Shown here: piece by piece, positions 1 through 64,000 of the stretch | How the letters are laid out: each line of letters begins with the position of its first letter | Position numbering within the stretch: the first letter of the stretch is position 1 | Assembly (NCBI GenBank): GCA_963965975.1 | Contig: OZ014425.1 | Location: forward strand, 5,159,501-5,223,500 | Length of the DNA: 64,000 nucleotides | Direction: 5' to 3' | DNA from: Xestospongia bergquistia | Lineage: Eukaryota > Porifera > Demospongiae > Haplosclerida > Petrosiidae | Translations under genes and position numbers: made by a program | The notes under the pieces: generated by a model | The model's input: the letters and a program-made list of their open reading frames with translations, nothing else | Databases searched by the model: none | What the model was told of the DNA's origin: nothing

Positions 1-113
1 ATTCTGTTTCTTCTTCTTCAACTTCAAGGAGAGCAGATAATGTCTCCAAATCTATTGGAAAATAAGTGAGTACTTCTCAACAAAATGAAGGATCTACCTT
101 CTTCAAAGTCCAT
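1..113 (-). CDS. MCM10: MCM10, first two exons (partial at window edge)
   Basis: This is the start of a minus-strand gene that runs off the left edge. Exon 1 is 98-113 (ATG at 111-113 on the reverse strand) and exon 2 is 1-51, separated by a 46-bp GT-AG intron in correct phase. The joined peptide begins MDFEEDLETLSALLEVEEEE, which resembles the acidic N-terminus of animal MCM10 (human starts MDEEED, then a Leu-rich TALLEE stretch). MCM10 is a replication-initiation factor that binds DNA and the CMG helicase. Independent support comes from a relic of the MCM10 OB-fold/zinc-finger region at 36.1-36.8 kb, lying beside a TRMU relic in the same orientation, as expected if MCM10 is the left neighbour here. 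Only about 22 residues are visible, so the call rests on a short match plus context. Confidence 0.6.
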
Positions 114-280
114 GACTTTCCCGCGTTAGCCAACGAAAATGGGAGGAGTTTAAAAAGTAGTAACTAATTATTAATATTTTTAAATAAAATGATTAATTAA
201 AAGTACGTGGGCGTTCCTTTCGTATATTGTGCATTCTTATTAATGTTCCTTTAATTTAGTTTATTATTTTCTTTATAGCA
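114..280. promoter_or_regulatory. Shared intergenic promoter of MCM10 and ALDH5A1
   Basis: Only 167 bp separate the divergent start codons of the MCM10-like gene (-) and ALDH5A1 (+), so both core promoters must lie here unless 5' UTR introns extend them. The segment is AT-rich with two GC-richer patches (around 120-140 and 206-216). No clear TATA box was seen. A possible 3' splice site lies just before the ALDH5A1 ATG (tttatag at about 273-279), so an upstream non-coding exon is possible. Confidence 0.45.
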
Positions 281-2361
281 ATGTCTGCTGGTAAGAAATC
301 TTTGGATTTTCTTGGACGTGGAGTGCCAGAAATTGCTCGATCAGCACTAATCAATAACAAAGCATGGATTGGAGGTCAATGGGTATCATCCATTAGAGGT
401 ACAACCTATCCTGTGGTGAACCCCGCCTCATTAGAACTAATCACTGAGGTACATGATCCACTAGAATATGACCATGTACTGTGGTTAGATCATGATGCTA
501 CTAGAAATGACCATCATAATACAACAATGAGATATTAATATACTAGACCTTAAAATAAATGTATTAAAATTTGACACTATTATATATAATATGTTGCCAT
601 ATATCAGGTACCTGATATGACTGGGGAGGATGCTCAATTGGCCGTTGAGTCATCATATACTGCTCAAAAGAATTGGGCAAGATGCACAGCGAAAGTATTT
701 TAATAATTTTAATAATCTTAATTTGTTCTATATATTACAGGAGAGAGCTCATGTATTACGTAAATGGTATGAATTAATGATGAGATATCAATCTGATTTA
801 GCTAAAATTATAACACTTGAACAGGTTAGCATTGATATAGACTATATTAATTAATGTCTTAATAATTAGGGTAAACCCCTCATTGAAGCTACAACAGAAG
901 TTGCTTATGGTGCATCTTTTGTGGAGTGGTATGCAGAAGAAGGGAAAAGAGTATATGGAGATATCGTACCTCCAACGATTAATGATAGACGGATCTTACT
1001 CTTAAAACAACCAGTGGGCGTGGCTGCTCTAATTGTCCCTGTAAATATAATTATGTTCATTATATATATTCTATTGTTCTCTAGTGGAATTTTCCTATAG
1101 CTATGATAACTCGCAAAGCAGGAGCTGCTCTTGCTGCTGGATGTGCTGCCGTGGTTAAACCCTCTGAAGAAACACCACTTAGTGCTTTAGCTATAGCAGA
1201 AGTTTGTAAACTAATGACATCATTATGACATCATTTATATCTTTAGCTGGCTCATGAAGCAGGACTACCAGCTGGAGTATTAAATGTTATCACTTGTAGC
1301 CGTGAATCAGTAGATGAAGTCAGTAATGTACTATTAGAAGATGATCGGATAGCTAAATTATCATTTACTGGATCTACAGCTACTGGAAAGGTTAACTCCT
1401 CCCATTTCTCCACCCCTTTGTTATCTCTCTTATAGAAACTAATGGCCAAGTGTGCTAATACTGTTAAAAAAGTTTCACTTGAATTAGGAGGGAATGCCCC
1501 TTTCATTGTCTTTAATACAGCTGATGTACAGGCTGCAGTCCGAGGTGCAATGGCTGGTAAATTTCGTAATACAGGACAGGTTAGATTTGCACATGATAGT
1601 CATGTGATCTAATGCTTTGTTAGACTTGTGTCTGTCCTAATCGTCTCCTGGTACAAAGTGGCATTTATGATCAATTTGTAGAGGAGTTTGCTAAACAAGT
1701 GTCAACTCTTAAAGTTGGAAATGGGTTTGAGGAAGATGTTCAACAAGGACCGCTTATTACCACAGCTGCAGTCGAAAAGGTATTCCTCAGTGATTACTTT
1801 AATTAAAGCCATTTTTTTCCCTTGAGGTTGAACGTCATGTACAAGATGTCAAAGAGAAAGGAGGCCATGTGTTAGTGGGTGGAGCTAGAGTTAATGACCT
1901 ACCAAGCACATTTTATCAGCCTTCAGTTTTAGTTGACATTACACAAGATATGATAATTAATAAAGAAGAGACTTTTGGACCTGTTGCCCCTATTATTAAG
2001 TAAGTTTATTAACTATGGGGTGTGGTTACTAGCATCAACTAGATTTGATGATGAACAAGAAGCAGTGACAATATCTAATGCTACACATTATGGACTTGTA
2101 GGTCAGTACATTACATAGTCATCGTGACATCATAGTCTCCACCCACTAGGTTATTTCTACTCGTCTGATATCAGTCAGATTTGGCGTGTTGCTGAGAAAC
2201 TAGAGACTGGTATTGTGGGTGTTAATGAGGCTTTGTTATCAACTGAAGTAGCTCCATTTGGTGGTGTTAAACAAAGTGGCTTAGGTCGTGAAGGATCCAA
2301 GTATGGTATTAATGAATATCTCCATATTAAATATCTGTGTTGGGGTAATTTACAACTTTAA
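281..2361 (+). CDS. ALDH5A1: Succinate-semialdehyde dehydrogenase (ALDH5 family)
   Basis: Eleven in-phase exons (281-448, 608-694, 741-824, 870-1040, 1085-1201, 1247-1390, 1436-1579, 1624-1779, 1827-1999, 2043-2101, 2150-2361) give 504 residues ending in TAA. The enzyme oxidises succinate semialdehyde to succinate with NAD+, the last step of GABA breakdown in mitochondria. Visible motifs are the Rossmann/NAD segment with [10 protein letters not shown], the general-base ELGG, the catalytic cysteine in GQTCVC, and EETFGP. The C-V-C pair matches the redox-switch cysteines of animal SSADH, which separates it from generic ALDHs. Length fits the family. Introns are mostly about 40-50 bp; the first, at 159 bp, is the largest. 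The 3' end converges with TRMU, with 57 bp between stop codons. Confidence 0.93.
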
Positions 2362-2418
2362 TTGGTCATAAATCTGATAATTGGTAATTGCTATAGTAAC
2401 AGTTTGTTAATAAGAGAA

Positions 2419-4064
<1,646 letters not shown>

Positions 4065-4133
4065 TTCAGAACAACCTATTAATTAAATAATAATTATATT
4101 ATAAATACAATATTACATGTTACTTGCTAACAT

Positions 4134-4770
4134 ATATTATATTAAATTAATAAAATATTACATGATGTATTAAATTAATAAATTATTACATGTTGTATTA
4201 AATAAATGAAGTATTACATGTTGTATTAAATAAATGAAGTATTACATGTTGTATTAAATAAATAAAGTATTACATGTTGTATTAAATAAATAAATGAAGT
4301 ATTACATGTTGTATTAAATAAATAAATGAAGTATTACATGTTGTATTAAATGAATGAAGTATTACATGTTGTATTAAATAAATAAAGTATTACATGTTGT
4401 ATTAAATGAATGAAGTATTACATGTTGTATTAAATAAATAAAGTATTACATGTTGTATTAAATGAATGAAGTATTACATGTTGTATTAAATAAATAAAGT
4501 ATTACATGTTGTATTAAATGAATGAAGTATTACATGTTGTATTAAATAAATAAAGTATTACATGTTGTATTAAATGAATGAAGTATTACATGTTGTATTA
4601 AATAAATGAAGTATTACATGTTGTATTAAATAAATAAAGTATTACATGTTGTATTAAATGAATGAAGTATTACATGTTGTATTAAATAAATGAAGTATTA
4701 CATGTTGTATTAAATAAATAAAGTATTACATGTTGTATTAAATAAATGAAGTATTACATGTTGTATTAAA
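4134..4770. repeat. 28-bp AT-rich minisatellite between TRMU and GPCR gene 1
   Basis: About 22 head-to-tail units of tattaaataaataaagtatt plus acatgttg, 28 bp each, with 32-bp variants carrying an extra ataa and alternating aaataaat/aaatgaat forms that hint at a higher-order period. The duplicate of this junction near gene 7 (38.22-38.28 kb) has only about one unit, so the array expanded at this site or shrank in the other copy. The stop codon of GPCR gene 1 lies inside the last unit, so the expansion replaced the original end of that receptor's tail. Confidence 0.92.
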
Positions 4771-7700
4771 TAGATATGATTACTGTTCCTTCATTTTTTA
4801 ATACTAGAGAATATTCCATATTCTCTATATCATTGTTATTAGTTGTATTATCTGGTATGAATTTTTCAATTTTCAATGTAGATTTTTCTATAATATCAGC
4901 TGTACTCTCTAATAATAAACAATGGATCAATAGTTATATAATGGATATATACCATCAAATGTTCCAAGAGTATATTGTCCATAGATATTACCAGTAGGAA
5001 CTGGTCTTGCACTATTTTTACGAGTAACCTGTAAACAAGTAAATGTCATGATGTCATTATGACATCATTGTAACTTACTGATGTCCGCATTAAAGTTGTT
5101 TTAGTGAAAGATAGTTTACTGAGAAATTGATAGTTATTTTGTTTGTTATGCCACCATCTTGAGTAAACCTCTCTTACCTGTATATGTGTGTGTATGTGTG
5201 ACATTTATCTACTAGTAGTAATAAATAGATACTTACATGTTTAGATAGAGGGACATAAAGTATGAAGATAATAATACCTTGACCAGCAATAAAGACTGTC
5301 ATTATATATGCAATGAACAGTAATTTATCAGTAAAGAAAAGGACATTAGCTAGCCATCCTATACCCATCACTATAGTAAGTGATATAGATGCTTTCAACC
5401 AATATCTAATAAATAACAATATTAAGTTATAAATTGTAATATATCTTACTTAATATTATCAACTTTAGTTTTATTCAGTTGTGTTTTTTGATGTCTTCTC
5501 ATTATAACAATAGACATGATGAAGAACCCAATATTGACCTGATAATGGAACATTACATTTGTCTATCCATCCATCCATTCATTAAACTTACTAGTAGTAT
5601 TAAGATAACTGGTATAATAAATGACCATATAAATCCACTCTCATAATTTAACCAACATCTATAAAATATTTATTATCATTAAATAATTATATAACTACTA
5701 TTACTAACGCAACCAGTTTGTCATTCTCGTATAACAAGTAATGGCTGTGGTTTTCATCAGTACCAACAAGATATCCAATAGGTACTATAATTAACATATA
5801 TACTCCAGGAATACCTGAATACAATAATAGTTAGAACTAATAAATTAATTAATATAATTACAGACCATAACTCAATAGTGTAAAACACATTATGTAACGT
5901 TTAGGATGTTTAATGAAAACCCTAACAAGAGCAACATATAAGACCACACCCTCCATTAACATCCACATAAATGTCACTAGAAACATGTACTGCAGTACTA
6001 CAGCTATTGATGAACACGCATACTAAATGACAGTAACAATCACATGACTACATACCCAATACTTGGTTTGTTCAATACCCACTACAAATAGAAGTTGTCC
6101 TATCAATAAATTACTACATAACATAACATGAATATAGTTCCTCATACTCCACAGTGATCTATGGACATATATACTATCACTGATATATGTGTGTGTATCT
6201 TACCTCATACAAAGATAGGTCAATATTGTCAGTAACATACATATCATAGAGATAGGTAATAACACAACTCCTATAGTTTGAAGGATCTTACGATCTTTAT
6301 CACTAACCTATAAAATAGACAGTTATATATACAGACATACTCACAGACATACTGGTACTCCTGGACTAAGTAGAATAGCAAAGTGTGTTAGATGATCACA
6401 TTGACATCTTACTGTTGAACCCTCTTGACTAATAAGACTACACCCATTAGTGCTCCACTCACCACTTGGTAATCTTATATCAGATCTAATAGGAGATATA
6501 ATACACTCAATATATTATTGATAGAATTATGTACAATTTAAACTGCCAATATACACAAGATAAATTATCACTACTTGATATCTGTGGAGAGGAAGAAGAG
6601 ATATGGTTGCTATGACAACTGAGTATGTCTTGTTATACCTGTTGACTAGACAAGTTAAACAAGATGTTAACTGGTGTAGTCAGATCTGTTATAGAACAGT
6701 CTGTACAATTAGTAGAAGAGAGAACTGGAGATATGATAGATTGGTTAGGATCTTCAGGAGGTAACCATCTTGATAAATTTTGGTAGTAAAATGAAGCTAT
6801 TTTAACTGGTAGATTATCAAATATATCAGGAGGTAATGTAATAGAATTATTATTAACAGATATTGCTTGAATTGGACCAGTTACAGTTGTAATCTCTTTA
6901 ACAGTAAATGCTATATATACAAGAGAGACATAGAGTATACAACTAATATATATATATATATACCTACCAATAGTATCTCCTATCATCTGTAGTCCTGTAG
7001 TATTATAGAGATATAGTGCAAATAGATCTAATGTTAGGAGGAGTTCACTACCAATAGATCGCCTCTTATCCTACATTTAGTAACATAATTAATATGTTGT
7101 TTTTTTAGTAAATTTCTGATTTACCATGTTATTAGAAATACTTTCATCAAATAATATATCAATGGTCAATTTTTTAAAACACTGTAAATATTTTAAATTT
7201 TATTACTCACATATGTTTCATACCTCAGTGAAATTAATTGAAACAGGATCTTGTGACTGGTTTAACTGGTTATTAACAATAGTAGAAAATAAGAAAATAG
7301 TTTGATCAACTGTTATATCTTCATTATTTTCATAACATAATATTTTCAAAGCTGTTATAGAAGAACTATTGATCTGTGTATGTAATAGAATGAGAGATGA
7401 TATTACAAATTATATTAGTACTATACTTTTGATAATATAGTATTAAATTGTTTACTAGTAAAACAATAAATACTATCATCCCAGTTACCATCTTGTTTAC
7501 ATAGTCTGGTACCTGTTAGAGAGGATTATAATGTAAGGAGAAGTTATCATTTACCATTAACAGTTCCTTTATAACAGTAAAAACCAGTGACATTATGACC
7601 TGGTAGTGTCTCTGGCCATATACCATCAGTAGAACAAGTTATAGGAGTTGGAGATGGAGTAGATATAATGTTTGTACTTGTCTGACTGGTTATACTTGTT

Positions 7701-9225
7701 TCAGTAATACTGGTCATACTAGATTTGCTAGTAAAACAATAAATACTATCATCCCAGTTACCATCTTGTTTACATAGTCTGGTACCTGTTAGAGAGGATT
7801 ATAATGTAAGGAGAAGTTATCACTTACCATTAACAGTTCCTTTATAACAGTAAAAACCAGTGACATTATGACCTGGTAGTGTCTCTGGCCATATACCATC
7901 AGTAGAACAAGTTATAGGAGTTGGAGATGGAGTAGATATAATGTTTGTACTTGTCTGACTGGTTATACTTGTTTCAGTAATACTGGTCATACTAGATTTG
8001 CTAGTAAAACAATAAATACTATCATCCCAGTTACCATCTTGTTTACATAGTCTGGTACCTGTTAGAGAGGATTATAATGTAAGGAGAAGTTATCATTTAC
8101 CATTAACAGTTCCTTTATAACAGTAAAAACCAGTGACATTATGACCTGGTAGTGTCTCTGGCCATATACCATCAGTAGAACAAGTTATAGGAGTTGGAGA
8201 TGGAGTAGATATAATGTTTGTACTTGTCTGACTGGTTATACTTGTTTCAGTAATACTGGTCATACTAGATTTGCTAGTAAAACAATAAATACTATCATCC
8301 CAGTTACCATCTTGTTTACATAGTCTGGTACCTGTTAGAGAGGATTATAATGTAAGGAGAAGTTATCATTTACCATTAACAGTTCCTTTATAACAGTAAA
8401 AACCAGTGACATTATGACCTGGTAGTGTCTCTGGCCATATACCATCAGTAGAACAAGTTATAGGAGTTGGAGATGGAGTAGATATAATGTTTGTACTCCT
8501 CATACTGGTTATACTTGTTTCAGTGGATAACTTACTGGTCAGACTGGTTTTCATTGATTTTATTGTTGTTTTGTCATTACTGATTGTAAATGTTTCAGTT
8601 GGTATAATAATCAAATGTGAAGTATATGTTACACTGTTTGTTATGAAAGAGCTGGTTATACTAGTTATACTAGAACTGCTTGGGGTTATAACAGTGCTAG
8701 TAAAACTAGTCACACCAGAACTTGTTGCGTCAATGGTCATTACAGAACAGTTTGTCAGTAATACTGAATTGTGGCCAGCTAAATAATATCTATCAGATTG
8801 TAGTCCTTTAATTCTACCATGAGAAAAGTATGTTTCTTCAAGTGGTAGGTTAGCTATAATTGTGTCATTAATATAGAGAATGACATTATTAATTGACCAA
8901 GAGCAGCAAGTTGAAGGAGAATACCACTGAAAATATACAATATCATTATTTGGAAGATCTAGTTGGTAATTTATTTCATTATGGGGAGACAAATAATAGT
9001 AGGTAAGAAAATCGACATTATTAATGATATGATGCAAAGCAACGACGATGTGAAATTTACAATAGATATTGTTAGTGCAGTTTTCAAGAGCTAAGCTAAA
9101 CTTTAGCTCGCTATTAAAGAAAAACACGTTATAGTAAAGTATATAGAGAAAGTATTATTGTCTTACTTATTTCCATTAGTGCTGGTTGTAACAGAAAATA
9201 GATATAAGATCACTGTTAAGATCAT
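4766..9225 (-). CDS. Adhesion GPCR gene 1, with four tandem HRM domains
   Basis: The ATG at 9225 opens a signal peptide (MILTVILYLFSVTTS) on exon 9167-9225. Exon 2 starts at 9110 with ELKFSLALENC and carries an ectodomain with the pattern FQW, CSWSINNVIL, which fits the end of a Reelin-like subrepeat. A short Thr/Ser stalk leads to HRM. The HRM exon pair is present four times (7455-8500), each in phase and joined by the linker SSMTSITETSITSQTSTN. GAIN and GPS (about 6360-6990), then 7TM (about 5236-6330), follow. A GAIN exon unlike those of the other genes (KKLTIDILFDESISNN) is used. The tail exons are 4953-5028 and 4766-4908; the last ends inside the minisatellite with EGTVIISI. The receptor appears intact. 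Confidence 0.85.
7455..8500 (-). repeat. 273-bp tandem repeat quadruplicating the HRM exon pair
   Basis: Four near-identical units begin at 7455, 7728, 8001 and 8274, an exact period of 273 bp. The last merges into the exon 2 stalk. Each unit holds, on the minus strand, the HRM second-half exon fused in frame to a Thr/Ser linker and the next HRM first-half exon, plus the short intron that splits HRM (donor after TVNG, acceptor before TRLC). Reading frame and splice phase are kept across all units. Only a rare substitution was seen between units (for example in the intron donor near 7830), so the duplication is very recent or homogenised. Confidence 0.92.
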
Positions 9226-9531
9226 TTCACTATCTTCTCTCTCTATCCAGAACAAAAATATAATTATGTTTAATTAAACATTCCTTCAAATAGTAAAAAC
9301 AGTTGTGGAATTTAGTGTATTTATTATTAGTATTATTATAATAATATGCTTTGTAGTACACATACTTCTGTGTTTAAAAATAATATCAATAAAATACATA
9401 AATAATTATTTCATTATAAATATATAACAATTAAATACTACAGATTATATTATAATGATATGATATAGTTATTGTTATATAGTACAATTAAAACATCTTT
9501 TTATTCTATTTGTTTTCTCTTCTTCCTTCAT
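9226..9531. other. Intergenic spacer between GPCR genes 1 and 2
   Basis: About 300 bp of AT-rich sequence containing the upstream region of gene 1 (polypyrimidine-like run, octct repeats near 9235-9245) and the 3' flank of gene 2. No coding signal or RNA gene was recognised. Confidence 0.6.
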
Positions 9532-12500
9532 TTATAAAAAATGTTCATTGCCTTTATTAGGATCAGTAGATTTTTCTAAAATATCAGCTGTACTCTCTAA
9601 TAATAAACAATGGATCAATAGTTATATAATGGATATATACCATCAAATGTTCCAAGAGTATATTGTCCATAGATATTACCAGTAGGAACTGATCCTACAC
9701 CATTTTTACCACTAACCTGTAAATGAGTAAATGTCATGATGTCATTATGACATCATTGTAACTTACTGATGTCTGTGATTTACTGAAAGATAATTTCATT
9801 TTACTGAGAAATTGATTACGCCACCATCTTGAGTAAGCCTCTCTTACCTGTATATGTGTGTGCAACATTTATCTACTACTAGTAATAATAGATACTTACA
9901 TGTTTAGATAGAGGGACATAAAGTATGAAGATAATAATACCTTGACCAGCAATAAAGACTGTCATTATATATGAAATGAACAGTAATTTATCAGTAAAGA
10001 AAAGAACATTAGCTAGCCATCCTATACCCATCACTATAGTAAGTGATATAGATGACTTCAACCAATATCTAATAAATAATAATATTAAGTTATAAATTGT
10101 AATATATCTTACTTAATATTATCAACTTTAGTTTTATTCAGTTGTGTCTTTTGATGTCTTCTCATTATAACAATAGACATGATGAAGAACCCAATATTGA
10201 CCTGATAATGGAACATTACATTTGTCTATCCATCCATTCATCCATTAAACTTACTAGTAGTATTAAGATAACTGGTATAATAAATGACCATATAAATCCA
10301 CTCTCATAATTTAACCAACATCTATAAAATATTTATTATCATTAAATAATTATATAACTACTATTACTAACACAACCAGTTTGTCATTCTCGTATAACAA
10401 GTAATGGCTGTGGTTTTCATCAGTACCAACAAGATATCCAATAGGTACTATAATTAACATATATACTCCAGGAATACCTGAATACAATAATAGTTAGAAC
10501 TAATAAATTAATTAATATAATTAACATACTGTAACTCAATAGTGTAAAACACATTATGTAACGTTTAGGATGTTTAATGAAAACCCTAACAAGAGCAACA
10601 TATAAGACCACACCCTCCATTAACATCCACATAAATGTCACTAGAAACATGTACTGCAGTACTACAGCTATTGATGAACACACATACTAAATGGCAGTAA
10701 CAATCACATGACAGTCACATGACTACATACCCAATACTTGGTTTGTTCAATACCCACTACAAATAGAAGTTGTCCTATCAATAAATTACTACATAACATA
10801 ACATGAATATAGTTCCTCATACTCCACAGTGATCTATGGACATATATACTATCACTGATATATATGTGTGTGTATCTTACCTCATACAAAGATAGGTCAA
10901 TATTGTCAGTAACATACATATCATAGAGATAGGTAATAACACAACTCCTATAGTTTGAAGGATCTTACGATCTTTATCACTAACCTATAAAATAGACAGT
11001 TATATATACAGACATACTCACAGACATACTGGTACTCCTGGACTAAGTAGAATAGCAAAGTGTGTTAGATGATCACATTGACATCTTACTGTTGAACCCT
11101 CTTGACTAATAAGACTACACCCATTAGTCTTCCACTCACCACTTGGTAATCTTATATCAGATCTAATAGGAGATATAATACACTCAATATATTATTGATA
11201 GGATTATGTACAATTTAAACTGCCAATATACACAAGATATATTATCACTACTTGATATCTGTGTAGAAGAAGAAGAGATATGGTTGCAATGACAACTGAG
11301 TATGTCTTGTTATACCTGTTGACTAGACAAGTTAAACAAGATGTTAACTGGTGTAGTCAGATCTGTTATAGAACAGTCTGTACAATTAGTAGAAGAGAGA
11401 ACTGGAGATATGATAGATTGGTTAGGATCATCAGGAGGTAACCATCTTGATAAATTTTGGTAGTAAAATGAAGCTATTTTAACTGGTAGATTATCAAATA
11501 TATCAGGAGGTAATGTAATAGAATTATTATTAACAGATATTGCTTGAATTGGACCAGTTAGTGTTGTAATCTCTTTAACAGTAAATGCTATATATACAAG
11601 AGAGACATAGAGTATACAACTAATATATATATATATATACCTACCAATAGTATCTCCTATCATCTGTAGTCCTGTAGTATTATAGAGGTATAGTGCAAAT
11701 AGATCTAATGTTAGGAGGAGTTGACTACCAATAGATCGCCTCTTATCCTGTAATTAGTAATGTAATTATTAATGATGTAATTATGAGTCATGTAATTGTG
11801 CTATGTAAACAATAGACCTTACCTTGTCATCAGGAACATTCTCATTGGTTAGTAAGTCATTGATCACATCTTTAAAATACTGCAATAATCCAATATATCA
11901 TACAGACATCAATATTATGATTGTAGATACCTTAGTGAAATTAATTGAAACAGGTTCTGGTGACTGGATTAACTGGTTATTAACAATAGTAGACAATAAG
12001 AAAATAGTTTGATCAACTGTTATATCTTCATTATTTTCACTTAATATTTTCAAAGCTGTTATAGAAGAACTATTGATCTGTGTACGTAATAGAATGAGAG
12101 ATGATATTACAAATTATATTAGTACTATACTTTTGATAATATAGTATTAAATTGTTTACTAGTAAAACAATAAATACTATCATCCCAGTTACCATCTTGT
12201 TTACATAGTCTGGTACCTGTTAGAGAGGATTATAATGTAAGGAGAAGTTATCATTTACCATTAACAGTTCCTTTATAACAGTAAAAACCAATGACATTAT
12301 GACCTGGTAGTGTCTCTGGCCATATACCATCAGTAGAACAAGTTATAGGAGTTAGAGATGGAGCTTGGGAAGAAGCTGGCGAGCTGTGTATGATTTGAGA
12401 AGATACTAATGGAGAGATGAGTATTGTTTGAGAAGATGCTGATGGAGAGATGAGTGTGGTTTGAGAATATACTGATTGAGAGATGAGTACTGTTTGAGAA

Positions 12501-12746
12501 GATGCTGATGGAGAGATGAATACTGTTTGAGAAGAAGGTGATGGAGAGCTCAGTATGGTTTGAGAAGACACTGATGGAGAGATGAAGGCAGGTGAAGATT
12601 GACCATTGACTCTATCAACACTAGAGTATTATAATACATTTACAATTAAACAAATTAGGTATACATAAAGCTAGTACTCACCTTTGTACATTTCTAACAA
12701 AAGTTGAGGTAACAGAAAATAAAGACAGAACTATTATTGCCAGCAT
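9532..12746 (-). CDS. Adhesion GPCR gene 2, minimal ectodomain
   Basis: Exon 1 (12682-12746) encodes the signal peptide MLAIIVLSLFSVTSTF. Exon 2 (12259-12620) goes directly into a Ser/Pro/Gln-rich stalk of imperfect 11-residue repeats (SPSASSQTVLI type) and then the first HRM half. The second half is 12131-12216. There is no Reelin-like domain, making this the shortest ectodomain in the array. GAIN uses the FKDVINDLLTNENVPDD exon type. GPS is at about 11040-11160 with CQCDHLTHFAIL intact. The 7TM exons lie at about 9897-10985. The tail ends ILEKSTDPNKGNEHFL at 9532. Its upstream region, including the original start context, is duplicated upstream of gene 4. Confidence 0.85.
12370..12590 (-). 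repeat. 33-bp coding repeats in the gene 2 stalk
   Basis: About six imperfect units encode 11 residues each around the motif SSQTVLISPSA. They form the whole extracellular stalk of gene 2 and differ in composition from the Thr/Glu-rich stalks of genes 3, 6 and 8, so stalk repeats arose independently in different copies. Confidence 0.8.
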
Positions 12747-13068
12747 CTCTTTTGCAAACACAATAACTAAACAACCATTTCCTATTATATTAGTGGGATT
12801 CTATTTGTGTGGTTAACACCTCAAAGCAATGACTAATTATAGAATTGTAAGATTTCCAGTTTATTTAATTATTTATTTGCTTGTGAAGTGAGATAATAAC
12901 TTTGATGTTATAATTCTTTACATAAAAATGATATAAGAATTATTAAATTAATAGTCAATAAAAATACTACAACAATGTTTTAGAATTTACTAACACTTAA
13001 AATCCCATTTGTTTGGATATATATAAATATATAATTATTATTATATATATTTTGTGAATAATTATATC
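12747..13068. other. Intergenic spacer between GPCR genes 2 and 3
   Basis: AT-rich spacer of about 320 bp with the gene 2 promoter side (12747-12960) and the gene 3 3' flank. It is nearly identical to 22033-22242 plus 22424-22517 downstream of gene 4, apart from the 180-bp insert there. No gene seen. Confidence 0.6.
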
Positions 13069-16000
13069 TTAATTTAAAACAGGGCTGTTTTCTTTCTCTT
13101 TTTGTACTTCCTCCACATCATTTGATGATTCATTCCCAATATTATATATTATGAGATCAGTAGATTTTTCTAAAATATCTGCGGTACTCTCTATTAATAA
13201 ACAATGGATCAATAGTTATATAATGGATATATACCATCAAATGTTCCAAGAGTATATTGTCCATAGATATTACCAGTAGGAACTGATCCCATACCATTTT
13301 TACCATTAACCTGTAAATGAGTAAATGTTATAATGTCATTATGACATCATTGTAACTTACTGATGTCCGCATTAAAGTTGATTTAGTGAAAGACAATTTA
13401 CTGAGAAATTGATAGTTATTTTGTTTGTTATGCCACCATCTTGAGTAAGCCTCTCTTACCTGTATATGTGTGTGTGTGTGTGACATTTATCTACTACTAG
13501 TAATAAATAGATACTTACATGTTTAGATAGAGGGACATAAAGTATGAAGATAATAATACCTTGACCAGCAATAAAGACTGTCATTATATATGAAATGAAC
13601 AGTAATTTGTCAGTAAAGAAAAGAACATTAGCTAGCCATCCTATACCCATCACTATAGTAAGTGATATAGATGCTTTCAACCAATGTCTGCAGGAAAATA
13701 TAAACACACAACATTATAATGTAATACATCTTACTTGATATTATCAACTTTAGTTTTATGATGCTGTCTATTTTGATGTCTTCTCATTATAACAATAGAC
13801 ATGATGAAGAACCCAATATTGACCTGATAATGGAACATTACATTTGTCTCTCCATCCATTCATTAAACTTACTAGTAGTATTAAGATAACTGGTATAATA
13901 AATGACCATATAAATCCACTCTCATAATTTAACCAACATCTATAAAATATTTATTATCATTAAATAATTATATAACTATTATTACTAACGCAACCAGTTT
14001 GTCATTCTCGTATAACAAGTAATGGCTGTGGTTTTCATCAGTACCAATAAGATATCCAATAGGTACTATAATTAACATATATACTCCAGGAATACCTGAA
14101 TACAATAATAGTTAGAACTAATAAATTAATTAATATAATTAACATACCATAACTCAATAGTGTAAAACACATTATGTAACGTTTAGGATGTTTAATGAAA
14201 ACCCTAACAAGAGCAACATATAAGACCACACCCTCCATTAACATCCACATAAATGTCACTAGAAACATGTACTGCAGTACTACAGCTATTGATGAACACA
14301 CATACTAAATGACAGTAACAATCACATGACAATCACATTACTACATACCCAATACTTGGTTTGTTCAATACCCACTACAAATAGAAGTTGTCCTATCAAT
14401 AAATTACTACATAACATAACATGAATATAGTTCCTCATACTCCACAGTGATCTATGGACATATATACTATCACTGATATATATGTGTGTGTATCTTACCT
14501 CATACAAAGATAGGTCAATATTGTCAGTAACATACATATCATAGAGATAGGTAATAACACAACTCCTATAGTTTGAAGGATCTTACGATCTTTATCACTA
14601 ACCTATAAAATAGACAGTTATATATACAGACATACTCACAGACATACTGGTACTCCTGGACTAAGTAGAATAGCAAAGTGTGTTAGATGATCACATTGAC
14701 ATCTTATTGTTGAACCCTCTTGACTAATAAGACTACACCCATTAGTGCTCCACTCACCACTTGGTAATCTTATATTAGATCTAATAGGAGATATAATACA
14801 CTCAATATATTATTGATATAATTATGTACAATTTAAACTGCCAATATACACAAGATAAATTATCACTACTTGATATCTGTGTAGAGGAAGAAGAGATATG
14901 GTTGCTATGACAACTGAGTATGTCTTGTTATACCTGTTGACTAGACAAGTTAAACAAGATGTTAACTGGTGTAGTCAGATCTGTTATAGAACAGTCTGTA
15001 CAATTAGTGGAAGAGAGAACTGGAGATATGATAGATTGGTTAGGATCATCAGGAGGTAACCATCTTGATAAATTTTGGAAGTAAAATGAAGCTATTTTAA
15101 CTGGTAGATTATCAAATATATCAGGAGGTAATGTAATAGAATTATTATTAACAGATATTGCTTCAATTGGACCAGTTAGTGTTGTAATCTCTTTAACAGT
15201 AAATGCTATATATACAAGAGAGACATAAGAGTATACAACTAATATATATATATATATATACCTACCAATAGTATCTCCTATCATCTGTAGTCCTGTAGTA
15301 TTATAGAGATATAGTGCAAATAGATCTAATGTTAGGAGGAGTTGACTACCAATAAATCGCCTCTTATCCTGTAATTAGTAATGTAATTATTAATGATGTA
15401 ATTATGAGTCATGTAATTGGTGCTATGTAAACAATAGATCTTACCTTGTCATCAGGAACATTCTCATTGGTTAGTAAGTCATTGATTACATTATTAAAAT
15501 ACTGCAATAATCCAATATATTGTATGATATCAATATTATGATTGTAGATACCTTAGTGAAATTAATTGAAACAGGTTCTGGTGACTGGATTAACTGGTTA
15601 TTAATAATAGTAGACAATAAGAAAATAGTTTCATCAACTGTTATATCTTCATTATTTTCATTTAATATTTTCAAAGCTGTTATAGAAGAACTATTGATCT
15701 GTTTATGTAATAGAATGAGAGATGATATTACAAATTATATTAGTACTATACTTTTGATAATATAGTATTAAATTGTTTACTAGTAAAACAATAAATACTA
15801 TCATCCCAGTTACCATCTTGTTTACACAGTCTGGTACCTGTTAGAAAGGATTATAATGTAAGGAGAAGTTATCATTTACCATTAACAGTTCCTTTATAAC
15901 AGTAAAAACCAGTGGCATTATGACCTGGTAGTGTCTCTGGCCATATACCATCAGTAGAACAAGTTATAGGACTTGGAGATGGTGTAGATATAATTGTAAT

Positions 16001-17482
16001 ACTGGTCATACTGGTTATACTTGCTTCAGTTGGCATAATAGTGGTTTCAGTGGGTATGATACTGGGCAGACTGGTTTCAGTGGGTTTGATACTGGTCAGA
16101 CTGGTTTCAGTGGGTTTGATACTGGTCAGACTGGTTTCAGTGGGTACAATACTGGGCAGACTTGTTTCAGTATCTATGATACTGGTCAGACTGGTTTCAG
16201 TGGGTTTGATACTGGTTAGACTGGTTTCAGTGGGTACGGTACTGGTTAGACTGGTTTTAGTGGGTACGGTACTGGTCAGACTGGTTTCAGTATGTATGAC
16301 ACTAGTCAGACTGGTTTCAGTGTGTATGATACTGGTCAGACTGGTTTCAGTGGGTATGATACTGGGCAGACTGGTTTCAGTGTGTATGATACTGGGCAGA
16401 TTGGTTTCAGTGAGTACAATACTGGGCAGACTGGTTTCAGTATGTATGATACTGGGCAGACTGGTTTCAGTGTGTTTGATACTGGTTAGACTGGTTTCAG
16501 TGGGTTTGATACTGGTTAGACTGGTTTCAGTGGGTATGATACTGGTCAGACTGGTTTCAGTGGGTATGATACTGGTCAGACTGGTTTCAGTGTGTATGAT
16601 ACTGGTCAGATTGGTTTCAGTGGGTACAATACTGGGCAGACTGGTTTCAGTATGTATGATACTAGTCAGACTGGTTTCAGTGTGTATGATACTGGTCAGA
16701 CTGGTTTCAGTGGGTTTGATACTGGTCAGACTGGTTTCAGTTGGTATGATACTGGTCAGACTGATCATACTTGTTTCAGTGGATATTCTACAGATCATAA
16801 TTGTTTCAGTGGATATTCTACAGTTCATAATTGTTTCAGTTGATGTTACAATAGAATGTGTACAGGAGATGTTAGCACTCATTGTAGCAGGCACTGAATG
16901 GCATGAGACTGCTTCATCATCACAATTTCCATTATTTATGTTAAACTCTGAAGACATCAGTGGATTGTCCCTCCCAAAACGAAACCAATACTCTCCATTA
17001 CATATTGTGTAGACATCAATTTGTGGATAGAGTTTTACATCATGACAACATATTTTATTGTTCTTGAATATAACCATTTTAACATTACTTACTGACCAAA
17101 AACAATTTGTTGCATTCGTAGACTCTTTACTGTTCCAGCTAAATGTTATTTTGTCACCATTATGTCTTGTTAATGAGTAATTATAGTATCCACCTAATTA
17201 ACAATCATATTATTATTTAATATAATATATATTGTATGTACCATATAATCGAGTCATCATCTCTGAATAACTAAATTCAACAAATGGAGTACTTAAATTG
17301 TTTTCACATTTTATTACCAAGTCAAATCTTAGTTGTCTAAAGCGAGAGAAATACAATAAGTTATTAATACTATACAAAACGAGTTACATTTCAACTTCGT
17401 TGTTGTTGCCAGGTCCTTTATCATTTCCAGTTGACGGATAAAGAAGAGACAAGAGATAGAGACACAGTACAGCAGGAAACAT
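13069..17482 (-). CDS. Adhesion GPCR gene 3, long Thr-rich stalk
   Basis: The ATG at 17482 begins signal peptide MFPAVLCLYLLSLLYPSTG. The ectodomain exons read LRFDLVIKCENN, then ITFSWNSKES, FWSVSNVKMVIF, again the F-x-W, W-S-x-N-N pattern seen in the other copies, so a divergent member of the same domain is inferred. Cysteine-containing sequence (YTICNGEYWFRFGRD) precedes a stalk of about 24 ten-residue repeats (TETSLTSIIP type), then HRM with Asn-Ala in place of Asn-Val (PGHNATGF). GAIN (FNNVINDLLTNENVPDD type), GPS (about 14650-14780) and 7TM (about 13520-14600) are complete. The tail ends VEEVQKEKENSPVLN, matching gene 5 and not gene 2. A fragment of the FBXL13-like gene lies just upstream. 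Confidence 0.85.
16045..16790 (-). repeat. 30-bp coding minisatellite of the gene 3 stalk
   Basis: About 24 units of cagtgggtttgatactggtc plus agactggttt, exactly 30 bp with no length variants over most of the run, so the ten-residue period T-E-T-S-L-T-S-I-x-x is kept. Variation is concentrated at the last two codons (IP, KP, IH, VP). The product is a threonine/serine-rich segment expected to be heavily O-glycosylated and extended. Confidence 0.93.
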
Positions 17483-18553
17483 GACTAACTCACCAACTAT
17501 GAAGACATACAATTGTTGTCAACGTATTATAATATTATTAGGTAATTGGATTGAAGTAACGGTAGTCAAATATGACAACATCGGTATAACAATACGTTTG
17601 GGTGTAACCAAAATACAATATTAGTAAGGTGTCTGTTTTACTATATAAAATAATTTACACAATAAAAATAGAGTATTTACAAAATAATCTCATAATCTAA
17701 GGTAGTCCTTCTCTATCTAATGATACATATTGAGGAGTATCTGTACTGTAATTTATTGTATGACATGTCTTCTGTAATTTAATAACAGCTTCTCTATATA
17801 ATGTATTATATTAATAGAGTAATATATATAAGAGAGACTTCATACTTGCTAACATGAACACATGATAGAATATCAAGTATTTTAAGATGGTGAGATTCTT
17901 TTCTCAAATGTCTTAGAGCTTCATCACTGACATATAAAGAAGGAGAAGGAAATATATAGTTATACATGATAGAATATGAAGAATTTAAAATATGCATGTG
18001 AGTAGCCCCATGATATTTATAACTGCTAATGGCTGATAAATATTTCCTAATGGAGCTATCTGATAGATGTCAGTCACTACTGCTTATGAGATTATTTCTT
18101 TTTTGTGGTGTAGTGGAACAAGATGATGTATCTATGAACTTAAATAATAATAATAATAATAATTAATACAATTACTAGTGTTGTTTTAGTTTACTTATAC
18201 AGAACTAGTTTTATTCTTGGCCCTTAAAAATTTAAATATATTTTAGTTTATCTTGTTAGACCAGACCAGTAAGTGAATTGATCCAAAATACACTCCAAGT
18301 GAGAGAGGATAGAAATATAAAAAAATGTTCATTGTAGCAGTTTTATTTCCTTATATTAATAATACTATAAATACAATGACATAAACAATTAATACAATAC
18401 AACATTAGATATAATATAATATATATTGTAATATAATATTAGTCATTAAAGATATTAATATCATATTGATAAAAAATTAAATCAGGTATTTTATTACAGC
18501 AATCTTCTTAATTTTTACTTAATAATTTCAAATGATTATCATAAATTAAGTTA
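17483..18553. other. Spacer between GPCR genes 3 and 4
   Basis: About 1.07 kb holding the gene 3 promoter region (17483-17660), a relic of the FBXL13-like gene (annotated separately), a short (AAT)n run near 18145-18165, and about 300 bp (18250-18553) that is closely repeated at 28220-28509 downstream of gene 6. No intact gene. Confidence 0.6.
17671..17960 (-). pseudogene. Fragment of the FBXL13-like gene 3' end
   Basis: This stretch closely matches 58571-58870, the last two exons of the FBXL13-like gene: DEALRHLRKESHHLKILDIL and the final exon with YSTD, PPQYVSLD. Relative to the true gene, about 24 bp at the C-terminal end (around the codons for LPVESML) are missing, several residues differ, and nothing upstream of the last two exons is present. 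It is a truncated duplicate, carried into the array with the flank of a GPCR gene. Confidence 0.85.
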
Positions 18554-21500
18554 TTATCTCAGCCCTTCATTAGTGTATGATAATGAAAGTTCAATTTCTT
18601 TATTTTGATAATAATTATTCAATGTTGATTTCTCTAATGTATCAACCGTACTCTCTAATAATAAACAATGGATCAATAGTTATATAATGGATATATACCA
18701 TCAAATGTTCCAAGAGTATATTGTCCATAGACATTACCAGTAGGAACTGATCCTACACCATTTTTACCATTAACCTGTAAATGAGTAAATGTCATGATGT
18801 CATTATGACATCATTGTAACTTACTGATGTCTGTGATTTACTGAAAGATAATTTCATTTTACTGAGAAATTGATTACGCCACCATCTTAAGTAAGCCTCT
18901 CTTACCTGTATATGTGTGTGTGTGACATTTATCTACTACTATTAATAATAGATACTTACATGTTTAGATAGAGGGACATAAAGTATGAAGATAATAATAC
19001 CTTGACCAGCAATAAAGACTGTCATTATATATGCAATGAACAGTAATTGATCAGTAAAGAAAAGAACATTAGCTAGCCATCCTATACCCATCACTATAGT
19101 AAGTGATATAGATGACTTCAACCAATATCTAACAAATAACAATATTAAGTTATAAATTGTAATATATCTTACTTAATATTATCAACATTAGTTTTATTCA
19201 GTTGTGTCTTTTGATGTCTTCTCATTATAACAATAGACATGATGAAGAACCCAATATTGACCTGATAATGGAACATTAGATTTGTCTCTCCATCCATTAA
19301 TCCATCCATCCATCCAATAAACTTACTAGTAGTATTAAGATAACTGGTATAATAAATGACCATATAAATCCACTCTCATAATTTAACCAACATCTATAAA
19401 ATATTTATTATCATTAAATAATTATATAACTACTATTACTAACGCAACCAGTTTGTTATTCTCGTATAACAAGTAATGGCTGTGGTTTACATCAGTACCA
19501 ACAAGATATCCAATAGGTACTATAATTAACATATATACTCCAGGAATACCTGAATACAATAATAGTTAGAACTAATAAATTAATTAATATAATTAACATA
19601 CCATAACTAAATAGTGTAAAACACATTATGTAACGTTTAGGATGTTTAATGAAAACCCTAACCAGAGCAACATATAAGACCACACCCTCCATTAACATCC
19701 ACATAAATGTCACTAGAAACATGTACTGCAGTACTACAGCTATTGATGAACACACATACTAAATGACAGTAACAATCACATGACAGTCACATGACTACAT
19801 ACCCAATACTTGGTTTGTTCAATACCCACTACAAATAGAAGTTGTCCTATCAATAAATTACTACATAACATAACATGAATATAGTTCCTCATACTCCACA
19901 GTGATCTATGGACATATATACTATCACTGATATATATGTGTGTGTATCTTACTTCATACAAAGATAGGTCAATATTGTCAGTAACATACATATCATAGAG
20001 ATAGGTAATAACACAACTCCTATAGTTTGAAGGATCTTACGATCTTTATCACTAACCTATAAAATGGACAGTTATATATACAGACATACTCACAGACATA
20101 CTGGTACTCCTGGACTAAGTAGAATAGCAAAGTGTGTTAGATGATCACATTGACATCTTACTGTTGAACCCTCTTGACTAATAAGACTACACCCATTAGT
20201 GCTCCACTCACCACTTGGTAATCTTATATCAGATCTAATAGGAGATATAATACACTCAATATATTACTGATAGAATTATGTACAATTTAAACTGCCAATA
20301 TACACAAGATATATTATCACTACTTGATATCTGTAGAGAGGAAGAAGAGATATGGTTGCTATGACAACTGAGTATGTCTTCTTATACCTGTTGACTAGAC
20401 AAGTTAAACAAGATGTTAACTGCTGTAGTCAGATCTGTTATAGAACAGTCTGTACAATTAGTAGAAGAGAGAACTGGAGATATGATAGATTGGTTAGGAT
20501 CATCAGGAGGTAACCATCTTGATAAATTTTGGTAGTAAAATGAAGCTATTTTAACTGGTAGATTATCAAATATATCAGGAGGTAATGTAATAGAATTATT
20601 ATTAACAGATATTGCTTCAATTGGACCAGTAAGTGTTGTAATCTCTTTAACAGTAAATGCTATATATACAAGAGAGACATAGAGTATACAACTAATATAT
20701 ATATATATATACCTACCAATAGTATCTCCTATCATCTGTAGTCCTGTAGTATTATAGAGATATAGTGCAAATAGATCTAATGTTAGGAGGAGTTGACTAC
20801 CAATAGATCGCCTCTTATCCTGTAATTAGTAATGTAATTATTAATGATGTAATTTTGAGTCATGTAATTGGTGCTATGTAAACAATAGATCTTACCTTGT
20901 CATCAGGAACATTCTCATTGGTTAGTAAGTCATTGATTACATTATTAAAATACTGCAATAATCCAATATATTGTATGATATCAATATTATGATTGTAGAT
21001 ACCTTAGTGAAATTAATTGAAACAGGTTCTGGTGACTGGATTAACTGGTTATTAATAATAGTAGACAATAAGAAAATAGTTTGATCAACTGTTATATCTT
21101 TATTATTTTCATTTAATATTTTCAAAGCTGTTATAGAAGAACTATTGATCTGTGTAAGTAATAGAATGAGAGATGATATTACAAATTATATTAGTACTAT
21201 ACTTTTGATAATATAGTATTAAATTGTTTACTAGTAAAACAATAAATACTATCATCCCAGTTACCATCTTGTTTACATAGTCTGGTACCTGTTAGAGAGG
21301 ATTATAATGTAAGGAGAAGTTATCATTTACCATTAACAGTTCCTTTATAACAGTAAAAACCAGTAACATTATGACCTGGTAGTGTCTCTGGCCATATACC
21401 ATCAGTAGAACAAGTTATAGGACTTGGAGATGGTGTAAATATAATGTTTGTACTGGTCATACTGGTTATACTTGTTGTAGAACTGCTTGGGGTTATAACA

Positions 21501-22029
21501 GTGCTAGTAAAACTAGTCATACCAGAACTTGTTGCATCAATGGTCATTACAGAAGACTTTGTCAGTAATACTGAATTACCAGTTAAATTATATCTATCAG
21601 ATTGTAGTTTTTTAATTCTACCACAAGAAAAGTATGTTTCTTCAAGTGGTAGGTTAGCTATAATTGTGTCATTAATATAGAGAATGACATCATTAATTGA
21701 CCAAGAGCAGCAAGTTGAAGGAGAATACCACTGAAAATATACAATACCATTATTTGGAAGATCTAGTTGGTAATTTATTTCATTATGGGGAGACAAATGA
21801 TAGTAGGTAAGAAAATCGACATTATTAATGATATGATGCAAAGCAACGACGATGTGAAATTTACAATAGATATTGTTAGTGCAGTTTTCAAGAGCTAAGC
21901 TAAACTTTAGCTCGCTATTAAAGAAGAACACGTTATAGTAAAGTATATAGAGAAAGTATTATTGTCTTACTTATTTCCATTAGTGCTGGTTGTAACAGAA
22001 AATAGATATAAGATCACTGTTAAGATCAT
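18554..22029 (-). CDS. Adhesion GPCR gene 4, chimera of gene 1 and gene 2 types
   Basis: The signal peptide and first ectodomain exons (ATG at 22029; MILTVILYLFSVTTS, then ELKFSLALENC) are near copies of gene 1, including FQWYSPSTCCSWSIN. The stalk is short (about 40 Ser/Thr-rich residues) and there is a single HRM. The GAIN exons match genes 2, 3 and 5 (FNNVINDLLTNENVPDD), not gene 1. GPS is intact (about 20110-20240). 7TM exons lie at about 18958-20050. Sequence immediately upstream of the ATG matches gene 2, so the promoter and coding region come from different parents. The tail ends TNEGLR; one C fewer than gene 6 in the run near 18561-18563 shifts frame and shortens the tail. Confidence 0.85.
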
Positions 22030-22517
22030 TTCAGCATCTCTTTTGCAAACACAATAACTAAACAACCAGTTCCTATTATATTAGTGGGATTCTATTTGTG
22101 TGGTTAACGCCTCAAAGCAATGACTAATTATAGAATTGTAAGAGTTCGAGTTTATTTAATTATTTGCTTGTGAAGTAAGATAATAACTTTGATGTTATAA
22201 TTCTTTACATAAAAATGGTATAAGAATAATTATTAAATTAATAGAGCTCTTGCATGTGACGTCATGCGCATTACGTAACCACTTCCGTATGGCAAGAAGT
22301 TGTTAGTTTGATTGCAGGAGTAGGTGCTACTAAGAAAAAGAATGGTCAATTCCTGCTGTGCCTTCAATTGCACAGCCAGGGACAAGAAAGAAAACAGAGA
22401 TAGAGGCATTAAGTTCTACAACAAAAATACTACAACAATGTTTAGAATTTACTAACTCTTAAAATGGCATATGTTTGGACAATAATTATATATATATATT
22501 TGATGAGTAATTATATC
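22030..22517. other. Spacer between GPCR genes 4 and 5
   Basis: Contains the gene 2-type promoter of gene 4 (22033-22242), a 180-bp foreign insert with a THAP gene start (annotated separately), and the gene 5 3' flank with a short (AT)n run. Confidence 0.65.
22243..22424 (+). other. Insert with the 5' end of a THAP zinc-finger gene
   Basis: Compared with the parallel spacer at 12747-13068, about 180 bp are inserted here and about 5 bp are lost. The insert is GC-richer than its surroundings. It contains a tgacgtca CRE-like site (about 22258-22265) followed by an ATG at about 22342 opening MVNSCCAFNCTARDKKENRD and RGIKFYN, then the array sequence resumes. The C-x-F-N-C and IKFY pattern is the start of a THAP domain (C2CH), as in THAP genes and P-element-like transposases. 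It is only the first about 27 codons plus the 5' flank, so it cannot make a full domain. No terminal repeats or target duplication were recognised. Confidence 0.75.
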
Positions 22518-25500
22518 TTAATTTAAAACAGGACTGTTTTCTTTCTCTTTTTGTATTTCATCTACATCAGTTGATGACCCAATATTATATATTATGAGAT
22601 CAGTAGATTTTTCTAAAATATCTTGATCATCATCATTCAATGTAGATTTTTCTAAAATATCTGCTGTACTCTCTAATAATAAACAATGGATCAATAGTTA
22701 TATAATGGATATATACCATCAAATGTTCCAAGAGTATATTGTCCATAGATATTACCAGTAGGAACTGATCCTACACCATTTTTACCACTAACCTGTAAAC
22801 AAGTAAATGTTATGATGTCATCATGACATCATTGTAACTTACTGATGTCCGCATTAAAGTTGATTTAGTTAAAGATAGTTTACTGAGAAATTGATAGTTA
22901 TTTTGTTTGTTATGCCACCATCTTGAATAAGCCTCTCTTACCTGTGTATGTGTGTATGTGTGACATTTATCCACTACTAGTAAATACTTACATGTTTAGA
23001 TAGAGGGACATAAAGTATGAAGATAATAATACCTTGACCAGCAATAAAGACTGTCATTATATATGCAATGAACAGTAATTTATCAGTAAAGAAAAGAACA
23101 TTAGCTAGCCATCCTATACCCATCACTATAGTAAGTGATATAGATGCTTTCAACCAATGTCTGCAGGAAAATACAAATACACAACATTATAATATAATAC
23201 ATCTTACTTGATATTATCAACTTTAGTTTTATGATGCTGTCTATTTTGATGTCTTCTCATTATAACAATAGACATGATGAAGAACCCAATATTGACCTGA
23301 TAATGGAACATTACATTTGTCTATCCATTCATCAATTAAACTTACTAGTAGTATTAAGATAACTGGTATAATAAATGACCATATAAATCTACTCTCATAA
23401 TTCAACCAACATCTATAAAATATTATTATTATTAAATAGTTATATAATTACTATTACTAACGCAACAAGTTTGTCATTCTCGTATAACAAGTAATGGCTG
23501 TGGTTTTCATCAGTACCAACAAGATATCCAATAGGTACTATAATTAACATATATACTCCAGGAATACCTGAATACAATAATAGTTAGAACTAATAAATTA
23601 ATTAATATAATTAACATACCATAACTCAATAGTGTAAAACACATTATGTAACGTTTAGGATGTTTAATGAAAACCCTAACCAGAGCAACATATAAGACCA
23701 CACCCTCCATTAACATCCACATAAATGTCACTAGAAATATATACTGCAGTACTACAGCTATTGATGAACACACATACTAAATGACAGTAACAATCACATG
23801 ACAATCACATGACTACATACCCAATACTTGGTTCGTTCAATACCCACTACAAATAGAAGTTGTCCTATCAATAAATTACTACATAACATAACATGAATAT
23901 AGTTCCTCATACTCCACAGTGATCTATGGACATATATACTATCACTGATATATATGTGTGTGTATCTTACCTCATACAAAGATAGGTCAATATTGTCAGT
24001 AACATACATATCATAGAGATAGGTAATAACACAACTCCTATAGTTTGAAGGATCTTACGATCTTTATCACTAACCTATAAAATGGACAGTTATATATACA
24101 GAAATACTCACAGACATACTGGTACTCCTGGACTAAGTAGAATAGCAAAGTGTGTTAGATGATCACATTGACATCTTACTGTTGAACCCTCTTGACTAAT
24201 AATACCACACCCATTAGTGCTCCACTCACCACTTGGTAATCTTATATCAGATCTAATAGGAGATATAATACACTCAATATATTATTGATAGAATTATATA
24301 CAATTTAAACTGCCAATACACACAAGATATATTATCACTACTTGATATCTGTAGAGAGGAAGAAGAGATATGGTTGCTATGACAACTGAGTATGTCTTAT
24401 TATACCTGTTGACTAGACAAGTTAAACAAGATGTTAACTGCTGTAGTCAGATCTGTTATAGAACAGTCTGTACAATTAGTAGAAGAGAGAACTGGAGATA
24501 TGATAGATTGGTTAGGATCTTCAGGAGGTAACCATCTTGATAAATTTTGGTAGTAAAATGAAGCTATTTTAACTGGTAGATTATCAAATATATCAGGAGG
24601 TAATGTAATAGAATTATTATTAACAGATATTGCTTCAATTGGACCAGTTAGAGTTGTAATCTCTTTAACAGTAAATGCTATATATATACAAGAGATACAT
24701 AGAGTATACAACTAATATATATATATATATATACCTACCAATAGTATCTCCTATCATCTGTAGTCCTGTAGTATTATAGAGATATAGTGCAAATAGATCT
24801 AATGTTAGGAGGAGTTGACTACCAATAGATTGCCTCTTGTCCTATAATTAATAATGTAGTTATCATGAGTCATGTAATTAGTGCTATGTAAAGAATAGAC
24901 CTTACCTTGTCATCAGGAATATTCTCACTGGTTAGTAAGTCATTGATGACATTTTTAAAGTACTGCAATAATCCAATATATCATACAGATATCAATATTA
25001 TGATTGTAGATACCTTAGTGAAATTAATTGAAACAGGTTCTGGTGACTGGATTAACTGGTTATCAACAATAGTAGACAATAAGAAAATAGTTTGATCAAC
25101 TGTTATATCTTCATTATTTTCACTTAATATTTTTAAAGCTGTTATAGAAGAACTATTGATCTGTGTATGTAATAGAATGAGAGATGATATTACAAATTAT
25201 ATTAGTACTATACTTTTGATAATATAGTATTAAATTGTTTACTAGTAAAACAATAAATACTATCATCCCAGTTACCATCTTGTTTACATAGTCTGGTACC
25301 TGTTAGAGAGGATTATAATGTAAGGAGAAGTTATCATTTACCATTAACAGTTCCTTTATAACAGTAAAAACCAGTGACATTATGACCTGGTAGTGTCTCT
25401 GGCCATATACCATCAGTAGAACAAGTTATAGGACTTGGAGATGGTGTAGATATGATGTTTGTACTCCTCATGCTGATTATACTTGTTTCAATAATACTGG

Positions 25501-28012
25501 TCATACTAGATTTGCTTGCTTCATTGTATGTCATATCTGAACTTGTTAGACTAGTCATACTAGAACTGATTGTTATATCAGAACTAGTTAAACTAGTTTC
25601 AGTGGTTGAAGTACTGGTTGTACTAGGGCTGATAGTTTTAGTGGATGCTATATTATCTGCGGTCAGACTGGCCATACTTGCTTCAGTGAGTGCAATACTG
25701 GTAAGACTGGTCATACTAGATTGGATTGTTATATCAGAACTGGTCAAACTGGTTTCTTTTGGTGCAATGCTGGTCAAACTGGTTATATTAGGGCTGCTTG
25801 TATCAGTGGTTGTTATATATTTTATACTTGTTTCACTCATTGTAATACTGGTCATACTGGTTATACTTGTTACTGAGGGTTCAATACTAGAGGTTGTTAC
25901 AGTAGTTGATGATATGTCACAATGATAGGAGAGAGAAAGATTAGCACTACGTGGTAATGACCCATTTCCATTATCAAACATTAATGTACTCTTATTAGTA
26001 CATAATGATTGAGATATATTCCAATTATAAAGACTCCAAGATCTACAAAGAGATATTATAACATAATATGAAGAGATAGTACTCACTCATTCTTATAACA
26101 TAACTCATATTGCTCCAATGTTATATTGACTTGACTAAGACTCCAGATATCTTTATTAATAGTATAGTTCTCTTGTATCCAACTCAATGAGAATTCACTG
26201 ATATTATTATTAAGACATGTTGTAATTAATGTATTCTGACTATTACTAGGAGAGTATATTGGAACATTATATAAACTACTACCATTAAAATAAGACCAGT
26301 ATTTGTTACCCACTGGTACAAAATATGCCAAAGGTGATGAGGTATCTTCAGTATGTAGAGAGAGAAGGATAACATTAGGTGATGTATCAGTACATGGACT
26401 AGGTCCAATGAATTGAGTTAATTGAAGTAAGAAACTTATAAATCTGAGAAGAAAGAAATATATTCTATTTATTGATATATAAAGACATTACTTACATTAT
26501 ATTGTCATTATTATTACAAATATTCTCTTTATAAGTAGTAGGTGAAGAAGATAGAGTAACAGGTGTAATAACTTGAAGATCTAACATTGGGGATGTTGCT
26601 TGACGACTTCCTGTATGTTTATAGTCAGGACCACCAGTAAAATAAAGACATCCATTTGAACTATCACATTCACTAGAGTTAAATGAGATAGTTGAGTTAA
26701 CAAGATCCCATCCAGGAGTTTCTCCATTATTAAAGTCTTGTTGATATATGTGTCGATAACATCCATTGTGTTGTAGAGATATACTGATGTTGTCTAACGC
26801 CCACACATCACAATTAGCATGATTTGCTCTGTATGTCTGATTCCATGCAAAACGTACTGTTTGATTTAACAGTAGATCATTGTTAATAGTAATGTTATAA
26901 AGATATGGTCCAACAGCTGATGAGGCAGTAAATGGGACAATATATGTAGTAGTATCATATATTAAATTAAGGAATGATGAGTTAATGGGGATCACTGTGG
27001 GAATACGCATATTATTTTTAGGTGCTGTTCCATATACATAATAGAAATGAAGTGGAACAACTGTAGTATTGTCTATTAATGCTTTAATGAGAACACCTTC
27101 ATTTTGTACAGCTAATGTTAAACATGATTCTAAAGATGGATTTGCTGTATATTTAAGAACTAATGAGTATTTTAGGTCACTAGAGAGAGAGAGAGAGAAG
27201 TCAATGATGTTACTATAATTATATAAACATACATGGCACCATGTGTTTGTGTGGGGGTAAGAGGTAGACATTGTTGTTTATCTTCTGGACATATTCCTGG
27301 CTGTACTACAATAGCAGCAGAGTTAGCAGTAATATCATTGATAAAACTACTTCCAATGATGATACTAATATCAATTGACTGAACTCTGATAGGTTGTGTC
27401 AGATATATCCTAGTTGTATTAGTTGCACAGAATAGACTGTTATAAACTGAAGTATTAAATAGTTGGGAAGAACTAAGGGAAAAGGTGAGTTTTGTTTTTA
27501 AACAGTTAGGGAGACATACTGTACTCACTTGAAGGAGAAAGGTGTATTATAATTATCATTGAGTGTAAAAGTAACATTGTTAGTATTATTAATACAGTCA
27601 CATGTTTCTCCTGCAGCTAATTCTAGCCTAAACTGAACTTGAGTATCTTCTTGAACCAGTAAACTGACATTTTGATGTGAACTACAATCACCTAAAGAGA
27701 GAGAGTAGGTGTGTGTGAGTGTATGTGTTTGTATCTGGTCTTATTACTGACCAATATAGTAATAGTCAAGGTACCAGTTGGAGAAGAATGTCTCTTCAGA
27801 TTTCATATATCTGCTAGAAAGCTGTACAATAGGAGGGAGATTGCTACAAACAGAACTGTATCTGATGTTAAATGTTGCAGTACTACAAAAAAGAAAGACA
27901 GTCTCTTAACTAGAAATAACTATTGACCAACTTACAGTTTGATATCAAAGCCACTAACCAATGAATGATATATTGAGAACAGTAGCACAGTCTGTAGATG
28001 TAAGTTAGCCAT
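22518..28012 (-). CDS. Adhesion GPCR gene 5, longest Reelin-like ectodomain
   Basis: ATG at 28012, signal peptide MANLHLQTVLLFSIYHSLVS, unrelated to that of genes 6-9. Exons then encode an extra N-terminal region (TATFNIRYSSVCSNLPP, WYLDYYYIGDC; then a Cys-containing segment with GETCDCINN) not seen in other copies. Next come two Reelin-subrepeat-like segments: one ending VRFAWNQ, VWALDNISI, followed by YQQDFNN, GWDLVNS, CLYFTGG, RQATSP, and one ending SLSWIQENY, IWSLSQVNITL. An irregular Thr/Ser stalk of about 150 residues leads to HRM. GAIN exons are of the gene 2-4 type, GPS reads WSTNGCGIISQE with HLTHFAIL, and the tail matches gene 3. The ectodomain is thus genes 6-9 type on a gene 2-4 type body. 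Confidence 0.82.
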
Positions 28013-28509
28013 TATGCTTACTTAGTAGTGTGAGAAAGGAAGATTTATCAAAACACTGTTATAGTATGTGTGTAATGAACTATGTACTGTGAACTATGTA
28101 ACCTGTTGACTTTACAGCTAACATAAACAAACTGTTAGTAATGGTGCACAATTAACACTTGACATTGATGGCGTCAGTTATCTCCTCCATATTTTGACTG
28201 GTAATAATAATAATAAACAAACTTGTTTATCTTGTTAGACCAGACCAGTAAGTGAATTGATCCAGGACACACTCCAAGTGAGAGAGGATAGAAATATAAA
28301 AATTGTTCATTGTAGCAGTTTTTATTTCCTTATAATAACACTATAAATACAATGACATAAACAATTAATACAATACAACATTAGATATATTATAATATAA
28401 TATTAGTCATTAAAGATATTAATATCATATTGATAAAAAATTAAATCAGGTATTTTATTACAGCAATCTTCTTAATTTTTACTTAATAATTTCAAATGAT
28501 TATTATAAA
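28013..28509. other. Spacer between GPCR genes 5 and 6
   Basis: About 500 bp. 28013-28215 is the gene 5 upstream region. 28220-28509 is nearly the same as 18250-18553 (3' flank of gene 4), beginning ttatcttgttagaccagacc. This shared flank ties genes 4 and 6 together. No gene seen. Confidence 0.65.
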
Positions 28510-31500
28510 TTAAGTTATTATCTCAGCCCCTTCATTAGTGTATGATAATGAAAGTTCAATTTCTTTATTTTGATTATCATCATTCAATGTAGATTTCTCT
28601 AATGTATCTACATTACTCTCTAAAAATAAACAATGGATCAATAGTTATATAATGGATATATACCATCAAATGTTCCAAGAGTATATTGTCCATAGATATT
28701 ACCAGTAGGAACTGATCCTACACTATTTTTACCACTAACCTGTAAACAAATAAGTGTTATGATGTCATTATGACATCATTGCAACTTACTGATGTCCCCA
28801 TTAAAGTTAATTTGGTTAAAGATAGTTTACTGAGAAATTGATAGTTATTTTGTTTGTTATGCCACCATCTTAAGTAAGCCTCTCTTACCTGTATATGTGT
28901 GTGTGTGTGTGACATTTATCTACTACTAGTAATAAATAGATACTTACATGTTTAGATAGAGGGACATAAAGTATGAAGATAATAATACCTTGACCAGCAA
29001 TAAAGACTGTCATTATATATGCAATGAACAGTAATTTATCAGTAAAGAAAAGAACATTAGCTAGCCATCCTATACCCATCACTATAGTAAGTGATATAGA
29101 TGCTTTCAACCAATGTCTGCAGGAAAATACTAATACACAATATTATAATATAATACATCTTACTTGATATTATCAACTTTAGTTTTATTCAGTTGTGATA
29201 TTTGATGTCTTCTCATTATAACAATAGACATGATGAAGAACCCAATATTGACCTGATAATGGAACATTAGATTTGACTCTCCATCCATTCATCCATTAAA
29301 CTTACTAGTAGTATTAAGATAACTGGTATAATAAATGACCATATAAATCTACTCTCATAATTTAACCAACATCTATAAAATGTTTATTATCATTAAATAA
29401 TTATATAACTACTATTACTAACGCAACCAGTTTGTCATTCTCGTATAACAAGTAATGGCTGTGGTTTACATCAGTACCAACAAGATATCCAATAGGTACT
29501 ATAATTAACATATATACTCCAGGAATACCTGAATACAATAATAGTTAGAACTAATAAATTAATTAATATAATTAACATACCATAACTCAATAGTGTAAAA
29601 CATATTATGTAACGTTTAGGATGTTTAATGAAAACCCTAACAAGAGCAACATATAAGACCACACCCTCCATTAACATCCACATAAATGTCACTAGAAACA
29701 TGTACTGCAGTACTACAGCTATTGATGAACACACATACTAAATGACAGTAACAATCACATGACAGTCACATGACTACATACCCAATACTTGGTTTGTTCA
29801 ATACCCACTACAAATAGAAGTTGTCCTATTAATAAATTACTACATAACATAACATGAATATAGTTCCTCATACTCCACAGTGATCTATGGACATATATAC
29901 TATCACTGATATATATGTGTGTGTATCTTACCTCATACAAAGATAGGTCAATATTGTCAGTAACATACATATCATAGAGATAGGTAATAACACAACTCCT
30001 ATAGTTTGAAGGATCTTACGATCTTTATCACTAACCTATAAAATGGACAGTTATATATACAGACATACTCACAGACATACTGGTACTCCTGGACTAAGTA
30101 GAATAGCAAAGTGTGTTAGATGATCACATTGACATCTTATTGTTGAACCATCTTGACTAATAAGACTACACCCATTAGTGCTCCACTCACCACTTGGTAA
30201 TCTTATATCAGATCTAATAGGAGATATAATACACTCAATATATTATTGATAGAATTATATACAATTTAAACTGCCAATATACACAAGATATATTATCACT
30301 ACTTGATATCTGTGTAGAGGAAGAAGAGATATGGTTGCTATGACAACTGAGCATGTCTTCATATACCTGTTGACTAGACAAGTTAAACAAGATGTTAACT
30401 GGTGTAGTCAGATCTGTTATAGAACAGTCTGTACAATTAGTAGAAGAGAGAACTGGAGATATGATAGATTGGTTAGGATCATCAGGAGGTAACCATCTTG
30501 ATAAATTTTGGTAGTAAAATGAAGCTATTTTAACTGGTAAATTATCAAATATATCAGGAGGTAATGTAATAGAATTATTATTAACAGATATTGCTTGAAT
30601 TGGACCAGTTAGTGTTGTAATCTCTTTAACAGTAAATGCTATATATATAAGAGAGACATAGAGTATACAACTAATATATATATATATATATACCTACCAA
30701 TAGTATCTCCTATCATCTGTAGTCCTGTAGTATTATAGAGATATAGTGCAAATAGATCTAATGTTAGGAGGAGTTGACTACCAATAGATTGCCTCTTATC
30801 CTGTAATTAATAATAAAATTATTATTAATTAATGATATATTTACCTCATTATTAGGAATGGTCTTGTTTGTCAGTATATTATTAACAACATTATTAAAAT
30901 TCTATAATAATATAATAAATTGTAATTAATTACAGGATATTGTACATACCTTAGTGAAATTAATTGAAACAGGTTCTGGTGACTGGTTTAACTGGTTATT
31001 AATAATAGTAGACAATAAGAAAATAGTTTCATCAACTGTTATATCTTCATTATTTTCATTTAATATTTTCAAAGCTGTTATAGAAGAACTATTGATCTGT
31101 GTATGTAATAGAATGAGAGATGATATTACAAATTATATTAGTACTATACTTTTGATAATATAGTATTAAATTGTTTACTAGTAAAACAATAAATACTATC
31201 ATCCCAGTTACCATCTTGTTTACATAGTCTGGTACCTGTTAGAGAGGATTAGAATGTAAGGAGAAGTTATCATTTACCATTAACAGTTCCTTTATAACAG
31301 TAAAAACCAGTAACATTATGACCTGGTAGTGTCTCTGGCCATATACCATCAGTAGAACAAGTTATAGGAGTTGGAGATGGCGTAGATATGATGTTTGTAC
31401 TCCTCATACTGGTCATACTTGTTTCAGTAATACTGGTCATACTGGATTTGCTTGTTTCAGTGGATGTCATGTCTGAACTGGTTAGACTGGTCATACTAGA

Positions 31501-34150
31501 ACTGATTGCTATATCAGAACTGGTTAAACTGGTTTCAGTAGGTAAAGTACTGCTTGTACTAGAGTTGATAGTTTCAGTGGACGTTATATCAACTGTGTTA
31601 AGACTGGTCATACTAAAACTGATTGTTATATCAGAACTGGTTAAACTGGTTTCAGTAGGTAAAGTACTGCTTGTACTAGAGTCGATAGTTTCAGTGGACA
31701 TTATATCAACTGTGTTAAGACTGGTCATACTAAAACTGATTGTTATATCAGAACTGGTTAAACTGGTTTCAGTAGGTAAAGTACTGCTTGTACTAGAGTT
31801 GATAGTTTCAGTGGACGTTATATCAACTGTGTTAAGACTGGTCATACTAAAACTGATTGTTATATCAGAACTGGTTAAACTGGTTTCAGTAGGTAAAGTA
31901 CTGCTTGTACTAGAGTCGATAGTTTCAGTGGACATTATATCAACTGTGTTAAGACTGGTCATACTAAAACTGATTGTTATATCAGAACTGGTTAAACTGG
32001 TTTCAGTAGGTAAAGTACTGCTTGTACTAGAGTTGATAGTTTCAGTGGACGTTATATCAACTGTGTTAAGACTGGTCATACTAAAACTGATTGTTATATC
32101 AGAACTGGTTAAACTGGTTTCAGTAGGTAAAGTACTGCTTGTACTAGAGTCGATAGTTTCAGTGGACGTTATATCAACCGTGTTAAGACTGGTCATACTA
32201 AAACTGATTGTTATATCAGAACTGGTTAAACTGGTTTCAGTAGGTAAAGTACTGCTTGTACTAGAGTCGATAGTTTCAGTGGACGTTATATCAACCGTGT
32301 TAAGACTGGTCATACTAAAACTGATTGTTATATCAGAACTGGTTAAACTGGTTTCAGTAGGTAAAGTACTGCTTGTACTAGAGTCGATAGTTTCAGTGGA
32401 CGTTATATCAACCATGTTAAGACTGGTCATACTAAAACTGATTGTTATATCAGAACTGGTTAAACTGGTTTCAGTAGGTAAAGTACTGCTTGTACTAGAG
32501 TCGATAGTTTCAGTGGACGTTATATCAACCGTGTTAAGACTGGTCATACTAAAACTGATTGTTATATCAGAACTGGTTAAACTGGTTTCAGTAGGTAAAG
32601 TACTGCTTGTACTAGAGTCAATAGTTTCAGTGGACATTATATCAGTTGTGGTCAGATCAGTTATACTTGTTTCACTCATTGTAATACTGGTCATACTGGT
32701 TATACTTGTTACTGAGGGTTCAATACTAGAGGCTGCTACAATAGTTGATGATATGTCACAATGATAGGAGAGAGAAAGATTAGCACTACGTGGTAATGAC
32801 CCATTTCCATTATCAAACAATAATGTACTCTTATTAGTACATAATGATTGGGATATATTCCCATTATAAAGACTCCAAGATCTACAAAGAGATATTATAA
32901 CATAATATAAAGAGATAGTACTCACTCATTCTTATAACATAACTCATATTGTTCCAATGTTATATTGACTTGACTAAGACTCCAGATATCTTTATTAATA
33001 GTATAGTTCTCTTGTATCCAACTCAATGAGAATTCACTGATATTATTATTAAGACATGTTGTAATTAATGTATTCTGACTACTACTAGGAGAGTATATTG
33101 GAACATTATATAAACTACTACCATTAAAATAAGACCAGTATTTGTTACCCACTGGTACAAAATATGCCAAAGGTGATGAGGTATCTTCAGTATGTAGAGA
33201 GAGAAGGATAGCATCAGGTGATGTATCAGTACATGGACCAGGTCCAATGAATTCAGTTAATTGAAGTAAGAAACTTATAATTCTGAGAAGAAAGCAATAT
33301 ATTCTATTTATTGATATATAAAGACATTACTTACATTATATTGTCATTATTATTACAAATATTCTCTTTATAAGTAGTAGGTGAAGATGATAGAGTAACA
33401 GGTGTAATAACTTGAAGATCTAATATTGGGGATGTTGCTTGACGACTTCCTATATGTGTATAGTCAGGACCACCAGTAAAATAAAGACATCCATTGTAAC
33501 TATCACATTCATTAGAGTTAAATGAGATAGTTGAGTTAACAAGATCCCAACCAGGGGTTTCCCCATTATTAAAGTCTTGTTGATAAATGTGTCGATAACA
33601 TCCATTGTGTTGTAGAGATATACTGATGTTGTCTAACGCCCACACATCACAATTAGCATGATTTGCAAAGTATGTCTGATTCCACGCAAAACGTATTGTT
33701 TGATTTAACAGTAGATCATTGTTAATAGTAATTTTATAAAGATATGGTCCAACAGCTGATGAGGCAGTAAATGGGACAGTATATGTAGTAGTATCATATA
33801 TTAAATTAAGGAATGATGAGTTGATGGAGGTCACTGTGGGAATACGTCCATCGTTTTTAGCTTTTTTTCCATTTACATAATAGAAATGAAGTGGAACAAC
33901 TGTAGTATTGTCTATTAATGCTTTAATAAGAACACCTTCATTTTGTTTAAGTAATGATGAACAAGGATAAGTATTATCACGTGTATACTTGAGAACTAGT
34001 GAGAATTCTAGGATACTGAGAGAGAGAGAGAGTATTATATTAGTACTAATATATGACTTACATTTTAACATCTCCACTTGATGTTCCTGTACTATCTTCA
34101 GTTGACAGATAAAGAAGAGACAAGAGACAGAGACACACACCAGGATACAT
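28510..34150 (-). CDS. Adhesion GPCR gene 6, longest repetitive stalk
   Basis: ATG at 34150, signal peptide MYPGVCLCLLSLLYLSTE. The first ectodomain exon follows a (CT)n polypyrimidine tract and reads ILEFSLVLKYTRDN. Two Reelin-like segments follow (IRFAWNQ, VWALDNISI; DFNNGETPGWDLVNST; SLSWIQENY, IWSLSQVNI). The stalk exon (31270-32925) includes ten 39-residue Ser/Thr repeats, about 400 residues. A single HRM, GAIN with the NNVVNNILTNKTIPNNE exon type, GPS (SQDGSTVRCQC) and 7TM (about 28945-30050) are complete. The tail ends TNEGAEIIT. The HRM first-half exon is preceded by TPSPTPITCSTDG as elsewhere. Confidence 0.87.
31560..32655 (-). repeat. 117-bp coding repeats of the gene 6 stalk
   Basis: Ten units of 117 bp encode 39 residues each (TETIDSSTSSTLPTETSLTS then SDITISFSMTSLNTVDITS). 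Alternate units differ at the same two places (DITS then INSS versus DIMS then IDSS), so part of the run has a 234-bp higher-order period from duplication of unit pairs. Nucleotide identity between units is very high, implying recent expansion or ongoing homogenisation. Confidence 0.92.
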
Positions 34151-34825
34151 GACTAACTCACTTACTGTGAAGATATAAAACTACTGTCAACAAATTATAT
34201 GGTATTAGGTAATTAGATTAAAAGTAATACGTTATATGGAAATAAAATATGACAACATCAATTTAACAACATTTTCGGACATAGCCAAAATGTAATATTA
34301 ACATTGTCATTATAGGTGGTAACCAAATATAATAAATGTCAGTTTAATAAAATATTTGGGTGTAACCAAAACAATATTAGTTAGATGAGAAAAAGACCTG
34401 GGTGTTTGGGTAGATTAGTGTTTTCAATATTCATTTTATTTCACCAAACAAAAAATGTATTAACGCCAAACATTTCAATAGTCAGAGCGACTATCTAATG
34501 CTAACTTTTGTTCATATAAGATATTTAAAGAATTTTGTTTGCAATAGATAAAAATAAGTTTTTAAGAGAAGACATTAAAATAATGCACAATATTTGGGTG
34601 TGGCTCCATAAGAAATAGGATATGACTATATAGCTCTATATGTGAATATTGGAGTGTCTTGGAACAGTCTAGGATATATAACTCAAATGGAATGAAACTC
34701 TTGGAATCATTTCCATTGCAATGTGTGGATGCTATTATAGCACAAGGTCTCAATAAACATAGCTATTGGGCTAAAGGTTGATCACCTAATGATACAATTT
34801 AACATGTCCATATAAATTAATAAGT
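34151..34825. other. Spacer upstream of GPCR gene 6
   Basis: About 670 bp. 34151-34390 resembles the upstream regions of genes 3 and 9 (gtaaccaaaatacaatatta-like segments). The remaining sequence to 34825 has no recognised feature; short open frames here are not supported as genes. Confidence 0.5.
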
Positions 34826-34916
34826 TGTGCTATCAATAAATTACTACATAACATAACATGAATATAGTTCCTCATACTCCACAGTGATCTATGGACATAT
34901 ATACTATCACTGATAT

Positions 34917-35413
34917 AATGTAATTTAAACCAAAGTTTAAATGTGGTTAATGGGGATGGATCTGGGCTATAGCGCGCATGCGCAGTTTACATAAGAGCAC
35001 ATGCCTTACTTGCTAGGCAAGCTAACAGACTTACCCACCCAGCGCTCCCACTAATGGTATAGTTTGGTCCATTTTAACTTCCATCTGACTTCAGATGTGA
35101 CAGAGGATCCGGGCAATGGGTGGAGCACACACTCGCTCCACCCAGTCATATCACCCAAGGACATGCCTCATTTCAGAATTAAGTGATTGGGTCTACCATG
35201 ATTCATTAAGGGATCATTTAGATTGACTAACACCCTAAAAAACTAGAGTAATGCATTTTAATGATTTTATGTGCCCAGCCTGGATCCTCCTTCTCCCATA
35301 CTATACTGTTTCTGGAGAGCAAGGGATCAATAACAAAAATTCTACTTAATGTTAAAGGAAGGGTAAAAGTATGTCGACAAAAACCAGAGCAAACTATTAT
35401 CATATCAGCATTA
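34917..35413. mobile_element. Unclassified ~0.5-kb insertion in the GPCR remnant
   Basis: Intact copies read through this point without a break, so about 497 bp are inserted. The segment is noticeably GC-richer than its surroundings and starts with a short perfect dyad (atttaaac, caaa, gtttaaat at about 34923-34943). It includes gcgcgcatgcgc near 34975 and no long open frame. The flanking atgt at both ends could be a 4-bp target duplication. No clear terminal inverted repeat or tail places it in a family; a non-autonomous DNA element or filler DNA are both possible. Confidence 0.55.
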
Positions 35414-35714
35414 ATGTGTGTGTATCTTACCTCATACAAAGATAGGTCAATATTGTCAGTAACATAGATATCATAGAGATAGGTAATAACACAACTCCTA
35501 TAGTTTGAAGGATCTTATGATCTTTATCACTAACCTATAAAATGGACAGTTATATATATAGACATACTCACAGACATACTGGTACTCCTGGACTAAGTAG
35601 AATAGCAAAGTGTGTTAGATGATCACATTGACATCTTACTGTTGAACTTGACTAATATGATCACGCCCATTAGTCTTCCATGTTATATTAGATCTAACAA
35701 GAGATATAATATAA

Positions 35715-35950
35715 TAATTGACTGATTTAAATGATGTATGGTTATATAGGTTTAATGTAAAATAAACATCAATACTATTTTCCTTATATATTATCAGATA
35801 TTGACTAAACAGTTAATGTTTAGTTAATATCTGATAGTATACACTAGGAATGTAAACAGTATTGATGTTTACTTTCAGTTTGCATCAAATAATTTTCTAC
35901 ATACATAAAATCAGTTATATAATGATATATTAGTTAAATCAACCAATGAA
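35715..35950. mobile_element. MITE with long inverted repeats in the GPCR remnant
   Basis: Inserted in the intron after the GPS exon. The sequence folds on itself: the arms ataaacatcaatact and agtattgatgtttac, and inside them atcagatattgactaaac and gtttagttaatatctgat. The outer ends (ttgactgatttaa, and ttagttaaatcaa) resemble the ends of the elements in genes 7-9. No coding capacity; a non-autonomous DNA transposon is inferred. Confidence 0.75.
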
Positions 35951-36119
35951 TTTATACAATAAATACACTCAATATATTACTGATAGTATTATGTACAATT
36001 CAAACATTTAATGAGGGGTATGTCTTTTTATTGTTCCCTTCATGGACATGACATGATCTTTACCTTATCCTGTTACTATAGAAACAGTGGATGGGAGGTG
36101 TGGTCTTAATAGGAGGCAT

Positions 36120-36840
36120 ACTTTACATTCTCATCTTTAGATCCATCAGGAGTTAAAATAATATCAGGAGTAAATAAATCAAAGTCTGTTTGAGAACTTA
36201 ATGAAAGGGTTTTACCTTGAGTTGTGAATTTAATGAAAAGGTTTTCCTCTCATTTTGTGAGTTTAATGAAGGGTTTTCAGCATCCACTGTGTTGCCTAGG
36301 TAACACAGATAATACAATTATATAGTATGTGTTTATAATATTACTTGTTAGCAAAATTAGAACAAGGTTTTCCACTTAATGTAGTAGCTTGACAAACAGA
36401 GAAATCTATTGATATTCTTAATGACATTATTTTACCAGGATGATCTAATGATAAACTATAATTCCTATTACCAGTAACACCTGTTGATCCATTTGTCTAG
36501 ATAATGGTATATGAAATAGGTACATAATGATAACATGGATTAATTCACCTCTCTATCAGTTTGTATTTTTGTATTTAATATAGCTATGACATGACCAACT
36601 GGTATCTTCCAATGTTCCTGGAATACTTTATCAAAGAGAAACAGAGAAATTACTGAAGACTGTGAAGATAAGTCGGACAGTTTCCATACAGAGAACTTAA
36701 CACCCTAAGTAAAAAACAATATGTTACCATAGCAACATATGTTTCTTCCTTACTTTAGCAGTATCTCTAGGTGGTAATTTATGTATGATAACTCCTATAG
36801 TCACCCAATCACCTTCAATAAGTCAACTCTCATTATGTCA
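36120..36840 (-). pseudogene. MCM10: Relic of MCM10 (OB-fold and zinc-finger exons)
   Basis: On the minus strand, in order: GDWVTIGVIIHKLPPRDTAK, then after an intron GVKFSVWKLSDLSSQSSVIS followed by LFLFDKVFQEHWKIPVGHVI, then YSLSLDHPGKIMS and CQATTLSGKPCSNFANK. This matches the internal OB-fold and first zinc-finger region of animal MCM10 (WVT-G-V, FSIWKL-DL, SLFLFGEVHK, GT-V-ILN, SIDHPQKV, NGEPC). Neither the N-terminus nor the C-terminus is present. With the TRMU relic just to its right, it is a duplicate of the array's left flank from which ALDH5A1 has been lost. Confidence 0.8.
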
Positions 36841-37879
36841 ACATGTCATAATGTCAATCCCCATAATTCCATTCCCATAATGTCAATACATCAACTCCTG
36901 GAATGTCTATATACCAATATATCAATATGCACTAAAATAGGAATCAATTTTTACTGAGACTAAATAATTTTATTAGTGTTAATTATTATTATAACTATTG
37001 TTTGTTTAATAAACTTAAGAGATAGAGGAGGAATTCATGTAGACTGAGTCTGTTACTGAATTCTTTACAATAGAAACACTAGAAGATATAGTAATCAATT
37101 CATTAGTCTCTACTACATAATGTGATTATATTACTACTAGCATATAATATATATATTTCAAGTTTCAAATAAAGACTGTTAGACTTTGCTGAGAATAACT
37201 ACAACTAGTAACATTGCCAGAATCTAACATAGCTACACTCTGACTTTTTTAGAGCATTGAACATATTAATGTTGTGCTTAGTTTGCTGAGGAACCAAATA
37301 ACTATTTTACTTGTCAAGACTACTAATTATCTTTGTCAAACTCTAACATTTACATGTACACTAATACACTCTAATATTATAGGAATGTATTTGATATAAG
37401 TATTGAATATATTCCTAAAATATTGCAGTATGTTGATGTATAATATTTAGATTAGCATACTTCAATGTTCTAGTAAATAGTACGACTACAAAAGATAAAT
37501 TATAGTCTTGAGTGATCAACCGAATTCATTCCCAGAATGCTAGAGTATGATGACATATATGTAAAGATTAGAGAATGGCAATGATGAATTGTAGTTTTGG
37601 GTGGCCAGTTTTAGATCATCAGCCAGCTATGTAAACATCCTGATTAATTTACTCTACTGTTATAGTAAATAGTTTGATTACAATGACAAATTACTGTCTT
37701 CACTTGCCAACAGAATACATTCCAAGAATATTAGAGTGGGTGACGTAAGTGTTAATATTTTATTCAGTTGGCTGATTAGCCAAGTTTGACCATCCAATTC
37801 TACAACTTATATTTGTAGTCATACTCTTTCCTAAAACATTGGAATATACTGATACATTAACTGGAACATAATATTTCTC
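36841..37879. other. Non-coding stretch with degenerate ~200-bp repeats
   Basis: About 1 kb between the MCM10 and TRMU relics. From about 37170 to 37790, diverged copies recur of a motif containing gataaattatagtcttgag, gaattcattcccagaatg and tagagta (compare 37480-37570 with 37676-37755). The period is roughly 200 bp and loose. No gene, RNA or mobile element was recognised. Confidence 0.45.
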
Positions 37880-38230
37880 GATAAACACCACTCTCAGTGA
37901 CATGATATCCCAATATGATGACACACATCCTGAACTTGACGATACTCAGTATCTGAAGTACACACCCCTAATTCATCTTTCTCATCCCAATTAACCATAA
38001 ATACACCCTCTACTTGATATCCTTATAAGAGCAGGATAATGTGATTATTATGAAGATATCTTCACCTTGTCTCTTTAGTAAGAGAGCTCCTACAGTAGAG
38101 TCTACTCCACCTGACATTGCCACAGCTATCTTACTTACTTTACTGCTAAACATTTCAGAACAACCTATTAATTAAATAATAATTATATTACAAATACAAT
38201 ATTACATGTTACTTGCTAACATATATTGTA
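37880..38230 (-). pseudogene. TRMU: Duplicate of TRMU exons 1-2
   Basis: Very close match to 3795-4130: exon 1 with SGGVDSTVGALLLKRQ (38066-38153) and most of exon 2 with GVFMVNWDEKDELGVC, ending around VEF near 37880. Exons 3-10 are missing, so no enzyme can be made. The TRMU upstream sequence continues into the tail of GPCR gene 7 exactly as the true TRMU continues towards gene 1, but with about one minisatellite unit instead of 22. Confidence 0.92.
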
Positions 38231-38321
38231 TTAAATTAATAAAATATTACATGATGTAATAAAGTTGAAATAAAACAGTTGAAGTATATTATATCAAACA
38301 TAATTAACATAATACAGTATA

Positions 38322-38786
38322 TCAGTATTTGGTGTAATAACATTCAGAGAAAGTTACTTCAGCTTTAGATACTACTACTTTTCCTTCATTTTTTAATACT
38401 AGAGAATATTCAATATTCTCTATATCATTGTTCTTAGTTGTATTATCTGGTATGAATTTAGGATCAGTAGATTTTTCTAAAATATCAGCTGTACTCTCTA
38501 TTAATAAACAATGGATCAATAGTTATATAATGGATATATACCATCAAATGTTCCAAGAGTATATTGTCCATAGATATTACCAGTAGGAACTGATCTTACA
38601 CCATTTTTACCACTAACCTGTAAATGAGTAAATGTCATAATGTCATTATGACATCATTGTAACTTACTGATGTCAGAGATTTACTGAAAGATAGTTTACT
38701 AAGAAATTGATAATTATTTTGTTGATTGGTCCACCATCTTGAGTAAGCCTCTCTTACCTGTATATATGAATATATATGTGAATGTA

Positions 38787-38842
<56 letters not shown>

Positions 38843-41800
38843 TGTGTGTGTGTGTGTGTGTATATGACATTTATCTACACATTACAAACTGATTAGTTGA
38901 TTTAACAATATATTGTTATATTGTAATATAGATTGTATTATGCAAACTGTTTACAAAATGTTAGAACTAAAAATGATATTTTAAACATAAAAGTAAAACA
39001 ATATCATTTGTTTAACAGTTATATACACAGGAAATAGTAAACCAAGATGTATTTTGTTTACTTTCAGTTTACATCATATTATAAATACTATATCATATAT
39101 ATCATATAACCAATTTAACCAATATAAGGTTATATGATGTAATCATATATTGGTTAAATCAACTATCAGTTTATAGAGTGGTCACTACTAGTAATAAATA
39201 GATACTTACATGTTTAGATAGAGGGACATAAAGTATGAAGATAATAATACCTTGACCAGCAATAAAGACTGTCATTATATATGAAATGAACAGTAATTTA
39301 TCAGTAAAGAAAAGAACATTAGCTAGCCATCCTATACCCATCACTATAGTAAGTGATATAGATGACTTCAACCAATATCTAATAAATAATAATATTAAGT
39401 TATAAATTGTAATATATCTTACTTAATATTATCAACTTTAGTTTTATTCAGTTGTGTTTTTTGATGTCTTCTCATTATAACAATAGACATGATGAAGAAC
39501 CCAATATTGACCTGATAATGGAACATTACATTTGTCTATCCATCCATTAATCCATCCATCCATCCATTTATCCATTAAACTTACTAGTATTATTAAGATA
39601 ACTGGTATAATAAATGACCATATAAATCCACTCTCATAATTTAACCAACATCTATAAAATATTTATTATTATTAAATAATTATATAACTACTATTACTAA
39701 CGCAACCAGTTTGTCATTCTCGTATAACAAGTAATGGCTGTGGTTTACATCAGTACCAACAAGATATCCAATAGGTACTATAATTAACATATATACTCCA
39801 GGAATACCTGAATACAATAATAGTTAGAACTAATAAATTAATTAATATAATTAACATACCATAACTCAATAGTGTAAAACACATTATGTAACGTTTAGGA
39901 TGTTTAATGAAAACCCTAACCAGAGCAACATATAAGACCACACCCTCCATTAACATCCACATAAATGTCACTAGAAACATGTACTGCAGTACTACAGCTA
40001 TTGATGAACACACATACTAAATGACAGGAACAATCACATGACAGTCACATGACTACATACCCAATACTTGGTTTGTTCAATACCCACTACAAATAGAAGT
40101 TGTCCTATCAATAAATTACTACATAACATAACATGAATATAGTTCCTCATACTCCACAGTGATCTATGGACATATATACTATCACTGATATATATGTGTG
40201 TGTATCTTACCTCATACAAAGATAGGTCAATATTGTCAGTAACATACATATCATAGAGATAGGTAATAACACAACTCCTATAGTTTGAAGGATCTTACGA
40301 TCTTTATCACTAACCTATAAAATGGACAGTTATATATACAGACATACTCACAGACATACTGGTACTCCTGGACTAAGTAGAATAGCAAAGTGTGTTAGAT
40401 GATCACATTGACATCTTACTGTTGAACCCTCTTGACTAATAAGACCACACCCATTAGTGCTCCACTCACCACTTGGTAATCTTATATTAGATCTAATAGG
40501 AGATATAATACACTCAATATATTATTGATAGAATTATATACAATTTAAACTGCCAATATACACAAGATATATTATCACTACTTGATATCTGTGGAAAGGA
40601 AGAAGAGATATGGTTGCTATGACAACTGAGTATGTCTTGTTATACCTGTTGACTAGACAAGTTAAACAAGATGTTAACTGGTGTAGTCAGATCTGTTATA
40701 GAACAGTCTGTACAATTAGTAGAAGAGAGAATTGGAGATATGATAGATTGGTTAGGATCAGCAGGAGTTAACCATCTTGATAAATTTTGGTAGTAAAATG
40801 AAGCTATTTTAACTGGTAGATTATCAAATATATCAGGAGGTAATGTAATAGAATTATTATTAACAGATATTGCTTGAATTGGACCAGTTAGAGTTGTAAT
40901 CTCTTTAACAGTAAATGCTATATATACAAGAGAGACATAGAGTATACAACTAATATATATATATATACCTACCAACAGTATCTCCTATCATCTGTAGTCC
41001 TGTAGTATTATAGAGATATAGTGCAAATAGATCTAATGTTAGGAGGAGTTGACTACCAATAGATCGCCTCTTATCCTGTAATTAATAATATAAATATTAT
41101 TAATTTATTATAAATTTACCTCATTATTAGGAATGGTCTTGTTTGTCAGTATATTATTAACAACATTATTAAAATACTAAATAAATTGTAATTAATTATA
41201 ACAGGATATTGTACATACCTTAGTGAAATTAATTGAAACAGGTTGTGGTGACTGGTTTAACTGGTTATTAATAATAGTAGACAACAAGAAAATGGTTTGA
41301 TCAACTGTTATATCTTCATTATTTTCACTTAATATTTTCAAAGCTGTTATAGAAGAACTATTGATCTGTTTATGTAATAGAATGAGAGATGATATTACAA
41401 ATTATATTAGTACTATACTTTTGATAATATAGTATTAAATTGTTTACTAGTAAAACAATAAATACTATCATCCCAGTTACCATCTTGTTTACATAGTCTG
41501 GTACCTGTTAGAGAGGATTATAATGTAAGGAGAAGTTATCATTTACCATTAACAGTTCCTTTATAACAGTAAAAACCAGTGACATTATGACCTGGTAGTG
41601 TCTCTGACCATATACCATCAGTAGAACAATTTATGTCACAATGATAGGAGAGAGAAAGATTAGCGCTACGTGGTAATGACCCATTTCCATTATCAAACAT
41701 CAATGTAGTACATAATGATTGGGATATATTCCCATTATAAAGACTCCAAGATCTACAAAGAGATATTATAACATAATATAAAGAGATAGTACTCACTCAT

Positions 41801-43072
41801 TCTTATAACATAACTCATATTGTTCCAATGTTATATTGACTTGACTAAGACTCCAGATATCTTTATTAATGGTATAGTTCTCTTGGATCCAACTCAATGA
41901 GAATTCACTGATATTATTATTAAGACATGTTGTAATTAATGTATTCTGACTACTATTAGGAGAGTAGATTGGAACATTATATAAACTACTACCATTAAAA
42001 TAAGACCAGTATTTGTTACCCACTGGTACAAAATATGCCAAAGGTGATGAGGTATCTTCAGTATGTAGAGAGAGAAGGATAACATTAGGTGATGTATCAG
42101 TACATGGACTAGGTCCAATGAATTCAGTTAATTGAAGTAAGAAACTTATAATTCTGAGAAGAAAGCAATATATTCTATTTATTGATATATAAAGAAATTA
42201 CTTACATTTTATTGTCATTATTATTACAAATATTCTCTTCATAAGTAGTAGGTGAAGATGATAGAGTAACAGGTGTAATAACTTGAAGATCTAACATTGG
42301 GGATGTTGCTTGACGACTTCCTATATGTCTATTCTTTGGAGGACTTGGTATTCCTTCATAATCAGGATCACTAGTAAAATAAAGACATCCATTTGAACTA
42401 TCACATTCATCAGAGTTAAATGAAATATTTGAGTTAACAAGATCCCAACCAGGGATTTCTCCGTTACTAAAGTCTTGTTGATATATTTGTCGATAACATC
42501 CATTATGTTGTAGAGATATACTGATGTCGTCTAATGCCCACACATCACAATTAGTACGAGGTGCTCTGTATGTCTGATTCCATGCAAAACGTACTGTTTG
42601 ATTTAACAGTAGATCATTGTTAATGGTAATGTTATAAAGATATGGTCCAACAGCTGATGAGGCAGTAAATGGGACAATATATGTAGTAGTATCATTATAT
42701 GTTAAATTAATGAATGATGAGTTAATAAAGGTCACATCGAGAATACTTTTATTATTATTAGCAGATTTATCTTCTGTTCCATTTACATAATAGAAATGAA
42801 GTGGAACAACTGTAGTATTGTCTATTAATGCTTTAATGAGAACACCTTCATTTGGTGCATTCAATGCATAACACGACGACTGATTATGAGGTGGGTCTGT
42901 ATAGTCAAGAACTAGTGAGAATTCTAAGTTACTAGAGAGAGAGAGGGAGAGAGAGAGAGAAAGAGTTATCAGTATTATATCAGTATTAGTATTTGACTTA
43001 CATTTCAATATCTTCAGCATCAGTTGGCAAATAAAGAAGAGACAAGATACAGAGACACACAGCAGTAAACAT
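38322..43072 (-). CDS. Adhesion GPCR gene 7, no mucin-like stalk
   Basis: ATG at 43072, signal peptide MFTAVCLCILSLLYLPTD. The ectodomain carries the two Reelin-like segments of genes 6-9 (VRFAWNQ, VWALDDISI; DFSNGEIPGWDLVNSN; SLSWIQENY). The stalk is missing: LSLSYHCDIN runs straight into CSTDGIWSETLPG of HRM, in frame, where gene 6 has over 400 extra residues. GAIN (ILTNKTIPNNE exon type), GPS (about 40360-40490) and 7TM (about 39208-40330) are complete. The tail (LEKSTDPKFIPDNTTKNNDI to SECYYTKY) is of the gene 1 type and longer than in gene 1. The intron after TM7 holds a (TG)n run and a MITE. Confidence 0.87.
38786..38863. repeat. (TG)n microsatellite
   Basis: Nearly pure TG run of about 35 units in the post-TM7 intron of gene 7. 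The same site holds a short TG run (about 5-8 units) in the other genes, so it is an expansion of a shared seed. Confidence 0.95.
38884..39180. mobile_element. MITE in the post-TM7 intron of gene 7
   Basis: About 295 bp absent from genes 1-6 at this intron site. The ends are inverted: ctgattagttgatttaacaa at the left and ttggttaaatcaactatcag at the right. The interior is AT-rich with further self-complementary parts and no open frame. The same element in the same site is found in gene 8 and, shortened, in gene 9. Confidence 0.85.
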
Positions 43073-45492
43073 GACTAACTTCCTAACTGAAAGAATGTAT
43101 ACTATCGTCAACAGATTATATCTACTATTGGCACTCAATAACTTTAGAATGAAGAGATCATGTCAATATATAGTAAACCACAAATGATAAATATTCATAA
43201 CTTCCTACTAGTTACAACATTATTATAATACATTTCCTTATAAGGACAGTATAAATATCAAACGATAAGACATCACACATGAAAAATGTTTAGTTATATT
43301 GTGTATCTCTCGGGAGGTCTTGAAATTAGGCCACCCCTTGTAATTAGAAGGTATTGACATTGTCCTCATTGCTTTTAGAATCTTCAAGAAACTCTTTAGC
43401 TGTTTGATTACAAACGGAATCTTTAGGTTGGAGGCTTTGCCAATTCTTTAAATTGAGAAGAGAAATATTGTGTTTATTATTTTGAGATAATTGTCAGTAG
43501 AAAATTATGTCTTGTAAAGATTCCCTATAACTGTTCAATTACTGTTACTGTGGTCAATGACAACAGATTTGCTACTTCACAATAATAGTAAATAATGACT
43601 AATAGAGAGTAATTTTGTTTACATATAAGAGATCTGTAGTTACTATTTCCCAGGGTATGTTTGGTAGTAGCGAAGGTTATAGGAGTTCAACATGTGGTCA
43701 TATGTGTTTGAAACATATTCAACAGCTCTTGAACTCTTCAACTTGAGCTTGTTATTCCAGGCTACCAGAGTGATCTTCTAGTATGCTCTTTACACTTTTA
43801 TAGATAGATAGACCTTGATGTCCAGAGTGAATGTGTTCTAGTATATTTGGCTTAGTCTTGGGGATAATTAGATGGCTTCCTTTCAACAAGAAACTGTCCT
43901 TAGCGAAGATCTCAGTTAATATATATGTTAAGCCTGGGGTAAGTCTCTTTTGCTAGAAGTTCATTTCAAACAGTATTGTTTCAACCTCTGTAGAAAAGGA
44001 ACACTTCTTGCTGCTGGGTCTCTCTGAGGCATTTGTCAGGTGAAGGTAATTAAGTTCACAAAAGCTTCTACTTTACTTTGAAATTCTTTAATCTCTTAGC
44101 ATTTAAAGGGATTGGTAATCTAAAAAGGTGGTCTACTGTGTTTAGTTCTTTGACTGATACATGTCTAATTAAGAAATAATACTTTATAACCTAAATTGTT
44201 GTATTCACAAGGTAACTCTTCCAGATTCTTTGAGGACAGGAGAGAAACTAGAGTCTTATGGTCTGTCTCTACTACAAACTCAGGCTCAATTAACAATTTC
44301 TCAGCTGCCATATCATTATCAATCCTTCCTTTTTTCACTGTTCTGTGGACATCAAGGACCTGGATATAGCCACTACACTACTTGATTGATTTTCCATCAT
44401 TCTTATGATCTATGATACTCTCTGAAACAACTCTGTCAATCTTAAAGGTCAGTGGATGCCCATTCAGGTATAGATGTGTTGTCCATTGCTGTGTCTCTCC
44501 AATGCTTCTAAAAAATGCATCATCTTTTGAAGTTCCATTAGCATTGTAATTCCACACTTGTAGTGTCTGGCTTCAGAGGCAGGATAATAGAAATCTCCAC
44601 AAGGAGGAACCTTCCCACATCTTGTACAAACAGTTTCTTTAGATCTTTGATATTGGGTTGTCTTTGGGACTAAGTCAAGTCTGTTATCTTTAAATGGCTT
44701 CTATGTGCCTGTTTGTGATTTATTAACCCCTTCTGCAGTTTTTTACTTGTTCAGTTTTCTATTGTAATATTATAAACTATTTTATCAAGAATAAGACTTT
44801 TCTGCTGTTGAATTTCACTTGTTAGTAAATGGCATTCTGTCCCTGCAGAAAACATTTTTCGATTTTTGTTTCACTATGTCATACTTTTTGATCCTATTCC
44901 AAATTCTTGAAAACATTGAGGACATTGTCTCCTTGAGCTCACATCAATGTGTTAACTTGAGTTTATTCTCTCTTTCTTTGTGAGATCTAGACGGACTAAA
45001 CTCAAACAATTCTGAAGGAGTAAACTGGTATGAGGCTTTGTCTCAGTATTGGTTAAACTCCTGACATCATGTACTGTATGCTATCTACACTCAGTAACTT
45101 TTACAACAAAAAGATTGGACAGAGATTATGTCAATTTATATATAGTCAACCACAAATTTTATAGTAACTATGTATAATGAAAATATTAAATCATCATAAC
45201 AATAGTAATTATTGCTGGTAGCCAAATATGACAAATGTCAGTTTAATAACACAATATGAAAAAATAAAATACAATATTAGTTAGTTATGTGTGTAGTTTA
45301 TTGTATAAAATAATTAACATAATAAAAATAGACTTGCCAACACAAACACATGATAGAATATCAAGAATTTAAGTTATGATCATATTAACGACATATTGTA
45401 AACATTTAATAACACAATGTCTGTTTATAACAAGAAAATATCAATTAATGAAAAAAGACAATAGCACACAATATATTATTTATGTTATAAAT
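43073..45492. other. Spacer between GPCR genes 7 and 8
   Basis: About 2.4 kb: gene 7 upstream region (43073-43300), a decayed retroelement (annotated separately), then 45090-45492 with segments resembling the FBXL13-like gene's downstream flank and, at 45330-45380, a very short remnant of its exon (aacacaaacacatgatagaa). No intact gene. Confidence 0.7.
43310..45090 (-). mobile_element. Ty3/gypsy-like retrotransposon fossil
   Basis: Old, heavily decayed copy in minus orientation. The recognisable part is an RNase H region (VVETDHKTLVSLL near 44230-44280) of the Ty3/gypsy pol type; further pol-like sequence surrounds it. No LTRs were identified. It carries many breaks, and similar shorter remains lie at the same relative position upstream of genes 8 and 9, so the insertion predates the duplication of genes 7-9. 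Confidence 0.65.
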
Positions 45493-48400
45493 TTAATATT
45501 TAATGACTTTTGGAGTGATTGTTGTAAATGAAGATATTATCTCAGCCCCTTCATTAGTGTATGAAAATGAAAGTTCAATTTCTTTTCCTTGATCATCATT
45601 ATTGAATGTAAATTCCTCTAATGAATCTTGATCATCATCATTCAATGTAGATTTCTCTAATGTATCTTGATCATCATCATTCAATGTAGATTTCTCTAAT
45701 GTATCTTGATCATCATCATTCAATGTAGATTTCTCTAATGTATCAACTGTACTCTCTAATAATAAACAATGGATCAATAGTTATATAATGGATATATACC
45801 ATCAAATGTTCCAAGAGTATATTGTCCATAGATATTACCAGTAGGAACTGATCCTATACTATTTTTACCATTAACCTGTAAATGAGTAAATGTCATAATG
45901 TCATTATGACATCATTGTAACTTACTGATGTCTGGATTAAAGTTGATTTGGTCAAAGATAGTTTACTGAGAAATTGATAGTTATTTTGTTTGTTATGCCA
46001 CCATCTTGAGTAAACCTCTCTTACCTGTACATGTGTGTGTGTGTGTGACATTTATCTACACTTTAAAAACTGATTAGTTGATTTAACAATATATTGTTAT
46101 ATAGATTGTATTATGCCAACTGTTTACAAGATGTTAGAACTAAAAATGATATTTTTGAAAATAAAAATATTTGTTTAATAGTTAAATACACAAGAATTAG
46201 TAATCCAAATTGTATTTGGTTTACTTTCAGTTTACATCATATTATCAATATAACTATATATATCATATATATATATATATTATATAACTATATATGATAT
46301 AACAATATATTGGTTAAATCAACTATCAGTTTTTAGAGTGGATCACTATTAATAATAAATAGATACTTACATGTTTAGATAGAGGGACATAAAGTATGAA
46401 GATAATAATACCTTGACCAGCAATAAAGACTGTCATTATATATGAAATGAACAGTAATTTATCAGTAAAGAAAAGAACATTAGCTAGCCATCCTATACCC
46501 ATCACTATAGTAAGTGATATAGATGACTTCAACCAATATCTAACAAATAATAATATTAAGTTATAAATTGTAATATATCTTACTTAATATTATCAACTTT
46601 AGATTTATGTTGTTGTGATTTTTGATGTCTTCTCATTATAACAATAGACATGATGAAGAACCCAATATTGACCTGATAATGGAACATTACATTTGTCTCT
46701 CCATCCATTCATCCATTAAACTTACTAGTAGTATTAAGATAACTGGTATAATAAATGACCATATAAATCTACTCTCATAATTTAACCAACATCTATAAAA
46801 TGTTTATTATTATTAAATAATTATATAACTACTATTACTAACGCAACCAGTTTGTCATTCTCGTATAACAAGTAATGGCTGTGGTTTACATCAGTACCAA
46901 CAAGATATCCAATAGGTACTATAATTAACATATATACTCCAGGAATACCTGAATACAATAATAGTTAGAACTAATAAATTAATTAATATAATTAACATAC
47001 CATAACTCAATAGTGTAAAACACATTATGTAACGTTTAGGATGTTTAATGAAAACCCTAACAAGAGCAACATATAAGACCACACCCTCCATTAACATCCA
47101 CATAAATGTCACTAGAAACATGTACTGCAGTACTATAGCTATTGATGAACACACATGCTAAATGATAGCAACAATCACATGACAGTCACATGACTACATA
47201 CCCAATACTTGGTTTGTTCAATACCCACTACAAATAGAAGTTGTCCTATCAATAAATTACTACATAACATAACATGAATATAGTTCCTCATACTCCACAG
47301 TGATCTATGGACATATATACTATCACTGATATATATGTGTGTGTATCTTACTTCATACAAAGATAGGTCAATATTGTCAGTAACATACATATCATAGAGA
47401 TAGGTAATAACACAACTCCTATAGTTTGAAGGATCTTACGATCTTTATCACTAACCTATAAAATGGACAGTTATATATACAGACATACTCACAGACATAC
47501 TGGTACTCCTGGACTAAGTAGAATAGCAAAGTGTGTTAGATGATCACATTGACATCTTACTGTTGAACCCTCTTGACTAATAAGACTACACCCATTAGTC
47601 TTCCACTCACCACTTGGTAATCTAATATCAGATCTAATAGGAGATATAATACACTCAATATATTATTGATAGAATTATGTACAATTTAAACTGCCAATAT
47701 ACACAAGATATATTATCACTACTTGATATCTGTGTAGAGGAAGAAGAGATAAGGAAAGGTTGCTATGACAACTGAGTATGTCTTGTTATACCTGTTGACT
47801 AGGCAAGTTAAACAAGATGTTAACTGGTATAGTCAGATCTGTTATAGAACAGTCTGTACAATTAGTAGAAGAGAGAACTGGAGATATGATAGATTGGTTA
47901 GGATCTTCAGGAGGTAACCATCTTAATAAATTTTGGTAGTAAAATGAAGCTATTTTAACTGGTAGATTATCAAATATATCAGGAGGTAATGTAATAGAAT
48001 TATTATTAACAGATATTGCTTCAATTGGACCAGTTAGAGTTGTAATCTCTTTAACAGTAAATGCTATATATACAAGAGAGACATAGAGTATACAACTAAT
48101 ATATATATATATATATATACCTACCAATAGTATCTCCTATCATCTGTAGTCCTGTAGTATTATAGAGATATAGTGCAAATAGATCTAATGTTTGGAGGAG
48201 TTGACTACCAATAGATCGCCTCTTATCCTGTAATTAGTAATGTAATTATTATTAATTAATGATATATTTACCTCATTATTAGGAATGGTCTTGTTTGTCA
48301 GTATATTATTAATAACATTATTAAAATTCTATAATAATATAATAAATTGTAATTAATTATAACAGGATATTGTAGATACCTTAGTGAAATTAATTGAAAC

Positions 48401-51365
48401 AAGTTCTGGTGACTGGATTAACTGGTTATTAATAATAGTAGACAATAAGAAAATAGTTTCATCAACTGTTATATCTTCATTATTTTCATTTAATATTTTC
48501 AAAGCCGTTATAGAAGAACTATTGATCTGTGTATGTAATAGAATGAGAGATGATATTACAAATTATATTAGTACTATACTTTTGATAATATAGTATTAAA
48601 TTGTTTACTAGTAAAACAATAAATACTATCATCCCAGTTACCATCTTGTTTACATAGTCTGGTACCTGTTAGAGAGGATTATAATATAAGGAGAAGTTAT
48701 CATTTACCATTAACAGTTCCTTTATAACAGTAAAAACCAGTGACATTATGACCTGGTAGTGTCTCTGGCCATATACCATCAGTAGAACAAGTTATAGGAC
48801 TTGGAGATGGTGCAGATATGATGTTTGTACTCCTCATACTGGTCATACTTGTTTCAGTAATACTGGTCATACTGGATTTGCTTGTTTCAGTGGATGTCAT
48901 GTCTGAACTGGTTAGAATGGTCATACTAGAACTGATTGTTATATCAGAACTGGCTAAACTGGTTTCAGTATGTAAAGTACTGCTTGTACTAGAGTTGATA
49001 GTTTCAGTGGACGTTATATCAACTGTGTTAAGACTGGTCATACTAGAACTGATTGTTATATCAGAACTGGTTAAACTGGTTTCAGTAGGTAAAGTACTGC
49101 TTGTACTAGAGTCGATAGTTTCAGTGGACGTTATATCAACCATGTTAAGACTGGTCATACTAGAACTGATTGTTATATCAGAACTGGTTAAACTGGTTTC
49201 AGTAGGTAAAGTACTGCTTGTACTAGAGTCGATAGTTTCAGTGGACGTTATATCAACTGTGTTAAGACTGGTCATACTAGAACTGATTGTTATATCAGAA
49301 CTGGTTAAACTGGTTTCAGTAGGTAAAGTACTGCTTGTACTAGAGTCGATAGTTTCAGTGAACGTTATATCAACCATGTTAAGACTGGTCATACTAGAAC
49401 TGATTGTTATATCAGAACTGGTTAAACTGGTTTCAGTAGGTAAAGTACTGCTTGTACTAGAGTCGATAGTTTCAGTGAACATTATATCAACCATGTTAAG
49501 ACTGGTCATACTAGAACTGATTGTTATATCAGAACTGGTTAAACTGGTTTCAGTAGGTAAAGTACTGCTTGTACTAGAGTCGATAGTTTCAGTGAACGTT
49601 ATATCAACCATGTTAAGACTGGTCATACTAAAACTGATTGTTATATCAGAACTGGTTAAACTGGTTTCAGTAGGTAAAGTACTGCTTGTACTAGAGTCGA
49701 TAGTTTCAGTGGACGTTATATCAACCATGTTAAGACTGGTCATACTAGAACTGATTGTTATATCAGAACTGGTTAAACTGGTTTCAGTTGGTAAAGTACT
49801 GCTTGTAATAGAGTCGATAGTTTCAGTGGACGTTATATCAACCATGTTAAGACTGGTCATACTAGAACTGATTGTTATATCAGAACTGGTTAAACTGGTT
49901 TCAGTAGGTAAAGTACTGCTTGTACTAGAGTCAATATTTTCGGTGGATGTTATATCAGTTGTGGTCAGATCAGTTATACTTGTTTCACTCATTGTAATAC
50001 TGGTCATACTGGTTATACTTGTTACTGAGGGTTCAATACTAGAGGTTGTTACATTAGTTGATGATATGTCACAATGATAGGAGAGAGAAAGATTAGCACT
50101 ACGTGGTAATGACCCATTTCCATTATCAAATATCAATGTACTCTTATTAGTATATAATGATTGGGATATATTCCCATTATAAAGACTCCAAGATCTACAA
50201 AGAGATATTATAACATAATATAAAGAGATAGTACTCACTCATTCTTATAACATAACTCATATTGTTCCAATGTTATATTGACTTGACTAAGACTCCAGAT
50301 ATCTTTATTAATAGTATAGTTCTCTTGTATCCAACTCAATGAGAATTCACTGATATTATTATTAAGACATGTTGTAATTAATGTATTCTGACTACTACTA
50401 GGAGAGTAGATTGGAACATTATATAAACTACTACCATTAAAATAAGACCAGTATTTGTTACCCACTGGTACAAAATATGCCAAAGGTGATGAGGTATCTT
50501 CAGTATGTAGAGAGAGAAGGATAACATTAGGTGATGTATCAGTACATGGACTAGGTCCAATGAATTGAGTTAATTGAAGTAAGAAACTTATAATTCTGAG
50601 AAGAAAGCAATATATTCTATTTATTGATATATAAAGACATTACTTACATTATATTGTCATTATTATTACAAATATTCTCTTTATAAGTAGTAGGTGAAGA
50701 TGATAGAGTAACAGGTGTAATAACTTGAAGATCTAACATTGGGGATGTTGCTTGACGACTTCCTATATGTTTATTATTGTTACTTGCTACTTCTTTATAG
50801 TCAGGATCACTAGTAAAATAAAGACATCCATTTGAACTATCACATTCACTAGAGTTAAATGAGATAGTTGAATTAACAAGATCCCAACCAGGGAGTTCCT
50901 CATTATTAAAGTCTTGTTGGTATATTTGTCGATAACATCCATTGTGTTGTAGAGATATACTGATGTTGTCTAATGCCCACACATCACAATTAGTACGAGG
51001 TGCTCTGTACGTCTGATTCCATGCAAAACGTACTGTTTGATTTAACAGTAGATCATTGTTAATAGTAATGTTATAAAGATATGGTCCAACAGCTGATGAG
51101 GCAGTAAATGGGACAGTATATGTAGTAGTATCATTATATGTTAAATTAAGGAATGATGAGTTAATGGAGGTCACTGTGGGAATATTTTTCGTATTATAAT
51201 TATCTTCTGTTCCATGTACATAATAGAAATGAAGTGGAACAACTGTAGTATTGTCTATTAATGCTTTAATGAGAACACCTTCATTTGGTACTTTCAATAT
51301 ATAACACAATGACTGATTATGAGGTGGGTCTGTATAGTTAAGAACTAGTGAGAATTTTAAGTCAC

Positions 51366-51406
<41 letters not shown>

Positions 51407-51511
51407 ATCAGTATTTTATCAGTACTAGTATTTGACTTACATTTCAATATCTTCAGCTTCAGTTGGCAAATAAAGAAGAAACAAGATACAGAGACACACA
51501 GCAGTAAACAT
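45493..51511 (-). CDS. Adhesion GPCR gene 8, repetitive stalk and repetitive tail
   Basis: ATG at 51511, signal peptide with the same pattern as gene 7 (MFTAVCLCILFLLYLPTE). Two Reelin-like segments (VRFAWNQ, VWALDNISI; DFNNEELPGWDLVNST). The stalk exon (48700-50238) has nine 39-residue Ser/Thr repeats like those of gene 6 but mostly with ISSSMTSLNMV, so each gene's repeats have homogenised separately. HRM, GAIN (NILTNKTIPNNE type), GPS (WKTNGC) and 7TM (about 46368-47470) are complete. The cytoplasmic tail contains three copies of a 13-residue acidic repeat (DTLEKSTLNDDDQ) and ends TITPKVIKY. Confidence 0.87.
45598..45745 (-). repeat. 39-bp coding repeat in the gene 8 cytoplasmic tail
   Basis: Three nearly perfect units plus one diverged unit encode DTLEKSTLNDDDQ. 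Gene 9 has two units (the second diverged), gene 5 has one extra, and gene 6 one. Each repeat has a Thr/Ser and four or five acidic residues. Confidence 0.92.
46066..46335. mobile_element. MITE in the post-TM7 intron of gene 8
   Basis: Same element and same insertion site as in gene 7 (left end ctgattagttgatttaacaa, right end ttggttaaatcaactatcag), about 270 bp, with an internal (TA)n run. Shared position shows inheritance by gene duplication. Confidence 0.85.
48940..49945 (-). repeat. 117-bp coding repeats of the gene 8 stalk
   Basis: Nine units of 117 bp (39 residues), homologous to those of gene 6. Diagnostic differences (ISSS for ISFS, SLNMV for SLNTV, DITF variants) are shared among units of this gene. 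Confidence 0.92.
51365..51404. repeat. (AG)n microsatellite forming a splice-site polypyrimidine tract
   Basis: On the coding strand this is a (CT)n run that ends at the acceptor of the first ectodomain exon of gene 8. The same site is (CT)n of different length in genes 6, 7 and 9. Confidence 0.9.
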
Positions 51512-52772
51512 GACTAACTTCCTAACTCCAAGAATGTATACTATTGTCAACAGATTATGTCTACTATTGGAACTCAATAACTTTTACGACAACAAGAATG
51601 AAGAGATCACGTCAATATATAGTAAACCACAAATGATAAATATTCATAACTTCCTACTAGTTAGTAGTTACAACATTATTACAATACATTTCCTTATAAG
51701 GACAGTACAAATATCAAACAATTAGACATCACACATGAAAAATATTTATTTATATTGTGTATCTCTTGGGTGGTCTTGAATTCAGCCATTCCTTGTAACT
51801 ACATGTCCAGAAGGTATTGATAATGTATTGAAATTATCCACATTACTTTCAGAATATTCTAGAAACTCTCCAGCTGTTTAATTGCAATCGGGATCTTTAG
51901 GCTGGAAGCTTCTTAGAGGTCATTCTTAACTGACTTCCATCATTTGTCACAAGTTTATAAGACCCAGCATTCTTCCCTCTGTATTATTCCTTTGGTATTC
52001 TGATTTGGTATCCATACTTCCTCTCTTATTACTTCTGTTGTTTATCAAAGTATCTTTTGTGCTTTTTTTCTTTACTTTGAAAAAATTGGGAACGTGAAGT
52101 TTTAAAGTAACATTATGTAACATTATGCATTAGACTGTATCATACTTTTCCATAGATTTTTCAAGGTTAGTATAACTCTCTCTGCCTCACTATTTTCTTA
52201 GGTATATCTTGAGACACTTGTAATGTGTTTAAATTAGCTGAGAATTCTCTAAATTGACAGGAGGAATGTTAGGTTCATTATTTGAGATAATTGTCTGTGA
52301 TGTCACATACAATGATTACAATCTCTTTAGATCTATAATGTTGGGTTAACTTTGGGACTGGATTTCATTCTATACTCCATCTTCTTTCTTCTGCTGTTAA
52401 CTTTCGTTTATTGGTAGATGGTATTCTGCCACTTCAGAAATTAGTTCTCAAATTTTTGTTTCTCTATACATTCTCTGTACTGGTTAAACTCCTAACACAG
52501 TGTAATGTATACTCTATACTCAATAACTTTTGGACAACAAGAATAAAGAATGGCAGAGATAACATCAATATATAATTATAGTCAACCACAAATTTTATAA
52601 CAAATAATTAACGTTTACTTTTAATAATAATTATTACATCTAATATGATTGTAATTGTTCCTGGTAGCCAAATACAACAAACATCACTTTAATAACATAT
52701 TATGTGAAATCAAACCATTATAACAAGAAAATATCAATTAATGACAATAGTACACAAAATAATAAAAAAAAC
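51512..52772. other. Spacer between GPCR genes 8 and 9
   Basis: About 1.26 kb. 51512-51760 matches the gene 7 and gene 9 upstream regions; 51760-52520 is decayed retroelement (annotated separately); 52520-52772 matches the flank before gene 8's tail. No gene. Confidence 0.65.
51760..52520 (-). mobile_element. Ty3/gypsy-like fossil, shortened copy
   Basis: Recognised by alignment with the fossils upstream of genes 7 and 9, including an integrase-C-terminal-like stretch around 51990-52060. It is old, broken in many places and internally deleted compared with the copy at 43.3-45.1 kb. Confidence 0.5.
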
Positions 52773-55700
52773 TTAATATTCAATGAATTTTGGAATGATC
52801 GTTGTAAATGAAGATATTATCTCCTCTCCTTCATTAGTGTATGATAATGAAAGTTCAATTTCTTTTCCTTGATCATCATTCAATCTAGATTTCTCTAATG
52901 TATCTTGATCATCGTCATTCAATGTAGATTTCTCTAATGTATCAGCTGTACTCTCTAATAATAAACAATGGATCAATAGTTATATAATGGATATATACCA
53001 TCAAATGTTCCAAGAGTATATTGTCCATAGATATTACCAGTAGGAACTGATCCCACACCATTTTTACTACTAACCTGTAAACAAGTAAATGTCATGATGT
53101 CATTATGACATCATTGTAACTTACTGATGTCCACATTAAAGTTGTTTTAGTGAAAGATAGTTTACTGAGAAATTGATAGTTATTTTGTTTGTTATGCCAC
53201 CATCTTGAGTAAACCTCTCTTACCTGTATATATGTGTATGTTTGTATGCATTTATGACATCTACCCATACATATCACTGTATAAATTGATTGATTGATGT
53301 AACCAATATATGTTATATATAGATTGTATTATGTAGAAATTGTTTATGCAAACTGAAAACTATTACTTACATGTTTAGATAGAGGGACATAAAGTATGAA
53401 GATAATAATACCTTGACCAGCAATAAAGACTGTCATTATATATGAAATGAACAGTAATTTATCAGTAAAGAAAAGAACATTAGCTAGCCATCCTATACCC
53501 ATCACTATAGTAAGTGATATAGATGACTTCAACCAATATCTAACAAATAACAATATTAAGTTATAAATTGTAATATATCTTACTTAATATTATCAACTTT
53601 AGTTTTATGTTGTTGTGATTTTTGATGTCTTCTCATTATAACAATAGACATGATGAAGAACCCAATATTGACCTGATAATGGAACATTACATTTGTCTCT
53701 CCATCCATCCATCCATTTAAACTTACTAGTAGTATTAAGATAACTGGTATAATAAATGACCATATAAATCTACTCTCATAATTTAACCAACATCTATAAA
53801 ATATTTATTATCATTAAATAATTATATAACTACTATTACTAACGCAACCAATTTGTAATTCTCGTATAACAAGTAATGGCTGTGGTTTTCATCAGTACCA
53901 ACAAGATATCCAATAGGTACTATAATTAACATATATACTCCAGGAATACCTGAATACAATAATAGTTAGAACTAATAAATTAATTAATATAATTAACATA
54001 CCATAACTCAATAGTGTAAAACACATTATGTAACGTTTAGGATGTTTAATGAAAACCCTAACAAGAGCAACATATAAGACCACACCCTCCATTAACATCC
54101 ACATAAATGTCACTAGAAACATGTACTGCAGTACTACAGCTATTGATGAACACACATACTAAATGACAGTAACAATCACATGACAGTCACATGACTACAT
54201 ACCCAATACTTGGTTTGTTCAATACCTACTACAAATAGAAGTTGTCCTATCAATAAATTACTACATAACATAACATGAATATAGTTCCTCATACTCCACA
54301 GTGATCTATGGACATATATACTATCACTGATATATATGTGTGTGTATCTTACCTCATACAAAGATAGGTCAATATTGTCAGTAACATACACATCATAGAG
54401 ATAGGTAATAACACAACTCCTATAGTTTGAAGGATTTTACGATCTTTATCACTAACCTATAAAATGGACAGTTATATATACAGACATACTCACAGACATA
54501 CTGGTACTCCTGGACTAAGTAGAATAGCAAAGTGTGTTAGATGATCACATTGACATCTTATTGTTGAACCCTCTTGACTAATAAGACTACACCCATTAAT
54601 GTTCCACTCACCACTTGGTAATCTTATATTAGATCTAATAGGAGATATAACACACTCAATATATTATTGATAGAATTATATACAATTTAAACTGCCAATA
54701 TACACAAGATATATTATCACTACTTGATATCTGTGTAGAGGAAGAAGAGATATGGTTGCTATGACAACTGAGTATGTCTTCTTATACCTGTTGACTAGAC
54801 AAGTTAAAGAAGATGTTAACTGGTGTAGTCAGATCTGTTATAGAACAGTCTGTACAATTAGTAGAAGAGAGAACTGGAGATATGATAGATTGGTTAGGAT
54901 CATCAGGAGGTAACCATCTTGATAAATTTTGGTAATAAAATGAAGCTATTTTAACTGGTAGATTATCAAATATATCAGGAGGTAATGTAATAGAATTATT
55001 ATTAACAGATATTGCTTCAATTGGACCAGTAAGTGTTGTAATCTCTTTAACAGTAAATGCTATATATACAAGAGAGAGACATAGAGTATACAACTAATAT
55101 ATATAATATATATATATACCTACCAATAGTATCTCCTATCATCTGTAGTCCTGTAGTATTATAGAGATATAGTGCAAATAGATCTAATGTTAGGAGGAGT
55201 TGACTACCAATAGATCGCCTCTTATCCTGTAATTAATAATATAAATATTATTAATTAATTATAAATTTACCTCATTATTAGGAATGGTCTTGTTTGTCAG
55301 TATATTATTAATAACATTATTAAAATTCTATAATAATATAATAAATTGTAATTAATTATAACAGGATATTGTACATACCTCAGTGAAATTAATTGAAACA
55401 GGTTCTGGTGACTGGATTAACTGGTTATTAATAATAGTAGACAATAAGAAAATAGTTTCATCAATTGTTATATCTTCATTATTATCACTTAATATTTTCA
55501 AAGCTGTTATAGAAGAACTATTGATCTGTGTATGTAATATAATGAGAGATGATATTACAAATTATATTAGTACTATACTTTTGATAATATAGTATTAAAT
55601 TGTTTACTAGTAAAACAATAAATACTATCATCCCAGTTACCATCTTGTTTACATAGTCTGGTACCTGTTAGAGAGGATTATAATGTAAGGAGAAGTTATC

Positions 55701-57234
55701 ATTTACCATTAACAGTTCCTTTATAACAGTAAAAACCAGTGACATTATGACCTGGTAGTGTCTCTGGCCATATACCATCAGTAGAACAAGTTATAGGAGT
55801 TGGAGATGGAGTAGATATAATGTGTGTACTGGTCATACTGGTTATACTTGTTACTGAGGGTTCAATATTACAGGCTGCTACAGTAGTTGATGATATGTCA
55901 CAATGATAGGAGAGAGAAAGATTAGCACTACGTGGTAATGACCCATTTCCATTATCAAACATTAATGTACTCTTATTAGTACATAATGATTGGGATATAT
56001 TCCCATTATAAAGACTCCAAGATCTACAAAGATATATTATAACATAATATAAAGAGATACTACTCACTCATTCTTATAACATAACTCATATTGTTCCAAT
56101 GTTATATTGACTTGACTAAGACTCCAGATATCTTTATTAATAGTATAGTTCTCTTGTATCCAACTCAATGAGAATTCACTGATATTATTATTAAGACATG
56201 TTGTAATTAATGTATTCTGACTACTACTAGGAGAGTAGATTGGAACATTATATAAACTACTACCATTAAAATAAGACCAATATTTGTTACCCACTGGTAC
56301 AAAATATGCCAAAGGTGATGAGGTATCTTCAGTATGTAGAGAGAGAAGGATGACATTAGGTGATGTATCAGTACATGGACCAGGTCCAATGAATTGAGTT
56401 AATTGAAGTAAGAAACTTATAAATCTGAGAAGAAAGCAATATATTCTATTTATTGATATATAAAGACATTACTCACATTATATTGTCATTATTATTACAA
56501 ATATTCTCTTTATAAGTAGTAGGTGAAGATGATAGAGTAACAGGTGTAATAACTTGAAGATCTAACATTGGGGATGTCGCTTGACGACTTCCTATATGTC
56601 TATTACTAGGACTTGGTACTCCGTCATAATCAGGATCACTAATAAAATAAAGACATCCATTTGAACTATCACATTCATCAGAGTTAAATGAAATATTTGA
56701 GTTAACAAGATCCCAACCAGGGATTTCCTCATTATTAAAGTCTTGTTGATATATTTGTCGATAACATCCATTGTGTTGTAGAGATATACTGATGTTGTCT
56801 AATGCCCACACATCACAATAAGTATGATTTGCTCTGTATGTCTGATTCCATGCAAAACGTACTGTTTGATTTAACAGTAGATCATTGTTAATAGTAATGT
56901 TATAAAGATATGGTCCAACAGCTGATGAGGCAGTAAATGGGACAATATATGTAGTAGCATCATTATATGTTAAATTAAGGAATGATGAGTTAATGGAGTT
57001 CACTGTGGGAATACGCATTTTATTTTTAGGTGCTGTTCCATGTACATAATAGAAATGAAGTGGAACAACTGTAGTATTGTCTATTAATGCTTTAATGAGA
57101 ACACCTTCATTTTGTACATTCAGTGATGAACAATTGTCATCAATAAATATTTCTGTATAGTTAAGAACTAGTGAGAATTCTAAGTCACTAGAGAGAGAGA
57201 GGGGGGGGAGAGAGAGGGGGGGGGGAGAGAGAGA

Positions 57235-57270
<36 letters not shown>

Positions 57271-57371
57271 TCAGTATTATATCATTACTATTTGACTTAC
57301 ATTTCAACATCTTCAGCTTTAGTTGACAGATAAAGAAGAGACAAGATACAGAGACACACAGCAGTAAACAT
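52773..57371 (-). CDS. Adhesion GPCR gene 9, short stalk
   Basis: ATG at 57371, signal peptide MFTAVCLCILSLLYLSTK. Ectodomain as in genes 7-8 (DLEFSLVLNYTEIF; VRFAWNQTYRANHTYCDVWA; DFNNEEIPGWDLVNSN; SLSWIQENY). The stalk is only about 30 residues (SIEPSVTSITSMTSTHIIST) before CSTDGIWPETLPG. GAIN (NILTNKTIPNNE type), GPS (WNINGC, HLTHFAIL) and 7TM (about 53370-54480) are complete. The tail has two LEKS repeats and ends TTIIPKFIEY. The exon encoding FFNLSSQQ has Phe for Leu found elsewhere. It is the copy next to the single-copy FBXL13-like gene. Confidence 0.87.
53280..53358. mobile_element. Truncated MITE in gene 9
   Basis: About 80 bp in the post-TM7 intron, matching only the left part of the element in genes 7 and 8 (ttgattgattgatgtaacca, then tatagattgtattatg). 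The right end is deleted together with flanking intron. Confidence 0.75.
57184..57268. repeat. (AG)n/(G)n microsatellite at a 3' splice site
   Basis: Compound run of AG with two poly-G tracts (8-10 G). On the coding strand it is the pyrimidine tract of the first ectodomain exon of gene 9, the longest of the four homologous runs. Confidence 0.92.
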
Positions 57372-57599
57372 GACTAACTTCCTAACTCCAAGAATGTAGA
57401 TTATTGTCAACAGATTATGTCTACTATTGGCACTCAATAACTTTTACGACAACAAGAATGAAGAGATCATGTCAATAGATATAGTAAACTACAAATGATA
57501 AATACTCTATAACTTCCTAGTAGTTACATTATTACAATACATTTCCTTATAAGGACATTAAAAAAATCAAATGACTAGACTAGACATTACACATGAAAA

Positions 57600-58330
57600 A
57601 TATTTAGTTATATTGTATCTCTTGGGAGGTATTGAAATTGGGTCCTTCTTGGTGAAACTTGTATGATGATGTAACTTGTATTATGATGATGACATCACTA
57701 TGTGTCATAGTGTTTTGGTTTAGGGTCCATGATGTCATCATATATGATGACATCAACTGTGTCATTAATGATGATGTCATCATAGTCAAGTTACACCTGA
57801 AATTAGTCCACTTCTTGTAATTAGAAGGTATGGGACATTGACAAAGGTATTGCTTTCAGAATATTCTAGAATAACTTTATATGATCTAAGTAATTCTTTT
57901 CTATCATTCCCTCAGTATTATTCTGATCTGGTATCCATACTTTCTCTCCTGAGTAAAGAGCTGGTAGTTCTGTTATTTGGTATTGTCTATCAAACTTTGT
58001 GCTCTCTTTAATCTTTTTAATCTCTTCTTCAATGTAGAAAATTTGGCAACTTGAGGTTTAAGGTATCTTCTGATACTGTAGACCTAATACTATGAAACAT
58101 GAGTAATTGTCCAGGACTATGTCCTAGTTTATTGAAGATGACAATAGTACCAAGTAAGGATCATCTGACTTTTCTGCAGATTTTCAAGGTTTATATATCT
58201 CTCTGTTTCACTATTCCCTTAGAAATATTTTGGACTACTTGTTTAAATCAGCTAAGAACTCTCTATAACCTATATCATTGAATTAAAGTAAGGATTGATT
58301 TATTGGTCCAACTTATAATCTCTGACAAGA
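57600..58330 (-). mobile_element. Ty3/gypsy-like fossil upstream of gene 9
   Basis: Decayed minus-strand remains; the clearest part, about 57900-58040, resembles the C-terminal end of a gypsy integrase (KFDRQY, LPALYSGEKVW). Old and broken in many places; no LTRs seen. A small MITE has inserted into it. Confidence 0.6.
57650..57797. mobile_element. Palindromic MITE rich in gatgatgtcatca
   Basis: Absent from the equivalent sites upstream of genes 7 and 8. The ends are inverted (ggtgaaacttgtatgatgat and its counterpart atcatagtcaagttacacc), the interior contains repeated tgatgtcatcatatatgatg dyads, and tgaaatt occurs on both sides as a possible target duplication. Non-coding. Confidence 0.7.
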
Positions 58331-58582
58331 ATAAAGAATAGACAGAGACGATATCAAGATAAAAATATATTTGACCACAAATTTATAATAAATATGTATA
58401 ATTAAAACAATTATATTACATAATTATATTTATTATTTGTAATGTGATTGGACAGTAAGTCAAATATGACAACATCAGTTTAGTAAACATGTTTGGATGT
58501 AACCAAATACAATATTAGTTAGTGTCTGATTTATTATATAAAATAATTAACATAATAAAAATAGACTATTTACAAAATAATC

Positions 58583-60190
58583 TCATAATCTATTTAACAT
58601 GGATTCCACTGGTAAGTCAGGTAGTCCTTCTCTATCTAATGATACATATTGAGGAGGATCTGTACTGTAATTTATTGTATGACATGTCTTCTGTAATTTA
58701 ATAACAGCTTCTCTATATAATGTATTATATTAATAGAGTAATATATATAAGACAGACATCATACTTGCTAACATGAACACATGATAGAATATCAAGTATT
58801 TTAAGATGGTGACATTCTTTTCTCAAATGTCTTAGAGCTTGATCACTGACATAAAAAGAAAGAGAAGGAAAGATATAGTTACTATAACTTTGACCTAATG
58901 TCTCACATACGTAATATTGGTACCAGACATGTCAATATGATCTATCCAGGTACATCCTTGAGCTAAATATTTAATTGATTTATCACCCAATAATGGACAA
59001 GTTGATAAATGAACAGATCTCAATAACTGACAATTAAAAGCTAATACTTGAATACTAGCATCAGTCAGAGCCTATAAGAATGGATGGATGGATGGATAGA
59101 TGGATGGATGAGGAGATAGACAGATGAAAATCAGGAAGAGATCAAATACCTCACATCCACTCAAATCAATAGTTTCTAAGTTATTCAATCCTCCAGCCAT
59201 TTTCTATAGCAGTACACACAATAAACTGACTATATAATAATACATACTGTTAATCCATCATCAGATAAATCTGTTAATTCAGCTAATCCTAAATGTTTTA
59301 AATGTTGATTGTGTCTCAAGGCAGCAACACCCTGCAATAAAGATAGTTCTAATATAATAGATGTATCTTATTTACCTGATCACTGACTCCACAACCAGTA
59401 ATATCTAAGTCAATAAGAGAGGGTATTTGAGCAATTAGCTCCACACCAGTGTCTGATATATGGTCACAGTAAGAGACATTTAAATGAGTTAACTGGTGAC
59501 AACTATAACAGATTATGACATCATTATTATGATATATATATATTAATGTACTATTGTGATATTCTTAATGGAGTAACATCAGATAGTTTAGCACAGTTGG
59601 TAAGATTGAGTTCTCTTAATGAACCACTAGCATTTTCAACAATATAACGAATACCAGCATCAGATACTCTATTTAAACAACAAATAAAAATATTGTAGGG
59701 GGTGTGGTTTACCGATGACAATCAGCTATGTTTAGAACATGAAGTTTCTTAAGAGATCCTATTAATTTAAGTCCTTGATCAGTAATTCTGGAACATCCCG
59801 GGAGACAAACTATTTGTAAATCACGACATGCTTTAGCCAAAGCCCTCAATGATACATCAGTAATTACATCGTTATCTAATTACAAAGTCATGAATATAGT
59901 TAAAAATAATAAAACCACACCTACTTTCAATTTTAATTGATTTCAACTTTCTATTTTCTATTGCTAAATGTTTGAAGGCTCTGTCACTGAGAGAAGACCC
60001 GCCCAAAAGAGAGATGTGACGAAGGGTGTGGCAATGAGTGACAAAACCCTAAACAATGATTATTCTTAATTAATGGGTGTGGTCACTTACTAAGAGTGCT
60101 TCATCTGTTAGTGTCAGTACATCATCAAGAATTAATGTATGTAATATTGGAAGTCCTTGACCAATAAATTGAAGAGCTTCTTGAGTTAAC

Positions 60191-60243
<53 letters not shown>

Positions 60244-62009
60244 TATCATTGTCTACAATGACATAATAATAATTAACCTGCGTACATCCTGAAAGATCTA
60301 AATGTATTAATTTACGACATCCTTTACCAGCCATTATAGATTGGAGTCCTTTACCAGTAAATTGAGTACAATGAGCTAAACTAAGATAATTTAGACTAAT
60401 ACAATATCTAGGAGAGAGAGAATAAAATGATAGCACTTGATCTTTTTACTTTGTTAATAATCTAATAATAGAGTCTGTTACATAACAATGTGACAAATTG
60501 AGATAAAATAATCCACTACAGCACATTGCTATACTTTTAATGACATCATCCTAAGAAATATATGAGAGATATCGAATATTTAATTAAGTGGGTGTAGTTA
60601 CTGTGATATCCTGACACTCAGAGAGATTAAGATCTTGTAGATTTTGACATTGACCAATAAAACGAAAACTTTCTGATGATAATAAACTACATTTTTGTAA
60701 ACAAAGATGACCCAGTAATGGCCGCCATTTCTTCAAAAGTTGTACTACAGACTTATCTGTTAAACTAGTCCCCAAATAAAACAATATTAATTACTTTAAC
60801 TTACAAATTACTCAGAGGAGAAAGATCAATCTAAATATATAAATGAAATATATCATTATATTATAACACCAAATACAAGTACTTTATTCCACAGTCTTGT
60901 ATCTTCAGTCATCTCTCTCCATGAACGACATACTTGAGCACATCGACATATTCCTTGTATACCAACATGACTAAAGATCTGGAGAACAAAGTGGACATGA
61001 TTATAACAAGTTAATATGTACCTTTATACTGACATCACGAGGAAAGAGAGAAATGGGGTCTTCACCCTCAGGCCAACACCATGCCTCATTTTCATTGTCA
61101 TGTTCACCACGTCCTCTGTTCAAGAAAAATTGTTTTGCTTTGCAAGATTCTTCAGTTTCTTTCTTCCATGATTGAAACAAAGTCTTCTTAATATGAAGTT
61201 GAAATAATTTGATCAAAAGGGCAATAGCTTCCTCTCTTCTCTTTCTTTTCATCACAGAATAATTGTAAGTATCAGTTAAGACAGTGGTAACTAAGGTAAG
61301 TACATTGGTAACTAAGATAAGTACATTGGTAACTAAGGTAAGTACATTGGTAACTAAGGTAGGAAATACATTTGGTATATTAGTGTTTAATAAAGGATAT
61401 ATGCCATTTAGTAACGATGGTACGACCATATTTGGAAGCATAATAATGTTGAGCTCTTTGTAACTTTTGCAACAAAACTTCATTTTCTTCTCTAACAAGT
61501 AGATGATATTGAATCCATGCCCTATAATTGAGAAATACTATTAATATGAGGAAATTTAAAGGTTTCTAAATACCCATAACAAAGGTGAAATAATTTCTTA
61601 CGGCGAAAATTAAATGCAGCTTCAAACATTTCTTCAGTGGGTAGATCTGTCTCATCCATTATAGAGTCCAACATTCCACGATGTAAGAGAGAGTGTTGAG
61701 GTCGTAATAATGGATCAATAAACATGTCCCTACAAAACAATAGAAATTGAATCATACCACATATAACTGACCATTGTATATTTGAACATCCTTGATCTTT
61801 AAGTTGGAGCAAGCTATTCTCCACAAACTCCCAAGGATTATCTGGTAGCATGATAGTTAGACCACTAATGAGTGCCTGCAAAGATACCATCATGCAGAAC
61901 TGCAGGTATTTGAGCTTAAAACTACCTCCATTAAGACTGGCCAGCTATTAGACTGAAAGTACTGCTGCAGATCTGGACTATAGTCCTCTAGAGAAACTAA
62001 TGATTGCAT
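58583..62009 (-). CDS. FBXL13: F-box/leucine-rich-repeat protein, FBXL13 (DRC6) type
   Basis: ATG at 62009 on exon 61926-62009 (MQSLVSLEDYSPDLQQYFQS), next exon 61772-61875 (ALISGLTIMLPDNPWEFVEN). A charged, helical middle (RKRREEAIALLIKLFQLHIK, FQSWKKETE) is followed by the F-box ISLFPRDVSIKIFSHVG with CRCAQVCRSWREM, then many AMN1-type Leu-rich repeats (LNYLSLAHCTQFTGKGLQ, LIHLDLSGC, LQDLNLSECQDIT). The last exons encode ALRHLRKECHHLKILDILSC and the end LPVESMLNRL. In FBXL13 the same order of N-terminal dimerisation-like segment, IQ-like helix, F-box and LRRs occurs; the protein is part of the ciliary dynein regulatory complex and a possible SCF adaptor. Another FBXL is possible. Many small introns; one holds (AG)n at 60190-60239. 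Confidence 0.75.
60190..60239. repeat. (AG)n microsatellite in an FBXL13-like intron
   Basis: Pure AG run of about 24 units. On the coding strand it is a (CT)n tract inside an intron between two LRR exons. Confidence 0.95.
61278..61365 (-). repeat. 21-bp repeat carrying tandem splice acceptors
   Basis: Four units of taagtacattggtaactaag plus g. On the coding strand each unit provides a 3' splice-like ccttag before ttaccaatgta, and the period of 21 keeps frame (seven residues, LVTNVLT). Exon 3 or 4 of the FBXL13-like gene probably starts at the last acceptor (about 61290), but any upstream one would also keep frame. Confidence 0.6.
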
Positions 62010-62209
62010 GATTTATATCCTAAGGCAAGAATCTCCTCAGGCAAAGGTTTCTTTCACTATGTTGTTGCTATGGTGATTAATTATGGCCTGTAATAAGTGA
62101 TAAGGGTGTGGTAAATGTTTAGGGCGTGGCAATATTTAGGGCGTGACCTGGCATGTCTACATATACTATTAATTTTTTATAATAACTCTTCGACCTTTTA
62201 GTTGCAGAG
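62010..62209. promoter_or_regulatory. Bidirectional promoter of the FBXL13-like gene and RBSN
   Basis: Exactly 200 bp between the two divergent start codons. The stretch includes three short repeats of agggcgtggc/agggtgtggt type (62103-62150), which look like possible factor sites, and no TATA box near either start. Both promoters must share or abut here. Confidence 0.5.
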
Positions 62210-64000
62210 ATGGCAGAACTAGAAGGATTTATCTGTCCACTTTGTATGCAGGTATAATAGTAGTACGCCATATATTATGATTACAGTCCATTATAGAGTT
62301 TACCTGGAGTGAGTCAACTTGAGAAGCATGTAAGAGAGGAACACAGTGACTCTGCTAGTGGGAAAATGAAAGCAAATTTTAGACAATTTATTGGTAAAGC
62401 TAAAACAACTCTTTCTAAGACAAAGGTATGTTTGTAATTAATGTATAATGTATGATTAATTAATTTAGGCGGGTTTGGAAAGTTCAATTAATGAAGGAGC
62501 AGCTGCTGTTGCATTACGTAAGACTCCGGATGGAGAGGATGAAGGGGAAGACCTCATAATTAATGTGACTGGTGTTAATATTGAATTATGGCCTGAACAA
62601 GAATTTGGTAAGGATATTAATATGATGTAATGTTGTAATGATGATATAATGAGGATGTGCATGTGATATGATGTAATAATGATGTAATGATTGTATAACA
62701 GGTTTTGAGCGTTCTCATATGGAAATGTTTCGTAAAGTGAGAGACATTAAGGTACAACGTATTGCCGTGGAAACCAATCGTCTCTTAATCAGACTTGGAA
62801 AGGTAAAGTTTCATATGACATAATTATGACATCATTAAGTTTTGTTTATCACTAATTATAGTTATTAAAAATATTGAAAAACGAACACTCCATGAAACCT
62901 AAACAATTAAAAGGTTAGTCACATGACTTTGACTATAGGTCATGTGACATATTCCCTTTAGCTCTAGAACAAGACATTGTTCCATGGAAGAGAGACTCGG
63001 AACAAAAGAGATGTATGAAATGTAGCAAGGAATTCTCTGTTCGTAGAAGAAAACATCACTGTCGTCTTTGTGGAGATCTCATATGCAAACACTGCTCTAA
63101 TTTTTTACCTCTCTCAGAAGCTTGTATGTTGCCATGGTTACAGTAATACCCTATCATTACTATGTAATTATAGACCAATTAGTGTCTGATAGTCCAGAGT
63201 ATCAATCACTTCTTCCCGGTCCTGGCTCACGACGAAAGAGAGGCAAATTTAGTAAGATGTTAAAAGATGATGATAGTGATGATGAAGAAGACAGTTCTGA
63301 TGAACTACGAATGTGTCCTACTTGTGAGGAACTGTTGATACGTCGTCTTGCTCAGATGTTATCTGAGGGGAAGACCCTCATCACAGCTCTTTATGAGAAG
63401 ATGCAATCAACTATGATTGATGCTGACAAACTAAAGCCGAATTATTTGGAAATGAATGACTCTTTAATGTGAGAGAATAATGTGTTATAAATATTTATAT
63501 ATATATATTCTATATAGTAATGGAGAGTATCACTTCAGACTTGTAGATGCTCATGGATTAAGACAGAATCTAGTAAAACTGTATGAAGTAGTTGATAGTG
63601 TGAGGTATGGCTGCCCACTTCTAATTATTGCTCCCTATTAATTAAATTATTTCTCATTGTAGTAAACAGATATTGGCATTAAAATATGATGATGGACGAG
63701 AACCTTCTCCCACATGTCTAAAAGTTCAACGTTCTATTAGAGTATATGCCAGTACTTATCTTCAAGAAAACTTGTTTACATTACCTGGTTTACCAACAAG
63801 AGAGAAACTAAAACAAATCAGAGAAGAAAGGGAGAAAGAAGCTGAAGAAAGGAGACGTGCAATGATGAGACAGAAAGAGGAACAAAGAGAACTAGAAGCT
63901 GCTGCAGCTGCTGCTGCTGCTAAAAAGGAATCCACAAAATTAGAAATACCTTTTTCAATTGATACAAAATTTCGTGTGTCACCAACATTTGCTAAGAAAG
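62210..64000 (+). CDS. RBSN: Rabenosyn-5, 5' part (runs off the window)
   Basis: Exons 62210-62251, 62297-62425, 62469-62607, 62702-62802, 62862-62913, 62962-63123, 63174-63468, 63518-63604 and 63663 onward join in phase. The N-terminal C2H2 finger is split by intron 1 (GFICPLCMQ, then LEKHVREEH). The segment NIELWPEQEFGFERSHMEMF and RIAVETNRLLIRL match Rabenosyn-5. The FYVE finger follows with the WxxD motif (VPWKRD), RRRKHHCRLCG and paired cysteines (CMKCS, CKHCS), so PI3P binding is expected. Next come CPTCEELLIRR, a helical region (NLVKLYEVVDSVSKQILAL), LFTLPGLPTREK and a Glu/Arg-rich coiled coil with a run of eight alanines. The human protein is a Rab4/Rab5 effector of early endosomes. 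The acidic insert DDDSDDEEDSSDE between the zinc-binding halves is lineage specific. Confidence 0.92.

Follow-up and report, generated by a model that had tools for sequence, protein, structure and literature searches.

A tandem array of adhesion-GPCR genes in the sponge Xestospongia bergquistia with a near-identical receptor cassette and differing, putatively Reelin-type heads

Results

The window, which is the whole stretch of 64,000 nucleotides that was analysed, contains nine genes in the same orientation (A, B, C, E, F, G, H, I and J), and stop-free spliced adhesion-GPCR models were obtained for 9/9. All of them, like every feature of the window described below, lie on the minus strand and run from the start of gene A at 57371 to the end of gene J near 4772, in agreement with the span, strand and gene number of the initial annotation; judged from the DNA sequence, the nine-gene adhesion-GPCR array is real. 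The models show that every protein has a signal peptide, a stalk rich in Ser and Thr or in Ser and Pro (C has almost none), an HRM that has diverged, a GAIN domain whose GPS motif is HL|T, an agonist-like strand (THFAILL) and a 7TM part that resembles that of latrophilins. Gene E (28510..34150) served as the reference model, with 21 exons and 1543 codons including the stop (1542 aa) in one open frame, and with introns of 42-77 nt that are all GT-AG. A terminal stop codon was reached only in this model; all other models stop with the last codon that could be aligned and have approximate 3' ends.

The ectodomains are of several kinds. Gene A (52812..57371, 21 exons) encodes a signal peptide, a doubled Reelin-like ectodomain, a short S/T stalk, an HRM-like domain, GAIN/GPS and 7TM. 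This architecture is shared by gene B (45532..51511), with a 117-bp minisatellite in the stalk (48914..49957, 8.9 copies by TRF), and by gene C (38367..43072, 21 exons), which is almost devoid of the S/T stalk. The stalk of gene E (31454..32644) is likewise a 117-bp minisatellite of 10.2 copies that codes for a Ser/Thr-rich, mucin-like sequence. The spliced aligner inserted a false intron in the long stalks of B and E, both of which are one open frame (over 512 aa in the stalk exon of B). Gene F (22620..28012, 1398 aa) places an extra N-terminal module (exons 28012-27233) before its doubled Reelin-like ectodomain, stalk, HRM-like domain, GAIN/GPS and 7TM; a second copy of this module was not found in the genome, and it had no Pfam match. 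A single diverged Reelin-like domain was recognised in gene G (18563..22029, 835 aa), in gene H (13159..17482, 1108 aa), where it is of a separate type and the stalk is a 30-bp minisatellite (16042..16763, 24.1 copies), and in gene J (4772..9225, 1139 aa). Gene I (9544..12746, 750 aa) lacks a Reelin-like domain and has a signal peptide, a Ser/Pro-rich stalk with 33-bp repeats (12394..12585, 5.8 copies), an HRM-like domain, GAIN/GPS and 7TM. The assignment of Reelin-like ectodomains to all nine genes was thus too wide: the domain is doubled in 5/9 (A, B, C, E, F), single and diverged in 3/9 (G, H, J) and absent in 1/9 (I), so that a tip with one or two predicted domains of the Reelin-subrepeat type is present in 8/9 genes, strongly so in five. 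Between C and E lies a degenerate fragment, D (~34796..35651), with the end of the GPS, TM1 and part of TM2; its remaining aligned pieces are not credible. The array extends to the left beyond the window by at least one further J-like gene, and the heads of J and this neighbour are identical over 131 residues.

The identity of the receptor half as an adhesion GPCR with GAIN, GPS and 7TM is fully supported. In gene E, Pfam detected 7tm_2 (PF00002; E 6.3e-42, 144 bits, cut-off 20.6) and GPS (PF01825; 52.5 bits, cut-off 22.5), the latter in exons 10-11 (30081..30309) with the predicted cleavage site HL|T and the putative tethered agonist THFAILL. GPS, 7TM and the motif HL|THFAILL are present in 9/9 genes. 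A PDB search with the GAIN-7TM part returned latrophilin-3 with E 5.6e-55 and the secretin receptor with 3.4e-13, and the matches run through GAIN into the 7TM part.

The HRM that the initial annotation had proposed stands as a diverged HRM by profile comparison, but its Pfam score is below the cut-off. Scanned alone, the domain directly before GAIN in the gene E model matched PF02793 with E 0.014 and 16.2 bits (cut-off 26.2), and no Pfam HRM match was obtained when longer stretches were scanned. In hhalign, five HRM-like sequences of the array aligned with six Pfam-detected HRMs of the same genome with a score of 20.9, which 0/150 shuffles equalled. Gene J carries four tandem HRM-like cassettes (7460..8473) in a 273-bp unit with 99% matches, each with its own 42-nt intron, as seen by TRF, tblastn and in the spliced model.

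The first Reelin-like unit of gene E occupies exon 2 (33335..34015) and the second one exon 3 and the start of exon 4 (32758..33282). The exons at 33331-34010 and 26492-27250 that had been singled out initially correspond to exon 2 in gene E and in gene F, respectively, and the reported motifs FAWNQ, WALDNI and DFNN-GW-CLYF-RQAT are present. All ectodomains scanned (10/10) matched Reelin_subrepeat-B, with a best E of 1e-5; of the 24,736 Pfam models, no other was matched by two or more of these 10 members. The whole gene E ectodomain matched Reelin with 2.2e-4. However, all printed Reelin scores (16.5-21.6 bits; for the scan of 10 ectodomains that of member 1 only, 21.6 bits) are under the curated cut-off of 27, and the best region spans only ~33 residues. 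The stretch in canonical order, the G/J type and the H type had no Pfam Reelin match, a whole-genome scan with the Reelin subrepeat model PF21471 found no match at E 0.001, and no EGF match was found in the ectodomain by Pfam. By hhalign, unit 1 aligned with Reelin subrepeats with scores of 35.8 and, for a second segment, 22.5, where the maximum of 300 column shuffles was 22.2. Unit 2 resembled unit 1 better than any shuffle (0/150), but its direct comparison with Reelin was not significant (11/150 shuffles as good). The H head against Reelin (59/150) and the J head against unit 1 (27/150) were no better than shuffles. The proposed Reelin likeness holds for the profile comparison of unit 1, which beats 300/300 shuffles, but not at the Pfam cut-off and not by Pfam in the G/J and H types.

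These data support a distant homology of the heads with Reelin. An alternative is that the genes encode ordinary adhesion GPCRs with another jelly-roll or beta-sandwich head (MAM, BNR, carbohydrate-binding or lineage-specific), in which the Reelin likeness of FxWxQ..WALDN would be convergent or very superficial. The sub-threshold Pfam scores over a short region fit this possibility, as do direct PDB searches with the ectodomain, which did not return Reelin, and two AlphaFold models with pLDDT of 29.8 and 33.8, too low to be used for the fold. We nevertheless regard it as unlikely in view of Reelin_subrepeat-B being the only Pfam model shared between members, of the consistent circular register of three matched Reelin segments, two of which score above all 300 shuffles, and of the control profiles, for which 117/150 (HRM) and 22/150 (GAIN) shuffles were as good against Reelin.

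The three segments of unit 1 match Reelin subrepeats in circularly permuted order. Exon 2 reads as a C-half (FSLVL..EGVLI..FAWNQ..WALDNISI) followed by an N-half (DFNNG..GW..CLYF..RQATSPILDL), and exon 3 with the start of exon 4 repeats this order, which makes complete, circularly permuted Reelin units more likely than the 'half-repeat' of the initial annotation, a term that is less apt here. Ragged boundaries could also be envisaged, in which a C-terminal half-subrepeat comes first, a single canonical subrepeat follows and an N-terminal half closes the ectodomain. Indeed, the stretch from mid-exon 2 through the whole of exon 3 can be aligned in canonical order with a complete Reelin subrepeat, with a score of 20.8, which 4/300 shuffles reach. 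This arrangement seems improbable, as exon 2 alone in permuted order scores higher, and as, by sequence, a lone C-half follows the signal peptide directly in G, H and J, which would then contain no complete domain. The N-half in these three genes was recognised only by eye. In addition, the signal-peptide exon joins the C-half directly in 26/28 distinct double ectodomains; of the remaining two, that of gene F has the extra module in this place, and for the other, L019, a credible signal exon was not found.

The HRM-to-7TM cassette of 2.5-2.9 kb is mostly 94-97% identical between genes, introns included, whereas the sequence that precedes a nearly constant position in the stalk DNA differs. As the initial annotation had noted, the GPS-7TM part is near-invariant: among 36 gene pairs, mean exon identity is 0.95-0.99 and mean intron identity from GPS to TM7 is 0.93-1.00 (introns >900 nt omitted), with an identical TM1 intron in 36/36. 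The GAIN exons are more uneven (0.78-0.99). The junction of unlike ectodomains with the cassette lies a short way ahead of the HRM cysteines, where the DNA codes for the Ser/Thr stalk and often bears minisatellites; in G, H, I and J, likeness to E starts 21-96 nt ahead of the codon for the first HRM cysteine.

Genome-wide, 40 related GPS exons were detected. On chromosome C4, another stop-free gene of the same architecture aligned over 1126/1127 query residues, although the aligner failed to splice out one GAIN intron. Linkage of the parts within one gene is supported by 30 kb sampled from the C4 array, where ECD, HRM, GAIN, GPS and TM pieces were in order and on one strand in 5/5 gene-like units, with every piece found by BLAST only in the first unit. 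Relative to the C4 gene, dN/dS was 0.33 for GPS-TM7, 0.48 for unit 2 and 0.88 for unit 1, in line with constraint on the coding sequence. Double ectodomains on C2 (3.04 Mb; one of two C2 copies) and C15 (4.57 Mb) had no receptor cassette within the 7 kb inspected, and the head is therefore not always on a receptor.

Discussion

We consider it probable that the locus arose by recent expansion of putatively self-cleaving adhesion GPCRs into a cluster, in which a constant signalling half would be combined with exchanged, permuted Reelin-type heads to connect many inputs to one output. Each head unit would be a circularly permuted Reelin subrepeat, [C-half][N-half], and the putative jelly-roll heads, placed on a mucin-like stalk of variable length, may bind protein or glycan ligands in the extracellular space or on neighbouring cells. 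Pulling or binding would free or expose the tethered agonist, and the members may all converge on one intracellular output. Through duplication, gene conversion and unequal crossing-over at the stalk repeats, the heads could diversify with the signalling half held constant, which would give the family many inputs and one output.

Very recent whole-gene duplications followed by fast divergence and loss of heads, without any exchange, would agree with the tandem arrangement, the identical heads of J and its left neighbour and the high dN/dS of unit 1, but have little probability, since E ectodomain DNA gave no blastn match of >=120 bp (1e-5) in G, H, I and J except at the H signal-peptide region, the adjoining cassette is 94-98% identical with the switch within 75 bases in these four genes, and H, which is unlike E in between, resembles it again at the signal-peptide exon (82.7% over 133 bp). 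Returning to head exchange, a more far-reaching version is that an early animal possesses a variable/constant receptor system, in which recombination at minisatellite-coded stalks joins a homogenised HRM-GAIN-7TM cassette to interchangeable, fast-evolving, permuted Reelin-type jelly-roll heads. The result would be a repertoire that recognises neighbours, self or microbes and acts through a shared G-protein output; we regard this as doubtful.

Should transcripts show that head and receptor are joined, Reelin-type domains would have acquired a further role as receptor heads in an animal lineage, permuted and outside secreted Reelin. The array would also offer a clean natural experiment on how adhesion GPCRs exchange the heads that bind ligands around a fixed signalling half, and exchange at stalk repeats would therefore be directly testable by sequencing individuals.

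Latrophilins have an HRM before GAIN and a lectin or olfactomedin head. The array receptors share with these ADGRL-type adhesion GPCRs (PDB 8jmt, ADGRL3) the GAIN-GPS-7TM sequence, the T-x-F-A agonist strand and the position of the HRM, but have Reelin-like heads and a minisatellite stalk in place of a lectin or olfactomedin head, and their genes stand in tandem with a constant cassette. Reelin is secreted, and its repeats are laid out as subrepeat A, EGF and subrepeat B. Common to Reelin repeats (PDB 2ddu, 2e26, 3a7q, 7lyu, 6a48) and the array is the motif order LxF..C..VLL.Y...FRW.Q..WAIDNVYI and W..G..C..LYF..RQA.T..LDL, whereas the array ectodomain has no EGF match, has its halves in another order, is joined to a 7TM part in the gene models and scores under the Pfam cut-off.

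In the sponge Amphimedon, 40 adhesion GPCRs were counted, at least eight of them with HRM, which was described as an expansion (Krishnan et al., 2014, PMC4302439). Both sets are thus expanded, HRM-bearing sponge adhesion GPCRs; the words reelin and tandem are absent from the text of that paper, and the parts consulted describe no array with exchanged heads. A study on choanoflagellate and metazoan adhesion GPCRs reports shuffling of N-terminal domains in front of a conserved HRM/GAIN/7TM module and the agonist consensus TxFAVLM (PMC12716839, in whose text the word reelin is absent). Compared with the shuffling described there, the putative exchange at this locus would have taken place within one tandem array, and recently enough for introns to be near-identical.

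Gene models and the common receptor half

Nine adhesion-GPCR genes, lettered A, B, C, E, F, G, H, I and J in transcription order, fill window positions 57371-4772. As proposed in the initial annotation, they share one strand (minus in 9/9), and their spliced models show no stop as far as the alignment of codons extends. A degenerate fragment, D, which retains the end of the GPS, TM1 and a portion of TM2, lies between C and E (approximately 35651-34796). Gene E, modelled by hand, has 21 exons, introns of 42-77 nt with GT-AG borders throughout, and one open reading frame that spans 1543 codons with its stop. In A, B and C, spliced protein-to-genome alignment reached from the signal peptide through to the tail; in F it covered most of the gene, and in G-J the part between HRM and tail. 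The 5' exons of these latter five genes were completed from the DNA sequence. The aligner's intron in the long stalks of B, E and F was false, each stalk being a single open exon. Spliced alignments of D and of contig C14 near 3.446 Mb contained spurious exons, and only pieces confirmed by BLAST were used for both. The long open frames that cross the stalks on the plus strand (31322-32764 and 48752-50077) are probably a by-product of stop-free repeats and not genes, because the repeat-unit lengths are divisible by three and that frame is stop-free.

The HRM-to-tail part of gene E matched the Pfam families 7tm_2 (6.3e-42) and GPS (7.1e-14), both above curated cut-offs. Its best PDB match was latrophilin-3 (E 5.6e-55, through GAIN and 7TM), and the secretin receptor was matched at 3.4e-13. 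The GPS reads CDHL/THFAILL in all nine models, and THFAILL is close to the adhesion-GPCR agonist consensus TxFAVLM quoted in PMC12716839. Scanned alone, the HRM-like domain reached E 0.014, under the Pfam cut-off, and Pfam scans of longer stretches returned no HRM match; however, the array profile scored 20.9 against six HRMs found by Pfam in the same genome, a value reached by 0/150 column shuffles. Because of this profile match, we interpret the domain as a diverged HRM.

In gene J (7451-8524), an HRM-like cassette of 273 bp is repeated four times in tandem with 99% matches, and the gene is therefore predicted to encode a receptor with four HRM-like domains. Repeated cassette pieces also occur in the left neighbour of J, outside the window. 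This neighbour is a J-like gene whose head is identical to that of J over 131 residues, and the 3' end of J carries a 28-bp minisatellite of 22.5 copies (4140-4776). Flanking sequence contains leucine-rich-repeat exons on the minus strand (58700-62000; LRR_6, above the cut-off in one exon and slightly short of it in another) and a plus-strand FYVE zinc-finger gene from 62919 onward (6.5e-15). Between B and C (43750-44700, minus), short open frames resemble retroelement remains by eye; Pfam at 0.01 found no match in the two that were scanned.

Head domains and their likeness to Reelin

The Reelin-like ectodomain, initially attributed to the whole array, is doubled in A, B, C, E and F, but G, J and H have single heads of other types and I has none. 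In the five double-headed genes, unit 1 corresponds to exon 2, and unit 2 to exon 3 together with the beginning of exon 4. Both units follow extra exons in F, which has an additional N-terminal module of about 178 residues (27233-28012); this module had no Pfam match and no second copy in a genome search (next match E 0.37). One short head unit is common to G and J. The head of H is another type, with one relative at 61% on contig C14 and two at 36-37% on contig C4, and gene I has only a Ser/Pro-rich stalk.

Pfam returned Reelin_subrepeat-B for the ectodomain of gene E (2.2e-4), for an ectodomain from C4 (9.7e-4), for 3/3 C-half fragments of unit 1 (0.003-0.007) and for 10/10 members of an ectodomain alignment (best 1e-5), among which no other family was found in more than one member. 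All printed scores (16.5-21.6 bits) were below the cut-off of 27. No Reelin match was obtained by Pfam with a canonical-order stretch (2/2 sequences), one H sequence, one J sequence and two further H-type sequences. Weak and inconsistent Pfam matches, to Suc_Porlyase_C, DUF6165, Bromo_MP, DUF6159, Ephrin_CRD and Sushi, were rejected. Direct PDB searches with the ectodomain did not return Reelin; designed repeat proteins were the only matches, and were rejected as low-information. Run against the whole genome at 0.001, PF21471 had 0 matches. AlphaFold2 models were too low in confidence for use, both for exon 2 of gene E (pLDDT 29.8 from 10 window sequences) and for the gene J exon (pLDDT 33.8 from 2 sequences), and MAFFT alignments of G/J heads with double heads misplaced G/J and were excluded as evidence.

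Because the Pfam scores were below cut-off and the PDB searches and PF21471 scan were null, a profile of eight Reelin subrepeats from PDB chains was compared with a unit-1 profile of 28 sequences. Residues 101-134 of unit 1 matched Reelin 114-146 with a score of 35.8, and residues 146-200 matched Reelin 3-52 with 22.5; since the maximum among 300 column shuffles was 22.2, each segment beats all 300. The third segment (residues 15-35, Reelin 66-86) is weak, scoring 13.9 at a shuffle median of 12.6. The match of unit 2 to unit 1 (28.9, 0/150 shuffles) spanned the point where C-half and N-half, the two halves of a subrepeat, meet; H matched unit 1 (30.5, 1/150), and J matched both H (24.2, 1/150) and Reelin (18.1, 2/150). 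H versus Reelin (59/150), J versus unit 1 (27/150) and unit 2 versus Reelin (11/150) were not significant, and the negative controls were null (HRM versus Reelin 117/150, GAIN versus Reelin 22/150, unit 1 versus HRM 94/150). Earlier single-piece profile comparisons, made without shuffle control, gave P-values of 2.8e-5, 0.0092, 0.13, 0.02 and 1.2e-4 against Reelin and of 2.2e-5 between double-head and H-type C-halves; they pointed in the same direction and are superseded by the present ones. The Reelin assignment is thus borne out by the unit-1 profile but not at the Pfam threshold. From these profiles we conclude that unit 1 is a distant homolog of Reelin subrepeats, which by extension would hold for unit 2; for the G/J and H heads, homology is likely, though less strongly indicated.

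Order of the subrepeat halves

The three segments matching Reelin occur in circularly permuted order in unit 1, i.e. [C-half][N-half]. Alternatively, the boundaries could be ragged, with a canonical subrepeat between two halves. The canonical-order stretch scored 20.8 against Reelin, equalled or exceeded by 4/300 shuffles. In single-head genes, a C-half motif (F-Q-W-Y..W-S-I-N-N-V; I-T-F-S-W-N..W-S-V-S-N-V) follows the signal peptide, and after it there is at most one N-half, which in G, H and J is recognised only by eye. If canonical pairing were required, these genes would be without any complete domain. Furthermore, of the 28 distinct double ectodomains, 26 have the signal-peptide exon joined directly to the C-half, the exceptions being gene F with its extra module and locus L019, where a credible signal exon was not found. 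Both the single-head layout and this direct join favour circular permutation over ragged boundaries.

A constant cassette with different heads

The GPS-to-TM7 exons have a mean identity of 95-99% over the 36 gene pairs. Introns of up to 900 nt within this stretch average 93-100%, and the one that follows TM1 is identical in 36/36 pairs. GAIN exons (0.78-0.99) and tail exons (0.90-0.96) are more variable. Compared with each other gene, E shares a cassette block of approximately 2.5-2.9 kb at 94-97% DNA identity (97.7% for a 442-bp piece with I) and separate tail pieces at 87-93%. For G, H, I and J, the point where similarity to E begins lies 64, 69, 21 and 96 nt, respectively, upstream of the codon for the first HRM cysteine, within stalk-coding DNA of the same exon. 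Around the signal-peptide exon H is again similar to E (133 bp at 82.7%), but the two are not alike in between. Matches of 100% over 503-682 bp (E-F, H-I, I-J) were overlaps of the extracted segments and were ignored. Stalk minisatellites have units of 117 bp in B and E, 30 bp in H and 33 bp in I. The constant cassette, the switch within stalk DNA, and the stalk minisatellites and J repeat together fit the stalk as a putative site of gene conversion and unequal exchange.

By the Nei-Gojobori method (own script), dN/dS among A, B, C, E and F was 0.80 for unit 1, 0.35 for unit 2, 0.26 for HRM, 0.51 for GAIN, 0.66 for GPS-TM7 and 0.58 for the tail, all from few changes. Against a C4 gene, compared over four of these parts, the values were 0.88 (unit 1), 0.48 (unit 2), 0.33 (GPS-TM7) and 0.51 (tail). 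Variability peaks at the start of unit 1, at silent and replacement sites alike (first analysis window pS 0.29, pN 0.26).

Relatives elsewhere in the genome

In the searched genome (146.5 Mb, 21 contigs), the GPS exon gave 133 matches at E 0.001, 40 of them with >=65% identity over >=34 residues: 27 on C4 (one with internal stops), 11 on C15, the contig of the array (9 in the window, C15:5159501-5223500), and one each on C14 and C1. At least 163 matches to 7tm_2 were found. Five gene-like units, ordered ECD-HRM-GAIN-GPS-TM, lie in a sampled 30-kb stretch of the C4 array. BLAST recovered every piece in the first, near 2.124 Mb and stop-free over 1126/1127 query residues, and in the other four some were lacking. 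A genome search with the doubled ectodomain produced 102 exon-level matches. From 30 fetched loci, beyond which partial copies exist, 28 distinct ectodomains were spliced, all stop-free (19 on C4, 7 on C15 with 5 in the window, 2 on C2). Two copies, L054 (C2:3036001-3043200) and L055 (C15:4567001-4574200), have no HRM-GAIN-7TM cassette after them in the 7 kb retrieved per locus, and perhaps represent a secreted or differently anchored version. Other open frames follow both ectodomains, those of L055 being fibrinogen-type by eye.

Possible function and comparison with known receptors

The gene models show the domain order, the cleavage and agonist motifs and a constant cassette with different heads. 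By analogy with other adhesion GPCRs, the head may bind a ligand on matrix, a neighbouring cell or a microbe, at a distance set by the mucin-like stalk, and force or binding would expose THFAILL and switch on the 7TM domain; one output should then be common to all members. Head diversity and the fast first unit suggest a recognition role for the heads.

In the open-access literature searched, where absence is not proof, we did not find Reelin domains joined to adhesion GPCRs; a paper returned by this search is on Dock1 in Schwann cells. Nor did the parts of the literature accessible to us mention a Reelin-type adhesion-GPCR head, the permuted order or a shared-intron cassette with different heads. 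HRM-bearing adhesion GPCRs and their expansion in sponges (PMC4302439) and head shuffling in adhesion GPCRs (PMC12716839) were already known, and these three features appear to be what the array adds to them.
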